Virus record (IMG/VR): IMGVR_UViG_3300033141_002688
Coordinates: 1-64,000 of that record
Strand: one strand, 5' to 3'
Origin: a virus
Length of the DNA: 64,000 nt
Below the pieces are notes generated by a model. The model saw nothing but the letters and a program-made list of their open reading frames with translations. It searched no databases and was not told where the DNA came from. Shown piece after piece: positions 1 through 64,000 of this stretch. Each line of letters opens with the position of its first letter. The first letter of the stretch is position 1. Both the position numbers and the translations under genes were made by a program.

Positions 1-1
1 G

Positions 2-2557
2 CGGTTATTGTCAGATGCTATGCGTGGAGCAATAGAATTTGAACAGCAAATGGCTAATGTAGCAGCTATTGCTCAGACTACTACAGATCAATTTGATAAA
101 CTAAAGAAAAAAGCCATTGAAGTTGGAACCACAACTAGATTTTCTGCAACTGAAGCTGCAAAAGCTATGGTTAAGATGGCTCAAGCTGGTATGAGCACTA
201 ACGAAATTCTTGGTGCAATCAGAGATACAGCCTTACTTGCTAGTGCTACTCTGTATGATTTTGAGAGAACTTCGGAGCTTGTAACTACTATTTTGAGAGC
301 ATGGAGGAGAGAAGCATCAGATACCAAAGAGATAACTGATATATTGGCTACATCTATCAATAATACTAAGTTAACTATGGAAGGTCTGACTGTAGCCTTC
401 AACTATATAACTGGTGTTGCTCCACAACTTAATTTAACTCTTCAAGAGACCACTTCACTACTAGGATTAATGGTCAATAGGGGAATATCAGCCTCTACTG
501 CTGGAACTTCACTTAGAGCAGTTTTAGCTGCTTTATTAAATCCGACAGCTAGATTCAGACGAGAAGTAAGAGAATCTGGTCTAACAATGGATCAAGTTAA
601 TCCTAAGTACTATTCACTTGTAACTATTTTAAAGAACTTAAAATCTGCTGGTTGGGGGGCTGCCGAAGCATATAGGGCGTTCAGAAGAAGAGCAGCTAGT
701 GGAGCTACTATACTCATAGAAAATGCTGATATTCTAGAAGATATGGCTGCTAATATGTATCAGGTTAATAGAGCAGCACAGATGTCAGCAATTAATCTAA
801 ATACAGCCAGTGGACAGTGGAAACAATTTAAGGATTCATTAGTAGCCAGTATGAGCACTATCAAAGATGATGTTAATACAGGTTTAATAGCAATGACACG
901 ACTTCTAAGAGATTTAACATTAATATTGACGAAGTTTGTAGCATCACCGATTACCAAGACTTTTTCACAGATATTTGAAGGATGGTATTATATAGGACTT
1001 CTAATGACAAAAGGTAAATTACCATCTAAATTTAAGGAACAAATATCTGAAACACAATTAAATGTTAAGAAATGGTCTGATTCAATGAGGGATGCTAAAA
1101 ATGATCTAATCGAATTAAGAGATAAATGGCTTGATCTTCAAGATGCGTTAGCTGGTAGTAAGATATTTGGTGGTAAAAAAGGTGAAGATTTGTGGAAACG
1201 AGTTTTGAAATTCGCTAAAGATATGAAACTTATAACTGATAGGGAAATAAACAGTCTAAAGAGTAGAGAAAAAATTGAGGCTCTAATAAATAGAAGATAT
1301 AAGGAGAGGAAAGAGCATATAGCATATGAGTTTGGTAGAGCTAGAGGACTTTATCGTAGGGAAGCTGAATTTGGTATTACTCTTGCTAGTTCAGAATTCA
1401 CAAAATTAGTCCATGAATATAGGAGGGCTATTGTAGAAATAACTGATCCTAAAGAATTACAGGAAGCTAAGAGGCGAATAAGAAAACAGATAGAAGATTT
1501 ATATACTCTTTTTTATCCAAAACAACAGAAGGAAATAAGAAGAAGAGTTAAGGGATTATCTCCAATTTTAGACGAAATATTTGGAATGCCAACCGCAAAA
1601 ACTAGAGCACCAGCAGTATTAAAACAATTGGAAAGGGAGATTGGTAAAGGCAGAGAATTAAAAGATTGGTTCAAATTAAGTCCAGAAGAACGAATGGCGA
1701 GACTCAAAAGTACTAGACAACTATTGCAGACCGATATTAAGCAACTACAGATTAAAGAGCAACTAATAAAAAGAGAAACTATAACAGCAGAAAACTACGA
1801 GAAGTTAAAAAAGCTGAATGATGAAATATACAGGAAGAGAGTCCAGATTGCAGACATAACATTTAAAATAACCAAAGAATCTAATAAGGAAAGAGACAAT
1901 GAAGAAGTATTAAACTCCATAGCAAAGACTACAAGAGATATAGAAAAAGAAAATGCCCAAATACAGAGAGATTCAGCCAATCTTAGTCTTGATAATCAGA
2001 GAAAGACAATCCAAAAAAGAGAGATAGATTTAGAAATTGGCAAGAAACTAACAGACCTGCAAGCCAAACGTCTGCAAATTGAGATAAACGAACCAGCAAA
2101 TAGAAAAAAGTTATTGGCTATTGATACTCAAATTCAGCAACTTGAAGATGAAAGATACAAGAAATATAAAGAGATGGTTGGTACAACCAAAATTGAAGAA
2201 TTACAATATGATGATAAAATACGGAGAAATAAACTTGAACTTATAAGATTGGAAGAACAAAGAAGAAGACTCCTACATCCTACATATGACGCCTATAGAA
2301 GAATACAGGAATCTATGAAAACAAGCAATGAGATGCTGAGTGATATAATTGTAAAATCTAGACAACTCATTGGACAAGGTTTAGGAGATATAATCTATAA
2401 TTTGACAGGTGGATTTCAAGAACAAAAACAGGAAGCTGCTTCTCTTGAACAGACACTAAAAGAACTAATTCAAGAGAGAGCACAGCTAGCAGAAAAAGGA
2501 ATACTATCAGAAGATGAAGCTAGAAGATTTGAAGAGTTAAATGCTCAAATCAATTAA
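2..2557 (+). CDS. Tail tape measure protein, N-terminal and central part (5' end outside window)
   Basis: The tape measure protein sets tail length and is threaded through the tail tube. The frame is open to the left edge, so the true start lies upstream; TTG at 8 is only the first start-like codon. Residues 10-110 match the TP901-type tape-measure core: FEQQMANVAAIAQTT, then TRFSATEAAKAMVKMAQAG. After about residue 360 the protein becomes long, charged and helical with many E/K/R/Q residues, as expected for the rod. It ends at TAA 2555-2557 with no C-terminal domain; that domain is in the next ORF, shifted +1. Family call is firm; the split is discussed in the findings. Confidence 0.88.
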   Translation, partial: RLLSDAMRGAIEFEQQMANVAAIAQTTTDQFDKLKKKAIEVGTTTRFSATEAAKAMVKMAQAGMSTNEILGAIRDTALLASATLYDFERTSELVTTILRAWRREASDTKEITDILATSINNTKLTMEGLTVAFNYITGVAPQLNLTLQETTSLLGLMVNRGISASTAGTSLRAVLAALLNPTARFRREVRESGLTMDQVNPKYYSLVTILKNLKSAGWGAAEAYRAFRRRAASGATILIENADILEDMAANMYQVNRAAQMSAINLNTASGQWKQFKDSLVASMSTIKDDVNTGLIAMTRLLRDLTLILTKFVASPITKTFSQIFEGWYYIGLLMTKGKLPSKFKEQISETQLNVKKWSDSMRDAKNDLIELRDKWLDLQDALAGSKIFGGKKGEDLWKRVLKFAKDMKLITDREINSLKSREKIEALINRRYKERKEHIAYEFGRARGLYRREAEFGITLASSEFTKLVHEYRRAIVEITDPKELQEAKRRIRKQIEDLYTLFYPKQQKEIRRRVKGLSPILDEIFGMPTAKTRAPAVLKQLEREIGKGRELKDWFKLSPEERMARLKSTRQLLQTDIKQLQIKEQLIKRETITAENYEKLKKLNDEIYRKRVQIADITFKITKESNKERDNEEVLNSIAKTTRDIEKENAQIQRDSANLSLDNQRKTIQKREIDLEIGKKLTDLQAKRLQIEINEPANRKKLLAIDTQIQQLEDERYKKYKEMVGTTKIEELQYDDKIRRNKLELIRLEEQRRRLLHPTYDAYRRIQESMKTSNEMLSDIIVKSRQLIGQGLGDIIYNLTGGFQEQKQEAASLEQTLKELIQERAQLAEKGILSEDEARRFEELNAQIN

Positions 2558-2951
2558 AAATTTACAAGAAGCATTTAAGGATTTTGCTAAAGGTGTGGTT
2601 GATTCAATTAGAAAAATAATTGAGCAGTGGATAGCTATGCAAATAGTAACTGGATTGTTTGGTAGGTTTATAAAACCTGCAACTCCCGAAATATTCAGTC
2701 CGTTTTACCACAAAGCAAGTGGTGGAATTCTACCACAAATAAAAGCATTTAAATCTTTTAGTGCCGGTGGAGTCACATCAAGACCAACATTGGCTCTACT
2801 AGGAGACAATAAAAGTAAACAAGAGATAGTTATACCAACGGAAAATATCAAATCAGATGAAGTAACTGGATATACAAGAAGCTCAGAGCAACCTATAAAT
2901 GTCATCAACCTATTTACAGAAGATGATTTGTTGAGAACTATGGCAAAATAA
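2541..2951 (+). CDS. Tape measure protein, C-terminal part in +1 frame
   Basis: 136 residues overlapping the previous ORF by 17 nt. It begins with an amphipathic helix (IKNLQEAFKDFAKGVVDSI) and ends with the Gly-rich, SAGGVTSRPTLALLGDN-type tail that normally closes lambda gpH-like tape measures. It therefore reads as the missing end of the upstream ORF. ATG 2541 follows an in-frame TAA at 2538, with only a weak GAAGAG ribosome site. Independent translation, a +1 frameshift near AATTAA, or a small deletion in the assembly are all possible. Confidence 0.75.
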   Translation: MLKSIKNLQEAFKDFAKGVVDSIRKIIEQWIAMQIVTGLFGRFIKPATPEIFSPFYHKASGGILPQIKAFKSFSAGGVTSRPTLALLGDNKSKQEIVIPTENIKSDEVTGYTRSSEQPINVINLFTEDDLLRTMAK

Positions 2952-2995
2952 AGGCGTAACCTTTAGACAAGCAAGAGTATAGGAGTTGAAATCAC

Positions 2996-3676
2996 ATGAA
3001 ATTATTTCCAGCAGGAACAATTACAGCAGCAACTAATTTTGGAACAATAGATAATATATCCTACAAGATATTTGAACCAAATGCAGGCTGTAAAAGCAAT
3101 CCTGTATATAATATTCTTGTCACTAGATTCAAAGACCAGATTTTACAGTCAAGAAAGAAATCTAGTCAGTATCTAGTAATAAACTACTCCTATAAATCAA
3201 TATTCAATAAAGAATACGAACAGATAGAGCACTTTGTAGAATCGGTTGATGAAGCTCTAACTTCATTCTATGTAGCAGATTTCAGTAAAGGACAGTCTGT
3301 TGATGCAGTAGCATCTTCTGCTGGAACCTGGACTGTCCATCTTGATAATACAAGATTGTATTCTTCAACTGCAAACTATAAAGCAAACAAGGCTATGCTA
3401 TGGACAGGAAAAAAATGGAAACTTGGAAATGTAACTTCACTAACCACAAATGCTAGTATTCAACTGGATGTTGGAACAAATAATTATGGTGCTCTATCAA
3501 ATACGGAAGCATCAACTGATGGACTAATATACCCAGTTTATGAAGTATATATGCAGCCTAATCAGTTAGTTAGTTTTACTACAGAGACCTATATTGATGC
3601 CAAAATAAACTTAAATAATGTAGGTGGTTTCACAAGAAGTGGAACCATGAGTTTTGTAACCAAGTATAAGGTGTAA
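2996..3676 (+). CDS. Minor tail protein, gpM-like position
   Basis: 226 residues, started by an AGGAG ribosome site. The protein is rich in beta-strand-type sequence and has no recognised catalytic motif. It lies between the tape measure and the L-like gene, the place of the lambda M tail-tip gene, so a tail-tip or distal-tail role is inferred from position. A Gly/Ser/Thr-rich middle (about residues 95-150) could be an inserted beta domain. Confidence 0.55.
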   Translation: MKLFPAGTITAATNFGTIDNISYKIFEPNAGCKSNPVYNILVTRFKDQILQSRKKSSQYLVINYSYKSIFNKEYEQIEHFVESVDEALTSFYVADFSKGQSVDAVASSAGTWTVHLDNTRLYSSTANYKANKAMLWTGKKWKLGNVTSLTTNASIQLDVGTNNYGALSNTEASTDGLIYPVYEVYMQPNQLVSFTTETYIDAKINLNNVGGFTRSGTMSFVTKYKV

Positions 3677-3679
3677 ACT

Positions 3680-4390
3680 ATGACTTACGATGTAACAGCT
3701 ACATTTTCTGAAGAGCAAGTAAAACTGGATTCCGTTTCACCAATTGATATGTACGTTATTAATGCATCAATCAGTGGATGGGAACCTATGTATTATGTTG
3801 ACTATAATCAGGATGTGTACGGTTGGTCAATGAATGCAACTCACGATTTAACAACTACTGCTACAATATATAGTGGTTTGCCAATTAAACGTGGAGAAAT
3901 TCAGACTAATACACAAGGTGAAATTTCTGAGCTTAGTATAAATATTCCAAATGTTGATAGAGCAATGGAATCCGTAATTCAAACTAAAGATTATTTGCGT
4001 GGAAGAGAAGTATTTGTTATCAGTACATTTACCAAGCACTTACCATCTGGATCAACTTCCTATCATCTTGGAACTTCTCCTGACCACAGGGCAGTATTAG
4101 CAGAGAAAATGTTTGTTGACTCGGTATCATCTAATGAACAACAGGTCACATTCAGTCTGAAATCAAAATTCAATATAAAAAACACTGTATTACCAAGAAG
4201 AACTTTTATGAGAGAATGTACATGGGCATATCTTGGATTGTACTTGGCTTCGGAATGCGATCCACACGGAAATATAAATTCTGCATCATATCCCACCTGT
4301 GACGGAACTTTGGATAGTTGTAGGAAGAGGCATAATGAAGGTAGATTTGGTGGCTTCCCTGCTATACCAGAAAAAGCTATTATTATATAG
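3680..4390 (+). CDS. Tail-tip protein L-like, probable Fe-S binding
   Basis: 236 residues, 3 nt after the previous stop. The C-terminus has the L-family signature: C-T-W-x-Y, then S-E-C-D, P-T-C-D-G-T-L and D-S-C-x-K-R, then FGGFP. Lambda gpL binds an iron-sulfur cluster through four C-terminal cysteines, and this protein has exactly four in that region. It should form part of the tail tip and is followed by the K-like gene as in lambda. Cluster binding is inferred from the family. Confidence 0.8.
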   Translation: MTYDVTATFSEEQVKLDSVSPIDMYVINASISGWEPMYYVDYNQDVYGWSMNATHDLTTTATIYSGLPIKRGEIQTNTQGEISELSINIPNVDRAMESVIQTKDYLRGREVFVISTFTKHLPSGSTSYHLGTSPDHRAVLAEKMFVDSVSSNEQQVTFSLKSKFNIKNTVLPRRTFMRECTWAYLGLYLASECDPHGNINSASYPTCDGTLDSCRKRHNEGRFGGFPAIPEKAIII

Positions 4391-4412
4391 TAATTTCAAG
4401 GACTTATAATAA

Positions 4413-4811
4413 ATGAATTTCTCAAAATATATAAATTTACCATATAAATATGAAGGAAGAGACTTTGATGGAGTAGACTGCTATGGTTTACTTTATCTAA
4501 TCTACAAGAATGAAAGGAATATAATCTTACCAGAATACAATTACCCTGAAGAGTGGGCTAAGATGGGATATAATTATATAGAAGATGAAACTAGACATAC
4601 GCTTCATTGGGAAAAGGTAGGAAAACCATATAAAGTATTTGATGTAATAATTTTATATGCCAGTTTAAAAAGGGTAGTAGCTAATCATTTAGGCATTTAT
4701 ATAGGTAATGATAAATTTATTCATATTCTGAATGAAAAATATAATTCAATGGTTGAAAGACTAAGTCGTTGGGAATCTAGACTTTACGGAGTGTGGAGAT
4801 ATATTGGCTAA
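4413..4811 (+). CDS. NlpC/P60 cysteine peptidase, tail assembly protein K-like
   Basis: 132 residues forming one NlpC/P60 domain. The catalytic cysteine is in DGVDCYGL (about residue 23). The histidine is in NHLGIYIGNDKFIHI (about residue 92), with a further His near 103. These enzymes cut peptidoglycan peptides during entry or process the tail tip. The order L-K-J matches lambda-like tails. Unlike lambda K it lacks the N-terminal Mov34/JAB domain. Confidence 0.85.
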   Translation: MNFSKYINLPYKYEGRDFDGVDCYGLLYLIYKNERNIILPEYNYPEEWAKMGYNYIEDETRHTLHWEKVGKPYKVFDVIILYASLKRVVANHLGIYIGNDKFIHILNEKYNSMVERLSRWESRLYGVWRYIG

Positions 4812-5166
4812 GGTAACATTTAGAAATATATTTGATGAAGATAGTAAATTCAAGGAAATAGAAGCTTATTATCTATTGCCAGCAGTCTGCTTATATGCAC
4901 AGGATTCAGATGATGAAATATATGATGCAATAATGAATGATAAAGTAATCCTGTATGTTAATAAAAAGGCAATCCATCCAGATGACTGGGCTACCTTCAA
5001 GATTAAAAAAGATGATGAGATAATCATAAGTCCTAAATTTGGTAAAGGTGATTTAGGAGCCTGGATTCAAATTGGAGTTGGAGCACTTTTAGTAGGGTTA
5101 GCTATATGGCAACCAGCATTTTTTACAGCAGGTATATCAGCATTGAATATCAGCACTCCTTTTTGA
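4804..5166 (+). CDS. Central tail-tip protein J, N-terminal fragment
   Basis: TTG start with GGAG upstream, overlapping K by 8 nt. The first 80 residues form a small ubiquitin-like/I-like domain. A hydrophobic stretch follows (about residues 92-110, GVGALLVGLAIW), the usual N-terminal layout of J-like proteins. The ORF stops at TGA 5164-5166 in CCT-TTT-TGA. Skipping one T continues smoothly as EPDLPQIPSSGG, which leads into the next ORF. It is thus one protein with a +1 frame change at a T5 run. Confidence 0.75.
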   Translation: MAKVTFRNIFDEDSKFKEIEAYYLLPAVCLYAQDSDDEIYDAIMNDKVILYVNKKAIHPDDWATFKIKKDDEIIISPKFGKGDLGAWIQIGVGALLVGLAIWQPAFFTAGISALNISTPF

Positions 5167-5242
5167 ACCAGATTTACCACAAATTCCTTCAAGCGGAGGA
5201 ATTAGCCAAAGCCAGACCTATAGTTGGAACGGGATTAGAACT

Positions 5243-6787
5243 ATGGCAAGAGTAGATACTTCCATTCCTATAGTTTACGGTACTCATAAAGTCGGTGGTA
5301 ATGTAATATCTTTATATACAGAGCGTCAAGGAGAAGATGATTATCTCAATATGCTCATTGCTCTTGGAGAAGGAGAAATAGAAGGAATCTGTTGTGCCAC
5401 AAATTACAATCATGTATGTCAAACATCAAATCAAAATGAAGCATCTTACTGTACACCCGCAATTGACATTGATGACCAACCGATTGATATATATTCAGAT
5501 TTACAATGGTGGTATAGAACTGGGACAAATGCTAGTGATGTAAGTAAAAGTGAATATTACCCATTTGCTCAAAATATTATACCCTACTTTGGTGGAGCTA
5601 TAGCTCAATATGACGATGGAAGAGAAATAACTTCAGATGGAGTAGTCTACAGAACAACTAAAGAAGTAGATATGGCTACCGTCCAAGTAAATGCTCCAAC
5701 ATTGTATGAAGTTAGCGGTGCTAATATAGTCAGTCGAAGTGTAGTCTTCAGAGTAGCATTTAGAAAAGAGGGAGACTCCACCTGGATTGATTACCATAGT
5801 GATAAATGGACTATTGATCAGAGTACATACCTCGAAATTGAGAGTTATTCTGATGGTGATACTGAAAAATTAGTATCTCCTGATAGTTGGAATCCTGGAA
5901 CAGTAACTATAAAGATATTAGATATCTGGCCTGATACTAAACTAGATTTCTATGATTATTATTATTCTGTTAATGGTAATTCAATTACTGATCAAGGAAA
6001 ATTGACAAAAGACTATTATATTACCATCCTTTTGACGGATAGTATAACAGGAAAAACAGAGCAAAAAACTATAAAACATTCATTATCTAGAAAAGAATTA
6101 CCTAAAGAAGTTTGGGTTGGTGATTCATACAGTACTACATGGGAATGGGGACCTACTGAACATCATCCAGAGAAATTTAGTTTTGGTAATTATAGTGGAA
6201 TTACGTTATGTAAAAAGGGAGAAGTAGCAGATAAATATGGTAATCAAACTATTGGATACTACAAACCTAACATCAGTATTGGAAGTAGTTATACAATTTC
6301 CTCTAGTTCTCAATCAATAACTGATCTAACAATTACTGGAACTACTAAGACAGGTCTGTGGAAATCTGTAACTTTAGATTTTAATACTTTATCTGGAGCT
6401 TCAGGAAAACAGGTATATGAAATAAAAGTATGGAGACCATATGGTGACAGAACTACTTCAATGCAGGCAGAAGATAATATAATACTTAAATCTATAATTG
6501 AGAGAATAAATGGTAATTTCATATATCCGAATACAGCATTGCTAGGCTTGAGAATAAAGGCTACAGAACAATTATCTGGACAACCACCAAATGTTACCAC
6601 CGTAGTAAAGGGAATCAAGGTAAAAGTACCCGACTTGGAACGCTCTTCTCCAAGTGGAACTGATATAACATTCAATGATTGTTATTATAACAAATCATTG
6701 GATAGGTGGGAAACTGTGAATGCAACTGAAGTATATTGGAATGATACAGATAGTTGGAGAACAGAATACTCAAATAATCGAAGATGA
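5243..6787 (+). CDS. Central tail-tip protein J, second fragment
   Basis: The frame is open from 5165, so ATG 5243 is probably internal. The start region (MARVDTSIPIVYGTHKVGGN) is the conserved J/TipJ N-terminal domain that begins the tail-tip ring. A long beta-rich insertion follows (about residues 150-400). The end, TEYSNNRR, stops at TGA 6785. In J relatives this position is followed by about 20 residues of conserved NPAW/RYGLG-type sequence, which is missing here. The next frame resumes in J-like sequence. Confidence 0.75.
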   Translation: MARVDTSIPIVYGTHKVGGNVISLYTERQGEDDYLNMLIALGEGEIEGICCATNYNHVCQTSNQNEASYCTPAIDIDDQPIDIYSDLQWWYRTGTNASDVSKSEYYPFAQNIIPYFGGAIAQYDDGREITSDGVVYRTTKEVDMATVQVNAPTLYEVSGANIVSRSVVFRVAFRKEGDSTWIDYHSDKWTIDQSTYLEIESYSDGDTEKLVSPDSWNPGTVTIKILDIWPDTKLDFYDYYYSVNGNSITDQGKLTKDYYITILLTDSITGKTEQKTIKHSLSRKELPKEVWVGDSYSTTWEWGPTEHHPEKFSFGNYSGITLCKKGEVADKYGNQTIGYYKPNISIGSSYTISSSSQSITDLTITGTTKTGLWKSVTLDFNTLSGASGKQVYEIKVWRPYGDRTTSMQAEDNIILKSIIERINGNFIYPNTALLGLRIKATEQLSGQPPNVTTVVKGIKVKVPDLERSSPSGTDITFNDCYYNKSLDRWETVNATEVYWNDTDSWRTEYSNNRR

Positions 6788-9245
6788 TCTGCATACTACT
6801 ACAGTGACTAATGTGATTCAAGAGTGTTCTGCTACCTATACCCCATATGAGAAGGATTATCTAGATTGGTGGAACAATGGAGATGCTAGTGAATTTGGTG
6901 AAAAAATACAATTCACCACCGTTTCTGGGAGTGGAATAGTTAATACAGCAAGTAGATTAGTGCAAGGTTCTTCAGCACAAATTTATCAGTTGATAGTTGA
7001 TCTTAACTCTCCATTAATTACCAATCAAGATTATGATCTAAACTTTACAATAAACAACAGCTCATCAAATGTAAATGTCTCTCTCTATCTATATGATGAT
7101 TCAAATGCAGCTTATCTTATAAATATTAAATCTGGGAACTTAACTAATATTGGAGATGGTACTCATTCAGTTACATTTACTCCATCATTATTTGGCAAAA
7201 GTAAGATAAAAATATTAATTGAAGGAGTATCTGGCAATGTTGACCTGAAGGTAACAGATGTATCAATTACAAAATCATCCGGTCTAATGCATTGGCACGA
7301 ATGGGATGGTGTTCTAGATAGAAAACAGGCAGCACTAAGTCTATTATTAGAAATGTGTGACTCATTTAGGACTTGGCCTGTATGGTATGGTGGAAAATTT
7401 GGATTCATCTATGATTCCGATGATACACCAATTCACACTCTCACTGTATCCAATATGAATGACTTTAACCAACAATTCATGTCGTTATCTGAAATCCCAT
7501 ATAGATTGATTGGCCAATTCTCTGATGCTGATAATAAATGGGAATTGAGATCATTGATGGCAAAGGCATCACCAAATTTGGGATTGAGTAAAATAAATGA
7601 GAAAACCATTGGTCTAAAGGGTATAACAAACAGAAAAAGAGCCAGCAGAGAACTAAAATGGAAATTAGACAATGTAATAAACAGAAATCTGACTGTTAAT
7701 TTCAAAACTGGTCTAGATGCTATTCATGCCAATGCTGGTGATATAGTCTATGTTCAGGATGACCTGCCATCATGGGGGCAGGGTGGGAGAATAACTAACT
7801 ACAACGCTACGGATAAGAAATTCACTTTAACGGAAGAAATAACAGTAGCATCAGTAAGTGCAGATAATATAATACGCTATCAGTTACCAGATAACTCATT
7901 CGCTACTGCTTCTGTAGATGCTTCTAATCTGAGCAATGGTGATTCAACAAGAATAATCTCTCTAAAAAACGTAACCGCAACTCCAGTAGATGATGCCTAT
8001 TTTGCATTTGGAGAAATTGGTTCTGAAGCTAAAAAATTCAGGATAATAAGTACTTCAAGAAACTCAGAAGATAGTGTAGAAGTAACAGCATTGGAACACA
8101 TCTCATCTCTTTACTCTTCTTCACATGCCAGTATTATTGTTGAAGATATCAAAATGAGTAAACCAGTCAACGAAATGCAGAAACCACATGCTCCAGTTGA
8201 TGTATCAGTATTATCCATTGAGCCATCAGAAGGATTGGGATTCTGGTTAACAGCAAATCCAGACTCACAGGATACTATGGCTAATGAAGTAGTAGTCCAA
8301 ATGAGAAGAGTTGGCTCAGATGATGATTTCAATACAATAGCCATAATTCCTAGAGGACAGAATAAAACGAAATATGTTGATAATAACCTGAAACCAAATT
8401 CAACTTATGAGTTCAAATTTTTCAGCAGAACAAAATATAAGACTGGAATACCAACAATATTAACTCATACTCTGGCTGCAACTGGGTATCAACCCGATCC
8501 GCCATCAGGATTGAGGATAAAAGGAGCAGACCCAAATACTTCAACATTCAGTGGAAAAGATGTGACTATCGAGTGGAATCCTGTGGGAATTGGTGGGCAA
8601 ACGGATTTAGTAGATGGATATGTAGTTAAAGTTTATCATACAAGTTTCTCCGAAAGCAATAAGCTGAGAGAGAGTTTTGTTAAAAACGAATATTTCAAAT
8701 ATACATACGAAATGATGATTGAAGACAGTGGTGGAACAATATATGGAACCGAATCTGATAATCTCATTTTCACTGTTCAGACTAAAGCAACAAATGGTGT
8801 TTTATCTATAGCAAGTGATCCTTTATTTGTATATAACACTATTCCAGCAAATATTAGTTCACTGAGTTCTGAGTCTACTGTTGGAGGAGTTAAGTTCTAT
8901 TGGAGAAAAAGCAATGAAGATGACCATAAGGCTTACCAATACAAATTGAAAGTAGGTTCTGGAAATTGGAGTGCTGTTAGTAATACTGAAGATAATAGTT
9001 TAATTAGGACATTAAATGCTACTGAAATTGATTCATATGGGAATAGAGCAGGTATTGCTTTTAAGGTTAAGGATTTGGATTGGTTTGGGCAAAGTTCTGA
9101 CAATTGGGCAAGCACTTGTGCTAGTGCGAATACGATTAGTTGTGATATTTTTAGACTTTCAATTTCTCTTAGTGCAAGTATATCAGGGACATCTGCAAGT
9201 TTAATTGATGGTGAGACTAATTCTGGAGGAGTTTTAATTCCATAA
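6720..9245 (+). CDS. Central tail-tip protein J, third fragment with FN3-like domains
   Basis: Coding similarity to J begins near 6775 (IIEDDLHTTT), so the ATG at 6720 is unlikely to be a true start. Residues about 190-300 carry the J core (WDGVLDRKQAALSLLLEMC, then WPVWYGGKFGF). A carbohydrate-module-like insertion precedes it. From about residue 500 there are at least two fibronectin III-like repeats (PPSGLRIKG, VTIEWNPV). It ends at TAA 9243-9245 exactly where an endonuclease gene starts. The fibre ORF from 10491 continues the same frame register. Confidence 0.75.
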   Translation: MQLKYIGMIQIVGEQNTQIIEDDLHTTTVTNVIQECSATYTPYEKDYLDWWNNGDASEFGEKIQFTTVSGSGIVNTASRLVQGSSAQIYQLIVDLNSPLITNQDYDLNFTINNSSSNVNVSLYLYDDSNAAYLINIKSGNLTNIGDGTHSVTFTPSLFGKSKIKILIEGVSGNVDLKVTDVSITKSSGLMHWHEWDGVLDRKQAALSLLLEMCDSFRTWPVWYGGKFGFIYDSDDTPIHTLTVSNMNDFNQQFMSLSEIPYRLIGQFSDADNKWELRSLMAKASPNLGLSKINEKTIGLKGITNRKRASRELKWKLDNVINRNLTVNFKTGLDAIHANAGDIVYVQDDLPSWGQGGRITNYNATDKKFTLTEEITVASVSADNIIRYQLPDNSFATASVDASNLSNGDSTRIISLKNVTATPVDDAYFAFGEIGSEAKKFRIISTSRNSEDSVEVTALEHISSLYSSSHASIIVEDIKMSKPVNEMQKPHAPVDVSVLSIEPSEGLGFWLTANPDSQDTMANEVVVQMRRVGSDDDFNTIAIIPRGQNKTKYVDNNLKPNSTYEFKFFSRTKYKTGIPTILTHTLAATGYQPDPPSGLRIKGADPNTSTFSGKDVTIEWNPVGIGGQTDLVDGYVVKVYHTSFSESNKLRESFVKNEYFKYTYEMMIEDSGGTIYGTESDNLIFTVQTKATNGVLSIASDPLFVYNTIPANISSLSSESTVGGVKFYWRKSNEDDHKAYQYKLKVGSGNWSAVSNTEDNSLIRTLNATEIDSYGNRAGIAFKVKDLDWFGQSSDNWASTCASANTISCDIFRLSISLSASISGTSASLIDGETNSGGVLIP

Positions 9246-10528
9246 TGTCTAGGAAATTGACTTATGAATTTGTGAAATCACAATTTGAAAAAGAAGGTTA
9301 TACTCTACTAACTAAAGAGTATAAAAATACTAAACAGAAGTTAGAATATATTTGTCCTAAAGGACACAAGCATTCAATAACTTGGGATGCTTGGCAACAA
9401 GGACATAGATGTTTATATTGTTCAGGTAAAGCCAAGAAAACAATTGAAGAAGTTAGAGAAGCATTTGAATCTGAAGGTTATACTTTACTAACCAAGGAGT
9501 ATAAAAATAATCAACAAAAGCTCAAATACATTTGTCCAAATGGACACAAGCATTCAATAAAATGGCATAATTGGTATCATGGTTATAGATGTCCCTATTG
9601 CTCAGGAAATACTAAGAAAACAATTGAAGAAGTAAGAGAAGCATTTAAATCTGAAAATTATATTCTATTAACTAAGGAATATAAGAACGCTTTTCAAAAG
9701 CTTAAATTTATATGTCCAAATGGGCACAAGCACTCTATAACTTGGGCTAATTTTCAACGAGGTCAAAGATGTCCTTATTGTATAAATAAGAATATCAAGA
9801 AGACAATAGAAGAAATCAGAGAAGCATTTGAATCTGAAGGTTATACACTCTTAACTAAGGAATATAAGAATAATTCTCAGAAACTAAAATATATTTGTCC
9901 TCAAGGACACAGACATTCTATAAGTTGGCATGAATGGCAACAAGGTACAAGGTGCTCTTATTGTGCTCATATTAAGATTGCTAATAAGCGGAAATTAGAT
10001 TATGAATTTGTTAAAAGTGAATTTGAAAAAGAAGGTTGCAAGTTATTAACTAAAGAATATAAAAATTGTTATCAAAAATTAGATTATATTTGTCCTAGAG
10101 GACATAGACATTCAATAAAATGGAATAGTTGGCAACAAGGCAGAAGATGCCCTTATTGTTATCATGAAAGTAGAATCAAATACTACACTAAAAAAGATTT
10201 AGAGAGATACAATAGTTATAGAGAAGCAGTAGACAATCTAACCAATAGAATATATAAAAAGTATAGAAATTATATCAATCCAAGTAAACATAGAAGAGGA
10301 AAACGTTCTTACCATCTAGATCATATTTATTCAGTGATAGATGGATTCGAGAATAATATTCCAATAGATATAATTTCAAACCCCAATAATCTGAGAATAA
10401 TTCCTACAAAAGAGAATTTAAATAAGAATGGAACTTCTTATATCTCTAAAATGATGCTATATCATATATCTACCTCAGAGGTGATAATAAGTGGGCTGGC
10501 AGACGGTCGCATACGAATACGAAAATAG
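9245..10528 (+). CDS. HNH homing endonuclease with five zinc-ribbon repeats
   Basis: 427 residues. Five tandem ~60-residue repeats (about 1-300) share the plan F-E-x-E-G-Y-x-L-L-T-K-E-Y-K-N, then Y-I-C-P-x-G-H, then W-x-x-W-Q-Q-G-x-R-C-x-Y-C. Each has one CxxGH plus CxxC set able to bind zinc. The end (about 305-400) has an HNH nuclease pattern: YHLDHIYSVIDGF, N-N-L-R-I-I-P, then N-K. ATG overlaps the J stop as TAATG after GGAGGAG, and its 3' end overlaps the next J/fibre start. It looks like a homing gene lodged in the J gene. The repeats probably bind DNA, which is inference. Confidence 0.82.
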   Translation: MSRKLTYEFVKSQFEKEGYTLLTKEYKNTKQKLEYICPKGHKHSITWDAWQQGHRCLYCSGKAKKTIEEVREAFESEGYTLLTKEYKNNQQKLKYICPNGHKHSIKWHNWYHGYRCPYCSGNTKKTIEEVREAFKSENYILLTKEYKNAFQKLKFICPNGHKHSITWANFQRGQRCPYCINKNIKKTIEEIREAFESEGYTLLTKEYKNNSQKLKYICPQGHRHSISWHEWQQGTRCSYCAHIKIANKRKLDYEFVKSEFEKEGCKLLTKEYKNCYQKLDYICPRGHRHSIKWNSWQQGRRCPYCYHESRIKYYTKKDLERYNSYREAVDNLTNRIYKKYRNYINPSKHRRGKRSYHLDHIYSVIDGFENNIPIDIISNPNNLRIIPTKENLNKNGTSYISKMMLYHISTSEVIISGLADGRIRIRK

Positions 10529-13500
10529 CTACCTCTTTCATAAGTTCCTATTGTGGGCTTCCACTAATGGAAATATATATTTTTCATTAAAAGAAAAATT
10601 GAATGATGGATGGAAATGGTTTGCTGGAGATGCCTCTCATAAATTAATTACCGACCAGAAACTTACAGAATATGGTAGTGAAAGTTCAGCTCAGACTAAT
10701 TATTTGGCTATGACCAGTGGAAAATTCCTCGCAGTTCTTCCTCAAATCTATCAAGCAAAATTTATTCGCCTTCATGTCCAATCAGGAAATAATGTACAAA
10801 TCCATGAGTTTAGGCCTAGTACATATTTTTCATGCCATGAATTAATTTCAGGTGAATTACATATTACAGATAAGCTTTCAGATGCTCCATTAATAAGAAT
10901 AACTAAATCTGATATAGATAGAGTTAAATTGGGTAATTTTGAGAGCAGTTTTTATGGTATTGTAGGATATGATGCAAGCTCAAATAAAATTTTTGAGCTG
11001 AGTGATAATCAGCAGATAATAGCGGGTTGGGATTTTGATACAACTTCCCTAAGCGCAGGTAATATAACACTAGACAGTTCTACTCCCAGTATTAAGCTAG
11101 GTTCTGCTACTGATTACATGACAGGCACAGGAATATGGATGGGTAATGATAGCGGAACCTATAAATTACATATTGGCAATCCAAATGATAAATATTTAAA
11201 GTGGGATGGTACTGACCTAACTATAACAGGTCACTTTATTGGCACTTCAGAAATAGGAGCTACTTCTTCTAACTCCTTCACTATCAATGATGATGCTGAT
11301 GATGTTACTGTTCAGTTGATTTTGGACAGAACTACAGGCGGGGCAGCTACCCTGAGCTGGGACGGTGCTGAGCTGACATCAGATGTCACTGTTGACGTTG
11401 ATGGGAGCTTGCTGCAATTAGCCACCAAGGAATATGTTGATCTCGCTGTCACTAGCCTTGGGGCTTCCTACTACATGCTGGATACGGCTTCTGGCATTAG
11501 CGATTACAAGTTGTGCTCCCTGACACCATCGGGTGATGCTGAGACTTATCTGGAATCTGCCGATTTAAGCGATAACGATTATATTGGTGGTTGGATTTCC
11601 GCTTCAGGAGAAACACCAGATGTGCTTCTGACTGGTGACTTTAACTTCTACCTTACGGCGGAGAAAACCACAGGCACAAAAACCCTGAAACTGTACTGGA
11701 AGATGTACGAGAGGAAGTCGGATACATCAGAGACACTGATAGCGACATCTTCTGTCAGCAATGAAGTTGACAGTAAAGACACTTTTGTTATACCCTTGGT
11801 GCTCACCTCAGACTATGAGCCTGATAGTGGTTCCAGGATTGTAGGTAAACTGTATGCCTCTGTGACGGGTAGCGGTAATGCCCCCACTGTGCGCATTTAC
11901 TATCGGGGCAGCACAGGCTCCAGGTGGGATATTCCTGCCAACAGTGAAGTATTCCGTAGTATTTTTGTGCCTTATGATGGGGCAGTGCAAGATGTTGATT
12001 TGGGTAGTTACACATTGACCGCACCAACTGTCAAACTCTCCAATCTCACTGACGGCTACATCCCTTATCACGTATCTGATGCCTCTGGGCTGGCTAATAG
12101 TCCTATTTATACTAATGGGACAGATATCAGAATTGGGACTGCCGGAAGTCTAACAAGAGCATTAGAGATAATTAGAGACGATCATATTGCAATTCAACTA
12201 AAGACAACAGCAAACTCCAAACATACTGAGGTGATCTTCATTTCTAAGGCTGCTGACGGTTCGGATCATTGGTGGACTATTGGTAGTCCATATGGAACTC
12301 CTGAGAGATTTGTAATAAGCCCAAGTGGTATGGAGGTTGGAGATGAGTTTGTAATTTTGGAAAGTGGCAACGTAGGCTTCCGAACCACCACTCCCAAGGC
12401 CAATGTAGAAATTGAAGACGGCGGAACTAGCAATAGTGTATTGTTGAAGATTACTCAGGATGATGTAAATGTCTGGGGTTTGATGATTGGGAATGACACC
12501 TATTCCACTGATGATACAAAAGGCCTTGGATTTTTAGTTGCGGATACTGGAAACACGCACATTCAAAGTACCGCAAGTGGGGATCTCTCAATTATTGCAA
12601 AAGGCACCGTAGATACTTCAAGTGTGCGAATTCAAGCAGAAAACAAAATCTACTTCCAAGACTACAACTCCGGCTCCACAAGTACCAAGATCACTATGGA
12701 TATGCAGAATGGTAGATTGGGAATTGGAGGAACAGCGCCCTACCCTTTCTATGTAAAAAGTAGTGTTGACTATGTGGCAGCCTTTGAGTCAAATGATGCC
12801 TTTGCAGGTATTCTTCTTACTGATCCTAATCATACTTTTGGAGTCGCTACCCTTTCTGATTTCTTTATTATACGTGATTATAACACTGGTAATGATATAC
12901 TTCGGATTAGAGCTGGTGCAGAAGCTAATACTCTCAAGATTGCGTCTAGTAGCTGTGTCCTCATTGGCACTGACACAGACAACGCAGGCAAATTACAAGT
13001 CCTCTCCACCTCAGAACAATTGAGATTGGAGTATGACAATACCCACTATGCTAGTTTCACGGTAAACTCAAATGGCACTCTGACCTTGGCTCCTACTGGA
13101 GATTTTATCCTCAACCCCACTGGCAATGACGTTTACCCAAACACCAACTACGATATAAACCTTGGCCTGCTGACTAAGAAGTTTCTTACCCTGCACGCAG
13201 CAGAATTGTGGGTTGAGACTCTGGTTGCTCAAAACACAATGGCTACTATTGGCGGTAGGATACTTGTGGCCCCCACCACAGAGCTAACAAGCGACCTGTC
13301 TGACACAGCTACTACAATCTACGTAAAACACAACAATCTAGCCAGCGGAGACAGAGTTTACCTAGAGTCCAATGGCAAAGTGGAGTTTATGAGTATTGAC
13401 TCGGCCCCTAGCGGCTCCGGCCCCTATTCTTACACAGTCACCAGAAACTTAGACGGCTCAGGAGCCAACCAGTGGTATGCGGGGGATGCAGTGCTGAACA

Positions 13501-16124
13501 CTGGCACTACAGGAGACGGTTTTATAGACATCTACTCAGTCAGGGGAGTAAAATCTTCCTCTCAATATGGCCCAACCATAGTAGGCAATGTCAGAAACAG
13601 CAGCACTTACAACGATTGGACAGAAGTGTGGGCAGTTGGCAACCTGAACGGCTTGTACGGGTATAGTAGTAATACCTACGGGGCCGCTTTTGGGAAATAC
13701 TCCGCTGCTGATTACATTACGATTGACCCAAGCAATGGCATCAGATTTTTCGATAGCGGAGATGTGGTGCAGGCGCAATTGAGCAGCAGCGTGTGGACGC
13801 TGGGCGAGGTGGCCGCTGCTAAGAGCAACATCCAGATCACCGCCGGAACAATCAAGTTACGCACCAACACCACAAGCCACTTGGAGCTGTCCACAGCGGG
13901 GGCCTTTTGGGCAGGGGACACTTCTTCCACAGAGCGCATAGAGTGGAACAGCTCAGACGGACTGTTCATTACCGACTCCAGCAATAACAAAGTGTTCCAG
14001 GCCGACCCCTCTGGCAATGTGAATATTGCCGGCACAGTGGACATAGGGGTAGGGGCGTTTGCTGATTTGCCCAGTGATGAAAATCTGGTTGGATATTGGA
14101 GTTTTGATGATGGCACGGGTACAGTGGCGGTTGACGGCTCAGGAAACGGGAATGATGGAACTCTCTACAACATGGAAGAGGCTGACTGGGTTGATGGTGC
14201 TGTTGGAAAAGCTTTAAGTTTTGATGGCGTGGATGAATTTGTCGAGATTGATGATCCAGTATTGGGCGAAGCAGCCATTACAATTTCAGCCTGGGTAAAG
14301 AAAACAGCTTATACACGGTATCAAGGAATCGTGGCCGATTATTATGGAGGATATAAGAACTTTATCTTAGGATATGAAACTCCAGAAAATTCAGTAGCAT
14401 TCTATGTTGGTGATGGAACATCTAGGGATTCCATATTTATAACAGGTTTCACACAAGATGAATGGCATCATATCGTAGGTGTGTTTGATGGTAGTGCAGG
14501 CACTTTAGCAATATATCTTGATGGAAATAAACAGGAGAAGAACACCTCAATCACAAATGTTGGTTCTTCACAATCACCTTATTGCTCTATAGGTAGATAT
14601 AGTTCTTATTACTTTAACGGCCTCATAGACGAAGTCCGCATCTACAACAGAGCACTCACACCCTCAGAGATCAAAGCCCTCTATCTCTACCCCGCAGGCA
14701 ACAGAGGCACACGCATAAGCGGAAACCGCATACGCACCGGCATTATCCAATCGGACAACTATGCTGCCAGCGCAGGCTCAATGCTCAACCTGAATGACGG
14801 CACATTTAAGCTAGGCGGTTCCAGTACTCCTGAGTTTGAATTTGACGGTAGCAATTTGTATGTCGGTTTGCAGGCTGGAGAGCATGTAAAGGTAAGCTCC
14901 ACAGCAGTCCAAATCAAAAATGGAGCCACTGTCTACACTGACCTGACAAACGGAGTGCTCACGCTGGGGGACTCTAGCAGCGGTGAATATATCTTGCTTA
15001 ATGGAACCGATGGCATTCAGATGTATTCAGGTGCTATGCAACGGATGAGATTAAACATAGATGGCAGTGGGTGGTTTGTTGGTGCAAATGTTTTTTCTTG
15101 GGATACAAGCGGAAATCTCAGCGTATCTGGCAATATCACTTCAGCCTCCATTACCAGCAGCACCATAGACGGAAGCATCATTACAGGAGGTACTTTTAGA
15201 ACTTCGAGCACAGGAAAGAAAATTATTATTACTTCTGATGGTCTTGTTTTTGATACAGGAGCTACAACTGGGAAATATGGTACTTTCAAGTACGGTGACG
15301 GCACTAAGTATGGCTCTGGGGCATTGGCCTATATTCATCACTCAGCCTACGATGTTCCCTTTTATATTGCTTCAGAACAAAGTGTAGCAGATTTTCATTT
15401 CTACAACAGAGCATCCTGGCCTTCCGGTGCTGCTGAAATAGGGGACGTTGCTGTTAAGAGTGGGGTTCTTGGGGTTTGTACTTCCGCTGGTACTCCTGGA
15501 ACTTGGAAAGGGTTTGCTTATGATGACCATAACCACGATTCAGATTATGCTTCTCTTAACCATGAGCATACTAATATTTCAGATGCAGATGGTGATACTA
15601 AAATCCAAACGGAGGAATCTGCAGATGAAGATCACATCCGCATGGATGTAGCAGGAACCGAAGCCTTCGACTTAAGCAACAATGGAGTTTTAACTCTTGC
15701 TAAACAGGCTAGGGCTAGGGCGTATCAAAGCGGAACTGGACAAACTATAACCTCTGGTACTGACACAAAAGTCACTCTTAATTCTGAGACTTATGATGAG
15801 CAGAATGAGTTTGATTCTAGTACCAATTACCGCTTTACTGCAACGGAAGCCGGTTATTATTTACTAATTGGTAGTGTGCTTTTAGCATCACCAGCAGACA
15901 ATCAGCGTCTCACAATTATGTTTTACAAAAATGGAACACAGATTACAAATAACCAAACAACAGTAGCAGGCACTCCTGCATTTTCTGGTTGTAATGGGGC
16001 AGAGATTGTATATCTTGCTGCTAGTGATTATGTTGAGATGTGGATTTATCAAAACGCAGGTGTTAATAAACAGTTACATCCAAGCTCAAGTGGTACTTAT
16101 TTTGCAGTACATAAGCTCTCATAG
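10491..16124 (+). CDS. J C-terminal region / tail fibre with LamG-like and C1q-like domains
   Basis: 1,877 residues starting at GTG with AGAGG eight bases upstream, inside the endonuclease gene. The opening (FLLWAST, then HEFRPSTYFS, SDAPLIRITKSDIDRVKLG) is the sequence that normally follows FN3 domains in long J proteins, so this is the cut-off end of J. A LamG/concanavalin-type domain lies at about residues 1190-1400 (LVGYWSFDDGTGTVAVDGSG to LIDEVRIYNRALTPSEIKAL). A C1q/TNF-like beta domain closes the protein (about 1740-1877). These should bind host surface sugars. The middle third is much richer in G+C than its surroundings. Confidence 0.82.
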   Translation: MGWQTVAYEYENSYLFHKFLLWASTNGNIYFSLKEKLNDGWKWFAGDASHKLITDQKLTEYGSESSAQTNYLAMTSGKFLAVLPQIYQAKFIRLHVQSGNNVQIHEFRPSTYFSCHELISGELHITDKLSDAPLIRITKSDIDRVKLGNFESSFYGIVGYDASSNKIFELSDNQQIIAGWDFDTTSLSAGNITLDSSTPSIKLGSATDYMTGTGIWMGNDSGTYKLHIGNPNDKYLKWDGTDLTITGHFIGTSEIGATSSNSFTINDDADDVTVQLILDRTTGGAATLSWDGAELTSDVTVDVDGSLLQLATKEYVDLAVTSLGASYYMLDTASGISDYKLCSLTPSGDAETYLESADLSDNDYIGGWISASGETPDVLLTGDFNFYLTAEKTTGTKTLKLYWKMYERKSDTSETLIATSSVSNEVDSKDTFVIPLVLTSDYEPDSGSRIVGKLYASVTGSGNAPTVRIYYRGSTGSRWDIPANSEVFRSIFVPYDGAVQDVDLGSYTLTAPTVKLSNLTDGYIPYHVSDASGLANSPIYTNGTDIRIGTAGSLTRALEIIRDDHIAIQLKTTANSKHTEVIFISKAADGSDHWWTIGSPYGTPERFVISPSGMEVGDEFVILESGNVGFRTTTPKANVEIEDGGTSNSVLLKITQDDVNVWGLMIGNDTYSTDDTKGLGFLVADTGNTHIQSTASGDLSIIAKGTVDTSSVRIQAENKIYFQDYNSGSTSTKITMDMQNGRLGIGGTAPYPFYVKSSVDYVAAFESNDAFAGILLTDPNHTFGVATLSDFFIIRDYNTGNDILRIRAGAEANTLKIASSSCVLIGTDTDNAGKLQVLSTSEQLRLEYDNTHYASFTVNSNGTLTLAPTGDFILNPTGNDVYPNTNYDINLGLLTKKFLTLHAAELWVETLVAQNTMATIGGRILVAPTTELTSDLSDTATTIYVKHNNLASGDRVYLESNGKVEFMSIDSAPSGSGPYSYTVTRNLDGSGANQWYAGDAVLNTGTTGDGFIDIYSVRGVKSSSQYGPTIVGNVRNSSTYNDWTEVWAVGNLNGLYGYSSNTYGAAFGKYSAADYITIDPSNGIRFFDSGDVVQAQLSSSVWTLGEVAAAKSNIQITAGTIKLRTNTTSHLELSTAGAFWAGDTSSTERIEWNSSDGLFITDSSNNKVFQADPSGNVNIAGTVDIGVGAFADLPSDENLVGYWSFDDGTGTVAVDGSGNGNDGTLYNMEEADWVDGAVGKALSFDGVDEFVEIDDPVLGEAAITISAWVKKTAYTRYQGIVADYYGGYKNFILGYETPENSVAFYVGDGTSRDSIFITGFTQDEWHHIVGVFDGSAGTLAIYLDGNKQEKNTSITNVGSSQSPYCSIGRYSSYYFNGLIDEVRIYNRALTPSEIKALYLYPAGNRGTRISGNRIRTGIIQSDNYAASAGSMLNLNDGTFKLGGSSTPEFEFDGSNLYVGLQAGEHVKVSSTAVQIKNGATVYTDLTNGVLTLGDSSSGEYILLNGTDGIQMYSGAMQRMRLNIDGSGWFVGANVFSWDTSGNLSVSGNITSASITSSTIDGSIITGGTFRTSSTGKKIIITSDGLVFDTGATTGKYGTFKYGDGTKYGSGALAYIHHSAYDVPFYIASEQSVADFHFYNRASWPSGAAEIGDVAVKSGVLGVCTSAGTPGTWKGFAYDDHNHDSDYASLNHEHTNISDADGDTKIQTEESADEDHIRMDVAGTEAFDLSNNGVLTLAKQARARAYQSGTGQTITSGTDTKVTLNSETYDEQNEFDSSTNYRFTATEAGYYLLIGSVLLASPADNQRLTIMFYKNGTQITNNQTTVAGTPAFSGCNGAEIVYLAASDYVEMWIYQNAGVNKQLHPSSSGTYFAVHKLS

Positions 16125-16139
16125 AGGAGGTAATAGGTA

Positions 16140-16508
16140 ATGGTAAAAGAGAATCTTTCATTAGAAACGATTCAAAAGATTGAGGATGTAATTTTGGCAA
16201 TTGGAAAAGATGCCGGAGTCAAAGCCTTTGATCATGTTGCTCTTGACCGTGTGGAATGGGTTGCAAATGCTATTTACCAGCGTATTCGGCGTGCAAAGGA
16301 TGAAGTAGTAGAAAAGATTTTTGACCCAAGCGATAAAGATTGTACTATAGATGAAGTCAGTAAGGAAGAGATATTAAGTAACCTAGTTTCTAGAGAAGAC
16401 GATCCACTAGAAAAGAAAAAGTTTTGGTCTGAGGAGACGAAAGATGAAATTATCGCTAGAGCCAAAGTAAAATCTGCCAAGGAAAAAGAGGTAGAAAACA
16501 AGAGGTAG
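16140..16508 (+). CDS. Small charged helical protein, unknown
   Basis: 122 residues after a GAGGAGG ribosome site. No family recognised. The sequence is almost entirely helical and charged, ending in a Lys/Glu-rich tail. It sits between two fibre genes, so a fibre-associated or assembly role is possible but not shown. Confidence 0.6.
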   Translation: MVKENLSLETIQKIEDVILAIGKDAGVKAFDHVALDRVEWVANAIYQRIRRAKDEVVEKIFDPSDKDCTIDEVSKEEILSNLVSREDDPLEKKKFWSEETKDEIIARAKVKSAKEKEVENKR

Positions 16509-16520
16509 GAGGAGGTTATA

Positions 16521-17105
16521 ATGGCAATCAATTATCCAACATCATTAGACACATTTACTGATAAAACAGATAATGTAGATAATGTCCAAGCTGTTGATAT
16601 GAATGATGTCCAAGACGCAGTAGAAGCTTTAGAAGCCAAAGTTGGTATAGATAGTTCTGCCGACACATCCAGTTTAGACTACAAAGTGAACAACTTTTTT
16701 GCTACAGGTAGAACTCTGTTATTGTATGAGGATAGTGCTCCAACAGGTTGGACAATACAGAACACGCTGGATGACAAGTTGGTATTTGTAACTAAAGGTA
16801 GTGCTGCTGGTGGGCAAACTGGTGGTACAGTTCATAGTAGTGGAACGTGGACACAGCCCAATCATAGCCATTCCCATAGCCATAAATGGTATGATTATGT
16901 AAGTGGTGCTAACCATAAAGATGGTGCTGGTAATAATATTTCAGTGAATACTGAAAACAGCGGTTCAACTGGAATTACAGGAGCAGGCGGTGCTGCTACT
17001 TATGTAAATTTAGACTTATATACTGATACAGACACTACAGGAAGTGCGACCGCCAACACATGGCGTCCGGCAGCGTACTGCTGCATAATGGTAAAGAAGG
17101 ATTAG
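16521..17105 (+). CDS. Short tail fibre / collar-like protein
   Basis: 194 residues after AGGAGGAGG. The N-terminus has the DNVDNVQAVDMNDVQDAVEALE pattern often found at the start of small phage fibre proteins (first 20 or so residues after the initial loop). The C-terminal half contains APTGWTIQ and a His-rich HSHSHSHKW stretch and ends TWRPAAYCCIMVKK, as in tail-collar-type receptor tips. The alternating histidines resemble the metal-binding HxH ladders of phage fibre needles. Confidence 0.65.
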   Translation: MAINYPTSLDTFTDKTDNVDNVQAVDMNDVQDAVEALEAKVGIDSSADTSSLDYKVNNFFATGRTLLLYEDSAPTGWTIQNTLDDKLVFVTKGSAAGGQTGGTVHSSGTWTQPNHSHSHSHKWYDYVSGANHKDGAGNNISVNTENSGSTGITGAGGAATYVNLDLYTDTDTTGSATANTWRPAAYCCIMVKKD

Positions 17106-17109
17106 TGAA

Positions 17110-17466
17110 ATGGAAAATACATGCAACAAAGATTGTCATCTCTGGAAGAAGTACAAAGAAAAATGCCCTAATTATATCAAATCGGGGTGGAAGCCGGAGA
17201 ATAGCACTGAAATAAAGTACATAGAAGATTGTGCTCCAAAACGAACCATGTTAATGATTCAGGAGTTGTACAACCGCTTAATTGGGGTGGAAAAAGCTCA
17301 GGAAGAAATGAGAAACGAGGCTGCCTGGGTTCAGGTGGTAGCTGAAGTAATGGGTAGGAATTCTGGCATTGACTTGCAAGCTTTTGTGGAAGAGAGGCAA
17401 AGACGACTGAGGCTTTCCAATATGAAAGAGAAGCTATTGATAGGAGACAAACAAAATGAATCCTAA
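17110..17466 (+). CDS. Cys-containing small protein, unknown
   Basis: 118 residues with a CNKDCHLWKKYKEKCPNY cluster near the N-terminus that could hold a metal. The rest is helical and charged. No family recognised. Its end overlaps the following tiny membrane-protein gene by 11 nt, suggesting co-translation. Confidence 0.55.
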   Translation: MENTCNKDCHLWKKYKEKCPNYIKSGWKPENSTEIKYIEDCAPKRTMLMIQELYNRLIGVEKAQEEMRNEAAWVQVVAEVMGRNSGIDLQAFVEERQRRLRLSNMKEKLLIGDKQNES

Positions 17467-17557
17467 AACAAAAGCTTGGATATGGGGAATAGTAGGAGCT
17501 GCTATAGCAGTGACTATTATGATATTGTCTATTCTGCCAAGTCTTTTCTGGTGTTAA
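17456..17557 (+). CDS. 33-residue single-span membrane peptide
   Basis: ATG 17456 follows AGGAGACAAACAAA. The product is a short basic start (MNPKTKAW), then about 20 hydrophobic residues (IVGAAIAVTIMILSILPSLF) and a final Cys. Size and position among late genes suit a lysis-related or fibre-accessory membrane peptide. That function is a guess. Confidence 0.5.
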   Translation: MNPKTKAWIWGIVGAAIAVTIMILSILPSLFWC

Positions 17558-17574
17558 CAATTAAGGAGGAGAAA

Positions 17575-17976
17575 ATGAAAATTAAAAATATGATTCTGGA
17601 TTTAATGGTAACAACTGATACACTACAGAGATTCTATGATACAAAACTTCCAATCAGGTATGCCTTTAAACTTAAAAGGCAGAGAACGAAACTTCAGGAA
17701 GTATTAAAAGATTTCTCAGAATCAAAAAAAGAATTGATAGAAAGATTCTGTGATAAAGATGAAGATGGTAATCCAATATCAAGTGGAGTTGGGTCTTATC
17801 AATTCAACCAACACCCAGAGAATCTTCAGTTATTCAACGATGAGTTTGTAAAATTTCTTGGAGAAGAAACAGAAGTTGATTTTGAGAAAGTGGAAATTCC
17901 AGAAAATATGCTTGGGGATTCCTGGAGTGCAAATGATATTGAAATAATAGAAAATCTAATAAAATTAGGTGATTAA
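17575..17976 (+). CDS. Conserved phage-type protein of unknown function
   Basis: 133 residues. I place the start at ATG 17575, directly after a strong AAGGAGG site, rather than at the ATG 99 nt upstream, which runs through the membrane-peptide gene. It is helical at the N-terminus and acidic at the C-terminus. No catalytic motif is seen. Late-gene position suggests a virion-related role. Confidence 0.6.
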   Translation: MKIKNMILDLMVTTDTLQRFYDTKLPIRYAFKLKRQRTKLQEVLKDFSESKKELIERFCDKDEDGNPISSGVGSYQFNQHPENLQLFNDEFVKFLGEETEVDFEKVEIPENMLGDSWSANDIEIIENLIKLGD

Positions 17977-17978
17977 AC

Positions 17979-18869
17979 ATGAGCGTCTATGCGAGCGGAT
18001 CGTGTAATCTTAGAGCCGGAAGTTCAAAAATAATAGGGAACAATACTGATTTTCTAACCAGAGTATCAGTGGGGAATCTATTTAAAGTAACATCTGAAAA
18101 TGTATTCTACACTGTGGCAGCCATAAATACAGCTACAAGAATGCAGTTGAGTTCTAGATATCAAAATACTTCCTATGAGACTGCCAAAACGGAAAATGTT
18201 GCAACTGCCAATTCAGCCACCAAGATATACTCTGGAACTGTAAGTAATACTCCAGTTATTCAGGACAGATTTGTATTAAATGCCAGTGTTGAGAAGTTTA
18301 CCGATGATGGTGGTGGTACTCTTAGTGGAGACCAAGGTGGTTCTGGAACTATTGGATATGATGATGGAAGTTGGTCAATTACTTTAGGTACTAATCTCAC
18401 TGCTACTGTTACTGTTGAAGCTAGTTATTATTACGGTGAAAGTTTAAATGGTGTAAGTTATCAAGTTATCAAAGATTATACTCCAAATTACAGTTGGCCA
18501 GAACAAAATGCAGGAGACCTAAATCCAGAAGCTATTTTTACAAAGGCTCTTAGAAGTATTGATTCTGATTTATATGATTCAACTAAAAAGATCACTACCG
18601 TAGCTACAAGCTATACTGCTACCAGCACGGATTTCACCGTTGTGGCCAGTTTAATTTCCTCAAATATAAGAATAGTCTTACCTACAACTGGATTAAACAA
18701 TAGAGGTAAAACATTGCGTATTATAAACAATTCTGCTAGTTATAATGTAACAGCTACATGCAACGCTTCATCAGATTCTATAGAAGGAAATGTTTCTAGT
18801 ACACTTACATCCACTTATAGCTCAATGCAACTTCAATGTGTAGCTACAGGATTGTGGGTATTTTTGTAA
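17979..18869 (+). CDS. Beta-rich structural protein, possible fibre or decoration protein
   Basis: 296 residues starting 2 nt after the previous stop. It is Ser/Thr/Asn/Gly-rich and alternates in a beta-strand pattern. The C-terminal ~80 residues (IRIVLPTTGLNNRGKTLRII) look like a small trimeric-fibre-type beta domain. It is the last plus-strand gene before the convergent junction. Confidence 0.6.
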   Translation: MSVYASGSCNLRAGSSKIIGNNTDFLTRVSVGNLFKVTSENVFYTVAAINTATRMQLSSRYQNTSYETAKTENVATANSATKIYSGTVSNTPVIQDRFVLNASVEKFTDDGGGTLSGDQGGSGTIGYDDGSWSITLGTNLTATVTVEASYYYGESLNGVSYQVIKDYTPNYSWPEQNAGDLNPEAIFTKALRSIDSDLYDSTKKITTVATSYTATSTDFTVVASLISSNIRIVLPTTGLNNRGKTLRIINNSASYNVTATCNASSDSIEGNVSSTLTSTYSSMQLQCVATGLWVFL

Positions 18870-18879
18870 TATAAATTAA

Positions 18880-18903
18880 TGGTCGGAGGGTGAGGATTTG
18901 AAC
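18880..18903 (-). tRNA. tRNA-like 3' half (T-loop, acceptor strand, CCA)
   Basis: Read on the minus strand this is GTTCAAATCCTCACCC followed by TCCGACCA. It has a T-loop TTCAAAT, the T-stem 3' strand CCTCA, an acceptor 3' strand and encoded CCA. The matching T-stem 5' strand is not directly upstream: only 2 of 5 bases pair. The partner 5' half is at 19504-19527, across an endonuclease gene. Likely a broken tRNA; a functional product is not supported. Confidence 0.5.
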
Positions 18904-18952
18904 TTGTAATTCATCTTGTGTTAGAAAGAATATCTCTAAAGTCATCAGATGA

Positions 18953-19501
18953 CTATATAGATACTCCTAATTTAAGTACTCGATCTCTCCTTTTCTGTCC
19001 AACATTTTTAGATGGTATATATAAAATCTTAATTCTTGAGTCTTTATTTCCTAGTTTTTCAAATCTTCGTATTGCATCACTTGTTCCCTTGCCATAATCA
19101 AATGTGAAATCTATTATATATTTATCATTACAAAAATCAAAAGCAGTATTGTTTATTATCTCCTTCTTCAAAGAACCATATATTTTAGATAATTTATTAC
19201 CAACTTCCTCTTCATAAGATTGGAACGATAATCTTGAAATATTAATTGCTTCTGGTGTTAAACGTGGAGTAAAACAATCACTACAAAGTTCCTTACCTGA
19301 TATTCCCTTCTTTCCACAAAGTGAACATACTCTCTCTTCTCGTGCAATACCTTCTCCACCTAGAGAACTACTAATCTTTCTTTTAGTTTCAATAGTATGT
19401 TTCCTTCTTTTGTTATTATAAGTCGCTGCACAGGATTTTGAACAAAATTTATTTCCCTTTTTTATACCATTCTTGTTGCAATTAAGACACCTCATTCTCA
19501 T
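18953..19501 (-). CDS. Homing-type endonuclease with NUMOD3-like motif
   Basis: 182 residues. Two zinc knuckles come first: C5-x2-C8 with C20-x3-C24, and later CSLC with CSDC. Between them, KHTIETKRKISSSLGG matches the NUMOD3 DNA-binding motif of phage homing endonucleases. The C-terminal ~90 residues (YIIDFTFDYGKGTSDAIRRF) resemble a small PD-(D/E)xK or related nuclease, not a classical HNH. The gene fills the space between two tRNA half sequences. Nuclease class is uncertain. Confidence 0.65.
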   Translation of the reverse strand: MRMRCLNCNKNGIKKGNKFCSKSCAATYNNKRRKHTIETKRKISSSLGGEGIAREERVCSLCGKKGISGKELCSDCFTPRLTPEAINISRLSFQSYEEEVGNKLSKIYGSLKKEIINNTAFDFCNDKYIIDFTFDYGKGTSDAIRRFEKLGNKDSRIKILYIPSKNVGQKRRDRVLKLGVSI

Positions 19502-19503
19502 TT

Positions 19504-19527
19504 CCCCTGACTGAGCTACACTCCGAC
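19504..19527 (-). tRNA. tRNA-like 5' half (acceptor strand and D-arm)
   Basis: Minus-strand read GTCGGAGTGTAG followed by CTCAGTCAGGGG. It carries the TAGCTCAG core (T8, A9, D-stem, A14) of a tRNA 5' half, and its GTCGGAG is a perfect 7-bp complement of the CTCCGAC in the 3' half at 18882-18888. With the normal T8/A9 register the acceptor has one T-C mismatch. The D-stem 3' side is not clear. It overlaps the last codons of the upstream gene and the endonuclease ATG follows at once. Confidence 0.5.
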
Positions 19528-20007
19528 TAAATTCTCATATTTCTTAATCAATAAATTTAAATCATCATTCATTTTACTTAATTTATCTAAACTACTAGAT
19601 TTCAAATCAATATTATTTCCTCTCAGAGTATTGCATAGAATCTGTAATCTATCCTGAATCTTGAATATCTCATCAAATATACTCGGAGTATCAAATTCTA
19701 TTCTTCTATAGTAGAATGTAAAATCCTCCGAGAAAATCTCAAATAGATATTTCTCCTTCATAGAGCTATCTCTGACAACTCCAACATAATTAATATCATC
19801 ATACGGTATTTCCTTATCAGCGGGAAAGAGCTGAAAATTCCTGATAGTATTTTCCATATAGGAACTGTCAAAAAGTATTACCATATCAATTTTGGCAGTT
19901 TCATTGTTATAATAGATATCTAGAATACTACAATTTGATGGTAAGTATACACTTGTACCGCTTACCAATAGTGCAGGGTCTAATTGGATTTTTGATATCT
20001 GTAACAT
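19516..20007 (-). CDS. Unknown protein upstream of the endonuclease
   Basis: 163 residues, no family recognised. The N-terminal two thirds alternate like a beta-sandwich; the C-terminal ~50 residues are helical (DLKSSSLDKLSKMNDDLNLL). The stop codon TAG lies inside the tRNA 5' half. It follows the phosphoesterase gene with 11 nt between them, so probably the same transcript. Confidence 0.6.
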   Translation of the reverse strand: MLQISKIQLDPALLVSGTSVYLPSNCSILDIYYNNETAKIDMVILFDSSYMENTIRNFQLFPADKEIPYDDINYVGVVRDSSMKEKYLFEIFSEDFTFYYRRIEFDTPSIFDEIFKIQDRLQILCNTLRGNNIDLKSSSLDKLSKMNDDLNLLIKKYENLVGV

Positions 20008-20018
20008 CGTAATCTCCT

Positions 20019-21218
20019 TTAACTGTGATCAGTATATATTCCATGTTTATCTGGCTTTAAAATAGTTGGTTCATCTAAATAAATACTACTCTCCCTATTA
20101 ATCATTCCTTTACCTGGATGAAAATAAAATATCTTTTGACTTGGTAAATTTGTGAGTCCCATTTTATTTATACTTAAATCATCTCCACCAACCAACGACC
20201 CATTTATAATTACTTGGTTTGATAAAGTAGAAGGATTATGGAAATGGGCCATCAATTCAAAATCAATTATCATATTATACAAACTATGTAATCTTCTAAA
20301 ATGTCTCTCAATTCCATAGAATGGAACTCCAGACCATCCCTTTACTGAATCTCCATGATTTAATAGGAAATTTTTCCTAGCATGTTTAACTATCATGGTT
20401 GGTGATTCTGATATATACATTTTAACATTTTGCTGTTTTTGAAGAGCCATCTTTAGTATCTTATAAAAGAAGTAATCCCAATTAGTTTTTGGATGATGTT
20501 GTCCTTTTTTACCAACTCTTCCATGATTACCAACTACTGCAAATATTTCAATTTCTGGAAAATGTTCTGCTAAAAATAGAATTATATTTGCTTCAGTTTC
20601 TAATGAAAAAAATATTTGATCCATTGCAAACGCATCTAATTGAAATTGTTGTCCAGGAAAAATGTTGCCTTCACCAGTCAATTGATCTCCCAATAGATTT
20701 AATACCAACTTATTAAGAGCATGAGAATTTTTATCTTGCTCTCTAAATTTAACTATCAGCTCTGCCCATCTTTTAACTCTTTTTTCATAAGTTTCCATAT
20801 TATAGATATTTATTCCACCAATCCAACTCTTATCAACCTTCTCTCCAACATGAGCATCACTTCTAAGTGCAAAAAAATCTTGATCGTTTTTAGCCTTTTC
20901 TCTAACAGGAATTCTAGCTGGTGAAAAGGATATTTTTGTCATTGAAGACATACAATTTTCAATGAAAACTTGATTTAAATGACGTTGTTTATCTAATTGT
21001 TTTAGTAATCTCTCGTTCTGTTTAACTAAATACGATTTTTGATGGCTTTTTTCTCCACCCATAGCCAGAATTTTAAGTTCATTCCAACTTTTTCCATATT
21101 TGCTTTCCAAAGTTCTTCTTCCTGGTTTATTTGGAATTTTGAGTGAGTCATACTTTGCTGCTGATAATCCCTCACCATGACTTAATAAAATATTTTTAAA
21201 TCTCTCTAATTCATCCAT
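20019..21218 (-). CDS. Metallophosphoesterase with N-terminal helical DNA-binding-like region
   Basis: 399 residues. Calcineurin-type motifs appear in order: SDAHVGE (~121), GDQLTGEG (~175), GNHGR (~236), NHGD (~287) and AHFHN (~335). The first ~100 residues are basic and helical (KPGRRTLESKYGKSWNELK), like a small homing or winged-helix DNA-binding region. The nearest known types are phage SbcD-like nucleases or phosphodiesterases. A separate true SbcD is at 36053, so this one probably has another substrate. Confidence 0.75.
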   Translation of the reverse strand: MDELERFKNILLSHGEGLSAAKYDSLKIPNKPGRRTLESKYGKSWNELKILAMGGEKSHQKSYLVKQNERLLKQLDKQRHLNQVFIENCMSSMTKISFSPARIPVREKAKNDQDFFALRSDAHVGEKVDKSWIGGINIYNMETYEKRVKRWAELIVKFREQDKNSHALNKLVLNLLGDQLTGEGNIFPGQQFQLDAFAMDQIFFSLETEANIILFLAEHFPEIEIFAVVGNHGRVGKKGQHHPKTNWDYFFYKILKMALQKQQNVKMYISESPTMIVKHARKNFLLNHGDSVKGWSGVPFYGIERHFRRLHSLYNMIIDFELMAHFHNPSTLSNQVIINGSLVGGDDLSINKMGLTNLPSQKIFYFHPGKGMINRESSIYLDEPTILKPDKHGIYTDHS

Positions 21219-21220
21219 AT

Positions 21221-21700
21221 TTAACTCCTTCGATTAATGTTTTTAATAACTTCATCAAATGAAACAGGATAATAATCCCAACAGTCAACGCCAACGTCCA
21301 ACTGATTTGGCAATGGAGTCAATCTTCCATGAACATGAGCATGAAGCTGAATACTTCCATGAAAAGATCTTGGCCACGATCTCATAGGATAATGACATAC
21401 TACAACGTAGCAATCATCAATCTTCTTTTGCCATAAATATTTTCCAGTTGACATCCAGTGATCATGGCATCCTCTTATAAAAATATGATTTCCATTTAAC
21501 TGTTTAATAATTTCAGCAGTTTGTTGCTTAGTACCAAATGAGAAATCACCAGCATGAACTGTAATATCTTCCTTAAAAACTTTGCTATTAAATCGCTTTA
21601 TCAATTCAAAATGCATTTCTTCAATTGAACTAAATGGTCTATTACAATATTTAATTATATTTTCATGGAAAAAGTGTTGATCCCCAGAAAAGAACCACAT
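21221..21700 (-). CDS. Small metallophosphoesterase
   Basis: 159 residues, a minimal calcineurin-like fold: SGDQHFFHENI (first Asp/His), HAGDFSFG, GCHDHW in place of the usual GNHDxW, VVCHYPMRSW and HAHVHG. This is the short phage/bacterial phosphoesterase type that normally ends with the DVGVDCWDYYPVSFDEV block seen here. Substrate unknown. It lies 2 nt upstream of the larger phosphoesterase gene. Confidence 0.82.
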   Translation of the reverse strand: MWFFSGDQHFFHENIIKYCNRPFSSIEEMHFELIKRFNSKVFKEDITVHAGDFSFGTKQQTAEIIKQLNGNHIFIRGCHDHWMSTGKYLWQKKIDDCYVVVCHYPMRSWPRSFHGSIQLHAHVHGRLTPLPNQLDVGVDCWDYYPVSFDEVIKNINRRS

Positions 21701-21904
21701 TTATTCATCATCTCCGATTTGTATTTTCTCTACCACATCTGGTGGAAAACTAATAGCAAGTAAAAAACGTTTAAAGATATCTACCAACTCATATACATCA
21801 ATATCTTCATATATTTGCATTTCAATTTTTTCTACCAAATCAGATTCTCTATATATCTGGTCTTTTCCTTCTTTCTCATTCGGCTCTCTTATAAAATAAA
21901 TCAT
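21701..21904 (-). CDS. Small acidic protein, unknown
   Basis: 67 residues after an AGGAG site (CTCCT on the plus strand). It is strongly acidic at the C-terminus (QIGDDE) and adjoins the phosphoesterase start. No family recognised. Confidence 0.55.
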   Translation of the reverse strand: MIYFIREPNEKEGKDQIYRESDLVEKIEMQIYEDIDVYELVDIFKRFLLAISFPPDVVEKIQIGDDE

Positions 21905-21917
21905 ACTATTCTCCTCT

Positions 21918-22774
21918 TCATAAATATTTCATTAAGATATTGGCTATTTGACTACCTACATTATAAATTTTCTTCAATTCTTTCTTATCCATACCTTTCA
22001 TCTCATCACCAAAATCTTTCAAAAAATCTCCCTTTGCATCTTCTAATATCAATTTTATATATTTTCCTATCTCTTTTGGCTCTTGAATTATACCTTCTTT
22101 TGAGAATATATTCTGAACTCTCTGCTCGGTAATATAACTCCTGAATTCAGTATTTAACCTGACTATATTTGAATCTTCAGCTTGTTTTGGTTTTTTGGGT
22201 TCTCTAGACTTTTCCTTGAACTTTTCATTCTTCTTTTTTAAATAAAATATTTGCCCAACCTTATTATAGAATACTTTATCAAATGGTTTGATAACTATCC
22301 CCTCACAAATGTTATCTGGATATTCCAATGGATTCACAATCTCAGATGGTCTTTCTGTATTGAAGTTTAATGCTTCTCCAAGAGAATTAACAACTGCAAA
22401 TAATGGAACTACTTGATTGAAATGTTTTCTACCAAACTCAAAAAACGCATCCTGAGTTAGAAATTCATCATTTACAGCCATATCAAAGAAACTTATATTT
22501 CTCTCTTCACCATAGTAGACTCCTTTCTGAATCTTAGGGCCATATAATTCACCAAAAAGTCTAATTATTCTTTTATTTGGATAAGAGTTAATGAAATGTT
22601 GTAAAAACGAGATCGTATCTCCAATTTTATCCAATACTTCCCATACTCCAAAGAACTCTTCACCATCCGAAAGAATCCTATTTCTGGAACACACCTTTAA
22701 TTTTTTATCTGGCTCAAAGACTAATTGAATATTAGACCCATGAATTTTTTCAGTTCAGGATATTTTTTTAACAT
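21918..22774 (-). pseudogene. Rnl2-type RNA ligase with damaged 5' end
   Basis: The long open part (from 22694) reads CSRNRILSDGEEFFG, RLFGELYGP, EGIVIKP and IFYLKKKNEKF, matching motifs III to V of T4 Rnl2-type RNA ligases. Directly upstream in the same frame is TEKIHGSNIQL, the motif I with the nucleophilic lysine. It is cut off from any ATG, GTG or TTG by an in-frame TGA. A matching N-terminus (MLKKYPEL) starts at ATG 22774 in another frame, right after the previous TAA. About 25-30 residues present in relatives are missing. This is a short deletion or an assembly fault. Confidence 0.72.
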
Positions 22775-23224
22775 TTAATCCCACCACTCTTCAACATTCT
22801 TCTTCAACAAATCAAATAAATTATTTATATCATCATTTCTCAGTTTATACTCTTCTTTAAGAATATTGAAAAATTCATACCGTTCTTCTTCTCTATCTTT
22901 TTCAGTTAGAACATTCTTTCTGTCTATTTCAAGATTACCGTCATCTAGATTAAGCCTGATCTCTCCCCACTTCTCATCATGTTTTTTATAAGATTCACTG
23001 GCGTAGTCATCTTCAATTAATCTGTCTAATATATCAATACATTTACTAATATTATTCTTTATATTTTCAGAATCAGCAGCCAAACTATCAGTTTCAAAAT
23101 ACTTTTTCATCTTATATAATTTGAATCTTAAAATTTTATAGAAGAAAAAATGATCCCAATCTCTATCTTTCCAAATAATAGGAATCCAAGATATAATATT
23201 TTTAATTCCCTGAACAATCTTCAT
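22775..23224 (-). CDS. Phage-type protein of unknown function with Trp/aromatic N-terminus
   Basis: 149 residues. The N-terminus (NIISWIPIIWKDRDWDHFFFY) is a hydrophobic aromatic block, followed by a helical, acidic remainder. I have the impression of similar proteins in other phages, but no function is known to me. It ends at the TAA directly preceding the RNA ligase ATG (TAAATG). Confidence 0.6.
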   Translation of the reverse strand: MKIVQGIKNIISWIPIIWKDRDWDHFFFYKILRFKLYKMKKYFETDSLAADSENIKNNISKCIDILDRLIEDDYASESYKKHDEKWGEIRLNLDDGNLEIDRKNVLTEKDREEERYEFFNILKEEYKLRNDDINNLFDLLKKNVEEWWD

Positions 23225-23489
23225 TTACACCACATTCCTTTACTTGGTCCCATAATAAACTCATAGGAAGCCCTATCTCATCAGCAGTTAATTTTATTTT
23301 AGTCTTCACATCTATCCATTCCCGTTCTCTATTTAAATCCCAATCTCCTTTTTCTAAAAAAGCACAATAGCCATTGTATTGTTCTGGAAAATCTGAATTT
23401 ATACTCCAGTAAGGACATATACCATTTTTATCATAACAATAAGAACCATATGGTATTTTTGATCTATCTTTAATTTCTTCCATCTTCAA
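23202..23489 (-). CDS. Cys-containing small protein, unknown
   Basis: 95 residues with cysteines in PYGSYCYDKNGICPYW and near the end (KECGVNEDC). The spacing could form a small metal site. The stop overlaps the next gene start by about 22 nt. No family recognised. Confidence 0.55.
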   Translation of the reverse strand: MKMEEIKDRSKIPYGSYCYDKNGICPYWSINSDFPEQYNGYCAFLEKGDWDLNREREWIDVKTKIKLTADEIGLPMSLLWDQVKECGVNEDCSGN

Positions 23490-23631
23490 TATAACCTTTG
23501 CCTTTACATTTGGGACAAGTTATCTTAATCCTTCTTGTAACATCTGGATCTACCCAATCATAAAATATCTTACCTTCTGGATCATCAATTAGTTTTTTTC
23601 CCCCGCACACCGGACATACTATCTTTTTCAT
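23470..23631 (-). CDS. 53-residue DnaJ-type zinc-ribbon protein
   Basis: Product starts MKKIVCPVCGGKKLIDD and ends KITCPKCKGKGYIEDGRN. The two CxxCxGxG-like knuckles are the zinc-binding unit of the DnaJ central domain, here as a free-standing mini-protein. It overlaps both neighbouring ORFs (47 and 20 nt). Two similar mini-proteins lie at 24104 and 37058. Confidence 0.65.
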   Translation of the reverse strand: MKKIVCPVCGGKKLIDDPEGKIFYDWVDPDVTRRIKITCPKCKGKGYIEDGRN

Positions 23632-23935
23632 CTGATTCCTCTTCTGGAATTGTAATTATTAGTTGATTAGTATAAAGATTTATTCTAGGTCCTATTGTAT
23701 CAGTTGATATTTTGGAGACCACAGATTGTGGTGCATACTTATTAACTAAATATTCAATACCAGCTTGATACTCAACGGATAATTCTACATATTTATTGAA
23801 CCACTTTTCCCTTTCTTCCATAGAAATGTAGGGATTTAATAATACCTTATCCAAAGCACGCAACTCAAAATCTATCATAACAATTTTACCAGTTTCTTCT
23901 GGATCAATTTGATATTTTAATGTTTCAATTTTCAT
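23585..23935 (-). CDS. Unknown 116-residue protein
   Basis: An alpha/beta protein with a helical block (EEREKWFNKYVELSVEYQ) and an acidic Glu/Asp-rich end. It starts with ATG overlapping the previous stop (ATGA). No known family. Confidence 0.55.
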   Translation of the reverse strand: MKIETLKYQIDPEETGKIVMIDFELRALDKVLLNPYISMEEREKWFNKYVELSVEYQAGIEYLVNKYAPQSVVSKISTDTIGPRINLYTNQLIITIPEEESDEKDSMSGVRGKKTN

Positions 23936-24114
23936 TTTTTCTCATAAAATGGACAATTATTATCCTTATTTTGAGATTCAGGAGTCCACTTTCTAACTCC
24001 ATGTTTACTCCAATAGGTCTCTTTCCAATTATCTGGATGCTTGCATTCCTCCCAAAATGTTAAAAAATCTTTATAAAAATACTTACACTCTGAACAATAT
24101 ACTTTATTCATCAT
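23932..24114 (-). CDS. Small zinc-binding protein
   Basis: 60 residues with CSECKYF near the N-terminus, EECKHP in the middle and NNCPFYEKK at the end: four cysteines in a treble-clef-like spacing. Short Cys-rich proteins of this kind are common in phage early regions. Function unknown. Confidence 0.6.
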   Translation of the reverse strand: MMNKVYCSECKYFYKDFLTFWEECKHPDNWKETYWSKHGVRKWTPESQNKDNNCPFYEKK

Positions 24115-24274
24115 CCTCTCCTACATATCCTGTGCCAAAACAATTCTGGCACGGTTCAGTATCATCTTCAAAAATGTCGGATAATCCCAATTTTTCAAAA
24201 AGTTTCCTTTTTTCTTCTGAAATTGGTACAACCATAGCTCCATTACACACTGGACAGACTCTCTTCGTCCCCAT
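24104..24274 (-). CDS. 56-residue DnaJ-type zinc-ribbon protein
   Basis: Starts MGTKRVCPVCNGAMV and ends EPCQNCFGTGYVGEDDE, giving two CxxCxG knuckles. It overlaps the end of the deaminase gene by 32 nt and the next gene by 11 nt. This frame fits better than the alternative 63-residue frame over the same bases, which lacks any motif. Confidence 0.65.
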   Translation of the reverse strand: MGTKRVCPVCNGAMVVPISEEKRKLFEKLGLSDIFEDDTEPCQNCFGTGYVGEDDE

Positions 24275-24773
24275 ATACCCTCACTTTCAAATTTGATTTT
24301 TCTAATAACCATCTGCTTAATTCATCATAAAATTTATATTCAATAACAGTCACAGTTTTAATTCCAGCATTTATTATAGCAGCCATGCAATCTTTACATG
24401 GTATTGGACAACTTAAATACATATCACATCCTTTAGTAATAACTCCTTCTCTCGCTGCATTTATCAAGCAGTTAACTTCTGCATGAACAGCGGGGCACAA
24501 ATGTAAACCTTCTCCCGACTTATATCCTAGTACTTGACGTGGACATTTACCACTATAAAATTCTCTTCTTCTTTTTGATACAAAATCATGTACATATGGA
24601 TAATCATATAATCTAGTATCACAATGTGGTATTCCTCTTGGTGGCCCATTATATCCAGTAGCTAAAATACTTTTATCTCTCACTAAAATAGCACCTATTT
24701 TTCTAGAAAAACAAGAGGAATTTTCTGCTACAGTTTTAACCACGCTTAAATAGTATTCATCCCATTTATTCAT
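24243..24773 (-). CDS. dCMP/cytidine deaminase family protein
   Basis: 176 residues. The zinc site is HAEVN (catalytic His and Glu, about residue 98) and CPIPCKDC (about 123). The front has GAILVRDKSILATGYNGPP, the deoxycytidylate deaminase pattern. It would make dUMP for thymidylate synthesis, matching the ribonucleotide reductase and nucleotidase in the same block. A long insert between the first strand and HAE holds two extra cysteines, as in T4-type deaminases. Confidence 0.88.
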   Translation of the reverse strand: MNKWDEYYLSVVKTVAENSSCFSRKIGAILVRDKSILATGYNGPPRGIPHCDTRLYDYPYVHDFVSKRRREFYSGKCPRQVLGYKSGEGLHLCPAVHAEVNCLINAAREGVITKGCDMYLSCPIPCKDCMAAIINAGIKTVTVIEYKFYDELSRWLLEKSNLKVRVYGDEESLSSV

Positions 24774-24979
24774 TTCGTAAGTTCTCCAATAATCTTCTTG
24801 GTCAAGACTAATGCTCCATCATCTCTTTTGTGTAATACTCTATTGCCCTTTTTTAACTCAGCTTTATCAATGTCATAATAATCAAATCTATATCTACATT
24901 TGCCATTAACATATCCTTCGTTTACTGCATAGATATGACCAATGAGACATCCATTTATTTTTATTTCCACAGTCATCAT
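24770..24979 (-). CDS. Small beta protein, unknown
   Basis: 69 residues, strands with GCLIGHIYAVNEG and NRVLHKRDDGALVL. Both ends overlap neighbours by ATGA, including the ORF that runs through the tRNA-Gly. No family recognised. Confidence 0.55.
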   Translation of the reverse strand: MMTVEIKINGCLIGHIYAVNEGYVNGKCRYRFDYYDIDKAELKKGNRVLHKRDDGALVLTKKIIGELTK

Positions 24980-25146
24980 AATTCTAATTCCTGGAGCGGG
25001 AGACAGAGATCGAATCTGTATCTTTCAGTCTGGTGAACTGAGGCTCTACCATTTGAGCTACTCCCGCTTCGTAATATTCTTTTACCTATTACAAAATCTG
25101 GTGGTGGAATTATCCTTCTGACTTTCTTATAAGGATCTTCAACCAT
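24976..25146 (-). CDS. 56-codon ORF running through tRNA-Gly
   Basis: A strong AGGAGG precedes ATG 25146. The first 25 codons (MVEDPYKKVRRIIPPPDFV) look like a real small phage protein. The rest is translated from the tRNA-Gly gene itself. The ORF ends at TGA 24976-24978 inside the ATGATG start of the next gene. Either the tRNA was inserted into a short gene without closing the frame, or the reading frame is kept to couple translation to the next gene. Confidence 0.5.
   Translation of the reverse strand: MVEDPYKKVRRIIPPPDFVIGKRILRSGSSSNGRASVHQTERYRFDLCLPLQELEL
24992..25067 (-). tRNA. tRNA-Gly-like, anticodon arm unusual
   Basis: 76 nt including encoded CCA. Acceptor GCGGGAG pairs fully with CTCCCGC. 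D-arm is GCTC/GAGC, T-arm ACAGA-TTCGATC-TCTGT, variable loop 5 nt. The anticodon stem TCAGT/ACTGA is perfect. The 7-nt loop is TCACCAG, so base 33 is C rather than the near-universal T, and the anticodon reads ACC (Gly). Acceptor and discriminator T agree with Gly. All other stems pair, so it is a good tRNA with an odd loop. Confidence 0.85.
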
Positions 25147-25158
25147 TAGATTTACCTC

Positions 25159-25386
25159 CTAAAATTTTAATCTATTACCATCTTTATCTTCTATGGCGTA
25201 GTCATATTCATTAGTAACAAACTTCTTTAGTGTATCACTCAGATTATCAGCACTATAAAATCCTTTTTTTGAATACCTTCTATCTATTTCTTTTTTTATT
25301 TCGTCAGACATCTCTTTTATACTTTTATTATGAAAATCAAGTTCCAGTTCCTGCATTATCTGTACTAATTCTGCCCTACTTGCCAT
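25159..25386 (-). CDS. Small protein, unknown
   Basis: 75 residues, helical first half (MASRAELVQIMQELELDF) and short strands at the end. AGGAGT ribosome site. It could bind nucleic acid, but no family is recognised. Confidence 0.55.
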   Translation of the reverse strand: MASRAELVQIMQELELDFHNKSIKEMSDEIKKEIDRRYSKKGFYSADNLSDTLKKFVTNEYDYAIEDKDGNRLKF

Positions 25387-25395
25387 TTGATACTC

Positions 25396-25674
25396 CTATA
25401 TTGTTATTACATATGCTCCGTATAATGCTATAAAATAGTCTATTTTTGGATGCTCAATTCGTTTTCTTAAGATTAAACCTTTAATTATTCTAATATCCTC
25501 TTCAGAATGAGCGTGGTAAGAGTAAACCTGTGAATCACTCATATAAGTTACTGTAAAAAATTCTCTCTTGCCAATTTTTACTGGCCAAATTGTAACTCTC
25601 CTTCCTTCTCTTAAAATATTGCGTAAAGATTTACTTTTTTTCATCAAACACTGCAAATCTTCCAATTGCTTCAT
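25396..25674 (-). CDS. LLR-KLE family protein (type A)
   Basis: 92 residues. It carries the type A pattern: beta hairpin (REFFTVTYMSDSQVYSYHA), then S-E-E-D-I-R-I-I-K-G-L-I-L-R-K-R-I-E-H. This is the most divergent member I accept: the motif has RKRIEH instead of RxKLEN. Function unknown. Confidence 0.55.
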   Translation of the reverse strand: MKQLEDLQCLMKKSKSLRNILREGRRVTIWPVKIGKREFFTVTYMSDSQVYSYHAHSEEDIRIIKGLILRKRIEHPKIDYFIALYGAYVITI

Positions 25675-26137
25675 ACACCTTCTTTACATATGATTTTGAA
25701 CCACCAACATATTTTAATAAAGCATTTTCCATATTATTGGTTCTACTATAATATAATTTAATTATTTTTGTGCCGTTGTCAATACCAATATCTACTTCGT
25801 GCAAGTCAAATCTACTTTTTATTCCCAGTTTTCTATTCCATATTGACCATCTAACTTGCATCAAGCCCCTTGCACCCTTTGAACTAACAGCCATAGGATT
25901 AAAACTTGATTCTACTTCTATCACTCCCAAGATAATCATATAGGGAATATCATATTTTTTGGATTTCTTGATTATTTCAATAGAAATTTCTCTAGTCAAG
26001 ACAGACGGAACTCTTCGATAATTTGCTTCTATATACTGTTCAATTTTACGAGATTGATCAGCATAAACTGGGACAGTAAAAGATAACAATGTAACTATTA
26101 AGATTACTCTTGAGAGCATATTGTCCAACCAAACCAT
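25631..26137 (-). CDS. Secreted lytic transglycosylase (SLT domain)
   Basis: 168 residues. A signal peptide is clear: MLSRVILIVTLLSFTVPVYA (from Met7), cleavage likely after YA. The SLT catalytic glutamate is in GVIEVESSFNP, with the companion GARGLMQV. It should cut glycan strands outside the inner membrane, so it may be an exported endolysin. ATG at residue 1 or 7 are both possible; residue 7 gives the better signal peptide. Confidence 0.85.
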   Translation of the reverse strand: MVWLDNMLSRVILIVTLLSFTVPVYADQSRKIEQYIEANYRRVPSVLTREISIEIIKKSKKYDIPYMIILGVIEVESSFNPMAVSSKGARGLMQVRWSIWNRKLGIKSRFDLHEVDIGIDNGTKIIKLYYSRTNNMENALLKYVGGSKSYVKKVYEAIGRFAVFDEKK

Positions 26138-26313
26138 TTCTTAGTTTTGTTCTCTAGTTGCTTCCTAAGTAAAAATCCTTTTATGATTTCTCTACCACCT
26201 TCACCAAAATCATCTATAAAGTAGAACTCTCCATCACGTATCATTATATAGTCTATATCCAAATTGACCCATATGGAAGGAGAACCTTCTAATGAAGTCT
26301 TTAGCATTTCCAT
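26104..26313 (-). CDS. LLR-KLE family protein (type A)
   Basis: I start it at ATG 26313 (MEMLKTSLEGSPSIWVN), which aligns with other type A members; a GTG at 26325 with AGAGGT upstream is an alternative. The body has the DIDYIMI/FYFIDD strands, then G-G-R-E-I-I-K-G-F-L-L-R-K-Q-L-E-N-K. It overlaps the start of the transglycosylase gene by 34 nt. Confidence 0.6.
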   Translation of the reverse strand: MEMLKTSLEGSPSIWVNLDIDYIMIRDGEFYFIDDFGEGGREIIKGFLLRKQLENKTKKWFGWTICSQE

Positions 26314-26314
26314 G

Positions 26315-28030
26315 TTATATTTCACAAGTACCTCTTGTACACGACACATCATCTTCGGAAAGAGATGATGTTGATTTACTTAATAATTTTTTAGCTTCTG
26401 AAAGTGAAAGTTTCTGTAATACCTGCCCCTCTCTTGAGCCATCAACATATACTGTTACACCCTTTAAGTCATAAGCGTACTCTAAGAGCCAATCAGATAA
26501 TTGAATTTTAGTTGTTCCTTTTGGAAAGTTAATTGTTTTTGACACTCCTCCATCCGTAAACCTTTGAAATGCCGTCTGAATTTCAAGATGATCCTTAGGA
26601 CTTAAATCTGAAGTATCTACTAACCAATCCGGTAATTTTTTATTCTGTTCAATACACTCTCTAACTAATGGATGAATATAGATTCTCTCACTAACCCTAT
26701 CTTTTCTAATATAAGCCTTAGAAAATAATGGTTCAATAGAGGGGCATACCTCAGGAGTTACCAATAAACTTATTGTACCAGTTGGAGCAATTGCTTGAGC
26801 CGTTACGTTCCTAGTTCCATATCTTTTAATATCCCGTCTTAGAGTTGCTGGTAACTTTCTAACAAAAGATGCTTTTCCATAAGCATGAGAATCAAATGCT
26901 GGAAATGGCCCTTTTTCTCTTGATAACTTTATACTAGATTCATATACTTTATCCCTTATAAATCTAGCTAATCTTTCTGCTTCTGCTATTGATTTTTCCG
27001 ATCCATATTTTATCCCCTTCTTAAAAAGGAAATCTGCAAAGCCAATCACACCTATGCCGATTTTACGACCTTTTTTGGAATTTAATTCTATTTTTTGAAC
27101 TGAGAAATTATTGACATCAATTACATTATCCAGAAACCTAACAATAATTTCTATACTATTTTCCAGTTTTTTCCAGTTTGTTTGAGTACCAGACAAGAAG
27201 TTTGGTAAAACTAAACTTCCTAAAATACATGATTCCCAAGGAGCTAAAATTGCTTCTCCACAAGGATTACTTGATATTGGTGGTGCAAAATAATAACCAT
27301 TATTCTTGGTTAGGTTAGTAAAATTGAGCAGACCTGGCTCACCACATTTTATCATATTAGATAATATTAGATTCCACAATTTTCTAGCAGGTTTTGAATG
27401 AGTCTCTTGTGCTAAAAATTTAAAAGTCCACAATTCATCTTCTTCTACAGCTTCCAAAAATTCATTTGTAATAGCTACAGATATATTATAGTGACTAATT
27501 ATCTTATCAACCAGTTTAGCGTTAATAAAATTTTCCACTTCTGGATGTTCTACTGAAACGCATACAAGTCCTGCTGCCCTGCGTGAACCCCCACTTTGAA
27601 TTGTAGAGGCAACTGAATCTGAAGCCTTTAAGAAGCTGACTAATCCAGTTGACTCACCCCCTTTTCCACGAATAGGGAATCCTTTTGGCCTAAGTGGTGA
27701 GAAATTGCACCCTACTCCCCCTCCCCCACTCCAACAAATAAGAGAATTCTTAATATAATCACCTATTTCCTCAATTGAGTCTCCAATAGGGATGACAAAA
27801 CAATTTGCCAGTTCTCCTTTTAATCTTCCAGCATTTCTAAGTATCCTTCCACCAGGGATAAAATTCATATCAAATATCTCTTGAGAAAAAATATTTGCCC
27901 ACTTATCTTTATCATTCTCATTTACTGCAATAGCATTTCCCACTCTATTACATAATTTCTCCCAATTTTCTCCTTCCATAAAATATCTAGCTTCAGCTAT
28001 TTTTTGAGCATTTTCACTTAATTCTGTCAC
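26315..28030 (-). CDS. nrdJ: Adenosylcobalamin-dependent (class II) ribonucleoside reductase
   Basis: 571 residues. Family blocks: GGRILRNAGRLKGELANCFV, GGGGVGCNFSPLRPKG, QSGGSRRAAGLVCV, NPCGEA with the active-site cysteine (~258), APTGTISLLVTPEVCPS and TINFPKGTT. The C-terminal CTRGTC pair should re-reduce the active site. It reduces ribonucleotides for phage DNA synthesis without oxygen, so the host probably makes or imports B12. It starts at GTG after AAAGGAG and appears complete. Confidence 0.92.
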   Translation of the reverse strand: MTELSENAQKIAEARYFMEGENWEKLCNRVGNAIAVNENDKDKWANIFSQEIFDMNFIPGGRILRNAGRLKGELANCFVIPIGDSIEEIGDYIKNSLICWSGGGGVGCNFSPLRPKGFPIRGKGGESTGLVSFLKASDSVASTIQSGGSRRAAGLVCVSVEHPEVENFINAKLVDKIISHYNISVAITNEFLEAVEEDELWTFKFLAQETHSKPARKLWNLILSNMIKCGEPGLLNFTNLTKNNGYYFAPPISSNPCGEAILAPWESCILGSLVLPNFLSGTQTNWKKLENSIEIIVRFLDNVIDVNNFSVQKIELNSKKGRKIGIGVIGFADFLFKKGIKYGSEKSIAEAERLARFIRDKVYESSIKLSREKGPFPAFDSHAYGKASFVRKLPATLRRDIKRYGTRNVTAQAIAPTGTISLLVTPEVCPSIEPLFSKAYIRKDRVSERIYIHPLVRECIEQNKKLPDWLVDTSDLSPKDHLEIQTAFQRFTDGGVSKTINFPKGTTKIQLSDWLLEYAYDLKGVTVYVDGSREGQVLQKLSLSEAKKLLSKSTSSLSEDDVSCTRGTCEI

Positions 28031-28043
28031 TGTGATTCTCCTT

Positions 28044-28421
28044 TCATAGTCTATTCTCTAGTTTATCTCTTAATCGTTTAGCTTGCTCAAGCCTTTTTCT
28101 CTTTTTTCTATTGAAATATCTCAATACTAATAGAGTTATATAGATAATAATGGCTACACTCGTAGCTAACCATAAAAATGCCAAACCTATCCATATAACA
28201 AGACTTAGCCATAAATACATCCATATTTCTGAATCAAAGTCAACCCACCGACCACCTGGTATTTTCTTAATCACAAATAAAACTGGTGAATCTAAAGATT
28301 CTTTCTCGACTACAAATTTATACATATGATATATAGCCTGAGTGATCATCAGAATTATAATATAACCCCAACCTATCATTAAGAACCAACTAGCAATCTC
28401 TAAATATAATTTACCAGTCAT
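28044..28421 (-). CDS. Membrane protein with C-terminal LR-KLE tail
   Basis: 125 residues with three predicted spans (about 8-30, 65-80 and 83-103). The last residues are AKRLRDKLENRL, the short motif that recurs across this genome. The stop lies just before the ATAGACTATG sequence upstream of nrdJ. No function recognised. Confidence 0.6.
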   Translation of the reverse strand: MTGKLYLEIASWFLMIGWGYIIILMITQAIYHMYKFVVEKESLDSPVLFVIKKIPGGRWVDFDSEIWMYLWLSLVIWIGLAFLWLATSVAIIIYITLLVLRYFNRKKRKRLEQAKRLRDKLENRL

Positions 28422-28869
28422 AATGTTTATTCTCCAATTTAGCTCTTAAGTTTTGTACCATAAGAGATCTTGCTTCTTCTTCCGAAACTACATATATTTC
28501 AAATGAAGAGAATGCAGATCCACATGTTATTTTGTGACCATTGAGTGCAAATACTCTTAATAGACCACTCTTTGGTAAACAATCTATAGACCATCCAGAT
28601 GGGGGGATTGCCTCTGGTACTGTACCATATTTTTTTAACCAGTTGAACCCATTTCCCCCAATACCATCTAAATGTAGTACATCGGACATTCCAGATAGTA
28701 AACATTTTGGTTCATTTCCAACAACTGCAACAAAATCCATACAACGAAAACCAGAATCATGTTTACGTCTAGTTGGAAGTATTACTATAGAATCACAGAT
28801 TATCATATCATTTCGTTTTCTATAAGGTAAAGACTCAAAATCCTTGCGTGTCATATCTACTATATCCAT
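28411..28869 (-). CDS. Unknown protein with C-terminal LR-KLE tail
   Basis: 152 residues. A beta-rich body (DSIVILPTRRKHDSG, MDFVAVVGNEPKCLLSG) ends with E-E-E-A-R-S-L-M-V-Q-N-L-R-A-K-L-E-N-K. The tail overlaps the next gene's ATG by 11 nt. The body has no recognised family. Only the tail is shared with the other family members. Confidence 0.6.
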   Translation of the reverse strand: MDIVDMTRKDFESLPYRKRNDMIICDSIVILPTRRKHDSGFRCMDFVAVVGNEPKCLLSGMSDVLHLDGIGGNGFNWLKKYGTVPEAIPPSGWSIDCLPKSGLLRVFALNGHKITCGSAFSSFEIYVVSEEEARSLMVQNLRAKLENKHYDW

Positions 28870-28946
28870 TACTTCTCCCTTAGTTGTTTAATTATCTTTA
28901 TCTACTCTCCATAGTCTATTGAAGTGTCTAATAGATTGGCTATAGT

Positions 28947-29177
28947 CTACTTAGTCTCAATTTCTATTTTCCCCTCTTTTATATCTTCAATTGCATGTTT
29001 ATAAAAGTGAATACCAATTTGTTTATACCACTCTCCCCAAAATTTCTTAGCCAACCAAAATTTTCTGGAACTAGTATTAATGAAAATAGGGAGAATTATA
29101 TCATGGTATTCCCAATGCTGATCTACTAACTGTTTAGCTCTGTCTTTCCAATTAATCTTCATAGATACAAAACTCAC
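28947..29177 (-). CDS. Small protein, unknown
   Basis: 76 residues, Trp-rich (KFWLAKKFWGEWYKQ) and helical, ending in a charged EGKIEIETK. It overlaps the upstream zinc-binding gene by 26 nt. No family recognised. Confidence 0.55.
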   Translation of the reverse strand: MSFVSMKINWKDRAKQLVDQHWEYHDIILPIFINTSSRKFWLAKKFWGEWYKQIGIHFYKHAIEDIKEGKIEIETK

Positions 29178-29385
29178 CTATTAATTCATAAAGACATTTT
29201 TGACATAAATCACATGAAACTCTACTACCATCTCCAAAAACAGAACCATACCCCCCAATAAAATCAATTGAATATAATTCTTGCCACTCAACAAAGTCAT
29301 CTTCTGTGATCTTCTTTCCACATCTATCACATGTAATTGAGTCTAGTTCCTTAGCTTCAACTTGTGTTATTTTATAGTTTCTCAT
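29152..29385 (-). CDS. Zinc-ribbon protein
   Basis: 77 residues with CDRCGKKI near residue 19 and CDLCQKCLYEL near 58, a standard CxxC...CxxC zinc ribbon. Similar small proteins occur in many phages and bacteria with no assigned role. Confidence 0.65.
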   Translation of the reverse strand: MRNYKITQVEAKELDSITCDRCGKKITEDDFVEWQELYSIDFIGGYGSVFGDGSRVSCDLCQKCLYELIGEFCIYED

Positions 29386-29941
29386 AGTTTAAAAACCTTT
29401 CATTAAGAATAAATTCACTTATTTCCTTCCAATTGTACATTCTAATTCCTCTACAATTCTTATTCCAGGGTCTATCGAATATTATCACATCAGCACTGGT
29501 ATTATCTGATATATCCTTTATTATATCAGGACGATCCTCAACCATAATATTGATACCAAGATCATTAATAATTGAAGATTTATCTGGAATTGAAACAATC
29601 TTATCTGGTGTCAGTATTAGTTTAAAATTTTTAAGTTTAGCATTCTTCAATGTAGAAAGTGTGTGATTATATAAATAATTTTTACGGTGAGAAATTATAT
29701 ATAACTCATTCTCCAACCCTATCTGATTTAAAACATCAACTGCATCAGGAAAAAATTTGAGATTATCACTTTCCAAAACTCTATTTATATATTTTCTCAC
29801 AATATCAGGATCAATTCCATAATCTTCTATCTTATAAGAACTCCTATCTCCAAAGTCAACATTCATCTCTTCAGATATCAAATCAAATATAATATTTCCA
29901 GTATCAATAATACAATCATCTAAATCAGTAGCAAATTTCAT
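29372..29941 (-). CDS. 5'(3')-deoxyribonucleotidase-like HAD phosphatase
   Basis: 189 residues. Motif I DLDDCIIDTG holds the nucleophile Asp. The middle has YIISHRKNY (motif II Ser-like) and the end has NIMVEDRPDII (motif IV acidic pair). This is the HAD 5'-nucleotidase type used to adjust dNMP pools. It sits with the deaminase and ribonucleotide reductase genes. Confidence 0.75.
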   Translation of the reverse strand: MKFATDLDDCIIDTGNIIFDLISEEMNVDFGDRSSYKIEDYGIDPDIVRKYINRVLESDNLKFFPDAVDVLNQIGLENELYIISHRKNYLYNHTLSTLKNAKLKNFKLILTPDKIVSIPDKSSIINDLGINIMVEDRPDIIKDISDNTSADVIIFDRPWNKNCRGIRMYNWKEISEFILNERFLNYEKL

Positions 29942-30030
29942 CTCTCAAAATTCCCCATAATTGCAAGACCTATAACAAAGAATAAAATACCACAAGGAAT
30001 CCCAATCATAAAACCAACCATAAAAGTCAT
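29938..30030 (-). CDS. 30-residue membrane peptide
   Basis: After AGGGGAG, ATG 30030 opens MTFMVGFMIGIPCGILFF followed by VIGLAIMGNFER: one membrane span. Its TGA overlaps the nucleotidase ATG (ATGA), which supports real translation. Confidence 0.55.
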   Translation of the reverse strand: MTFMVGFMIGIPCGILFFVIGLAIMGNFER

Positions 30031-30060
30031 TTTTCTCCCCTAGAGAGTTTTTTACATTTA

Positions 30061-30300
30061 TTACTTTGTTTTCTTATCTCGTCTTTTCTTCCAACCTTCC
30101 AATTCAATAATAAGATCTAATTCATGTCTAATCTTTTCTAAATCTTCCAAACCATGACCTGTGGGATGGTCATATCTCAAAATTCTCCTAATAATAGCAG
30201 CCTTATGATGTGGTATCTTATTATATAAGAAAAATTCATATGGCTGTATTTTATACTGCTTGTAGTGGTTTCCTCCTACCTGCTTATCCAATGCACTCAT
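30061..30300 (-). CDS. DUF3310-type phage protein
   Basis: 79 residues with the family core KQVGGNHYKQYKIQPYEFF and RRILRYDHPTGHGLEDLEKI. DUF3310 proteins are common in phage nucleotide-metabolism regions; their biochemical role is not established to my knowledge. The family call rests on these two blocks. Confidence 0.78.
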   Translation of the reverse strand: MSALDKQVGGNHYKQYKIQPYEFFLYNKIPHHKAAIIRRILRYDHPTGHGLEDLEKIRHELDLIIELEGWKKRRDKKTK

Positions 30301-30477
30301 TTTACATCTCCCTCTATCAACATTGCTTTTCCTCTTCTTATATCTTAGTGAGGGCTGCGTAATTTGTACGCTCTTTCAATCACTATGTGCACCTAATGAT
30401 GAAAGGGCAACTACCAAAACTAATTATTCCCAGTCTTGGCCTTCCTGGGCACCCCCATCACAATAGCTACAAAGTCT
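30301..30477 (-). other. Gene-free structured interval
   Basis: 177 bases with no convincing ORF. On the plus strand 30371-30409 forms an imperfect hairpin: GCTCTTTCA pairs with TGAAAGGGC (one G-U), with inner TCA/TGA pairs. Nearby, GCGTA and TACGC pair around AAATT. No T-run follows, so a terminator is not evident. It starts a GC-richer island. Confidence 0.35.
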
Positions 30478-30843
30478 TCACCCAATCTTGCCCTCCGCCT
30501 CAAGTTCAGCACAGGCTTCGACAACAATACTAGGTTCTATTCTCAATTTCTCAATTAATTCATCATAACCAATTTCTCGTCCATCATTCTCTCGAAAATA
30601 GCAGGCAATCTCTTCTTTAGCCTTCTTCAATGGAAGTGAGCGAACTATAATTGGATTATTCTTGTCTTCCTGTCTTATTTCTTTTTCCTCACAAGTTCCT
30701 GTATGTCCCTTTAATCTCCAATCAAGGGCTTGATCCATTTCGATCCAAATATGAGCACCGCATTTGTAGTAAGCCTGATAGCGGGGGCCACCAACTAAAG
30801 GCTTCCTACAGAAAGGGCATCTATCTGGTGCGTGGAGTTTCAT
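30478..30843 (-). CDS. Zinc-ribbon protein with FRENDGREI helix
   Basis: 121 residues. The N-terminus CPFCRKPLVGGPRYQAYYKC is a zinc ribbon. The C-terminal half, RSLPLKKAKEEIACYF then RENDGREIGYDELIEKL, resembles a small winged helix. The gene at 31809 repeats the RSLxLxxAxEEIAxYFRENDGREI segment and then diverges. It lies within the GC-richer island. Confidence 0.6.
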   Translation of the reverse strand: MKLHAPDRCPFCRKPLVGGPRYQAYYKCGAHIWIEMDQALDWRLKGHTGTCEEKEIRQEDKNNPIIVRSLPLKKAKEEIACYFRENDGREIGYDELIEKLRIEPSIVVEACAELEAEGKIG

Positions 30844-31052
30844 TTCCTTTCTCCTCTCCCTCTTTTACTCTCTCTTGAGTCCACTAAAAGCATAAAGTAT
30901 CCCTTACTCAAAACAAGAACTATTAAAATCTCTCCTAACCAGATATCATAAGAGGGGAGCACTTTTAGATGTGTCGTAACCCAAGACCCATAGTATAAAG
31001 CTCCCCAAGCTAAAATAGTCATCGCACCCACTATTAATTTCTCAAACAGCAT
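30840..31052 (-). CDS. Small two-span membrane protein
   Basis: 70 residues: hydrophobic KLIVGAMTILAWGALYYG, a short loop and IWLGEILIVLVLSKGYFMLL, then a basic tail. It overlaps the zinc-ribbon gene by 4 nt. No family recognised. Confidence 0.55.
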   Translation of the reverse strand: MLFEKLIVGAMTILAWGALYYGSWVTTHLKVLPSYDIWLGEILIVLVLSKGYFMLLVDSRESKRGRGERK

Positions 31053-31079
31053 TTCCTTCTTCCCCCTTTTTCCTCTATA

Positions 31080-31283
31080 TTACTTCTGGCTCTGACGTGG
31101 CGTCACTTTTACCATCCAATCATCGAGCCTGTTTATAAACTCTTCATATGTGTCTATCCAATCCAACCAAGTCTCTAAAGTAATCTCTATGTCGTTTTGG
31201 ATGATTGTAGGCAGAGTTACTATAGCTTGATCCAAGAGGCTTTTTCCTTCGTTGAGTAATTGTTCATTAGCCTTTATTTTCAT
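31080..31283 (-). CDS. Small helical protein, unknown
   Basis: 67 residues, acidic and Trp-containing (TLETWLDWIDTYEEFINRLDDW). A good AGGAGG lies upstream. No family recognised. Confidence 0.55.
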   Translation of the reverse strand: MKIKANEQLLNEGKSLLDQAIVTLPTIIQNDIEITLETWLDWIDTYEEFINRLDDWMVKVTPRQSQK

Positions 31284-31307
31284 TTTTGTTTTCCTCCTTA
31301 CTCAGAA

Positions 31308-31452
31308 TGTGGCCGCAGCTAGGACTCGAACCTAGATTCCCTTTCCTAGTTAGCCGATAGTCACCATGTATACTTGGCAGGAATCTGCTATCGGTCAGTG
31401 CGTCTACCGAGTGATAAGCTAACAGTACCTATCACATTCCGCCACTACGGCC
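31308..31452 (-). ncRNA. 145-nt tRNA-Leu-like RNA with pseudoknot
   Basis: The ends look like tRNA-Leu: acceptor GGCCGTAG/CTGCGGCC (8 bp with one G-U), TGGCGGAAT and GGTAGACGC of a Leu D-arm, and a perfect T-arm CTAGG-TTCGAGT-CCTAG, ending ACA. Inside are extra elements: GTGATA/TATCAC (31430-31435 with 31411-31416) in the D-loop, CCGATAG/CTATCGG (31388-31394 with 31354-31360), and AGATTCC/GGAATCT (31380-31386 with 31334-31340). The last two interleave, so they are a pseudoknot or alternatives. GTTAGC/GCTAAC can also pair. No anticodon arm is obvious. Confidence 0.55.
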
Positions 31453-31459
31453 GTAAAAA

Positions 31460-31723
31460 TCACCATTGAGGAAATGATTTGTATTTTCCATCCTCCCCAA
31501 GAAAATGTTTCTTTCTCCCATCGTCAGGTTGAAAATAAGCTCCCATTACGAGAGATTGGTAAACGCCATACCTAGCTCCACAATGCTCGCACATTACAGT
31601 CTGTGGGTCTTGTAGTTCATCCAAAATAAGAAAGGGAGAATCGGAATTAGATTTCGGAGAATATCCACAAGCAGGACAAATTCCATCAACAATCATTATT
31701 TTACGCAGGCAGGCCCTCTCCAT
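31460..31723 (-). CDS. Zinc-ribbon protein, start uncertain
   Basis: 87 residues from ATG 31723: CPACGYSPK near residue 17 and CEHCGARYG near 49, a zinc-ribbon pair. The frame stays open upstream (KKLIPIDSSNW before the ATG), and an AGGAGG lies about 45 nt upstream with no ATG, GTG or TTG near it. The true N-terminus may therefore be longer with a non-standard start, or the original start was lost. Confidence 0.6.
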   Translation of the reverse strand: MERACLRKIMIVDGICPACGYSPKSNSDSPFLILDELQDPQTVMCEHCGARYGVYQSLVMGAYFQPDDGRKKHFLGEDGKYKSFPQW

Positions 31724-31808
31724 CCAATTAGAAGAATCAATCGGAATGAGCTTCTTAGACTTTCTATTTACCTCCTTTTTTGTAGCATGACCACAGCTAC
31801 AACACTAC

Positions 31809-32015
31809 CTATATCTTTTGACTGCAAACCAAATCCCTTGAGTATTTTTTGCCATCATATATAGCCCAGACTTCTAAGGCACCAGAATGGATACATTCAT
31901 ACTCCATAATTTCCCGCCCATCATTCTCTCGAAAGTAGCGAGCGATCTCCTCCATAGCTTCCTCCAATGAAAGTGAACGGAGAGTGATTAGATTATTCTT
32001 ACCTTTTTGCTTCAT
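31809..32015 (-). CDS. Truncated relative of the 30478 protein
   Basis: 68 residues. The segment TLRSLSLEEAMEEIARYF plus RENDGREI matches the 30478 protein closely, but the zinc ribbon in front is absent. After GREI the sequence changes to an unrelated end (YECIHSGALEVWAIYDGKKY). This looks like a duplicated module joined to another protein end. Confidence 0.55.
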   Translation of the reverse strand: MKQKGKNNLITLRSLSLEEAMEEIARYFRENDGREIMEYECIHSGALEVWAIYDGKKYSRDLVCSQKI

Positions 32016-32170
32016 TTCTTTTTCTCCTGTCTTCGGATTTCTGCCATTAATTTTTGAAGAACTAAATCAATTTCCATTTTCACTTGCATTATTGCAGCAA
32101 CTTCATCTTGAGCGTTCCTACATGAACTTTCATACACTATTAAATCAACTATTTGCTGAATTGTTTTCAT
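32012..32170 (-). CDS. 52-residue helical protein
   Basis: ATG 32170 to TGA 32012, ending in ATGA overlap with the next gene. Sequence MKTIQQIVDLIVYESSC then a long amphipathic helix to EIRRQEKKK. It overlaps the nuclease gene end by 26 nt. Likely real because of the overlap at both ends. Confidence 0.5.
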   Translation of the reverse strand: MKTIQQIVDLIVYESSCRNAQDEVAAIMQVKMEIDLVLQKLMAEIRRQEKKK

Positions 32171-32561
32171 CCTTTATTTCTGGATAAAGCCAATTTATAT
32201 AAGCCTCATAAATTCCAAAGAATACTTCTGCATCCAATAGAACAACAGGTTTCTCATTGTTTCTTTTAAAAAATAAGAGCCAATCAGTTCCTTCTTTCTG
32301 ATTACTACGTGCCTGTTTTATTTTCTGATGAACTGCCCATTTTTCAGAATTTGAGCATTCAATGCTAAATGGAAATAATTCAAGAGCTTCACCACGCAAT
32401 GGTACATCAATTCCAGATTGCCCCATTGTTCTTGAACTGATCAATTCATCCTTACCCCAGGGAATATTGAGTATGTTAGATATTTTTTCTGCTACCCAAT
32501 TCTGGAGTTTTCTTCCCTTGTTTTTCCTTGACTTTACTGATATTGGCTTTTGTGATTTCAT
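32145..32561 (-). CDS. PD-(D/E)xK-type phage nuclease (resolvase-like)
   Basis: 138 residues from ATG 32561, which has AGGAG nine bases upstream; a second ATG at 32588 lacks a site. Key region: GRKLQNWVAEKI, RTMGQSGIDVPL (Asp), FPFSIECSNSEKW (Glu-x-Cys/Lys position) and QARSNQKEGTDWLLFFKRN. This is a recurring phage nuclease type beside replication genes, often called resolvase-like. The Lys of the usual E-x-K is Cys here (ECS). Substrate inferred only. Confidence 0.65.
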   Translation of the reverse strand: MKSQKPISVKSRKNKGRKLQNWVAEKISNILNIPWGKDELISSRTMGQSGIDVPLRGEALELFPFSIECSNSEKWAVHQKIKQARSNQKEGTDWLLFFKRNNEKPVVLLDAEVFFGIYEAYINWLYPEIKDENNSANS

Positions 32562-32694
32562 TAATAATAAGCTCCTGTATTTTTTCAATTTCTATCAAAG
32601 AATCTTCTACACTTCTTCTATAGCCTGCTCTAAATCCTACCAAATAAATAATTATACTAAATACCACTAATACAACTATTTGTAAAAAGGACAT
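32476..32694 (-). CDS. Single-span membrane protein
   Basis: 72 residues: MSFLQIVVLVVFSIIIYLVGFRAGYRRS spans the membrane once (residues 4-22), then a cytoplasmic helix with many Lys/Glu. It overlaps the nuclease start by about 86 nt in another frame, so the last third may not matter. No family recognised. Confidence 0.5.
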   Translation of the reverse strand: MSFLQIVVLVVFSIIIYLVGFRAGYRRSVEDSLIEIEKIQELIINEITKANISKVKEKQGKKTPELGSRKNI

Positions 32695-32696
32695 GA

Positions 32697-33251
32697 TTAA
32701 TCACCTAAATTTAATAAATCAATATCACTTTCCACTTCATTTCCCCAAACATCCCATCCTTGATGTTTTTCTCTAGCAAAAAGTTCTATCCTATTTCTAA
32801 ATGGCATTGATAGTGTGGCACGCTCTATTAATTTTCTAAATTCATCTGGTTTTTGGCTATGTCTTAAAGACTTACATTGAATAAAATTGGCTTCTTGTAA
32901 TCTAAACGCTTTCACTTTCCCTTTAATACCAAACAACAAATGCTCACATTGACCTCTAAACCAAAAACCCATTCCAAGAGACATAATTTTTCTCCATGTT
33001 ATCATTGTTTTATATTTAAATCCCCATTCCTTCATAACTATAAAAGCTTCTTCAATCAATGGCACAGTAGCCCATAAGAAAAGTACACTATCCTTCGCAG
33101 TAATCTTTTTTACAGGTAGACTACATATTTCTGAAAGAGACATTGTGGGATATTTGGAAGCAGACCCACTTTTAAAACTCCCACCAGTCCTCTTATTTTT
33201 ATAACTCCACGGTGGATCTGCATAAATTATATTATATTTTTTAATCTCCAA
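32697..33251 (-). CDS. MT-A70-type DNA adenine methyltransferase
   Basis: 184 residues. Catalytic motif DPPW in IIYADPPWSYKNKRT, then SLPVKKITAKDSVLFLWATVP, the GFWFRGQCEHLLFGIKG block and the SAM-side NRIELFARE. MT-A70 phage enzymes methylate N6 of adenine in DNA, usually to escape restriction. Complete for the family. It lies just downstream of the SbcCD block. Confidence 0.88.
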   Translation of the reverse strand: MEIKKYNIIYADPPWSYKNKRTGGSFKSGSASKYPTMSLSEICSLPVKKITAKDSVLFLWATVPLIEEAFIVMKEWGFKYKTMITWRKIMSLGMGFWFRGQCEHLLFGIKGKVKAFRLQEANFIQCKSLRHSQKPDEFRKLIERATLSMPFRNRIELFAREKHQGWDVWGNEVESDIDLLNLGD

Positions 33252-33720
33252 TCCCTAACTCTTCCCCTTTCTTCTCATCATATCGCAAAACTCCACCCAC
33301 TATTGGAATTATAAATTTACTCCAGTATTTCTTCCATTTACCTTGATTTGCCCAAAAACCCTTCTGAACAAAATTTCTCGGAATACCAAGAGAAAACTCA
33401 CCGACATCCTTAAACTCCGATAAAAAAACTGCTCTATTAAAACGGTTTAATTTACATTCAGTGTTCAGACAAGAATAAGCTCGCTCACAGTACTTCTCAG
33501 GCGGAGCAACCTTAATAGTAGTCAGCATAGTAGGAATATCATAATCCAGTGGAGTAACTGCAAAAACCCCTTCACTAAAATGACATATTCCGTACCAGAA
33601 TTTTGAGTATTTATTTGTATGCTTAAATACTATCCTACCGTCCAACCAGGTAATTCCCACACTAATAACATTAGTAATTTTGATTGATTTGTCAATAATA
33701 TATTTGGTTTCATCTTTCAT
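33241..33720 (-). CDS. Unknown 159-residue protein
   Basis: Alpha/beta protein with four cysteines in EKYCERAYSCLNTECKLN that could bind a metal. Overlaps the methyltransferase by 11 nt. No family recognised. Confidence 0.58.
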   Translation of the reverse strand: MKDETKYIIDKSIKITNVISVGITWLDGRIVFKHTNKYSKFWYGICHFSEGVFAVTPLDYDIPTMLTTIKVAPPEKYCERAYSCLNTECKLNRFNRAVFLSEFKDVGEFSLGIPRNFVQKGFWANQGKWKKYWSKFIIPIVGGVLRYDEKKGEELGIGD

Positions 33721-33723
33721 CTT

Positions 33724-33906
33724 TTATTTCCTCTTTGCTTTTTGTTGTCCGATTCTTTTCTTTTTAGACTTAGGTTTGGGTCTTGATGGCCCGTCATCAA
33801 TAATCGGACAATAACCCATTCTATCTCTGAACTTCATACCTTCAATAGAATACTTTTCACACTTACCTTCTTTTAAATACTGACATTTCAAATCTTCACA
33901 CAACAA
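33724..33906 (-). CDS. Small Cys- and Lys-rich protein
   Basis: 60 residues: MLCEDLKCQYLKEGKCEKY, then GYCPII, then a very basic end (PKPKSKKKRIGQQKAKRK). Cysteines suggest a small metal fold; the basic end suggests nucleic-acid binding. It overlaps the end of the SbcC-like gene by 11 nt. Confidence 0.58.
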   Translation of the reverse strand: MLCEDLKCQYLKEGKCEKYSIEGMKFRDRMGYCPIIDDGPSRPKPKSKKKRIGQQKAKRK

Positions 33907-35704
33907 TTTTAGAGATACCTCCCCTCATCTCAATATCTATAATTGAATCAAACTTATCCTTGATCTGCTGACTATGGCTTATTACAAAAATACTATCCAA
34001 CTTTGAAGTCATTGAACGCAAAAAAGTCATCACATCTTCTTTTCCACTCTCATCTAAACTCAACTCTAAAATTTCATCCAAAATCATAAAATTAAAATTA
34101 CTGATAAGCTCATTGAACGCAAAAATATCTGCTATTTTTATACGCTGTCTTTGACCTGCTGAATAAGACTTAAAATCGGTTATATTTGGCCTGTCTGGAG
34201 AAAACACTTTATATGATATTTTCTCTCTTATATCGCCAGACTGAAGTTTTGATTGTGAATCTATTTTAACATACAAATTTTTATCCAGCATACTCAATAT
34301 CTTATTTGTTCTATTTTCTACTTCGATCAAAAAATTTTCAGCCTTGAGATTCGGTATACCTTTCTTTGAAAATCCTGTTTCCCAGTATTTATAATATTGA
34401 ATTTCATCTTCCAAATTCTTTATCTTGTCCAGATATTCCTTTCTGGTAGATTCATCTTCTATTAACTTAACTGCCGTGTTCTTCATCAATGACAAATACG
34501 GGTTTTCTTCCTTTTCTATTTCATTAATCCTGTTTATTAAATCTTGTTTTCTATCTTCAATATTAGAGTTATTCAGTTCAATCTCTCTTTTCTGCTGTTC
34601 CAATTTCTCCATTTTACTGGTTAACTCAGAATTTTTTTCTACCTGACTATTCAATGTTGCTAAACCCTCAACTATTTCATTCAATTTTCTTCTTTCATTT
34701 TCATAACTTAACTCTAATCTATCAAGTTGTGGTTTATATTTATTGTATAACTCATTGTTATGCTCCTCTAATTCTTTACACTCCTTTTCTAATAATGGAC
34801 ACTGATTAGTACCATTTTCAATATCTTCTACAGTTTTCCTTAAATTCATTAACTCTTGTTTTAATTCTATTACCTTATTGTTTATTCTGGCTCTTTTCTC
34901 TTCCAGAATACTTATTTTTTCATTATCAACAGTGAAAAATCTTTCCTTCAACCTCTTTATCTTTTTATCATATGGTTCTGTATCTAACACTTTAAGGTCT
35001 AATAATCTGCCCTTTAAACCCTTAATATCATTTTCATTCTTACTTTCCCATTTTTTAATCTTATTCTTAAAATCTTTCAACTGGTCTTTCTTATCCCTAA
35101 TACTGTTATCTATTATTATAATCTTGTTTTTGTATTTGTCAATCTCTTTTTCTATTTCAAGTCTCTTAGTTTTAGCTCTCTCATAATATTTATTATACTT
35201 GTGCAAATCCAATGTGTCGTATAAGATGTCTTTTCTACTCGATTCTGGTAAGGCTGGGAAGGATGGAGAATTGCTTGAGAAAATAGTAGATACAAAAAGA
35301 GAATATTTATCAATTCCAAGAACTTGCTCAATTCGTTTTTGAACTTCTGATAAGTTTCCTTCTTTCACAGACTCATCTGGAAATTGATTACCATTGACTA
35401 TCAGATACTTATTGTTCCCTTTCTTCTTGTGATTTCGATATCTTATGATCTCAATCTCATCTCCATCCTTTTCTAACTTACAGGAAATTTTGCATTCGGT
35501 ATTCCCGTTTCGAGGAATCTCTCGGACTGGGATTTCGTCTGAAATAGTATCCAATAATAAATATTCGAGAGCTTGTCTGACGCTTGATTTGCCGGAACCG
35601 TTGATGCCATTTATCAAACATAAGCCCTTCTGGTCTAGGTTTGTCAAGTGAAGATTCTCCCAAGACCGAAAATTTTCAAGATGGAGTTCTTTAAGTTTAA
35701 TCAT
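33896..35704 (-). CDS. SbcC/Rad50-like recombination ATPase (T4 gp46 type)
   Basis: 602 residues. Walker A GINGSGKSS (~38) follows the LENFRSW start. Long coiled-coil arms run from about 170 to 440 with a CPLLEKEC hook near residue 305 (C-P-x-x-x-x-x-C). The end has the signature YSAGQRQRIKIADIFAF, Walker B FMILDEILE and the H-loop FVISHSQ. With the SbcD-like nuclease upstream it processes DNA ends for recombination. Short for a Rad50, normal for phage gp46. Confidence 0.9.
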   Translation of the reverse strand: MIKLKELHLENFRSWENLHLTNLDQKGLCLINGINGSGKSSVRQALEYLLLDTISDEIPVREIPRNGNTECKISCKLEKDGDEIEIIRYRNHKKKGNNKYLIVNGNQFPDESVKEGNLSEVQKRIEQVLGIDKYSLFVSTIFSSNSPSFPALPESSRKDILYDTLDLHKYNKYYERAKTKRLEIEKEIDKYKNKIIIIDNSIRDKKDQLKDFKNKIKKWESKNENDIKGLKGRLLDLKVLDTEPYDKKIKRLKERFFTVDNEKISILEEKRARINNKVIELKQELMNLRKTVEDIENGTNQCPLLEKECKELEEHNNELYNKYKPQLDRLELSYENERRKLNEIVEGLATLNSQVEKNSELTSKMEKLEQQKREIELNNSNIEDRKQDLINRINEIEKEENPYLSLMKNTAVKLIEDESTRKEYLDKIKNLEDEIQYYKYWETGFSKKGIPNLKAENFLIEVENRTNKILSMLDKNLYVKIDSQSKLQSGDIREKISYKVFSPDRPNITDFKSYSAGQRQRIKIADIFAFNELISNFNFMILDEILELSLDESGKEDVMTFLRSMTSKLDSIFVISHSQQIKDKFDSIIDIEMRGGISKIVV

Positions 35705-35754
35705 TTTAAACGCTTCGCTTTCATAGGTTTCTTAGCTTGTATGGCTTGTTTATC

Positions 35755-36009
35755 TTAACTTGAATCAATTTTTTTTACATAGATAATCACAGATTGATCA
35801 GATGATATACCAACCGTTAGCTCATGCTTGATATTAACAACTTCAATCTCATTGTAGATATCTTTATTATCCAATTCGTTCAACAAATCAACTACTCTAA
35901 TCCTATCTCCGATTTTATAGATATATGAAGGATTTATAATGGGTGGAATTTTCAGGTCTTCATCATCTGTACACACAAACTCGATTCGGTGATCCGCTAG
36001 TAGTTGCAT
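35755..36009 (-). CDS. Small protein between SbcD and SbcC genes
   Basis: I start at ATG 36009 after AAAGGAG (MQLLADHRIEFVC), giving 84 residues; a longer frame to 36081 is open but has no ribosome site. It is beta-rich (YKIGDRIRVVDLLNE) and might be an SH3-like barrel. Its place inside the SbcDC pair suggests an accessory role. Confidence 0.6.
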   Translation of the reverse strand: MQLLADHRIEFVCTDDEDLKIPPIINPSYIYKIGDRIRVVDLLNELDNKDIYNEIEVVNIKHELTVGISSDQSVIIYVKKIDSS

Positions 36010-36052
36010 AATTTTCTCCTTTCTTTTTAAACGCTTGAGCTTTTTAGGTTTC

Positions 36053-37036
36053 TTATTTATTGTGGCTAATTTTTCTTCCAATTTTCAATAGATAGTTTCT
36101 ATCTAAATTCTCAGGAACTCCCATAATTTCCATATACTGCTCTAGTTCATCACTTCTTTCATCTCTAAATCTTATCTTTCTCACTTCCTTCTTTATAATA
36201 TTAGGCTGTGCATTAAACCGCTTAAAAATATCATCCCCTAGTTGTTCTGGAGAAATACTAATTCGATAGAAGTTTCTATTATCATTCTCAATTCTTTCCT
36301 TAATACCATCATTCAACTTATCTATTTCATAGAACTGCGGACATTCGATAGAAACTGGTGTTATGTGGTCATCTTCATAATAAATGAACCTTTTCTGTTC
36401 ATCCTTCTCTCCCCAATCCTGAATCATAGGACTACCAATATTGATAATATTAACCAGTTCTTGTGGTTTGTGGATGTGACCATTGAATACATAAGTCCAA
36501 TCACCAAATATTTGATGTTTGTAAGGAGAGCTGCTGGTATAATCCATTGACCCGTGTTTGAGTCCTGCAATATCTTCATGAGTAAACAATAGATAGGATT
36601 TATATTTTTCTTTCGGCAATCCTAAATTTCCATCTAACATTCCATATGGGATTATTCGCATAAAAATATCATCAATAATATAGTCTGTTGGTTTGTCAAC
36701 TACAGTACAGATATCTGAAAATGGTTGGAGAGATGAATATTCTCTCTTTAAAATTCGGTCGTGATTTCCAGTATTCAGAATAATCTTGAAATCTTTACTA
36801 TAATTTTTAAACTGCATCCATACTGTATTATATAAATCTTGTGGAATACGATTCTTCTCTTCAAATAGGTCACCGTTGTGGATTACATATTGAATATTAT
36901 ACTCTTTTGCAAAGTCAAGAATCTGGTCTACAATTCTTAACTGCTCAATTAACCATGAAGAGTATCCCCAATCCGTAATATAAGATTTAGATGGATTCTT
37001 ATAAAAATGAATATCACTGAATACTATGAATCTCAT
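36053..37036 (-). CDS. SbcD/Mre11-like nuclease (T4 gp47 type)
   Basis: 327 residues. Phosphoesterase motifs: FSDIHFYKN (~7), HNGDLFEEK (~52), TGNHDR (~92), LFTHEDIAG (~151) and FNGHIHKPQ (~186). The C-terminal part is the capping domain. It forms the nuclease half of the SbcCD/gp46-gp47 complex with the product at 33896. Confidence 0.9.
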   Translation of the reverse strand: MRFIVFSDIHFYKNPSKSYITDWGYSSWLIEQLRIVDQILDFAKEYNIQYVIHNGDLFEEKNRIPQDLYNTVWMQFKNYSKDFKIILNTGNHDRILKREYSSLQPFSDICTVVDKPTDYIIDDIFMRIIPYGMLDGNLGLPKEKYKSYLLFTHEDIAGLKHGSMDYTSSSPYKHQIFGDWTYVFNGHIHKPQELVNIINIGSPMIQDWGEKDEQKRFIYYEDDHITPVSIECPQFYEIDKLNDGIKERIENDNRNFYRISISPEQLGDDIFKRFNAQPNIIKKEVRKIRFRDERSDELEQYMEIMGVPENLDRNYLLKIGRKISHNK

Positions 37037-37057
37037 TATTATTTCCTAACAAATCTT

Positions 37058-37264
37058 TCAATTATAGAGTTCCAATGGAAACCAGCAACCATTTCTACAG
37101 GTTCCATCACTCTTAACAGGTTCACCACAAACTGGACAGTTCTGAATATATCCTGTTCCTTCACATACAGGACAATCATCACCCTTGCTTGGATCACAAC
37201 CTGAAAAAATAGATGTCTCAATCTCGAATCCAGGACATTTATATCTGATTTGTTTTTCCATCAC
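37058..37264 (-). CDS. Multi-knuckle zinc-ribbon protein
   Basis: 68 residues with GDDCPVCEGTGYIQNCPVC, and TCRNGCW: DnaJ-type CxxCxGxG plus further CxxC knuckles. Third member of the small DnaJ-zinc-like group (see 23470, 24104). Confidence 0.65.
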   Translation of the reverse strand: MMEKQIRYKCPGFEIETSIFSGCDPSKGDDCPVCEGTGYIQNCPVCGEPVKSDGTCRNGCWFPLELYN

Positions 37265-37311
37265 TCTTCTCTTAAAATTGTTAACTTTATTTTACCACAA
37301 TAATTCCAAAA

Positions 37312-37485
37312 TCAATTAAAACTTTCTCTATATTTCTGCCCACAGTTGATGCACCGCAAAGGGTAAAATGGTATTACCAATAACCACAATCCCCCAGTTA
37401 GAAGTACCATAAGCAACGTACCAATCCCTAAATCTCTTTTGAATCCTGAATTTCTTCTGCAATTACCACAATATTCAAATTTCAT
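37312..37485 (-). CDS. Zinc-ribbon membrane protein
   Basis: Start taken at ATG 37485 after GGGAGAAG (MKFEYCGNCRRN). CxxC, then a hydrophobic span (IGTLLMVLLTGGLWLLVIPF), then CINCGQ. A zinc ribbon with a membrane helix inserted between its halves; a common bacterial small-protein layout of unknown role. Confidence 0.65.
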   Translation of the reverse strand: MKFEYCGNCRRNSGFKRDLGIGTLLMVLLTGGLWLLVIPFYPLRCINCGQKYRESFN

Positions 37486-37756
37486 TTTTCTTCTCCCACC
37501 ATGACCATAAACCATTCTCGTGAGGTATCCATTTATCTTTTTCCTTTAGATGTACAAAATTCTGTTCATGGATACCAATAAGATAACAACAAACAAGCCA
37601 ACCTCCAAATTCTCCATCCCAAAATACATTTCGAACTACCTGTTCAATTATTCCTTGCTTAGAAGGAAATAGAACAATATCTCCTTGAGCAAAACGTGGA
37701 GAACCATTAGGTATCTCACCTGCATTAGAATAATAAGTTTCTTGCGTGTTTCTCAT
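37475..37756 (-). CDS. Unknown beta-rich protein
   Basis: 93 residues: RFAQGDIVLFPSKQGIIEQVV then W/G-rich strands. The opening is like an SH3/KOW-type barrel. An ATAGACTATG box lies just upstream of its ribosome site. No family recognised. Confidence 0.55.
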   Translation of the reverse strand: MRNTQETYYSNAGEIPNGSPRFAQGDIVLFPSKQGIIEQVVRNVFWDGEFGGWLVCCYLIGIHEQNFVHLKEKDKWIPHENGLWSWWEKKNEI

Positions 37757-37803
37757 TCTTCCTCCATAGTCTATAAATAGACATCATAAAAGGAATACAA
37801 GTT

Positions 37804-38157
37804 CTACCTTTCTACTAAACAACTTTTAGGTAGTCCTTTAAATCTAAGTAATCTATCAATCTGCTTCTTAGTCCAAGTATTTGGTATTTTATCCCATTTA
37901 GACCTAACATAATCACAATTTTTCTGTTTAACCAATGCTTTCACTGCTCTACCTGCTGCTTTATTTTTTCCAACTCTCTGATCGAATTCATCTTTAATAC
38001 TACAGATAGCATATCCTACTCCAACCCTACCATCTTTTGTTTTGATCTTGCATCGTGTATAAATTGGATAATGAAATTCAAAATCTACATCTTCTGGTTC
38101 CAACTGATAAATTTGATTTACTAGTTTTTTGTTTAACCTTTTTCTCCAATTCTTCAT
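37804..38157 (-). CDS. Basic protein, unknown
   Basis: 117 residues, pI clearly basic. CKIKTKDGRVGVGYAIC and GRAVKALVKQK suggest a nucleic-acid-binding alpha/beta fold. The start ATGA-overlaps the recombinase stop region, so translation is coupled. Function unknown. Confidence 0.58.
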   Translation of the reverse strand: MKNWRKRLNKKLVNQIYQLEPEDVDFEFHYPIYTRCKIKTKDGRVGVGYAICSIKDEFDQRVGKNKAAGRAVKALVKQKNCDYVRSKWDKIPNTWTKKQIDRLLRFKGLPKSCLVER

Positions 38158-39173
38158 TTTTCACCTCCTTGATAATACTCTGGATACTTATCAAATAAAA
38201 GCTCAGGGTGATCTTCCAGTAACTTCTCAACATTAAATTCATTATAAGATTTGTCTTTGTAAATCACAGTCTGTTGCCTAAACTTAGAAAACTCTTGCTT
38301 GTTTTTAGGTTTTAAATATCCCCGTTGTACCAAGAACCTGATATATCCACCATAATAAGGAATACCTTCTTTATAGAAAAATGGGATATAACATGTCCGA
38401 TAACATGGGCCTAATCTAGTCTTCTGAACTTCAATTCCTATCCAGTTTCCTACAACTTCACCTCCCTTCTTTGAATCCATAATTTTAAGTTTATCTTCCA
38501 ATGCAAACCTGTTAGTATTAAAATATCTCAACCCTTCTCCCCCTGCAACTCTCTTTGGATCACCAAACATCTGTCCAACATTATAATAAAAATGATTTGC
38601 AATTAATAACATTACTTTTTTATCAATTATTGGAAAGAGCTTTCTGAGACCATCCTTAATTGATTTAGCACGTCTACCACTATCTGATTTATCAAGATCA
38701 ACATCCTTATCAAATGCCTGAATAGAATCTATAATACCAACAATATAAGTGTCCCCATCTTCTTTCCTAATTAAGTTTATAGTATCTATAAGGAAATTGA
38801 ATGCATCAACTACCAATGGAGTATCTTGTGGGCCAACTTTAATCATCTTATCAGTATCTATACCAAGTTCGGTTGCACGTTTATTCGTAAGAGCACTCTC
38901 TCTATCCACTATAACACCAACAGCATCATACTTTTTCTGAGCATTCGCTAGAATCTGCTGAACAAAAAGACTCTTCCCACTCTGTGAAAATCCAACAAAC
39001 TCAGTCATAACCCCAAATGGAATTCCACCTTCACTTATCAAATCAAATGTCAGATTACCGGTGGATACGAAATCGGATGGATCTTCGCTTTCTGATACTA
39101 CATTGACATCCTTATACTTTTGCTTTAACTGGTTAACAACCTTGGTTATATCCATCAGTACATTCTCCATCAT
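38154..39173 (-). CDS. RecA/UvsX-like recombinase
   Basis: 339 residues. Walker A GFSQSGKS (~60), the GVIVDRESALTNKRATELGID block, Walker B GIIDSIQAF (~147), and the L2-like NHFYYNVGQMFGDPKRVAGGEG. The C-terminal third is phage-specific. It should coat single-stranded DNA and drive strand exchange with the SSB at 39542 and SbcCD. Confidence 0.88.
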   Translation of the reverse strand: MMENVLMDITKVVNQLKQKYKDVNVVSESEDPSDFVSTGNLTFDLISEGGIPFGVMTEFVGFSQSGKSLFVQQILANAQKKYDAVGVIVDRESALTNKRATELGIDTDKMIKVGPQDTPLVVDAFNFLIDTINLIRKEDGDTYIVGIIDSIQAFDKDVDLDKSDSGRRAKSIKDGLRKLFPIIDKKVMLLIANHFYYNVGQMFGDPKRVAGGEGLRYFNTNRFALEDKLKIMDSKKGGEVVGNWIGIEVQKTRLGPCYRTCYIPFFYKEGIPYYGGYIRFLVQRGYLKPKNKQEFSKFRQQTVIYKDKSYNEFNVEKLLEDHPELLFDKYPEYYQGGEK

Positions 39174-39540
39174 ATCTATCTTCTAGTTTATCTCTTAGTT
39201 GTTTTGCTAATCGTTGTCTAATACTCTTGTATGACTCATAGGAATGCAACAGGTGTTCAAGATTCCACAATGAGAAGTATAGAGAAATAATAACCCAGGA
39301 AAGGGTAGAGATACCAAGAAAAAGTATACCATAATTTTTAGATTTAACAAAACAACTAATTGATAATGTTAATAAAGCAATAAATATAATCATAAATCCA
39401 ATACCACATAATGAATGAATAACATCATGCCTTAGCTGATCTTTCATAGTATCCAAATGGTTTTTCTCCCATTCAGTCTCAGCAGTAAGAACCAAATTAG
39501 GTCTTTTAATATGAAGTCTAGCATTCGGTGAAATAGTCAT
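39133..39540 (-). CDS. Two-span membrane protein with LR-KLE tail
   Basis: 135 residues; two adjacent spans (about 45-65 and 72-92). The end reads RQRLAKQLRDKLEDRYDG, the recurring motif. The coding end overlaps the recombinase start by 41 nt. Sits between SSB and recombinase genes. Confidence 0.6.
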   Translation of the reverse strand: MTISPNARLHIKRPNLVLTAETEWEKNHLDTMKDQLRHDVIHSLCGIGFMIIFIALLTLSISCFVKSKNYGILFLGISTLSWVIISLYFSLWNLEHLLHSYESYKSIRQRLAKQLRDKLEDRYDGECTDGYNQGC

Positions 39541-39541
39541 C

Positions 39542-40456
39542 CTACCTCATACTCCTCTTAATTTCACTAACACATTCCTTCCTATCTGGACACTCAATGC
39601 ACATTTGATCTTCTGAATCATACAAATCTTCTTTACCAAAACAGCGTCTTCTTGTTTTAGGTTTCTCTTGTAATTCTGGCATAGAAAATTCTTTATCTTC
39701 TATAACATTTGGCTCATCAGATGTTACCAGACCAGATTCTTCAATTTCCTCTGGTACTGAAAGATCAAGCATTTCCTTGCCATCCACTTCTTCCTGTGTA
39801 ACCCCACCCCAATGTCTAAAGACGGCAGTCATAATCCTTCTATTCTTATCACCAAGTTTACCATTTCTCCAAGGAGGGCATATTCTGAATGACATAGTTT
39901 CATCGGCTTTCATTTTTGAAACTTTATAAATATCCACAGTTCCTTCTTGGAGAATCTTGATGAGATTTTCTTCATCTAGATTATAAAGATTGTTCAATGC
40001 TTCTTCTGGAATATCCCAATCAGCATGTTCTAACATTGGGGAAATACTATACTTGGGATAGTTATCTCCACCGATTGTCTTGGTAATTTCCATTTCTCTT
40101 CCTTTGCCAGCTTTAGGATGAGCAATATCTAACCACTTGTCTTTTTCATTGTTGTGGATTATTACATTTCCAGCATCTTTTCCTATCTGCATTAATACTA
40201 CCTTTTCAGGATTTTCTGGAAAGACTACGTTTAGAAAATACGCAGCCTTTGCTGCCTTTTTAGCTGCTAGTTTCCATTTAGGACTTCCTTTAGTAGTTGT
40301 TTGGAATATTTTAGCTAATGCATCACAAACATAACATCTTCTCCCAATTGATAAATTTCTTTTTGGACAAATAATCCCATTACTTACTAGTTCTTGTTCT
40401 CTTGCCTGTTTCTTTGCTTCTTCTGAACTTAACATATAAGGGTCTCTCTTACTCAT
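39542..40456 (-). CDS. Single-stranded DNA-binding protein, gp32-like
   Basis: 304 residues. The front has CPKRNLSIGRRCYVCDALAKIF, matching phage gp32-type proteins. The core is an OB-like region; the rear is acidic (VPEEIEESGLVTSDEPNVIEDKE split over ~25 residues). A four-Cys end (RRRCFGK, MCIECPDRKEC) could hold a second zinc. It protects ssDNA and loads the replication and recombination proteins beside it. Confidence 0.78.
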   Translation of the reverse strand: MSKRDPYMLSSEEAKKQAREQELVSNGIICPKRNLSIGRRCYVCDALAKIFQTTTKGSPKWKLAAKKAAKAAYFLNVVFPENPEKVVLMQIGKDAGNVIIHNNEKDKWLDIAHPKAGKGREMEITKTIGGDNYPKYSISPMLEHADWDIPEEALNNLYNLDEENLIKILQEGTVDIYKVSKMKADETMSFRICPPWRNGKLGDKNRRIMTAVFRHWGGVTQEEVDGKEMLDLSVPEEIEESGLVTSDEPNVIEDKEFSMPELQEKPKTRRRCFGKEDLYDSEDQMCIECPDRKECVSEIKRSMR

Positions 40457-40470
40457 AATCTATTCCTCCT

Positions 40471-40917
40471 TTAATAAATTAGTTTTTCTCCTACTTCATT
40501 TAATAAATCATTAACACTCTGTTTCTTATCTAAATCTAATCCATATTTTGCTAATGTTACCAATTCTTGTAATCTATATCCCCTAGCTTCCCAGGATTTG
40601 ACCAATCCATCAATATAATCCTTATCCTCTGTCGCTCTGTTTAATTCCTTCATCTTTTTCTGAAAATCTTTATCTAAAAATATCCTACTTTTTCTGATCT
40701 CTCCTAATGCTGAAGGTGGTATCTTTTCTTCCTTCCTGATTCTCTCTATTATTTTGGCTGATAAAATCTTAAGTTCCAAAGTTAAATCATTTACTCGTGT
40801 AGTAGCTTCCTTCGCCAATCTTAGATACTCATTGTATTTTCTTGAATAAGTTCTCAACTCTCTTTCTAAATCATAAACTGAATCAAACTTAATTTCAAAT
40901 TCTAAATCATCTTTCAT
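40471..40917 (-). CDS. Helical protein next to SSB, unknown
   Basis: 148 residues from ATG 40917 (MKDDLEFE), with an ATG at 40938 as alternative. Largely coiled coil (ELRTYSRKYNEYLRLAKEA). Position between polymerase and SSB genes suggests a replication mediator, but no motif shows it. Confidence 0.58.
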   Translation of the reverse strand: MKDDLEFEIKFDSVYDLERELRTYSRKYNEYLRLAKEATTRVNDLTLELKILSAKIIERIRKEEKIPPSALGEIRKSRIFLDKDFQKKMKELNRATEDKDYIDGLVKSWEARGYRLQELVTLAKYGLDLDKKQSVNDLLNEVGEKLIY

Positions 40918-41057
40918 TTCTTCTGCCTCTTTATACATTTCCTACATTCAAATGCCTTTTCTCTAATCTTCTTTTCACAAACCTTTTTATGAATTCTAAC
41001 ATTTAAAATTGAACAATAAAAATAATCACTCTCTTCTTTATTATAATCCTTTTTCAT
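40914..41057 (-). CDS. 47-residue basic Cys-rich protein
   Basis: ATG 41057 overlaps the previous TGA (ATGA) and the stop overlaps the next ATG (ATGA). Sequence includes FYCSILNVRIHKKVC and FECRKCIKRQKK: four Cys and a His, like a small zinc finger. Overlap at both ends supports expression. Confidence 0.55.
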   Translation of the reverse strand: MKKDYNKEESDYFYCSILNVRIHKKVCEKKIREKAFECRKCIKRQKK

Positions 41058-41067
41058 TTTTTGTCAA
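41040..41067 (-). promoter_or_regulatory. Possible sigma70-type promoter
   Basis: Minus-strand TTGACA (41062-41067), 16-bp spacer, TATAAT (41040-41045). Same spacing as three other promoters here, but this one lies in coding overlap, so chance is possible. Confidence 0.35.
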
Positions 41068-41410
41068 TATTATATTTTTTAAAAATGTTCAAACATTCGT
41101 TCCTAACATACACTTTTTTCCTATTATAGAGTGTGTAATATCTTTGTTTTGGCGAATAACCTAATAAAGTCAACATTTTACTCTTTGTCAAATTTGGCAG
41201 GTAAGATTTATAATATTTAAACAATTTATTAACCTCTTCAGGAAGAATATATACATAGGTAGTTTTATCTAAATACCTTACTAGTGATTCTAAGACATCC
41301 TTATTCAACAAGATTAAAGTTTTTCTGCCAATAGTCTTTAATCCTTCAAGTTTCATCCTCAACAATATAACATCCCTGTATTTTTTTAAATCTTCGACTG
41401 TATAGTTCAT
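41054..41410 (-). CDS. LLR-KLE family protein (type B)
   Basis: 118 residues. Type B plan: MNYTVEDLKKYRDVILLRMK then LEG; a variable middle; YKSYLPNLTKSKMLTLLGYS; a basic end. Five close paralogs lie at 49329, 51232, 55647, 57197 and, diverged, within 53780. It resembles a helical DNA- or protein-binding module; function unknown. Confidence 0.65.
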   Translation of the reverse strand: MNYTVEDLKKYRDVILLRMKLEGLKTIGRKTLILLNKDVLESLVRYLDKTTYVYILPEEVNKLFKYYKSYLPNLTKSKMLTLLGYSPKQRYYTLYNRKKVYVRNECLNIFKKYNIDKK

Positions 41411-41676
41411 TTGACTACTAACTTAAAATAAGGATGATTATTTGTTTCCCTCATTCTAAAGTTGTATCTTTTCAACAATTCAGTAGCAACTTTAGCCTTC
41501 CTATCATCTGCCATTAAATGGAGTAATATCGGTAGTTTAATATCAATATGAGGTGTATAGTTGGAACAAGATGACCGCAATTCATCAACAGATAAATAAT
41601 GAGTAGACCTTAATTCAGGCCAGGCAGAATTTACTTTCCTACATTTAAATGTCTCACATTCGTTGCATTCTCTCAT
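41407..41676 (-). CDS. Cys-rich small protein at a promoter
   Basis: Start at ATG 41676 (MRECNECETFKCRK); GGAG precedes it. 89 residues, cysteines at the front and in RSSCSNY. The -10 element of the promoter at 41687-41714 ends 10 nt before the ATG, so the leader would be only a few bases. Stop overlaps the next ATG. Confidence 0.6.
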   Translation of the reverse strand: MRECNECETFKCRKVNSAWPELRSTHYLSVDELRSSCSNYTPHIDIKLPILLHLMADDRKAKVATELLKRYNFRMRETNNHPYFKLVVK

Positions 41677-41686
41677 AATACTCTCC

Positions 41687-41714
41687 AATATAATCATCTT
41701 TTTTTATTTGTCAA
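41687..41714 (-). promoter_or_regulatory. Sigma70-type promoter
   Basis: TTGACA (41709-41714), 16-bp spacer ending GAT, TATATT (41687-41692) on the minus strand. It lies directly behind the polymerase stop, in the only gap of the region. It shares the TTGACAAAT...GATGATTATA pattern with the two promoters near 53,700. Confidence 0.6.
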
Positions 41715-44098
41715 CAAATATTTTCAATTTTCTTCAAATCGGCAAGGTTGTTTCCTACTTCTATATCAACCTTCAGTTTAACTTTATTCAGTCTATCAAA
41801 TGGTTTATTAACGTCTTCCATAATCTGTTTCATAATAGGAATCATTTCATCAATCTCTTCATCAGGAGATTCAATTACAATAGAATCATATACTTGCATA
41901 ACCAATCTGGATTTTACTTTCTTACTCTCTAATTCCTTATTAATCTGTATCAATGCTAATTGAAGGATATTCCATGCTAAGCTTTGGACTAAGAAATTAA
42001 CTGCTTCTCTATGAGTATTATAATCCTTGACCCCATGATCTTTCCATCTTCTACAAAATCCAAAATAATTCTTCAAATATCCATCATTTATAACCTTCTT
42101 GATAGTTAATTGAATATTCTTCTTGAGATCAGGAAAATTTTCATAGTAGGAATCAATGAATTCTTTTGCTTTCTTAACACTAATTCCCAGATCATAGGCC
42201 AAACTATATGGGCCTTCTTGATATATAACTCCAAACTGAACTGCCTTTCCTCTTACTCTCAATTCAGTTATTTTAGGATCTCCATTATCATAACCAGTAT
42301 AAATTTCATCATAATCTCTATTAAATGCCTGAGCAGTGATTCTACAATGAATATCCTTTGAAAAATCATTACATATCTCTATTAATCTTGGTTCATTATA
42401 CACTACACTAGAAATTCTTACTTCAAGCTGAGAATAATCTGCACATATAAACTTATTACCATCTCTTGCTATAATACACCGTTTAATATCTTTCTCTCTA
42501 GGGATATTCTGGAGATTTGGGTTTTCACTTGTTGGTCTCCCAGTTGCAGTATTATGTAAAGAATACTTAGTATGAGCAATGCCATCAATCAATTTAGGTA
42601 GAACACCAGACAGAAAATTAGCTCGCACCCCTTGAAGAGACCTATAATTTGTCATAGCCCTACAATAAGGATTTTTATATTTTCTGGCATATATCTTCAT
42701 CTCATCTTTACTGATTGATGGGTTGTTCTTCTTTGTATATTTTAAAATAGGTAGTTCATAATAATCCAATAACAAGTATTTCAACATTAAAGGAGAACGT
42801 GGATTAAATTCTCTACCAAATTTTTTCTCTGTAGCTTTCACTCCATCTAAGGATTGAACCTTCTTCCATGCTTTCTCAGCCTTCTGTTTATAGATTTTAT
42901 CAACTCGTTTAACTTCATCAATATCATACTTAACACCATGAAGAGCCATCTTGGTAAGAATATAATTTGTAGGCATCATCAAATTTTCATAAACCCAATC
43001 ATATTTCTCACTTATTATTCTTTTAAACTGCTTTTTTCTAATTGGATATAAAACTCCAACATCATTAGCACCATACTGATATAAAACTTCTTTATCAGTA
43101 ACTTTATGTGCTCCACCAGCCTGTTTTACTTCCTCCCAATACCCCAAATACTCTGGAACGTATTTGCTGACTAAATAATTTAAATTATTATCCTTCATTC
43201 CAGTAAGTATATACTCAGCAAGGCATGTATCAAATTCCCACTTTCTTGGTAATATTCCCAAATTGGAATATAAAAATTTCATATCGAAAGAAAAATCCTG
43301 TCCTATTATATTAGAGTTTTCAAATAGTTTTTTAAGCTTATCTCTAATACTCATCAATATTGTGTTTGGCAGTATGTAAATTGGCTCTTTTCCATCACTC
43401 AACTGAATAATATTTATCTTATCTTCAAATGGATCAAGACCAGTAGTCTCCAAATCAAAATAAATATTTCTACCGATTAACAGGTCAAATATTTTATCAA
43501 AATCATTAATATTATCAATTATTTTATACCTAAAATTTTTAGTTTCCTGTGGTTCTTTATCCAATAAAGATTTGATTTTCTTGAAATCTTCTTCAACTTT
43601 ACCTTTTTTCGATTGATCATATCCTATTGCCATTGGATGGTAAGTAGCAAACACTTTCCTATTTATTTTCCTACTAAATAAAAGTTTTCCTCTGTAAATC
43701 TCAATACCTTCCAAATCAGTAAGCTGGTAAAGAGCGGTTGTCCCCAAGGCTATTACCAATTTAGGATTTATTTGATCCAATTCCCTTAACGTATGTTCAA
43801 AACACAAATCCAATTCTCTTTTGGTTGGTTTGGTATTTCCTTTCTTCCAACAACGTAAGGCATTTGCTATTGCTATCTCTTGTCTACTCAATCCTGCTAT
43901 TTCTAGTAATTTATCTAGTATTTTTCCGGCTTTTCCAATAAAGTGTCTTTTGTAAATTGCTTCATTCCTGCCGGCCATTTCTCCCAGAAAATAAAACTCA
44001 GCATTTGGATTACCCGAGAATGGATGGCAATTCAAACCATATTCATTCTTATAGGCTGAACACTTAGTACATTTCTTCTTTTCTATTGTATCCTGCAC
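41711..44098 (-). CDS. Uracil-DNA glycosylase - 3'-5' exonuclease - DNA polymerase I fusion
   Basis: 795 residues from GTG 44098 (GAAGAGG upstream); GTG 44125 is an alternative. N-terminal ~180: family-4 UDG with four Fe-S cysteines (CTKC, ALRCW, LDLC), FLGEMAGRNEA and YHPMAI. Then a DnaQ-like exonuclease (YFDLETTGLDP, IGQDFSFDMKFL, YGANDVGVLYPI). Then PolA: DYSQLEVRIS (motif A), RGKAVQFGVIY (O-helix) and QVYDSIVIES (motif C). The usual H-D-E of motif C is Y-D-S here. Main replicative polymerase, with uracil scanning built in. Confidence 0.9.
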   Translation of the reverse strand: MQDTIEKKKCTKCSAYKNEYGLNCHPFSGNPNAEFYFLGEMAGRNEAIYKRHFIGKAGKILDKLLEIAGLSRQEIAIANALRCWKKGNTKPTKRELDLCFEHTLRELDQINPKLVIALGTTALYQLTDLEGIEIYRGKLLFSRKINRKVFATYHPMAIGYDQSKKGKVEEDFKKIKSLLDKEPQETKNFRYKIIDNINDFDKIFDLLIGRNIYFDLETTGLDPFEDKINIIQLSDGKEPIYILPNTILMSIRDKLKKLFENSNIIGQDFSFDMKFLYSNLGILPRKWEFDTCLAEYILTGMKDNNLNYLVSKYVPEYLGYWEEVKQAGGAHKVTDKEVLYQYGANDVGVLYPIRKKQFKRIISEKYDWVYENLMMPTNYILTKMALHGVKYDIDEVKRVDKIYKQKAEKAWKKVQSLDGVKATEKKFGREFNPRSPLMLKYLLLDYYELPILKYTKKNNPSISKDEMKIYARKYKNPYCRAMTNYRSLQGVRANFLSGVLPKLIDGIAHTKYSLHNTATGRPTSENPNLQNIPREKDIKRCIIARDGNKFICADYSQLEVRISSVVYNEPRLIEICNDFSKDIHCRITAQAFNRDYDEIYTGYDNGDPKITELRVRGKAVQFGVIYQEGPYSLAYDLGISVKKAKEFIDSYYENFPDLKKNIQLTIKKVINDGYLKNYFGFCRRWKDHGVKDYNTHREAVNFLVQSLAWNILQLALIQINKELESKKVKSRLVMQVYDSIVIESPDEEIDEMIPIMKQIMEDVNKPFDRLNKVKLKVDIEVGNNLADLKKIENIC

Positions 44099-44216
44099 AA
44101 TAAGCCTCTTCCTGACAATACTCACATGGTTTTACCAAGATTTCATTATTATCCTCATCAATTTCTATTTCTAATCTTTTCATGTGTATAGCACATAACA
44201 CTGTAACTTCAGTCAT
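44064..44216 (-). CDS. 50-residue Cys-containing protein
   Basis: ATG 44216 to TAA 44064. MTEVTVLCAIHMKRLEIEID, then KPCEYCQEEAYCAGYNRK: a C..H plus CxxC set that could bind zinc. It overlaps the polymerase start and the upstream LLR-KLE gene, as do most genes here. Confidence 0.55.
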   Translation of the reverse strand: MTEVTVLCAIHMKRLEIEIDEDNNEILVKPCEYCQEEAYCAGYNRKEEMY

Positions 44217-44490
44217 ATAATTCTCTCAACGATTTATTAAAATATTTCATTTCAAGAAATAAATCAAACTCAACATCAGATTTATACATCCACTTCCTAC
44301 CATATAAATTTCTCTTACTCTCTATCTTATTTCTCAATATAAATCCTTCTATAATTCGCAATTCCTTATCTGATAAATTTTCTAATATATAATATTCAAA
44401 ATCATATATAAGAGATATAAAGTAAATTTCATCTCTCAAATAATGAATCCATATAGCTTCACTCTTTTCCAAAATCTTACTTAATTCCAT
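44209..44490 (-). CDS. LLR-KLE family protein (type A), tandem copy 1
   Basis: 93 residues: SEAIWIHYLRDEIYFISLIY, YYILENLSDKELRIIEG, then FILRNKIESK. Type A plan: a W/D-strand, D-x-I-Y strand, YYI strand, L-S-x-x-E helix, then the motif. First of five overlapping paralogs read in series. Confidence 0.62.
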   Translation of the reverse strand: MELSKILEKSEAIWIHYLRDEIYFISLIYDFEYYILENLSDKELRIIEGFILRNKIESKRNLYGRKWMYKSDVEFDLFLEMKYFNKSLRELYD

Positions 44491-44798
44491 TTTATCTCTA
44501 TAATAGAAAGAGATTGACTTACTTTTTCCAAAAGATTATCTAAATAATTTTTATTTTTCTGATACCAATACCAGTGACTAATTTTAAACCTACCTTTTCC
44601 TTCTATTTTCATTCGCAATAACCATCCTTTAATAATTTTTATTTCTTCTTCAGATAGATTCCTAAACATATATAAAGAGTGGTAATTTGTCTTTCCATTT
44701 CTTACTCTTATAGTAACACTATAAATCTCATTATCTAAAAAGTCAATATATAATGCTGAGGAATTTTCCTTTAAAAATTTAATTAATTCTTTTCTCAT
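44481..44798 (-). CDS. LLR-KLE family protein (type A), tandem copy 2
   Basis: 105 residues: ALYIDFLDNEIYSVTIRVRN, then NLSEEEIKIIKGWLLRMKIE with GKG. Overlaps copy 1 by 10 nt and copy 3 by 20 nt. Same domain plan, low identity outside the motif, so the duplication is old or fast-evolving. Confidence 0.62.
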   Translation of the reverse strand: MRKELIKFLKENSSALYIDFLDNEIYSVTIRVRNGKTNYHSLYMFRNLSEEEIKIIKGWLLRMKIEGKGRFKISHWYWYQKNKNYLDNLLEKVSQSLSIIEIKWN

Positions 44799-45066
44799 AG
44801 CCTTCCGACCTAAAAGTATCAGAACTTCTCCCTCTCTTTTTAATAATACAAATCACTCTTTGGTTATTTTCAAGTCTATCCCTTAGAAGAAAACCATTAA
44901 TAAATGCTAATTCTTTTTTCGAAAATTTACCATTTAATTTGTATTTTTGCAAAAAGCTATCTTCAACTGTAAAGAATCTAACATATTCTAATCTACCTTT
45001 TGTATTAATTGATAAATGTACTCTAATTGCATCATCCAACTTTTTCAACTTATCTATTCTTTTCAT
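44779..45066 (-). CDS. LLR-KLE family protein (type A), tandem copy 3
   Basis: 95 residues: KRIDKLKKLDDAIRVHL start, then FSKKELAFINGFLLRDRLEN and a basic tail (KKRGRSSDTFRS). The basic tail differs from its neighbours. Confidence 0.6.
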   Translation of the reverse strand: MKRIDKLKKLDDAIRVHLSINTKGRLEYVRFFTVEDSFLQKYKLNGKFSKKELAFINGFLLRDRLENNQRVICIIKKRGRSSDTFRSEGYEKRIN

Positions 45067-45068
45067 AC

Positions 45069-45389
45069 TTAAGTCCGCTTAATAATCTGATCAAATTGTT
45101 CATCAAATTTAACCAAATTGAAATTTCTCAAATCTCTCTTCAATTTCTCTTCAGAACTCCATTCTACTTCTTCAATCTCAACTCCAGTATTCTCAAGTTT
45201 CTGTCTCAATAACCACCCTCTGATATATTTTCTTTCTCTTAACGTAAAATCATCAATGATATAATAATCTCTATTTGTACAGAATACCACAGTATATAAC
45301 TTAGATTCCACATAGTCAAACCATAAAATATGATATGTAGGGTCTATTTCTACCATTCTTAATAAATATTTCAAGCTTTCTCTAATCAT
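45069..45389 (-). CDS. LLR-KLE family protein (type A), tandem copy 4
   Basis: 106 residues: YHILWFDYVESKLYTVVFC, YYIIDDFTLRERKYIRG, then WLLRQKLENTG, and an acidic/aromatic tail. The strand-helix-motif order is preserved. Confidence 0.62.
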   Translation of the reverse strand: MIRESLKYLLRMVEIDPTYHILWFDYVESKLYTVVFCTNRDYYIIDDFTLRERKYIRGWLLRQKLENTGVEIEEVEWSSEEKLKRDLRNFNLVKFDEQFDQIIKRT

Positions 45390-45709
45390 TTTAAGACCAA
45401 CTCCACAAGGTCTGAAGATGATATATCTTTTTGTAGACCTTTAAAGAAATCAGATTTCGTTTCCCAACCGAATTCGTAAATATAAAACGAATTATTTTCA
45501 AGTTTATTTCTCAACACAAACCCATTTACACAATTTAACACTTTATTAGAAACCTTAATAAAATAATACATTTTTGGCCAAACATCATCACCACAACCAT
45601 AAAAACCAATAGCATATAATTTATCATTCACATTATCAAAATAAATCTCACTATTTCTTGCTTTCTCCAACAATCCGATAAATTCTTTTTTAGATATCTG
45701 TTTCCTCAT
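45386..45709 (-). CDS. LLR-KLE family protein (type A), tandem copy 5
   Basis: 107 residues: SEIYFDNVNDKLYAIGFYG, YYFIKVSNKVLNCVNG, then FVLRNKLENN. Starts 3 nt after the stop of the large endonuclease gene, so the tandem block begins at that insertion. Confidence 0.6.
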   Translation of the reverse strand: MRKQISKKEFIGLLEKARNSEIYFDNVNDKLYAIGFYGCGDDVWPKMYYFIKVSNKVLNCVNGFVLRNKLENNSFYIYEFGWETKSDFFKGLQKDISSSDLVELVLK

Positions 45710-45712
45710 ATC

Positions 45713-47332
45713 CTAAATTGTCAATTCAAATTTCATATTTCCACAATCAAATATTCTATAATAACCATTCTCATTCATATTCTCAACTTCTGTTTTATTC
45801 GGATTGAATGTTTTTAATTTTTTATTCAATACACTCTTTCTAAAATTGAATCTATGAATCAAATTATAAGGATTTTTTAATGAGAAATACCAATAATTAG
45901 GATCAGTATAATGTACAAAATTAAAACCTAATCTCTTATAAAGATTACCATCACTCCAGCGTCTATCTGCATAAGAGATTATTTTAATAGGATTGTAATT
46001 ACTAATGAAATATTTCAATAGCTTAGATGCTACTCCAACTACCCTAAAATTATAATTAGAACAGAATCGGTCAAGTTCATAAGTGTTAATTTCACTTTTG
46101 GAACCCTTAGCAATATTAAGTTTTCTAAAAGTCATAACTGATACTAACTCATCATTATGAAAAGCACCTAGTTTCACTGTTGAACCGTTGTATCCTTGAA
46201 GATGAAACTTATCAATAAAATTTCTGGCTGATTTAGCGTCTATCTTTCTTACTGTACAATTTCTAGCAAAGATTACTTCAGCTTCACTAATATTTAGAAT
46301 ATCTTTTAACCTTCTTTTTACTATTTCTTTTTTCAACATCCATTCATTTTCAAATATAGTGATGAGTCTATAATTATTAGAATTACATCTTTCCAATTTG
46401 TCCAATTGACATTTCTTATTCTTTCTAACTTCATTAGAGTGCCAATACAAACCACAAAACTCAATAGCCGTCTTTTTGCTTGGGATCACTATATCTAGTT
46501 CAAGTGGTTTGATTAAAGTTCTGTCATTGTTTACTATGTCTGAGAAATTAGGTTTTAGGAAATTAAATAGTTCGTGTTCCATCTGTGAAGTATTTGAATT
46601 ACACTGAGGGCATCTTCTGCCTTGTTGCCACTCGTTCCACCGAATATCGTGTTGATGACCATTAGGACAGACATATTTTAATTTCTCCTTACTATTGCTA
46701 TATTCCTTAGTTAATAATTTGTAACCTTCCTTTTCAAATGATTTTCCTATTTCTTCTATAGTTTTTCTCATATTTCCTGCACAATAAGGACACCTGACTC
46801 CTCGTTGCCAGGCACTCCATTTTATTAAATGTTTGTGTCCCTGAGGACAGATATACTCTAATTTTTGCCTACTATTTTTGTATTCTTGAGTCAGTAGAGT
46901 ATATCCTTCCTTTTCAAACGCTTGTTTTACAGAATCCAATCCTAATCTAGTTTCATTCATTTTACAATATTTACACCTACTTCCTTGTTTCCACCTTTTC
47001 CAAGTAATATAATATCTATGACCATTTGAACATATAAATTCAAGTTTTTGATATTGATTTTCATATTTCCTAGTTAGAAGTTTATACCCTTCTTTTTCAA
47101 ATTCCTTTCTTATAAAATCAATTGTTAATTTCTTCTTATCTGATCTTTCTATCACCCCACAAATGTTACATCTATGACCTTGTTGCCACTCATTCCATCG
47201 TATTAAACCTATATGATTATTAGGACAAATATATTTCAACTTTTGTTTATTATTTTCATATTCTTCGGTTAGAAGAACATAACCTTCATTATTAAATTGA
47301 GATTTTATAAATTCCAGATCAAGTCTCTTCAT
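45713..47332 (-). CDS. Homing endonuclease with four zinc-ribbon repeats, Vsr/EDxHD-like nuclease and GNAT-like domain
   Basis: 539 residues from ATG 47332; this start overlaps the helicase stop by 14 nt. Residues ~1-245: four repeats of the same ~60-residue C-P-x-G-H / C-x-x-C unit as the 9245 gene. Residues ~255-345: LELDIVIPSKKTAIEFCG, LYWHSNEVRKNKKC, RLITIFENEW, the Vsr-related EDxHD homing nuclease pattern. Residues ~385-500: YELDRFCSNYNFRVVGVASK and SYADRRWSDGNLYKRLGF, a GNAT/Mom-like fold. It lies immediately behind the helicase gene. Confidence 0.8.
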   Translation of the reverse strand: MKRLDLEFIKSQFNNEGYVLLTEEYENNKQKLKYICPNNHIGLIRWNEWQQGHRCNICGVIERSDKKKLTIDFIRKEFEKEGYKLLTRKYENQYQKLEFICSNGHRYYITWKRWKQGSRCKYCKMNETRLGLDSVKQAFEKEGYTLLTQEYKNSRQKLEYICPQGHKHLIKWSAWQRGVRCPYCAGNMRKTIEEIGKSFEKEGYKLLTKEYSNSKEKLKYVCPNGHQHDIRWNEWQQGRRCPQCNSNTSQMEHELFNFLKPNFSDIVNNDRTLIKPLELDIVIPSKKTAIEFCGLYWHSNEVRKNKKCQLDKLERCNSNNYRLITIFENEWMLKKEIVKRRLKDILNISEAEVIFARNCTVRKIDAKSARNFIDKFHLQGYNGSTVKLGAFHNDELVSVMTFRKLNIAKGSKSEINTYELDRFCSNYNFRVVGVASKLLKYFISNYNPIKIISYADRRWSDGNLYKRLGFNFVHYTDPNYWYFSLKNPYNLIHRFNFRKSVLNKKLKTFNPNKTEVENMNENGYYRIFDCGNMKFELTI

Positions 47333-48998
47333 AAAACCTACTTCTAGCTCCATCAAATGTCAAGATTGATTTTCCTCCCTGTGAAAATCTACTTTTTGGA
47401 ATTACAATAGAAGTTTCTGGAGAAAATACTTCATTAGATAAATTAGATTTAGTTTTGGCTCTATACATCAGGATAATATCATCAGCATCAGCAGGTATTG
47501 CTGCACTTCCTTTCAAGTCATCCATTATTAACTCTCTACCCCCTGTTTTACGAGGTTGAGATACTAATAAAAATGGAATATCTAAATCCATAGTTATATC
47601 TTTGAACATACCACTAGCCTTTGCCATATCAGATTCTTCACCGGTTCTAATCATTCTTTGAAGATTATCAAATATACCAAATTCAACTCCATATCTATTC
47701 CTAACTTCTTTCATTGTTTCGTAGAATACTGAAGGTTTTATTCTAGGAGAATAACCAAAATAAAGTGGTAAGTCTTTTAATTCTTGTTGATAAATCAGAG
47801 CATCTGAATAATCAACTTCTTCAAGTGTAAAACCATAATGGAGTTGTATGATCTTTGTTACTAAACTGATCTCTGACATCTCCAGACAGAATACAAGTGA
47901 TGGTAATTTATATTCCTTGGCAAAATGGTATGCTATTTGAATTGACATACTTGTTTTTCCTACACCAGGACTGCCACCGAGTACAGTTAACCTACTCCTA
48001 GCAAACCCCCCATTGAGAAGTCTATTAATATTTTTCCAAGGCAAAGCAAACTTCTCCTGTATATCCTCATCTTGAGATTTTTCATACATTTGAAGGAAGA
48101 CTTCTTTGATAGATGAAACACCAACTACTTCAAATCTTTTTGCCTCTTTTATTAGTTTTTCAAAATCTTCCTTTGTATATGACATGAAAAATTTATTAAC
48201 ATCATATCCCTTTGGTAAAAGAACATTCCAGCATTTTCCTCTTCCAAGTCGTGTAGCCCACACTTTCTCTGCTGCTTTCTGACCTGGGAGATCTGGATCG
48301 AAAATCAAATAGAGTTTTTCTTTTAACCTTAATCTCTCCTGCCATTCTGGTAGTAAAGTACCAGCACCACCGGTAATTCCCACCACGTTTTCATAGCCAT
48401 TCTGTATTAATGTTATAGTATCAATTTCCCCTTCCTGAATAAACAGTTCATTATATTTTTCTATAACATCTCCATTAAATAATATACTCTTACCACCTTT
48501 TTCTCTTTTATATTTATCCATTTCGGGATTCTCAGGTGGAATCTGGCGATATTTGATGTTTTTTGGTATTCCATCTTCATAAATCGGAATAGATATCCAA
48601 TCATGGTTATCAAAATGAATAAAACCAAGTTTAAATCTTTTTATCATTTCATCTGATATATTCCTTGAATAAATATATTTCATACCTTTGCTTGACTTTA
48701 AAAGATTTTTATGATATCTCTCAACTTGTATTGAATAATCTGGATCATCTGTTTTTTGTTTTACTAATCTTGAGATTGGGACTATATCTCCCCAAAGTTC
48801 CTTTAACTTTGAAAAATGCCCACGTGCATATACATTCTCAGGCTCTTTAGCTTCACATCTAAAACAATGGTATACTAAACTCTCAGTATTAATATAAAGC
48901 TTCTCTTTTCCACAATTTGGGCATTTAATTATTACTTCCTTACCACTTATTTTGTATTCTATATTTTTTTTATCAAGATAAGATATTACTTCTTCCAT
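47319..48998 (-). CDS. Primase-helicase (T7 gp4/Twinkle type)
   Basis: 559 residues. N-terminal zinc finger CPNC...CFRC; TOPRIM primase block FIQEGEIDTITLIQNGYEN, VGITGGAGTLLPEW and YLIFDPDLPGQKAAEK; then a DnaB-type helicase with Walker A GGSPGVGKTSMS (~345), FGIFDNLQRM (Walker B, ~445) and SAAIPADADDIILMYR. It primes and unwinds DNA at the fork with the polymerase at 41711. The natural end (FDGARSRFYEET) is intact, so the endonuclease gene sits behind it without cutting it. Confidence 0.9.
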   Translation of the reverse strand: MEEVISYLDKKNIEYKISGKEVIIKCPNCGKEKLYINTESLVYHCFRCEAKEPENVYARGHFSKLKELWGDIVPISRLVKQKTDDPDYSIQVERYHKNLLKSSKGMKYIYSRNISDEMIKRFKLGFIHFDNHDWISIPIYEDGIPKNIKYRQIPPENPEMDKYKREKGGKSILFNGDVIEKYNELFIQEGEIDTITLIQNGYENVVGITGGAGTLLPEWQERLRLKEKLYLIFDPDLPGQKAAEKVWATRLGRGKCWNVLLPKGYDVNKFFMSYTKEDFEKLIKEAKRFEVVGVSSIKEVFLQMYEKSQDEDIQEKFALPWKNINRLLNGGFARSRLTVLGGSPGVGKTSMSIQIAYHFAKEYKLPSLVFCLEMSEISLVTKIIQLHYGFTLEEVDYSDALIYQQELKDLPLYFGYSPRIKPSVFYETMKEVRNRYGVEFGIFDNLQRMIRTGEESDMAKASGMFKDITMDLDIPFLLVSQPRKTGGRELIMDDLKGSAAIPADADDIILMYRAKTKSNLSNEVFSPETSIVIPKSRFSQGGKSILTFDGARSRFYEET

Positions 48999-49345
48999 TC
49001 AAGTTTTCTCCTTAATTCTACACCTAATTCTTTTCTTTTTATTATATGATGTGCTAAAAGTAGAATCACCTTCTGCATTAACATTTTATAACCTTCAGAA
49101 GAGAAATCATGGAGACTGGAAAATACAAAATTGTCATCTTTTGAAAAAAGAGTACTTTCGGAAAAATCAAACTGTAAATATAAATATGGAAGATCAACAT
49201 ATAATATGTCCCATTTAATATTGTAAGACCTACATAATTCTTTAAATATCATGTCTAAATCATCTTCAGGCAGACTATCAAATGGAGATAGAATATCATC
49301 TTTCAATCTATATAAATCATCTAATTTATCAAGGTTGTATTTCAT
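48986..49345 (-). CDS. Unknown protein with C-terminal LR-KLE tail
   Basis: 119 residues, acidic body (DDLDMIFKELCRSYNIKWD) and end IIKRKELGVELRRKLEWKK. The tail overlaps the helicase start by 13 nt. Confidence 0.58.
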   Translation of the reverse strand: MKYNLDKLDDLYRLKDDILSPFDSLPEDDLDMIFKELCRSYNIKWDILYVDLPYLYLQFDFSESTLFSKDDNFVFSSLHDFSSEGYKMLMQKVILLLAHHIIKRKELGVELRRKLEWKK

Positions 49346-49592
49346 ATAAACCCAAGTTTTTTATTAGTTCTTTTCTAGTTAAATTTGGTAAATAAGATTT
49401 ATAATATATGAATAGGAAATCAATCTCCAAAGAATATAATAATGGTGGTGTCTTTTTCAATAAAACATTTTCTATTTCTACAGGAGAAAAAAAGAAATGG
49501 CGTTTTGAGAAGATATTCTCTAACCGCATCCTTAATAAAACTGCATCCCTATATCTTGTTAAGTCATTTAAAGTATAATTATATTTCTTCAT
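49329..49592 (-). CDS. LLR-KLE family protein (type B)
   Basis: 87 residues: YTLNDLTRYRDAVLLRMRLE at the front, YYKSYLPNLTRKELIKNLGL at the end. Lacks the basic tail of the 41054 paralog. Overlaps both neighbours. Confidence 0.63.
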   Translation of the reverse strand: MKKYNYTLNDLTRYRDAVLLRMRLENIFSKRHFFFSPVEIENVLLKKTPPLLYSLEIDFLFIYYKSYLPNLTRKELIKNLGLYEIQP

Positions 49593-50790
49593 TTAAGATT
49601 TTCAGCCATTTATTTTTGTTTTCTTGCCAGTATTGAAATAATTTATCAGCTTCTCTATAATATTCACTTTTTTGCTGTCTGAAAAGTAATGCTACTATAC
49701 TATACTCAATTTTATCAATCTGGAACTTATCCTTTACTTTTTTATTTCCATAAACATAATATTTAAGCACATCTCTAATATCCTGATCTGAATACTCTAT
49801 TTCAGACATATCATAGTCATAATATCTATAGTTATCTTTGTCATACGGATGGTTAGGGTTATATTTTCCTTCTGTTAATATTGGATGGAAATGTTGCTTA
49901 ATATAGTTGATTATTTTATCTGTAGCTTTAAATTTATTTAAGTCTTTATTTGGCAGAAACAATTTGAATCCTCCACCATTCTGTAAACCTTTCTCAATAA
50001 AATGAATTAAATTTTTGTATTTGTATTTGTAATAATAATTGTCATCTAATAGAATTTTTTTATAGTTTTTAATAGATGAAATAATATCATCTGAAGAGTA
50101 TTCTTTAAGAGCTTTAATTAAGATATTAGGAGGCTGATGATGGCCATGGATTCCTGTTGTGTTCTGAAAAGATTCATTCCAAACTTGGAGTATATTTTCT
50201 ATTTCTGGAGTAGTATTAATATCTACTGACTCTGTTATGAAACGGTCATCAAAAAAAGTCGAATTTTCGACATCGCCAGATGTCGAATTTTCTTTTATAT
50301 TTTCTTTTATACTTTTCTTTAAAGTTTCTTTTAGGCTCTGGAAATCCTTACCAATATTGGCTCTCCGCCGATTTCTGTTATCATTTTGATAACTTTTGTT
50401 ATCATTTTGATAACTAGAGTTATCATTTTGATAACTAGAGTTATCATTTTGATAACTTGTATCATTTTGATAACTGTCACATTGTGGTATCCATTCCTTG
50501 TAATGTTCATTAAATTGGTAAACATTTTTTTCTCTTAATTTTAACTTTTTCTCTTTTACCATTTTGTTTATTATTCTACTGCAATTACCTTTTTTCATAT
50601 CAATATCAAGAGCTATTTTTGAAATTGGAATTGGTTGTGTCCAATCTTGTCGCCTATTTTTCCAATCAAATCCCCAAGACCACCTAATAATATATAGTGC
50701 AATTTGCATCTCATTTTTAGTAAGTAAACCTTTTGCAAAGATATTAATAAGAACATCATTTTTTATTGGAGTTGAATTTTTAGGTATCAT
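49579..50790 (-). CDS. Replication initiator, O-like, containing the iteron array
   Basis: 403 residues. The first ~95 residues match the lambda O-type winged-helix N-terminus (NDVLINIFAKGLLTKNEMQI, then IIRWSWGFDWK and a recognition helix region NCSRIINKMVK). Residues ~108-140 are five SYQNDN-type repeats, encoded by direct DNA repeats that I read as origin iterons. The C-terminal half (IENILQVWNE) is helicase-loader-like in position but diverged. As in lambda, the protein would bind sites inside its own gene and load the helicase encoded next door. Confidence 0.78.
   Translation of the reverse strand: MIPKNSTPIKNDVLINIFAKGLLTKNEMQIALYIIRWSWGFDWKNRRQDWTQPIPISKIALDIDMKKGNCSRIINKMVKEKKLKLREKNVYQFNEHYKEWIPQCDSYQNDTSYQNDNSSYQNDNSSYQNDNKSYQNDNRNRRRANIGKDFQSLKETLKKSIKENIKENSTSGDVENSTFFDDRFITESVDINTTPEIENILQVWNESFQNTTGIHGHHQPPNILIKALKEYSSDDIISSIKNYKKILLDDNYYYKYKYKNLIHFIEKGLQNGGGFKLFLPNKDLNKFKATDKIINYIKQHFHPILTEGKYNPNHPYDKDNYRYYDYDMSEIEYSDQDIRDVLKYYVYGNKKVKDKFQIDKIEYSIVALLFRQQKSEYYREADKLFQYWQENKNKWLKILNEEI
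50267..50474. other. Probable replication origin: iterons, AT-rich tract, palindrome
   Basis: Four perfect copies of the palindromic 17-mer GTTATCATTTTGATAAC start at 50377, 50398, 50419 and 50440 (21-bp spacing, two turns), with a fifth 16-nt copy at 50459-50474. Beside them is a T-rich, easily melted tract (50287-50335) and then palindrome TCGACATC-GCCA-GATGTCGA (50267-50286). The layout copies lambda ori, which lies inside gene O. Not a CRISPR: units are 21 bp with no spacers. Confidence 0.65.
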
Positions 50791-50865
50791 AGCATTCGTT
50801 TTTAAAAAACTCCTTTAATTTTTCAAAAATTGGTGCTGTGTATTGTGAGTTATAAGAAGATTTGG

Positions 50866-51057
50866 TTACTTTTCAAATTCCTTTCTAAACTCCTCTTGTA
50901 TTTCATAATATTTTTTATTTTCCAATTTCATTCTCAGAATAAATCCTTTAAGTTGTTCTTTAGTTATTTCTTGAGAAGTAGGGAATTGATAAGAGTCATT
51001 TCCAATATTGAATAATATATATTTCTCATCAAAATCTATTGGAATATTACGAGTCAT
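50866..51057 (-). CDS. LLR-KLE family protein (short type A)
   Basis: 63 residues: FDEKYILFNIGNDSYQFP, SQEITKEQLKGFILRMKLEN and KKYYE. The shortest type A member, keeping just one or two strands plus the motif helix. The stop is followed by a stretch without genes up to the initiator start. Confidence 0.58.
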   Translation of the reverse strand: MTRNIPIDFDEKYILFNIGNDSYQFPTSQEITKEQLKGFILRMKLENKKYYEIQEEFRKEFEK

Positions 51058-51230
51058 TATCTTTTAAAGTGTGACCTTAATAAATCCATTGTTTCTTTTA
51101 AATAGTTTACTACATCTTCTTTAGGTTTCTTTTCATCATCATAATAGATTTTAATTTCAAATGAATATTCTCCTTTAGTATTTCTAATTACCTTTACTGA
51201 ACTTTGTTTTTCAAATTGCTTTTCTTCCAT
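51057..51230 (-). CDS. Small beta protein, unknown
   Basis: 57 residues from ATG 51230 with GGAGG upstream; the 51254 start lacks a site. SSVKVIRNTKGEYSFEIKI gives two strands, followed by a helix. Resembles short phage proteins of unknown function. Confidence 0.58.
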   Translation of the reverse strand: MEEKQFEKQSSVKVIRNTKGEYSFEIKIYYDDEKKPKEDVVNYLKETMDLLRSHFKR

Positions 51231-51231
51231 T

Positions 51232-51540
51232 TTAACCTCCTTGCTTTCTAGCATAAACTTTTCTATCTATAGATCTGTCTATGGATAATTTGGTGGAATA
51301 CCCTAATAAATTTAATAACTTCTTTCTATTTAGTTTTGGTAAGTAAGATTTATAATATTTATATAGTATCTTGATTTCTTCAGGGAAAAGAAATCCCATG
51401 GGCTTTTCTGGATATTTAAGCGTACGTTCTATGAAATCTATATTTATTGAGGGATTCTTTTGACGTTCTAATCCTTCAAGTTTCATCCTCAATAGTATAA
51501 CATCTTTATATTTTCTTAAATCTTCGATTACGTAATTCAT
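51232..51540 (-). CDS. LLR-KLE family protein (type B)
   Basis: 102 residues: MNYVIEDLRKYKDVILLRMK front, YYKSYLPKLNRKKLLNLLGY end region, basic tail. Closest in layout to 41054. Overlaps the upstream gene by 35 nt. Confidence 0.63.
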   Translation of the reverse strand: MNYVIEDLRKYKDVILLRMKLEGLERQKNPSINIDFIERTLKYPEKPMGFLFPEEIKILYKYYKSYLPKLNRKKLLNLLGYSTKLSIDRSIDRKVYARKQGG

Positions 51541-52003
51541 TCAGATTTGTATATTTGGGACTTAATCTAGATCTATCCATATACCTATGTCTTAAGTAAT
51601 TCTCTCTTAACTTTGATTCTGTTTTATATCTTTCTCTTTTAGGATATAGAATCTCTTCAGGCAATCCTAAAGATTTATTCTCTAATTTAGACCTTAATAA
51701 ATATCCTTGTAATTCTTTTCCTAGTTTACTATTTTTCTTTATTTTTCTATACTTAAAGGCTTTTTCTGAATCTGTAGCAATACTCATAGCGTTGAATGTT
51801 TCCAACTGTCTTAGAAAGAATCTCATACAATTGATACAGATGTTTTCATATCGTGGTTTCTTAAATTCGGTTCCTTGATTACCTACAAAGTATATAAAAC
51901 CTCTCCAACCATTTAGCATTGACAGATGGTATTCGTGTGGAAAAATTTTATTACCACAATAGTGACATTTTCTAGTTCGTTTTGCTTTACATAGACTAAG
52001 CAT
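51506..52003 (-). CDS. Zinc-finger protein with internal LR-KLE motif
   Basis: 165 residues. Front: CKAKRTRKCHYCGNKIFPHE, then CINCMRFFLRQ, giving CxxC...CxxC. Middle: GKELQGYLLRSKLENKSLG. End very basic. It combines a zinc ribbon with the recurring motif. Possible nucleic-acid binder. Confidence 0.62.
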   Translation of the reverse strand: MLSLCKAKRTRKCHYCGNKIFPHEYHLSMLNGWRGFIYFVGNQGTEFKKPRYENICINCMRFFLRQLETFNAMSIATDSEKAFKYRKIKKNSKLGKELQGYLLRSKLENKSLGLPEEILYPKRERYKTESKLRENYLRHRYMDRSRLSPKYTNLNELRNRRFKKI

Positions 52004-52205
52004 AGACTCTTACCTTTCCTTCCAATTTCTTTCTTAAAATTATACCATCTAGTTTCTTTTTGATTCTACCAAATTTAGGGATTCTTTCTATCACATGATG
52101 CATTGTTTCATTACTAGTATTGACTTGCCAAACTATATAATTAATAGTAGGATCAATAAATACTCTACTTGAATCTTCAATCTGTCTTAAATCATTATCA
52201 TTCAT
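51996..52205 (-). CDS. LLR-KLE family protein (type A)
   Basis: 69 residues: INYIVWQVNTSNETMHHVIE strands, then GRIKKKLDGIILRKKLEGK at the end. Overlaps the helicase stop by 4 nt. Confidence 0.6.
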   Translation of the reverse strand: MNDNDLRQIEDSSRVFIDPTINYIVWQVNTSNETMHHVIERIPKFGRIKKKLDGIILRKKLEGKVRVYA

Positions 52206-53629
52206 TTTAAGAATCTATTAGCTCCATACTTTAAAATCATATCTGCAACTTTTTTATTACCTTCCAAGGTTTTCAATATCTTCTCATCAATTGTATTTTT
52301 CATTATTAAGTCAATATATACACAATGACTTTTTTGTCCTATCCTATGGATTCTACCAGTAGCTTGTTGCCTGACATCCAATGACCAGGTATTTTCATAG
52401 AATATCATATATTGATTTTTACTGATAGAATTTTCTTTGAATAATTCTATTCCTAATCCACCACTTTCAATTTGTCCTATAAATACTTTAATTTCTTTAC
52501 TTTTCTGAAATGTCTTCCATTTAATATATTTATTTTTATCTTGACCTGACATAGTAATACATTTGATTCCCTCATTTTTTAATCGTTTTTTGATCATATC
52601 AATTGAGTGAAGGAATCTGCACCATACTATTACTGATTCTTCTGCATCTAGTACTATTTGGATCTGCTCAATTAAGGCATCAAGTTTAGGCTTAAGTTCT
52701 AGTTCCTGAATAGCTCCACTTACTTCATCTCTTATAAATCCACTTGTAACCTGCTGTAATCTTAATAATTTGGTTAATATATTATTAACTCTAAATTGAG
52801 CAGATCCTTCAAGTGTTCTGATTTCTCCTAAAACCTCACTTTGAATTTTCTTATAGATTTTTTCTAGTTCGTAAGGCATCTGGAGTTCATATTTATTAAA
52901 TATCTGTTTAGGTAAATCAATACATTCCTTTTTTGATTTCATTACACAACATGAGAAGATGGCTTCATTTAGAGCTTTTGAATATTGTGGTTTAAATATC
53001 CATTTAGGCCACCTTCTTCCTCTACCCACTAAAACCTTTCTGAAGAATAAATTGCGGTATTTATAAAAATTTCTACCTAAAGTTTTACCACCATCCAGAA
53101 TTCTGAGTTGTGACCATACATCTAAAGGTCTATTTGCTATTGGAGTAGCAGTTAATAGTAATCTGTATGGAGTAATATCTGCAAGTTTAATAGCTGCTCT
53201 TGTTCTTTTTGCTCCAATATTTTTAATATATCTTGCAGATTCATCAAAGATTATCCCATCTGCTTTTAGTTTAAGTATCTCTTCAAAAAATAGATGTAAA
53301 GCTTCATAATTAATAATAAAAAACTGGTAATTACTCTTCTGCCTGAATTTTTGTAATCTTGATTCTCTTAAGCCATGTAGAACTATTGAAGAATATTCAG
53401 AATGTAGTTTAACTTCTTTATCCCAGTTATAGAGGATGGATGTAGGACATACTATAAGAACACGGTTTACTTGTCCCTGCTGAATTCTATACCTCATTAT
53501 ATCTATTGAACATTTTGTCTTACCTAATCCAAGATCAAGTAATAATCCTAGTGAGTTGTTCTCTATCCCTTTCTTCCATACTTCATATTGAAAACTATAT
53601 GGTTCAGTAATAAATTTAAAATCTGTCAT
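52202..53629 (-). CDS. SNF2-type helicase/ATPase
   Basis: 475 residues. Motif I LDLGLGKTKCS (~35), II IIFDESARYI (DESA, ~127), III LLLTATPIANRP, V FIGQIESGGLGIELF and VI QQATGRIHRIGQKS. This two-domain SWI2/SNF2 form is common in phage replication regions. ATG 53629 is only about 8 nt past a consensus -10 box with no ribosome site between, so the mRNA may be leaderless. Confidence 0.88.
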   Translation of the reverse strand: MTDFKFITEPYSFQYEVWKKGIENNSLGLLLDLGLGKTKCSIDIMRYRIQQGQVNRVLIVCPTSILYNWDKEVKLHSEYSSIVLHGLRESRLQKFRQKSNYQFFIINYEALHLFFEEILKLKADGIIFDESARYIKNIGAKRTRAAIKLADITPYRLLLTATPIANRPLDVWSQLRILDGGKTLGRNFYKYRNLFFRKVLVGRGRRWPKWIFKPQYSKALNEAIFSCCVMKSKKECIDLPKQIFNKYELQMPYELEKIYKKIQSEVLGEIRTLEGSAQFRVNNILTKLLRLQQVTSGFIRDEVSGAIQELELKPKLDALIEQIQIVLDAEESVIVWCRFLHSIDMIKKRLKNEGIKCITMSGQDKNKYIKWKTFQKSKEIKVFIGQIESGGLGIELFKENSISKNQYMIFYENTWSLDVRQQATGRIHRIGQKSHCVYIDLIMKNTIDEKILKTLEGNKKVADMILKYGANRFLK

Positions 53630-53637
53630 TCTGTTTC

Positions 53638-53665
53638 ATTATAATCATTATTTTTGATTTGTCAA
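53638..53665 (-). promoter_or_regulatory. Consensus sigma70 promoter for the SNF2 helicase block
   Basis: TTGACA (53660-53665), 16-bp spacer, TATAAT (53638-53643) on the minus strand. Perfect hexamers in an intergenic gap. Predicted start is within 2-3 nt of ATG 53629. Confidence 0.72.
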
Positions 53666-53673
53666 TAACAAAT

Positions 53674-53713
53674 TGAGCTACCTGAGTTTGGGCCGCTAAA
53701 CTCAGGTAGCTCA
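53674..53713 (-). terminator. 16-bp perfect hairpin
   Basis: GAGCTACCTGAGTTT pairs perfectly with AAACTCAGGTAGCTC around an 8-nt loop (GGGCCGCT on the plus strand), with one more T-A pair outside. On the minus strand only a weak AATTTGTT follows. It stands between two promoters and probably ends the short transcript from the upstream one. A role as RNA-stability or regulatory hairpin is equally possible. Confidence 0.5.
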
Positions 53714-53750
53714 GTTAGATGGTGATGACTCCCTTGCAAAGGAAAAGTTA
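53674..53750 (-). ncRNA. Possible short RNA between two promoters
   Basis: The promoter at 53756-53783 would start an RNA near 53749 that ends at the strong hairpin, about 75-85 nt, with no ORF. The segment contains a CCTTTGCAAGG mini-hairpin. Its opposite strand resembles a tRNA front half (TAGCTCAGTTAGATGG and an anticodon-like CTTGCAAAGG), so the RNA would be antisense to a tRNA-like sequence. Confidence 0.35.
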
Positions 53751-53755
53751 TTAAT

Positions 53756-53783
53756 AATATAATCATCGTAGTTTATTTGTCAA
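53756..53783 (-). promoter_or_regulatory. Sigma70-type promoter
   Basis: TTGACA (53778-53783), 16-bp spacer ending GAT, TATATT (53756-53761) on the minus strand. It overlaps the stop of the upstream gene. Near-identical in pattern to the promoters at 41687 and 53638. Confidence 0.6.
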
Positions 53784-54412
53784 GAGTTGCATACTATTTT
53801 AAATCCTCTTTCTGTTTTCAATAGATAAAAGTGAAAATATGTTGATATTTTTGAATATTTGCTAATAGTCTGAGAATCTGCCTGGAATTTTTGTTTAATA
53901 AATCTTTGAAGATAACGAGAATATTCAGTATGAGTAAGTGGCCATAGACGTTTTGAATTATCTATAAGTCTATTATTTCCTCTTTTCTTTCTTATACTAT
54001 TGTACTCTTTAAATATTCGTGCTAACATTGTTTTACTCAGTCTTGGTAAATGAGTCTTATAACTTTTTATTACTATATCAGGAATTGCTGAATAATCCCA
54101 ATAGGTATATTTTGTTGGATCTTGAAGAAAGTTAATAATCACTTCATTCTCTTTTAATTTTGGAGATAACTGATAGTTTAGGAGTGCAACTTTTCTATAC
54201 TTCATTATATCAGTCATTGTATAATCTTTTCTCTTTTTCTTTGGTACGTAAGCTGACATCTTCTGATAGCAGTTTGAGCATTTTATAAACTTCTTTGGAG
54301 GATTCCATCGGCATAATTTATAGTAAGCTTCTCCCTTCTCAATTCTCTCTTTACATACATCGCAATAAATTTCTTCTGATCCTCCCCAATTAATTCTATA
54401 ACTATACCCCAT
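53780..54412 (-). CDS. Zinc-ribbon protein with diverged LLR-KLE type B region
   Basis: 210 residues from ATG 54412, placed by an AAGGAG site. Front: CDVCKERIEKGEAYYKLC, KCSNC (zinc). Middle: YTMTDIMKYRKVALLNYQL, then YKTHLPRLSKTMLARIF, a diverged copy of the type B module where LLRxKLE became LLNYQLS. Tail basic and aromatic. Function unknown. Confidence 0.62.
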   Translation of the reverse strand: MGYSYRINWGGSEEIYCDVCKERIEKGEAYYKLCRWNPPKKFIKCSNCYQKMSAYVPKKKRKDYTMTDIMKYRKVALLNYQLSPKLKENEVIINFLQDPTKYTYWDYSAIPDIVIKSYKTHLPRLSKTMLARIFKEYNSIRKKRGNNRLIDNSKRLWPLTHTEYSRYLQRFIKQKFQADSQTISKYSKISTYFHFYLLKTERGFKIVCNS

Positions 54413-54423
54413 CTTATTTCTCC

Positions 54424-55566
54424 TTAATATATTTTGATTACTTCTCCAAATGGAGTTTTCCAATTGGTTTCGTCATTGGAAGTAGTAGATCCCAAAATCC
54501 ACAATACTGGATAATCAGGAATTTCTCTTGGGAATGAATCACAATAACCATCAGTATAATAAATAACACATAGTGGTTCGATTCCCTGTTCTTGTAGCCA
54601 TTCAAACCCAGGTTTATAATCAGTTCCACCACCACCTTTAGGATGAAGGTTTAAAGGTACGTCATTTTGAGTAATAACTTCGTGGCCTGCAACATGAGAA
54701 TCTACATAAATTATTAGTAACTCAAGCTTTGGAAACATTGATAAAATTCCCATTATTTCGGATGCACACTCAGTAATTTCTTTTTTTCCTTGACTCCCTG
54801 AAGTATCCGCAAGGAAAACTATTTTTCCAACTTCTTGAGAATATAAACTAGGTAAATAGAAACCCTGCTGAATCCATTTTTTATTCGGGAGTTTCCAACT
54901 ATAATCATCTTTGACAGTAGTGGTTATAAATCTGGCTAAAATTTCTCTCCAAGGTAATCTAGCTCTCCTCAGTCTATCCATCAGTCTTTCTACTTCTGCT
55001 GGTACACTTCCTTGCATCTTAGATGCTGCATAAGCTTGAGATACCATCATGTCAACTTGTTGAGATGCCTTTTTTAAATCTCCATTTCCCTTTTTTGGAT
55101 ATGGTTTTACCATACCATGCTGATTCATTTTTTCACTTGCTACAAGAATTTGTTTGATATTGTTACGTTGTAGGAGTAATTCATAGATTTCTTCTGCTGT
55201 TTTTCCTTCTACTTCTGATAATCTTATATTAAAAGATTTAACTATTTTTTCAAGGTTTGGATTGTTCAGTAAACCTGCCTTATGAAGAACAGGGTCTATT
55301 GTTAAATCTGCTGCTATATTCCATATTTCTAAAGCGAATTCATGTTTGTTAGAACATAATTCGGCAAATCTTATATGATGTTTAGCTATAATGTGCCAGG
55401 CTTCATGGATAAGAACTCCTCTTATTTCCTCTACTGTTTTTCCTTCTATCCATCTTGGGTCAATTAATATAGATAATCCGTCTGTAGCCATTGTTGGAAT
55501 TTCTTTTTCTACTTCTTTTCCATTCTCTATTGTTAATACCTTAAAATCTGTCTTTTCAATTTTCAT
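54424..55566 (-). CDS. VWA-like metallopeptidase-type protein (DUF2201-like), MoxR partner
   Basis: 380 residues. Zinc-type motif HEAWHIIAKHH (~52), then a VWA/MIDAS-like domain with FLADTSGSQGKKE (~247) and GGGGTDYKP (~313). Coding continues upstream of ATG 55566 without a stop (DKIQKAKSSLILDSVLSFYA), as relatives have. No ATG, GTG or TTG is available there; ATT 55641 sits nine bases after AAGGA. It pairs with the AAA protein at 55966 as in other MoxR-VWA systems. Confidence 0.82.
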   Translation of the reverse strand: MKIEKTDFKVLTIENGKEVEKEIPTMATDGLSILIDPRWIEGKTVEEIRGVLIHEAWHIIAKHHIRFAELCSNKHEFALEIWNIAADLTIDPVLHKAGLLNNPNLEKIVKSFNIRLSEVEGKTAEEIYELLLQRNNIKQILVASEKMNQHGMVKPYPKKGNGDLKKASQQVDMMVSQAYAASKMQGSVPAEVERLMDRLRRARLPWREILARFITTTVKDDYSWKLPNKKWIQQGFYLPSLYSQEVGKIVFLADTSGSQGKKEITECASEIMGILSMFPKLELLIIYVDSHVAGHEVITQNDVPLNLHPKGGGGTDYKPGFEWLQEQGIEPLCVIYYTDGYCDSFPREIPDYPVLWILGSTTSNDETNWKTPFGEVIKIY

Positions 55567-55646
55567 ATCAAGTCTATAGAGAATTGTTGCATAAAAGGAA
55601 AGAACAGAATCTAAGATTAAAGAAGATTTAGCTTTTTGAATTTTAT

Positions 55647-55985
55647 CTAAATCCTTATTTCTCTAAAGTATACGATGTGATGATTATCAAATAATCTAAT
55701 AGTTTTAGTGGAAAATCCCAATGATTTCAATAGCTTAGTCTTAGTTAATTTAGGTAAATGTGGTTTATAACACTTCAATAGAAAGTCTACTTCCCAAGTA
55801 TAAAGATAACTAATATCACAACTTTCAGGTTCCCATATAATATCCTTAATCATTTCACTAGGGAGTCTTAGTTTACCACCATATTCATGGTATCCTTTGA
55901 AATTTTCAAGTTTGAGTCTCAAAAGTATAGCTTCTCTACATCTTTTTAAATCTTTTATAGTATATCTAATTATATTTCGGTGCAT
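55647..55985 (-). CDS. LLR-KLE family protein (type B)
   Basis: 112 residues: YTIKDLKRCREAILLRLKLE front, CYKPHLPKLTKTKLLKSLGF end. Lies between the two MoxR/VWA genes, which makes it a candidate third component there. Confidence 0.63.
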   Translation of the reverse strand: MHRNIIRYTIKDLKRCREAILLRLKLENFKGYHEYGGKLRLPSEMIKDIIWEPESCDISYLYTWEVDFLLKCYKPHLPKLTKTKLLKSLGFSTKTIRLFDNHHIVYFREIRI

Positions 55986-57063
55986 ACTTTTCAGCCCATT
56001 TGTGATATGCGGAGTGTCCAGCTAGTTCAGGATGCCTAGCAAGAGTATCTTTAAAAAATGCTAATACATATTCGGCATGAGCAATACCATTTTCAAAATT
56101 TTTATGGTTATACCACCTTTCAAAATATTTAATAATATTACTTAAGTTTTTCTTACTAGCATAATTAGCTAAGGCTGCACAAATAGCCCATTCTACTGTG
56201 GGATCTTGTGGTATGATTCCCTTTTCTGGATTTTCAATAATTTTTTTGACATCAGGAAGTTCTTTATAAATCTTGTAAAATCCCAATACTTCGCCAGCAA
56301 AACCCTGTCCTGCTATTCCTGTAAAAACATCAAACCACAAATGTTCAGGCCATTTTTCGTTTACTACTTCTCCACAAGCTGCAATTGTTCTAGGACATGG
56401 ACTACCAATAATATCGTTTGTTGGTTCCCAATCAGTTAGAAAATTAGGTCTATATCTTATTGCTCCTATCAACCAAGCTGGTAAACCTTTTCTATGTGCC
56501 CATTTACACCATCCTTCAACGTCTACCTCAAGATGATATATTCCACCTAGCATTCTAGATTTAATAGGTTCTAATATTCCTGTAACTGCTGCCTTATCTT
56601 GTCTTCTGTTAGTGTTTATTCCAAAGACTACATTAGGGCCAATAGGTTTATTGTCAAGCTTTCTTTCTAGAGTTAATTGCATAGCTGCTGCTTGAGTAGA
56701 TGGTGCTGACTGTCCAAAATCTTCGAGTCTAACATAAAGAATGTCTTTAGAGTGAATTAAGTCTCTTAAGAATCCTATTGGCAAAAATTCAGCCACCTTA
56801 GTAGTCTTTCCATCTTCCGTGATATTGTCAACTACCCAAGGCAAACCAGAATAATTAGATGGATCATGGACTACCGGATGTGCAACGATGGATTTTATTT
56901 TCATTTCTTCTACTATTTGCTGATCCAGTTCCGATTTTCCAATTCCAGGTCTACCTACCTTCATATGTGGTCTTCGTGTTTCAATACATTTTCTAATAAT
57001 TTCCAACATAGTATCATGGTTTACAGTTACGATGTTGCTTATTCTCTCACTTTTTTTACTCAT
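55966..57063 (-). CDS. MoxR-type AAA+ ATPase
   Basis: 365 residues. Walker A GRPGIGKSELDQQ (~44), Walker B-like LYVRLEDFGQSAP (~112), sensor block VVFGINTNRRQDKAAV (~145). MoxR ATPases act as chaperones with a VWA partner; the partner gene follows. Own AAAGGAG ribosome site. Confidence 0.85.
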   Translation of the reverse strand: MSKKSERISNIVTVNHDTMLEIIRKCIETRRPHMKVGRPGIGKSELDQQIVEEMKIKSIVAHPVVHDPSNYSGLPWVVDNITEDGKTTKVAEFLPIGFLRDLIHSKDILYVRLEDFGQSAPSTQAAAMQLTLERKLDNKPIGPNVVFGINTNRRQDKAAVTGILEPIKSRMLGGIYHLEVDVEGWCKWAHRKGLPAWLIGAIRYRPNFLTDWEPTNDIIGSPCPRTIAACGEVVNEKWPEHLWFDVFTGIAGQGFAGEVLGFYKIYKELPDVKKIIENPEKGIIPQDPTVEWAICAALANYASKKNLSNIIKYFERWYNHKNFENGIAHAEYVLAFFKDTLARHPELAGHSAYHKWAEKYAPKYN

Positions 57064-57078
57064 TTCAAATCTCCTTTC

Positions 57079-57186
57079 TTATTTTAATAATAATGTTGGT
57101 TTATAGGTTAAGAGTTTAATTGATTTAGGTTTAAAGAGTAAATTAAATTTTAACCAATAATACTTGTAGATTATTAAACTTTTCAT
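57079..57186 (-). CDS. 35-residue peptide with strong ribosome site
   Basis: AAAGGAGG precedes ATG 57186. Product MKSLIIYKYYWLKFNLLFKP then SIKLLTYKPTLLLK: basic, aromatic and amphipathic. The strong site and filled gap argue for expression; nothing shows the role. Confidence 0.45.
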   Translation of the reverse strand: MKSLIIYKYYWLKFNLLFKPKSIKLLTYKPTLLLK

Positions 57187-57196
57187 ATTACCTCCT

Positions 57197-57436
57197 TTAA
57201 TCACCAGAACAGTTTAGTAGTTTAAGTAATTCCTTTTTAGTTAAATGAGTTAAGTATGGTTTGTAATAGTTGAATAGTAAATTCAGTTCATCCTTATATA
57301 GAGATCTCCAAAGGTCATGTGCTTCTGATGGATATTTAATAATTAATTTTATTACTTTACTATTATTATTTTCTAATTTCATTTTTAGCAATATAATATC
57401 TTTATACTTTTCTAAATCTTTAATAGTGTAATTCAT
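57197..57436 (-). CDS. LLR-KLE family protein (type B)
   Basis: 79 residues: MNYTIKDLEKYKDIILLKMK then LENNN; end YYKPYLTHLTKKELLKLLNC. The shortest B member; confirms that the two ends are the conserved parts. Confidence 0.63.
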   Translation of the reverse strand: MNYTIKDLEKYKDIILLKMKLENNNSKVIKLIIKYPSEAHDLWRSLYKDELNLLFNYYKPYLTHLTKKELLKLLNCSGD

Positions 57437-58005
57437 TCCATTTTTGCTCCTTTTGGAATAGGTTTATCACCATAATTCTTAATTTTAATCCAATCAATAG
57501 ATGATCCATCCCAATATTTTGAGTTTGAGTTCCTGATAACCAATCCTTCCCATCCTTCACTGAAGATTCTATTTTTCAATATTAAAAGATCTCTTTCATT
57601 TTCAATTATCCAATTAGGAACTACTGACAGGTATTTAGTTTGTGGATCAATCTGGTTGAGTATTTCAAATATTTTGAAGGGAGATTCATTACTGTAATCT
57701 TTATTTTCTAATAATATAATATTCCATAGTCTCAATTTCAAGTTATCAGAGCATTTATTTCTCAATAATCCATAAAAATCTTTGTAGGTTCTACCATCTT
57801 TATAAATCAGTTCACCTAGATAAATGCCATCTGGTAATCTTCGCCTAGCAATTTCAGTAATAGGGCATTCAATTCTTATTCTACCATATTTTGGTTTGTT
57901 TATTAGTAAGGCTTTGGTGTTTTTCACGATTAGATATTCCATTTCACCGTTGTATCTGAACTTTAATACAGGCATTTTGAAAGATTTATCCATTTTGTAT
58001 TTCAT
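57433..58005 (-). CDS. ATP-dependent DNA-ligase-like adenylation domain, motif I altered
   Basis: 190 residues. Motif IV EGLVIRNSNSKYW and motif V WIKIKNY are clear, and LPDGIYLGELIYKDG fits motif III. Motif I should be K-x-(D/N)-G but reads F-R-Y-N-G-E, so the nucleophilic lysine is arginine (one base change, AAA to AGA). No OB domain follows. Probably inactive, a different nucleotide-binding use, or a sequence error. Confidence 0.68.
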   Translation of the reverse strand: MKYKMDKSFKMPVLKFRYNGEMEYLIVKNTKALLINKPKYGRIRIECPITEIARRRLPDGIYLGELIYKDGRTYKDFYGLLRNKCSDNLKLRLWNIILLENKDYSNESPFKIFEILNQIDPQTKYLSVVPNWIIENERDLLILKNRIFSEGWEGLVIRNSNSKYWDGSSIDWIKIKNYGDKPIPKGAKME

Positions 58006-58289
58006 TTTATCTCCTTCGCTCTTTTTGATTTTAGGTCTTTTTCTATTATACTGTTTGCACGACCTTTATTTGACCAATTAAAAGATTCAATTGTAGGTTT
58101 CTTATTTTCAAGCTTCATTCTAAATAGCCATCCTTTAATATATCTTTTTTCTTCTCTGGTTAAATTCCTAATAATATAGAAATTTTCTTTATGGTCTATA
58201 CATATATTATACATCTTATGGTTTGAATAATCAATAATTATACTAGAATCAGGGAGATCTAGTAATTCTTTAAGTTTGTTTATTCTCAT
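58002..58289 (-). CDS. LLR-KLE family protein (type A)
   Basis: 95 residues: SSIIIDYSNHKMYNICIDH, FYIIRNLTREEKRYIKG, then WLFRMKLENK. Very close in plan to the five tandem copies at 44,209-45,709. Confidence 0.62.
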   Translation of the reverse strand: MRINKLKELLDLPDSSIIIDYSNHKMYNICIDHKENFYIIRNLTREEKRYIKGWLFRMKLENKKPTIESFNWSNKGRANSIIEKDLKSKRAKEIK

Positions 58290-58479
58290 ATGTTAAATTT
58301 TTCCCTTCCAATTGCTTTCTCAAAATGAAAATTTTGATAATTTTTTTGTAGTCAAAACTTAAATTAATTATTATTGGGATGCTGTATTCCTTATTATAGC
58401 ATTTTATCTCTATAAAATCATTGTTAAATACTATCTGCAGTTTATCATATTTCTCTAAAACATTTATTATTTTTCTCAT
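58270..58479 (-). CDS. LLR-KLE family protein (type A, short)
   Basis: 69 residues: KLQIVFNNDFIEIKCYNKEY, DYKKIIKIFILRKQLEGK at the end. Overlaps the previous member by 20 nt. Confidence 0.58.
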   Translation of the reverse strand: MRKIINVLEKYDKLQIVFNNDFIEIKCYNKEYSIPIIINLSFDYKKIIKIFILRKQLEGKNLTYENKQT

Positions 58480-58811
58480 AAGTATTCTTCAAACTGTTTC
58501 ATTAAATTTTTAGGTGGTTTTTCGTGTTTGGCATCCCAATTAAGTATAGGAGCAATAGCTTTTCTCTTACCTTTAATACCAAACCCTACATACTGGCTCC
58601 AGGCTTCTTCTGCTCTTTCTTGAGCATCAGGATAACGTTTCCAATAGTAACCGTAAATCAATGGTCTAATTTTAGATTCTTGTGCTGCCAATATTTCATC
58701 TCTTGAGTAACCTTCTTTTCTCCAATCTTCTTCATTCTCTTTTAGTTGTGTTAACATTTCTTCTGTTGACATATTAGCCTTCAATCTTATTGCTCTACCT
58801 TTCAAAGACAT
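58476..58811 (-). CDS. Unknown helical protein
   Basis: 111 residues with MSTEEMLTQLKENEEDWRKE and YGYYWKRYPDAQERAEEAWS. The order ATGA overlap then good AAAGGAG suggests steady expression. No family recognised. Confidence 0.55.
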   Translation of the reverse strand: MSLKGRAIRLKANMSTEEMLTQLKENEEDWRKEGYSRDEILAAQESKIRPLIYGYYWKRYPDAQERAEEAWSQYVGFGIKGKRKAIAPILNWDAKHEKPPKNLMKQFEEYL

Positions 58812-58825
58812 ATTAAATCTCCTTT

Positions 58826-59143
58826 CTATTCATAATATTTATCTTCAAATAGCTTTAATTGTTTATTATCCAATTCAAAATCAATCATTGATTTAGCGGA
58901 TTCCAATAGACCATTAGTTTCAAAATCATTACCATAAAAACCTCCACAATTGTCAATTATTTCTCCATCTTTATTTATAACATTATAGCAATAGATATTT
59001 CCCATTAGATAATCATTGTATATCTTTACTTCATTTCTCAATATTTCTTTTACTTTTTCTTCTAATTTCTTGGATATTCTTTTCACGTTAAATTCATTCC
59101 TTATTTTCTCTTTATCCGCTACAATCCAGCCTATTTGGGCCAC
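58826..59143 (-). CDS. Phage DUF protein, C-terminal part after frame change
   Basis: The front (IGWIVADKEKIRNEFNVKRI) continues directly from the end of the 59112 ORF (DPWDSG). Removing one C from the CCC at about 59138-59140 joins both into a single reading frame. GTG 59143 is therefore probably not a real start. The remainder is the acidic end of a common phage protein of unknown function. Confidence 0.6.
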   Translation of the reverse strand: MAQIGWIVADKEKIRNEFNVKRISKKLEEKVKEILRNEVKIYNDYLMGNIYCYNVINKDGEIIDNCGGFYGNDFETNGLLESAKSMIDFELDNKQLKLFEDKYYE

Positions 59144-59402
59144 TATCCCAAGGATCTTGAAAATCGTTAATACTCATTATTAATCCGGAATGATCAAGAA
59201 GATACAAGGGATAAGAGATATTTTCCTTTGCATATTCTCTAGCTTCTTCAACTAAAAAATTATGCTTGTCTCCTAGTAAATATCTTTTATGAAAGCAAAT
59301 CATTTCTCCTAAATTATCCCATTCTCTAGGTGATTCTAGTATGTCATCCTGGTAGATCTTAATACTATATCCTTTATAATCTATTTCTTTTATAGCTTCC
59401 AT
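59112..59402 (-). CDS. Phage DUF protein, N-terminal part before frame change
   Basis: Residues 1-85 (YKGYSIKIYQDDILESPREW, DNLGEMICFHKRYLLGDKHN, LYLLDHSGL, DPWDSG) belong to a widespread phage/plasmid protein of unknown function. After DPWDSG the frame ends quickly in unrelated PNRLDCSG. A single extra C explains the break. Confidence 0.62.
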   Translation of the reverse strand: MEAIKEIDYKGYSIKIYQDDILESPREWDNLGEMICFHKRYLLGDKHNFLVEEAREYAKENISYPLYLLDHSGLIMSINDFQDPWDSGPNRLDCSG

Positions 59403-59404
59403 TT

Positions 59405-59929
59405 TTAACCTCCATTAATTGATTCTTCGATTTTTCTTCTGAGATATTGACCTTGAATCTTTTTGCCTTCTTCTGAATTCGGATCAATTTTCTTTATTCT
59501 CATGTATTCTTGGGGGTTGTTATATTTAGTTATACCTTTGATTTTCAAATAGAGATTAGGATAAACATCTTGAAGAAGTGGGGTGTCACAAGTACCATTA
59601 TTAAGGTCTATTATCATATTATCCTTGAAAAGCCATAAAGTTATAGGATGTGATCTTTTTTGGACTATCCATACATCATAAAATTGAAATACAGAATAAT
59701 TAAGAGGCAGAAAAGTACTAATTCTCTCTTTTGTAGTAGAAGTTTTTCGACCACCACTATTCAATATTATTTTATTGTCAGGTAAGTATTTAATTATATC
59801 TGTATAATAATATCTAATTACTCTTTCTTTTTTGGAGTTCCAGTATTCTACTGTATTATTTCTAACAGTGAATCTGCTTTTTTGGATATCATCAATTCCT
59901 TTCAATATCTCAGATTTCTTAAGTCTCAT
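59405..59929 (-). CDS. Unknown protein with C-terminal LR-KIE tail
   Basis: 174 residues. Beta-rich body that looks like a typical phage protein (TDIIKYLPDNKIILNSGGRK, NYSVFQFYDVWIVQK). End: SEEGKKIQGQYLRRKIEESI, a variant of the recurring motif. Confidence 0.6.
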   Translation of the reverse strand: MRLKKSEILKGIDDIQKSRFTVRNNTVEYWNSKKERVIRYYYTDIIKYLPDNKIILNSGGRKTSTTKERISTFLPLNYSVFQFYDVWIVQKRSHPITLWLFKDNMIIDLNNGTCDTPLLQDVYPNLYLKIKGITKYNNPQEYMRIKKIDPNSEEGKKIQGQYLRRKIEESINGG

Positions 59930-59999
59930 TGTCCAACTCCCTTTATTTTTGATGAATAGTTCCCTGTAATTCTATTGTTTCATTGAACAACTTGGTTTT

Positions 60000-60506
60000 T
60001 TAGCTGTCATTAAATATTACTTTTATCCCTCTTATTATACTCTCAGGCAAAGGCTTAATAAGCCAAAGGCTACCAAACCTATATCCTCTATCCTCATATA
60101 GACCTATTCTTTTCAAATATTTACAGCAAGCTTCATACCAATCATTTTTAAACTCTTCTGGATATTTATGTTGAAAAGGTCTTAAAGCAAATTGTTGCTT
60201 CATGGTTCCTGCTTGCATGTCATTTAGATGGTATTCCTTCCATATTTCGAGTAAATCTAAAACCTTATCTTGTGAAAGGTAGAACTTGAAATTATCAATA
60301 TTCTCTAGAATAGCATTATTAATCTGCCCTCCACATATAGTTTTTATTTCTCCTACTATGGACAAGGTTAAGAATTCTGAAATAGGTTCCAATCTCCAAG
60401 TTAACCTGTTTTCACTACGTAATTTTATACTTGCTGTTATAAAAATATCATTCTTTTCTGTGTCATTACCTAATAAAATTGTTCTTTCCCAAGATTCTTT
60501 TTTCAT
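60000..60506 (-). CDS. Unknown 168-residue phage protein
   Basis: Start at ATG 60506 after AAAGGAGG. Contains CGGQINNAILENIDNFKFYL and IWKEYHLNDMQAGTMKQQFA, a pattern I associate with phage proteins of unknown function that describe a helical core. No catalytic motif seen. Confidence 0.6.
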   Translation of the reverse strand: MKKESWERTILLGNDTEKNDIFITASIKLRSENRLTWRLEPISEFLTLSIVGEIKTICGGQINNAILENIDNFKFYLSQDKVLDLLEIWKEYHLNDMQAGTMKQQFALRPFQHKYPEEFKNDWYEACCKYLKRIGLYEDRGYRFGSLWLIKPLPESIIRGIKVIFNDS

Positions 60507-60528
60507 TTTCAATCCTCCTTTTAATAGA

Positions 60529-60714
60529 TTAAAAATCTTCATCATTAACAGGATAAGCTCTTGTTAATATAGTAAACATTAAATTGGCTAAGTCTCTCCT
60601 TTCATCTAATCTGAATGGTTTATCATCTAATTCATAAAGCCTTTTATTAATTTGCTTTAATTTCTCAAAATCTTCTATATCTATTAGCATCCCTATTGTT
60701 GTTTTTGTAGACAT
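60529..60714 (-). CDS. Small protein, unknown
   Basis: 61 residues, one strand (GMLIDIEDFEKL) and two helices. TCCTCC ribosome site on the plus strand. No family recognised. Confidence 0.55.
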   Translation of the reverse strand: MSTKTTIGMLIDIEDFEKLKQINKRLYELDDKPFRLDERRDLANLMFTILTRAYPVNDEDF

Positions 60715-60716
60715 TA

Positions 60717-61103
60717 TTACTCCTCCATATTGTAAGCTTTACAAAAATAAACGTCTGTGGGATCCCCTTCTCCTGATTCATACCAAAGATCATATCGGTC
60801 TAAAACATTTTCTAGTGTTTCCAAATAAACTTGATCCTTTATTGCCTCTTTCATGGTAAAGTTTGAACACCAGAGCATGTAGTATTTACCACTTGGAATA
60901 ATACTCAACCAGGAGCAGATATATAGTGCCTTGTATTTATTATCATCATCACCTAGTAACTCCAAATCAGGGTCTTTGTCAAGCTCATTATTAATACTAT
61001 CGAAATCAAATTCCTCATTAATCTGTTTTTCATATTTTTCTGATAGTTTCTCAAATACATCGTGTCTCTCCCAAACTTCATTTAGTTTGCTATAACTTAA
61101 CAT
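60717..61103 (-). CDS. Acidic protein, unknown
   Basis: 128 residues, strongly acidic (EFDFDSINNELDKDPDLELL). Contains LYICSWLSIIPSGKYYM and ends with GEGDPTDVYFCKAYNMEE. It could be a DNA-mimic-like or regulatory protein by charge alone; not shown. Confidence 0.55.
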   Translation of the reverse strand: MLSYSKLNEVWERHDVFEKLSEKYEKQINEEFDFDSINNELDKDPDLELLGDDDNKYKALYICSWLSIIPSGKYYMLWCSNFTMKEAIKDQVYLETLENVLDRYDLWYESGEGDPTDVYFCKAYNMEE

Positions 61104-61135
61104 GATTAATCTCCTTGGTCTAGTGTTAATTGCTT

Positions 61136-61172
61136 AATCCTACTCCCTAAACTCTTTACAGGGAGTAGGATT
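61136..61172. terminator. 12-bp perfect hairpin between small genes
   Basis: AATCCTACTCCC pairs perfectly with GGGAGTAGGATT around a 13-nt loop, right behind the 61178 gene stop. No T-run follows on the minus strand, so it may be an RNA end-protecting or processing hairpin rather than a classic terminator. Confidence 0.5.
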
Positions 61173-61177
61173 AAAAG

Positions 61178-61330
61178 TTAGGCGTATTCTTTGATCCAGT
61201 TAAGAATTTCTCTCATTAATACATCTTCAACATACTTTTGTGCAGTTTCATGATAGATGCTTGCAATCTCCCTCATAATCTCCGCCAAATAACCATCAAT
61301 TACTATTGTATCATCCTTTTTCTTAGTCAT
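61178..61330 (-). CDS. 50-residue protein with strong ribosome site
   Basis: AAAGGAGG then ATG 61330, in TAATG overlap with the metallopeptidase stop. MTKKKDDTIVIDGYLAEIMR then a helix to WIKEYA. Size and look suit a small antitoxin-like or regulatory protein; unproven. Confidence 0.6.
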   Translation of the reverse strand: MTKKKDDTIVIDGYLAEIMREIASIYHETAQKYVEDVLMREILNWIKEYA

Positions 61331-61707
61331 TATTTCACCTCCTTTCTTATTTTGATTTGCCTTGTTGCACCTATTATTAAATTCAATAGTTCGCTTCTTG
61401 AGTAGCAGGCCAAAAACTTATTATAGGTGTCAAGGCAATCTACAGCAAAACTATCAAAAAGCCAATACCAGTTCGGCTTGATACACTTCCTGGCATATTT
61501 CCAGGCATCAATTTCTTGTTGCCAAACCTGAAACGGCTCCTTTTCCTTGAGCGTTGCTCTAAGTCCTAAGTGTTGAAAATGAGCATGCCCAAACTCATGA
61601 AGCAAACTAAATAGATCATAGTAATCTCTTAGGTCAGTATAGTGGATAGTCTTATTCTCCGGTATATAAGAGAAAGTTTTGTCTCTTTGGATTTTACAGT
61701 TAGGCAT
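61330..61707 (-). CDS. Metallopeptidase-like protein (HExxH)
   Basis: 125 residues. HEFGHAHFQH (~37) gives the zinc histidines, and QQEIDAWKYARK (~68) the third acidic ligand, as in ImmA/IrrE-type peptidases. Such proteases cleave phage or mobile-element repressors; here no helix-turn-helix domain is fused. No repressor gene is seen nearby. Confidence 0.72.
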   Translation of the reverse strand: MPNCKIQRDKTFSYIPENKTIHYTDLRDYYDLFSLLHEFGHAHFQHLGLRATLKEKEPFQVWQQEIDAWKYARKCIKPNWYWLFDSFAVDCLDTYNKFLACYSRSELLNLIIGATRQIKIRKEVK

Positions 61708-61709
61708 TA

Positions 61710-61859
61710 TTACCTCATAAATACTTCATTACATCTAGGACATCTGAACACTATCCTAGTTCTAGGAATAGGTACAGCAATAACAAAATTGCATTTAGGA
61801 CAAGGGATGCTTTCAAAGCACCAAAGTAAATTCCTATACAGCTTGAAATACTTTCTCAT
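61710..61859 (-). CDS. 49-residue zinc-ribbon protein
   Basis: MRKYFKLYRNLLWCFESIPC starts it, then PKCNFVIAV and FRCPRCNEVFMR: CPxC...CPxC ribbon. GGGAG site in front. Its stop is followed directly by the TAATG of the metallopeptidase. Confidence 0.62.
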   Translation of the reverse strand: MRKYFKLYRNLLWCFESIPCPKCNFVIAVPIPRTRIVFRCPRCNEVFMR

Positions 61860-61864
61860 TTTTT

Positions 61865-62011
61865 CTATCTCCCATTATAAAGCAAGTGAAAAGTTAGTTT
61901 TTCCCAAAGACTAGCTAAAAGTTTAGCTTGCCTTCTGGATAGACCTAAATTTCTAAGCCTACAGTAAAGAACTAAGCAATTAAGGTTATGTTGTAGTGTT
62001 GCTTTTAACAT
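61865..62011 (-). CDS. 48-residue basic protein
   Basis: MLKATLQHNLNCLVLYCRLR then NLGLSRRQAKLLASLWEKLT. Very basic and helical, with a possible SRRQAKLL helix-turn-helix-like step. Fills an otherwise empty gap. Confidence 0.48.
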   Translation of the reverse strand: MLKATLQHNLNCLVLYCRLRNLGLSRRQAKLLASLWEKLTFHLLYNGR

Positions 62012-62020
62012 TACCTTTTT

Positions 62021-62206
62021 CTAAATCTTATCAAGTAGATATTTACAGTTGGAAAAATCTCCCTTTTCATATGCCTTGGTATATTTTGTAGCCAAAGCTT
62101 CATCTCCTCCAACAAGATCTAAAATGGCAGTTTCAATATCTTTTCCATATCCAGAATTAGAAGACATACCTATACCTGTCTTGTCGAAAAACTTTACTTC
62201 TATCAT
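62021..62206 (-). CDS. Small phage protein, unknown
   Basis: 61 residues from ATG 62206 after AAAGGAGAGAG. Reads MIEVKFFDKTGIGMSSNSGY, then a helix pair (IETAILDLVGGDEALATKYT). No known family. Confidence 0.58.
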   Translation of the reverse strand: MIEVKFFDKTGIGMSSNSGYGKDIETAILDLVGGDEALATKYTKAYEKGDFSNCKYLLDKI

Positions 62207-62223
62207 TTTTCTCTCTCCTTTTT

Positions 62224-62949
62224 TCATATTTCATCAAACTCTTTGTTGCATTCAAAACAGTAATACTTGTTACTGTTTTCAATCTGCAAAACTTCCTCTG
62301 ACTCACAAAATGGACAGAGTTTTTCAACATGGTACGGGTTCCAATTATCATCTAGAAACCAATTCTTTATGTCGAATTGTGGTTTGACCTTTTTATACGA
62401 GTCATTAGAAAAATAGTTCCCTTTGTATTTTTCAAACTTCCCAAACAAATATACTTTTCCTTGGTCTGCAAGAATAATCTTACTCCCTGTTGTAATAGAC
62501 CTTATAGCGTTTTCAATTGCAGGGTCTTTTCTGAGATATGGCAAAAGTGGAGTCATTATATCTTTTACGAAAATCATAGTATCAGTTAAATCTCTCTCTC
62601 CCTGTCCTAATACTCCATTATGTAGCAGGGCAGACTCACATATAATATCCAGAGCTTTTAAATCCTTTATCTTTTTACTAATAGGGAAGGGATGGCATTC
62701 TGACTTGAAATCCTTAAAACCGGAAGTTGCAATTCTGAAATGATAAAAAACTTCATTTCTCTTATTTAGTCTTTGGTTTTTGTAATCTTCCCAAAAACTA
62801 TCAAAAGTTAAAAATCCCTTTCTGATATGATATTTACCATTTTCCTCATACATATAACCTATCCCATCTGGATTATTAGCAAAACAAACTTCCAGTGTTT
62901 TCCTTTGCGGCAATCTAGTTCCCTTTGGACTATAAATGGCTATGCACAT
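62224..62949 (-). CDS. Class II glutamine amidotransferase with zinc-ribbon tail
   Basis: 241 residues. Starts M-C-I-A-I-Y, placing the nucleophile Cys at position 2 after Met removal; NPDGIGYMYEENGKYHIRKG and FHFRIATSGF, then LLHNGVLG follow the Ntn glutaminase fold. C-terminal CPFCESEEV and YYCFECNKEF form a zinc ribbon. It should release ammonia from glutamine for the amidoligase next to it (10-nt overlap). Confidence 0.82.
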   Translation of the reverse strand: MCIAIYSPKGTRLPQRKTLEVCFANNPDGIGYMYEENGKYHIRKGFLTFDSFWEDYKNQRLNKRNEVFYHFRIATSGFKDFKSECHPFPISKKIKDLKALDIICESALLHNGVLGQGERDLTDTMIFVKDIMTPLLPYLRKDPAIENAIRSITTGSKIILADQGKVYLFGKFEKYKGNYFSNDSYKKVKPQFDIKNWFLDDNWNPYHVEKLCPFCESEEVLQIENSNKYYCFECNKEFDEI

Positions 62950-64000
62950 AGTAAATCCTTTCTATCCATAAAATCATACAGATTCATATAGCTTTTCCTA
63001 TTCTCATTCACGTACTTAGCGAATACTTCCCAAGTCATTTCCTTAATTCCCTTTACTCTGGTAAACTCATAAATTGCCTTGCAAAACTCCATGTTTTTAC
63101 AAAAACTCTTAAAATTAAGAGTACCTCTGAATATTCTAATTTCAATAGTGTTGGAATTCTGGACATTCACGGCGCTATACCTATTAAATGAATGGGATTT
63201 AGCCTTTCTCACTAAATCTTTGTGCTCTGTATCCTGAATGCTTGCATAACTCTCCAATTGTGACTCTTTTCTTTGGGAAATGATCCTTATAAAATCCTTG
63301 TTTTCATCCTCATAGAACAGTTTCAGTAATTTATACAGTTGGATACTGGAAAAAGCTTCCCTAGACATATGAACATGCATACCACATGTTCCAGCATCAT
63401 ATGAAATATACCTTTTTTCCTTGAGAAAATTGAGCATATTCTCAAATCGGTGCTTGTTCTCTTTGTACCATTTCCAGGAAAGTGGATGGAAAACAATTTC
63501 AAATCCATTATTTAGACTCCCATCATATTTGCAATATATCTCATCTTCTGAAAAGTAATCATATAATTCTTTAACAGTATCAAAATGATTAACATAACTT
63601 TTTCCTTCAACTTCAAGTTCTATCCCAAAAAACAGATTAGTCTTTTCGTTTTTTCCATTTTTAAATTTCAACTCAGGAGTAAAACCATATGGTTTTATAG
63701 GAGCATTTTCAGCACAATATTGGCAATAGAAATTTCCATCAATTTCAATAGCATCATCCATACTAATTAAGTCCCCGCAATCAAAGCATGAAGTAAATAG
63801 TTCGTTGAAGCAAGACTCACAGTATTCATTTCCGCAATTGTCGCAAAGTGCTTGTTCTCTATCAACTATATCCAGACAGTTATAGCATCTAGTAAATAGT
63901 TCGTTGAAGCAAATTTCACAATATAAATTTCCTTCAGCTTCAAAACTCTCCTCAATGGGTATTATCTCTGAGCAATATGAGCATTCAGTAAATAACTCGT
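62940..64000 (-). CDS. Amidoligase with N-terminal zinc-module array (5' end outside window)
   Basis: The frame is open to the right edge, so the gene begins beyond it. C-terminal ~240 residues: FFGIELEVEG, YDGSLNNGFEIVFHP, GTCGMHVHMSREA, FNRYSAVNV, EIRIFRGTLN, the Amidoligase_2 (GCS-like ATP-dependent COOH-NH2 ligase) pattern. Before it are tandem ~35-residue Cys modules with repeated CFNELFTxCxxC units. Families of this kind make amide or peptide bonds, probably on a protein or small molecule; target unknown. Confidence 0.8.
   Translation of the reverse strand, partial: ELFTECSYCSEIIPIEESFEAEGNLYCEICFNELFTRCYNCLDIVDREQALCDNCGNEYCESCFNELFTSCFDCGDLISMDDAIEIDGNFYCQYCAENAPIKPYGFTPELKFKNGKNEKTNLFFGIELEVEGKSYVNHFDTVKELYDYFSEDEIYCKYDGSLNNGFEIVFHPLSWKWYKENKHRFENMLNFLKEKRYISYDAGTCGMHVHMSREAFSSIQLYKLLKLFYEDENKDFIRIISQRKESQLESYASIQDTEHKDLVRKAKSHSFNRYSAVNVQNSNTIEIRIFRGTLNFKSFCKNMEFCKAIYEFTRVKGIKEMTWEVFAKYVNENRKSYMNLYDFMDRKDLLCA

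Follow-up and report, generated by a model that had tools for sequence, protein, structure and literature searches.

A short motif shared by two orphan gene families and five unrelated C-terminal tails in one phage: a candidate docking helix

Gene content of the window and its motif carriers

The window, i.e. the whole stretch of 64,000 bases analysed here, comprises bases 1–64000 of a 69,301-base IMG/VR virus record and has a GC content of 33 %. An arm with the tape measure gene and lambda-J-like tail genes lies on the plus strand, and the minus strand from around 19 to 64 kb holds replication and nucleotide genes together with many small orphans. Named from family matches or recognised by sequence, these minus-strand genes include those for a ribonucleotide reductase, an SbcCD-like pair, RecA, a gp32-like protein, a primase-helicase, a replication-initiator-like protein, an SNF2 helicase and a polymerase A with a uracil-glycosylase-like N-terminus. 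The gaps between the conserved replication genes are where around 26 small proteins sit that share the motif LR.KLE or a variant of it, numbered here from the first leucine (L0, R1, K3, L4 and E5); four of them lie beyond the window, at 66099–66359, 67236–67472, 67468–67719 and 68560–68877 of the record. All carriers were found at 25–60 kb on the minus strand or at 66–69 kb on the plus strand (record coordinates), and none in the tail-gene arm or among the first minus-strand genes (about 1–25 kb). Therefore, the motif, which a preliminary description of this DNA had called genome-wide, is confined to the early and replication arms. The 22 window proteins listed in that description (12 of type A, five of type B and five with C-terminal tails) are all open reading frames (ORFs) that contain the motif.

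Type A is one gene family with 11 proteins in the window and three beyond it (66099–66359, 67236–67472 and 67468–67719, plus strand), i.e. 14 members, plus a chimera. In the window, where all copies are on the minus strand, it includes a divergent member at 25396–25674 (GLILRKRIEH, L0 codon at 25470), which was recovered at E 1e-6 by a profile (A6) made without this copy, and a second one at 26104–26352 (KGFLLRKQLENK, L0 at 26169; A6 profile E 8e-8). Five genes form a tandem array, four of them identified by pattern search, i.e. 44209–44490 (GFILRNKIESK, L0 at 44337), 44481–44798 (GWLLRMKIEGK, L0 at 44618), 45069–45389 (GWLLRQKLENT, L0 at 45209) and 45386–45709 (GFVLRNKLENN, L0 at 45514), and the fifth, at 44779–45066 (GFLLRDRLENN, L0 at 44886), by pattern and profile. 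Pattern and profile also identified three short members, at 50866–51057 (GFILRMKLENK, L0 at 50937), 51996–52205 (GIILRKKLEGK, L0 at 52037) and 58270–58479 (IFILRKQLEGK, L0 at 58323). The member at 58002–58289 (GWLFRMKLENK, L0 at 58124), found by pattern, served as the AlphaFold query. In the chimera at 51506–52003, recognised by sequence and profile, a Cys4 zinc-ribbon-like N-terminus is followed by a type A strand–helix piece (GYLLRSKLENK, L0 at 51697).

Directly upstream of the tandem array, 45713–47356 (minus strand) encodes a 547-aa protein in which repeated CapR-like zinc-finger units are succeeded by a stretch resembling a restriction nuclease and by a Mom-like region (Pfam E 6e-6); from its sequence, the protein is possibly a homing-type or DNA-modifying enzyme. 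The second carrier cluster (66099–68877) is located on the opposite, plus strand at the far end of the record and consists of three type A genes and one type B gene; its type A proteins have a cysteine at the variable motif position (LRC). By sequence, the 412-aa product of 62940–64178 (minus strand) combines several Cys-rich LIM-like units with an amidoligase-like domain.

The type A model was of high confidence (mean pLDDT 93.8) and comprises a helix, three strands, a helix at residues 45–60 corresponding to the motif, a strand and a final helix, so that the motif is predicted to form the second of three helices in a small alpha/beta domain. When compared with the PDB, the best match was a ribosomal chain at the eL38 position (Z 6.4, rmsd 2.7, 66 aligned residues), and such chains dominate the match list, in which the FtsH N-domain also appears (Z 5.0, rmsd 2.6, 61 aligned); none of them reaches the level at which a match is telling. 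The best Foldseek match had an E of 0.029, and no match with an E under 0.001 was obtained in a viral structure library. The PDB comparison of the model therefore suggests a common small alpha/beta arrangement only, below the level that shows kinship.

Type B is a second gene family, with five members in the window, one outside (68560–68877) and a degenerate one (53780), i.e. six plus one. Its window members, again on the minus strand, are located at 41054–41410 (ILLRMKLEG in the first helix, L0 at 41362; identified by sequence and model, and used as AlphaFold query), 49329–49592 (VLLRMRLEN, L0 at 49535), 51232–51540 (ILLRMKLEG, L0 at 51492), 55647–55985 (ILLRLKLEN, L0 at 55922) and 57197–57436 (ILLKMKLEN, L0 at 57388), with 49329, 51232 and 57197 retrieved by pattern search. 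The copy at 55647 is 75 % identical to 68560–68877 outside the window (dN 0.16, dS 0.59), and pairs of type B paralogues show dN/dS values of about 0.24–0.28, indicating purifying selection. The model of this family was weaker (mean pLDDT 75, about 81 over the motif helix) and places the motif in a helix at residues 12–26, ahead of a C-terminal part that looks winged-helix-like. Its top structure match, 5vfy, the pCW3 relaxosome accessory protein, is of low significance (Z 4.0, rmsd 4.1, 77 aligned), and the Foldseek rows, including PerR, FoxP3, FOXN3, QsrR and PadR, all had E > 2. Structure prediction, one of the checks suggested in the preliminary description, thus predicted the motif to be helical in both families.

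The degenerate member at 53780–54463 (minus strand) combines a zinc-ribbon-like N-terminus with a type B domain, and its motif reads ALLNYQLS, lacking R, K and E; the protein was recognised by an A5 profile lacking 53780 (E 1.4e-6). The Cys4 zinc-ribbon-like N-termini of 53780–54463 and 51506–52003 (both minus strand) are similar and are joined to a type B and a type A piece, respectively, as if modules had been exchanged between the two genes. By sequence, one type B gene separates the gene of a metallopeptidase/VWA-like protein from that of a MoxR-like AAA ATPase (54424–57063, minus strand), a combination that is unusual in phage.

In five otherwise unrelated proteins, likewise encoded on the minus strand, the motif forms the C-terminal tail. 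Two of these are membrane proteins, i.e. a three-TM-like one at 28044–28421 (RLRDKLENRL-stop, L0 at 28073), whose tail is clear of the ribosome-binding site of the gene that follows, and a two-TM-like one at 39133–39540 (QLRDKLEDR, L0 at 39198; found by pattern), where no clear ribosome-binding site is present. As a basic segment precedes both tails, they should be cytosolic according to the positive-inside rule. The tails of 28411–28869 (NLRAKLENKHYDW-stop, L0 at 28449) and 48986–49345 (ELRRKLEWKK-stop, L0 at 49015) coincide in part with the downstream gene's ribosome-binding site, in the latter case AAGGAG. These two tails carry less weight as evidence than the remaining three, because the need for a ribosome-binding site could favour such codons; the notion that tails merely spell ribosome-binding sites can apply to these two of the five only. 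The fifth protein, 59405–59929, matches a known phage domain, PHROG 554, over residues 16–93 (E 4.9e-5), and its motif (GQYLRRKIEES, L0 at 59443) is located in a C-terminal extension past this domain, clear of ribosome-binding sites. Mimicry of the FtsZ C-terminal peptide and prohead-protease sites were also considered for the tails and rejected, as the residues needed for either are absent.

Statistical support and constraint on the peptide

The strict form LR.KLE was present in 12 window proteins compared with a mean of 0.065 in shuffled proteins (maximum 2 in 1,000 shuffles), and the looser form [LIFV][RK].[KRQ][LIM]E[NGDSEW] in 22 compared with 0.64. Since shuffling ignores helix-like residue patterns, real proteins were added as a control: LR.KLE did not occur in other phage loci (1,872 ORFs, 428,950 aa). 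Among all 5-residue patterns in the phage it ranked top (13 ORFs vs 0.055 expected), and in the kin and other phages any 5-residue pattern was limited to four ORFs at most. The motif is therefore far above both shuffled proteins and real phage ORFs, which speaks against the chance origin that the preliminary description had named as a way to refute it. A six-frame search with the looser form gave 24 matches, 21 of which were listed copies; the other three, at 36304 (nuclease subunit), 1478 (tape measure protein) and 60525 (non-coding frame), are probably due to chance. With a profile seeded on both families, which contains its seeds by construction, every seed scored >27 bits and the best shuffled match 13.7, and the A6 profile of five members recovered seven further copies at E 8e-8 to 0.014.

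Enrichment is also evident for the tails. Outside the two families, L[RK].[KRQ][LI]E was found in 5/101 ORFs, in all five cases at most 30 residues from the C-terminus, and in the controls this position was seen in 1/1,872 ORFs (1/488 among the low-GC ones).

That the codons differ from copy to copy, as stated previously, is right, and the case is stronger than it had been put. Codon identity between copies equals the expectation from genome usage at L0 (observed 0.25, expected 0.25), R1 (0.47 and 0.47) and L4 (0.26 and 0.25); at K3 it is somewhat above and at E5 below the expectation. The DNA thus retains hardly any memory, whereas the residues are kept, therefore selection holds the peptide. 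These figures bear directly on the idea of a mobile DNA repeat that was inserted in-frame and has no protein function, as in Rickettsia palindromic elements, which are DNA repeats leaving a similar peptide in unrelated genes. A similar peptide within unrelated genes is just the leftover that such elements would be expected to produce; however, DNA similarity beyond coding need, which is the hallmark of the Rickettsia repeats, is saturated here, with no DNA repeat left at codon identities of random expectation. This explanation is largely refuted, and we regard it as hardly tenable.

When the profiles of types A and B were compared, 17 motif columns aligned and nothing else (E 0.001); in the models, the motif helix is common to both families, and the surrounding folds differ. 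Across type A, type B and the tails, nearly all copies have G, A or V at −3, L0 is common to all three contexts, R1 is present in all copies but one, +3 is K, R or Q, +4 is L or I, and +5 is E (Q in two), followed mostly by N, G or D at +6, i.e. a helix-stop residue; position −7 is usually basic. On a helical wheel, an arc of about 140 degrees covers −7, −3, 0, +1, +4 and +5. In types A and B, where the helix is within a domain, the residues at −1, −2 and −5 or −6 are hydrophobic, and in the tails they are mostly polar. The simplest reading of these sequences is that the helix has two faces, one that would pack into the protein's own domain and another common to all contexts.

A face of this kind could also serve self-assembly, i.e. 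the motif would be an oligomerisation surface, and proteins of type A, type B and the tail group would use it to associate with one another in mixed oligomers or a scaffold. The hydrophobic L0 and L4 together with an R1–E5 pair (i, i+4) would suit helix–helix pairing, as would the many co-encoded copies, but no heptad pattern continues past the one helix, and we consider self-assembly unlikely.

The degenerate type B protein provides a natural control. In 53780, L0 and L4 of the type B helix are kept and R1, K3 and E5 are lost, and since the protein stays recognisable, the type B sequence family can do without the charges. The loss bears on the main rival to the docking function that had been proposed for the motif, i.e. 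that two ordinary orphan gene families simply expanded. The helix would then be structural, with no common partner, types A and B would share it via an ancient fusion, and the tails would be type A remnants or partly coincidental. Such an expansion is possible, if rather doubtful. It agrees with type A being a single family that includes five genes in tandem and type B another, with the chimera-like appearance of 51506 and 59405, both seemingly retaining the type A strand–helix piece, with N or G at +6 as a typical helix cap and with the two tails that overlap ribosome-binding sites. However, near-invariant R1 and E5 are unusual in a helix of purely structural role, these charged residues appear alike in a helical fold (type B), an alpha/beta fold (type A) and tails that belong to no domain, 53780 is still a type B protein after their loss, and the enrichment in tails is strong.

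Relatives and kin phages

In Pfam and PHROG, neither type A nor type B had a match above the cut-off; the best ones were weak, mutually inconsistent and restricted to one member each (two at most), i.e. E 0.0049 and 17.7 bits in Pfam, where the cut-off is 25 bits, and E 0.0047 in PHROG. A weak match of one type A protein to PHROG 24170 was dropped; at E 1, this PHROG was absent from this phage and its kin. Nothing credible was found with tblastn in GenBank phages, nor any relative in IMG/VR (profiles A2 and A6, and degenerate DNA patterns), in GTDB genomes (profiles A5 and A6) or among PDB sequences, in collections that may omit records very near the window's own. A looser IMG/VR pattern yielded 11 single matches, mostly outside plausible genes and none of them near a type A or B gene.

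Kin phages were identified via the DNA polymerase, i.e. two partial contigs (L013 and L097, 51 % identity) and IMGVR_UViG_3300033149_002604 (L014, 45 % identity). All three keep the order polymerase, SSB-like protein and RecA, L013 and L097 also the primase-helicase. The gaps of these kin contain no type A or type B genes, and the tail proteins had no match there either. Judged by sequence, the two families look like a lineage-specific expansion. The kin L014 has repeats of its own in several gaps between replication genes (9400–14750), consisting of intergenic 10-base units every 18 bases, in which AAGCGAGCCA alternates with AAGACACCCA and 8 variable bases lie between, resulting in a 36-base period; some of these repeats end just before a gene start.

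Even if the helix is only structural, type A is an orphan family of considerable size, for which a fold was predicted with confidence and no relatives were found by sequence.

A candidate docking helix and comparison with known systems

In our estimate, there is an even chance that the motif acts as a docking helix, short and amphipathic, which this phage lineage has used again and again to link many accessory, fast-evolving early proteins with a single shared partner. The helix, placed second in type A, first in type B and as a C-terminal tail in five others, would bring each carrier to the shared partner, and the specific activity, i.e. DNA binding, a zinc ribbon or membrane anchoring, would come from the remaining part of the carrier. 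The partner would probably be a cytosolic host or phage early machine, e.g. of transcription or replication. That the common face is exposed, that it binds and that the partner is a single one, we infer from the sequences.

From the original proposal of about 20 proteins docking to one partner, the helix shared at the protein level in unrelated contexts has stood, but part of the count reflects ordinary paralogy. Although all of these proteins carry the motif, they amount to about seven independent contexts and not to 20 independent acquisitions, because types A and B are each one gene family. Docking would still be the best explanation, because the same face is found in helices that otherwise differ, the codons are saturated, five tails are terminal, and 53780 keeps the leucines after losing R, K and E. 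Several points stand against it: in the type A model the helix lies against the sheet, so that part of the conservation may be due to packing; N or G at +6 and the basic residues near the helix end are ordinary helix-capping features; and much of the carrier count is shared ancestry, with two of the five tails overlapping ribosome-binding sites.

It is tempting to go further and to speculate, as a tentative but reasonable possibility, on a general docking code made by the phage, in which one helix on at least two folds and on several unrelated proteins, membrane proteins included, sends a large and quickly diversifying set of early effectors to one hub. If true, the code would be a phage counterpart of the adaptor strategy of eukaryotic viruses, for which we found no prior description among phage early proteins, and a common target would be assigned at once to around 26 uncharacterised proteins. 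The strategy would then be one of a shared plug with interchangeable modules, and peptides with randomised codons and kept residues in unrelated proteins of one genome would offer a route to the targets of phage dark matter.

As the preliminary description had it, no described system fits: no account of such a phage motif was found in the literature. Partial likenesses exist. In bacterial AAA+ proteases, short tails of the SspB/UmuD type tether an adaptor to its hub, a likeness that we take as a lead only, since the phage motif has no sequence match to these peptides beyond LR.

The T4 capsid targeting sequence is N-terminal and is removed by the head protease. The T-even internal proteins that carry it are described as a highly diverse set with the conserved targeting sequence alone in common (PMC3012670), and the likeness lies in diverse, fast-evolving phage proteins sharing just a short sequence. 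By the same logic, the motif could be a virion-packaging tag, with the carriers being loaded into the head and injected, which we consider very unlikely: the carriers are encoded in early and replication operons among polymerase, primase-helicase and RecA, not among virion genes, and the motif, unlike that of T4, is helical and lies inside a folded domain in type A, at the C-terminus in the tails and at the N-terminus in type B only, with two of its carriers being membrane proteins.

In poxvirus ankyrin/F-box (PRANC) proteins, variable modules are tied to one host machine by a docking element that the family has in common (PMC9414399), which is the same adaptor logic of one docking element and variable modules. 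In contrast to the roughly 10–20 residues on several unrelated scaffolds of a bacterial virus described here, that element is a whole F-box-like domain with a known partner, the ubiquitin ligase SCF, and the phage families have no Pfam match of any kind, so only the logic is compared. By analogy, the motif would work most like the T4 capsid targeting sequence or the poxvirus ankyrin/F-box adaptors, as a member of neither.
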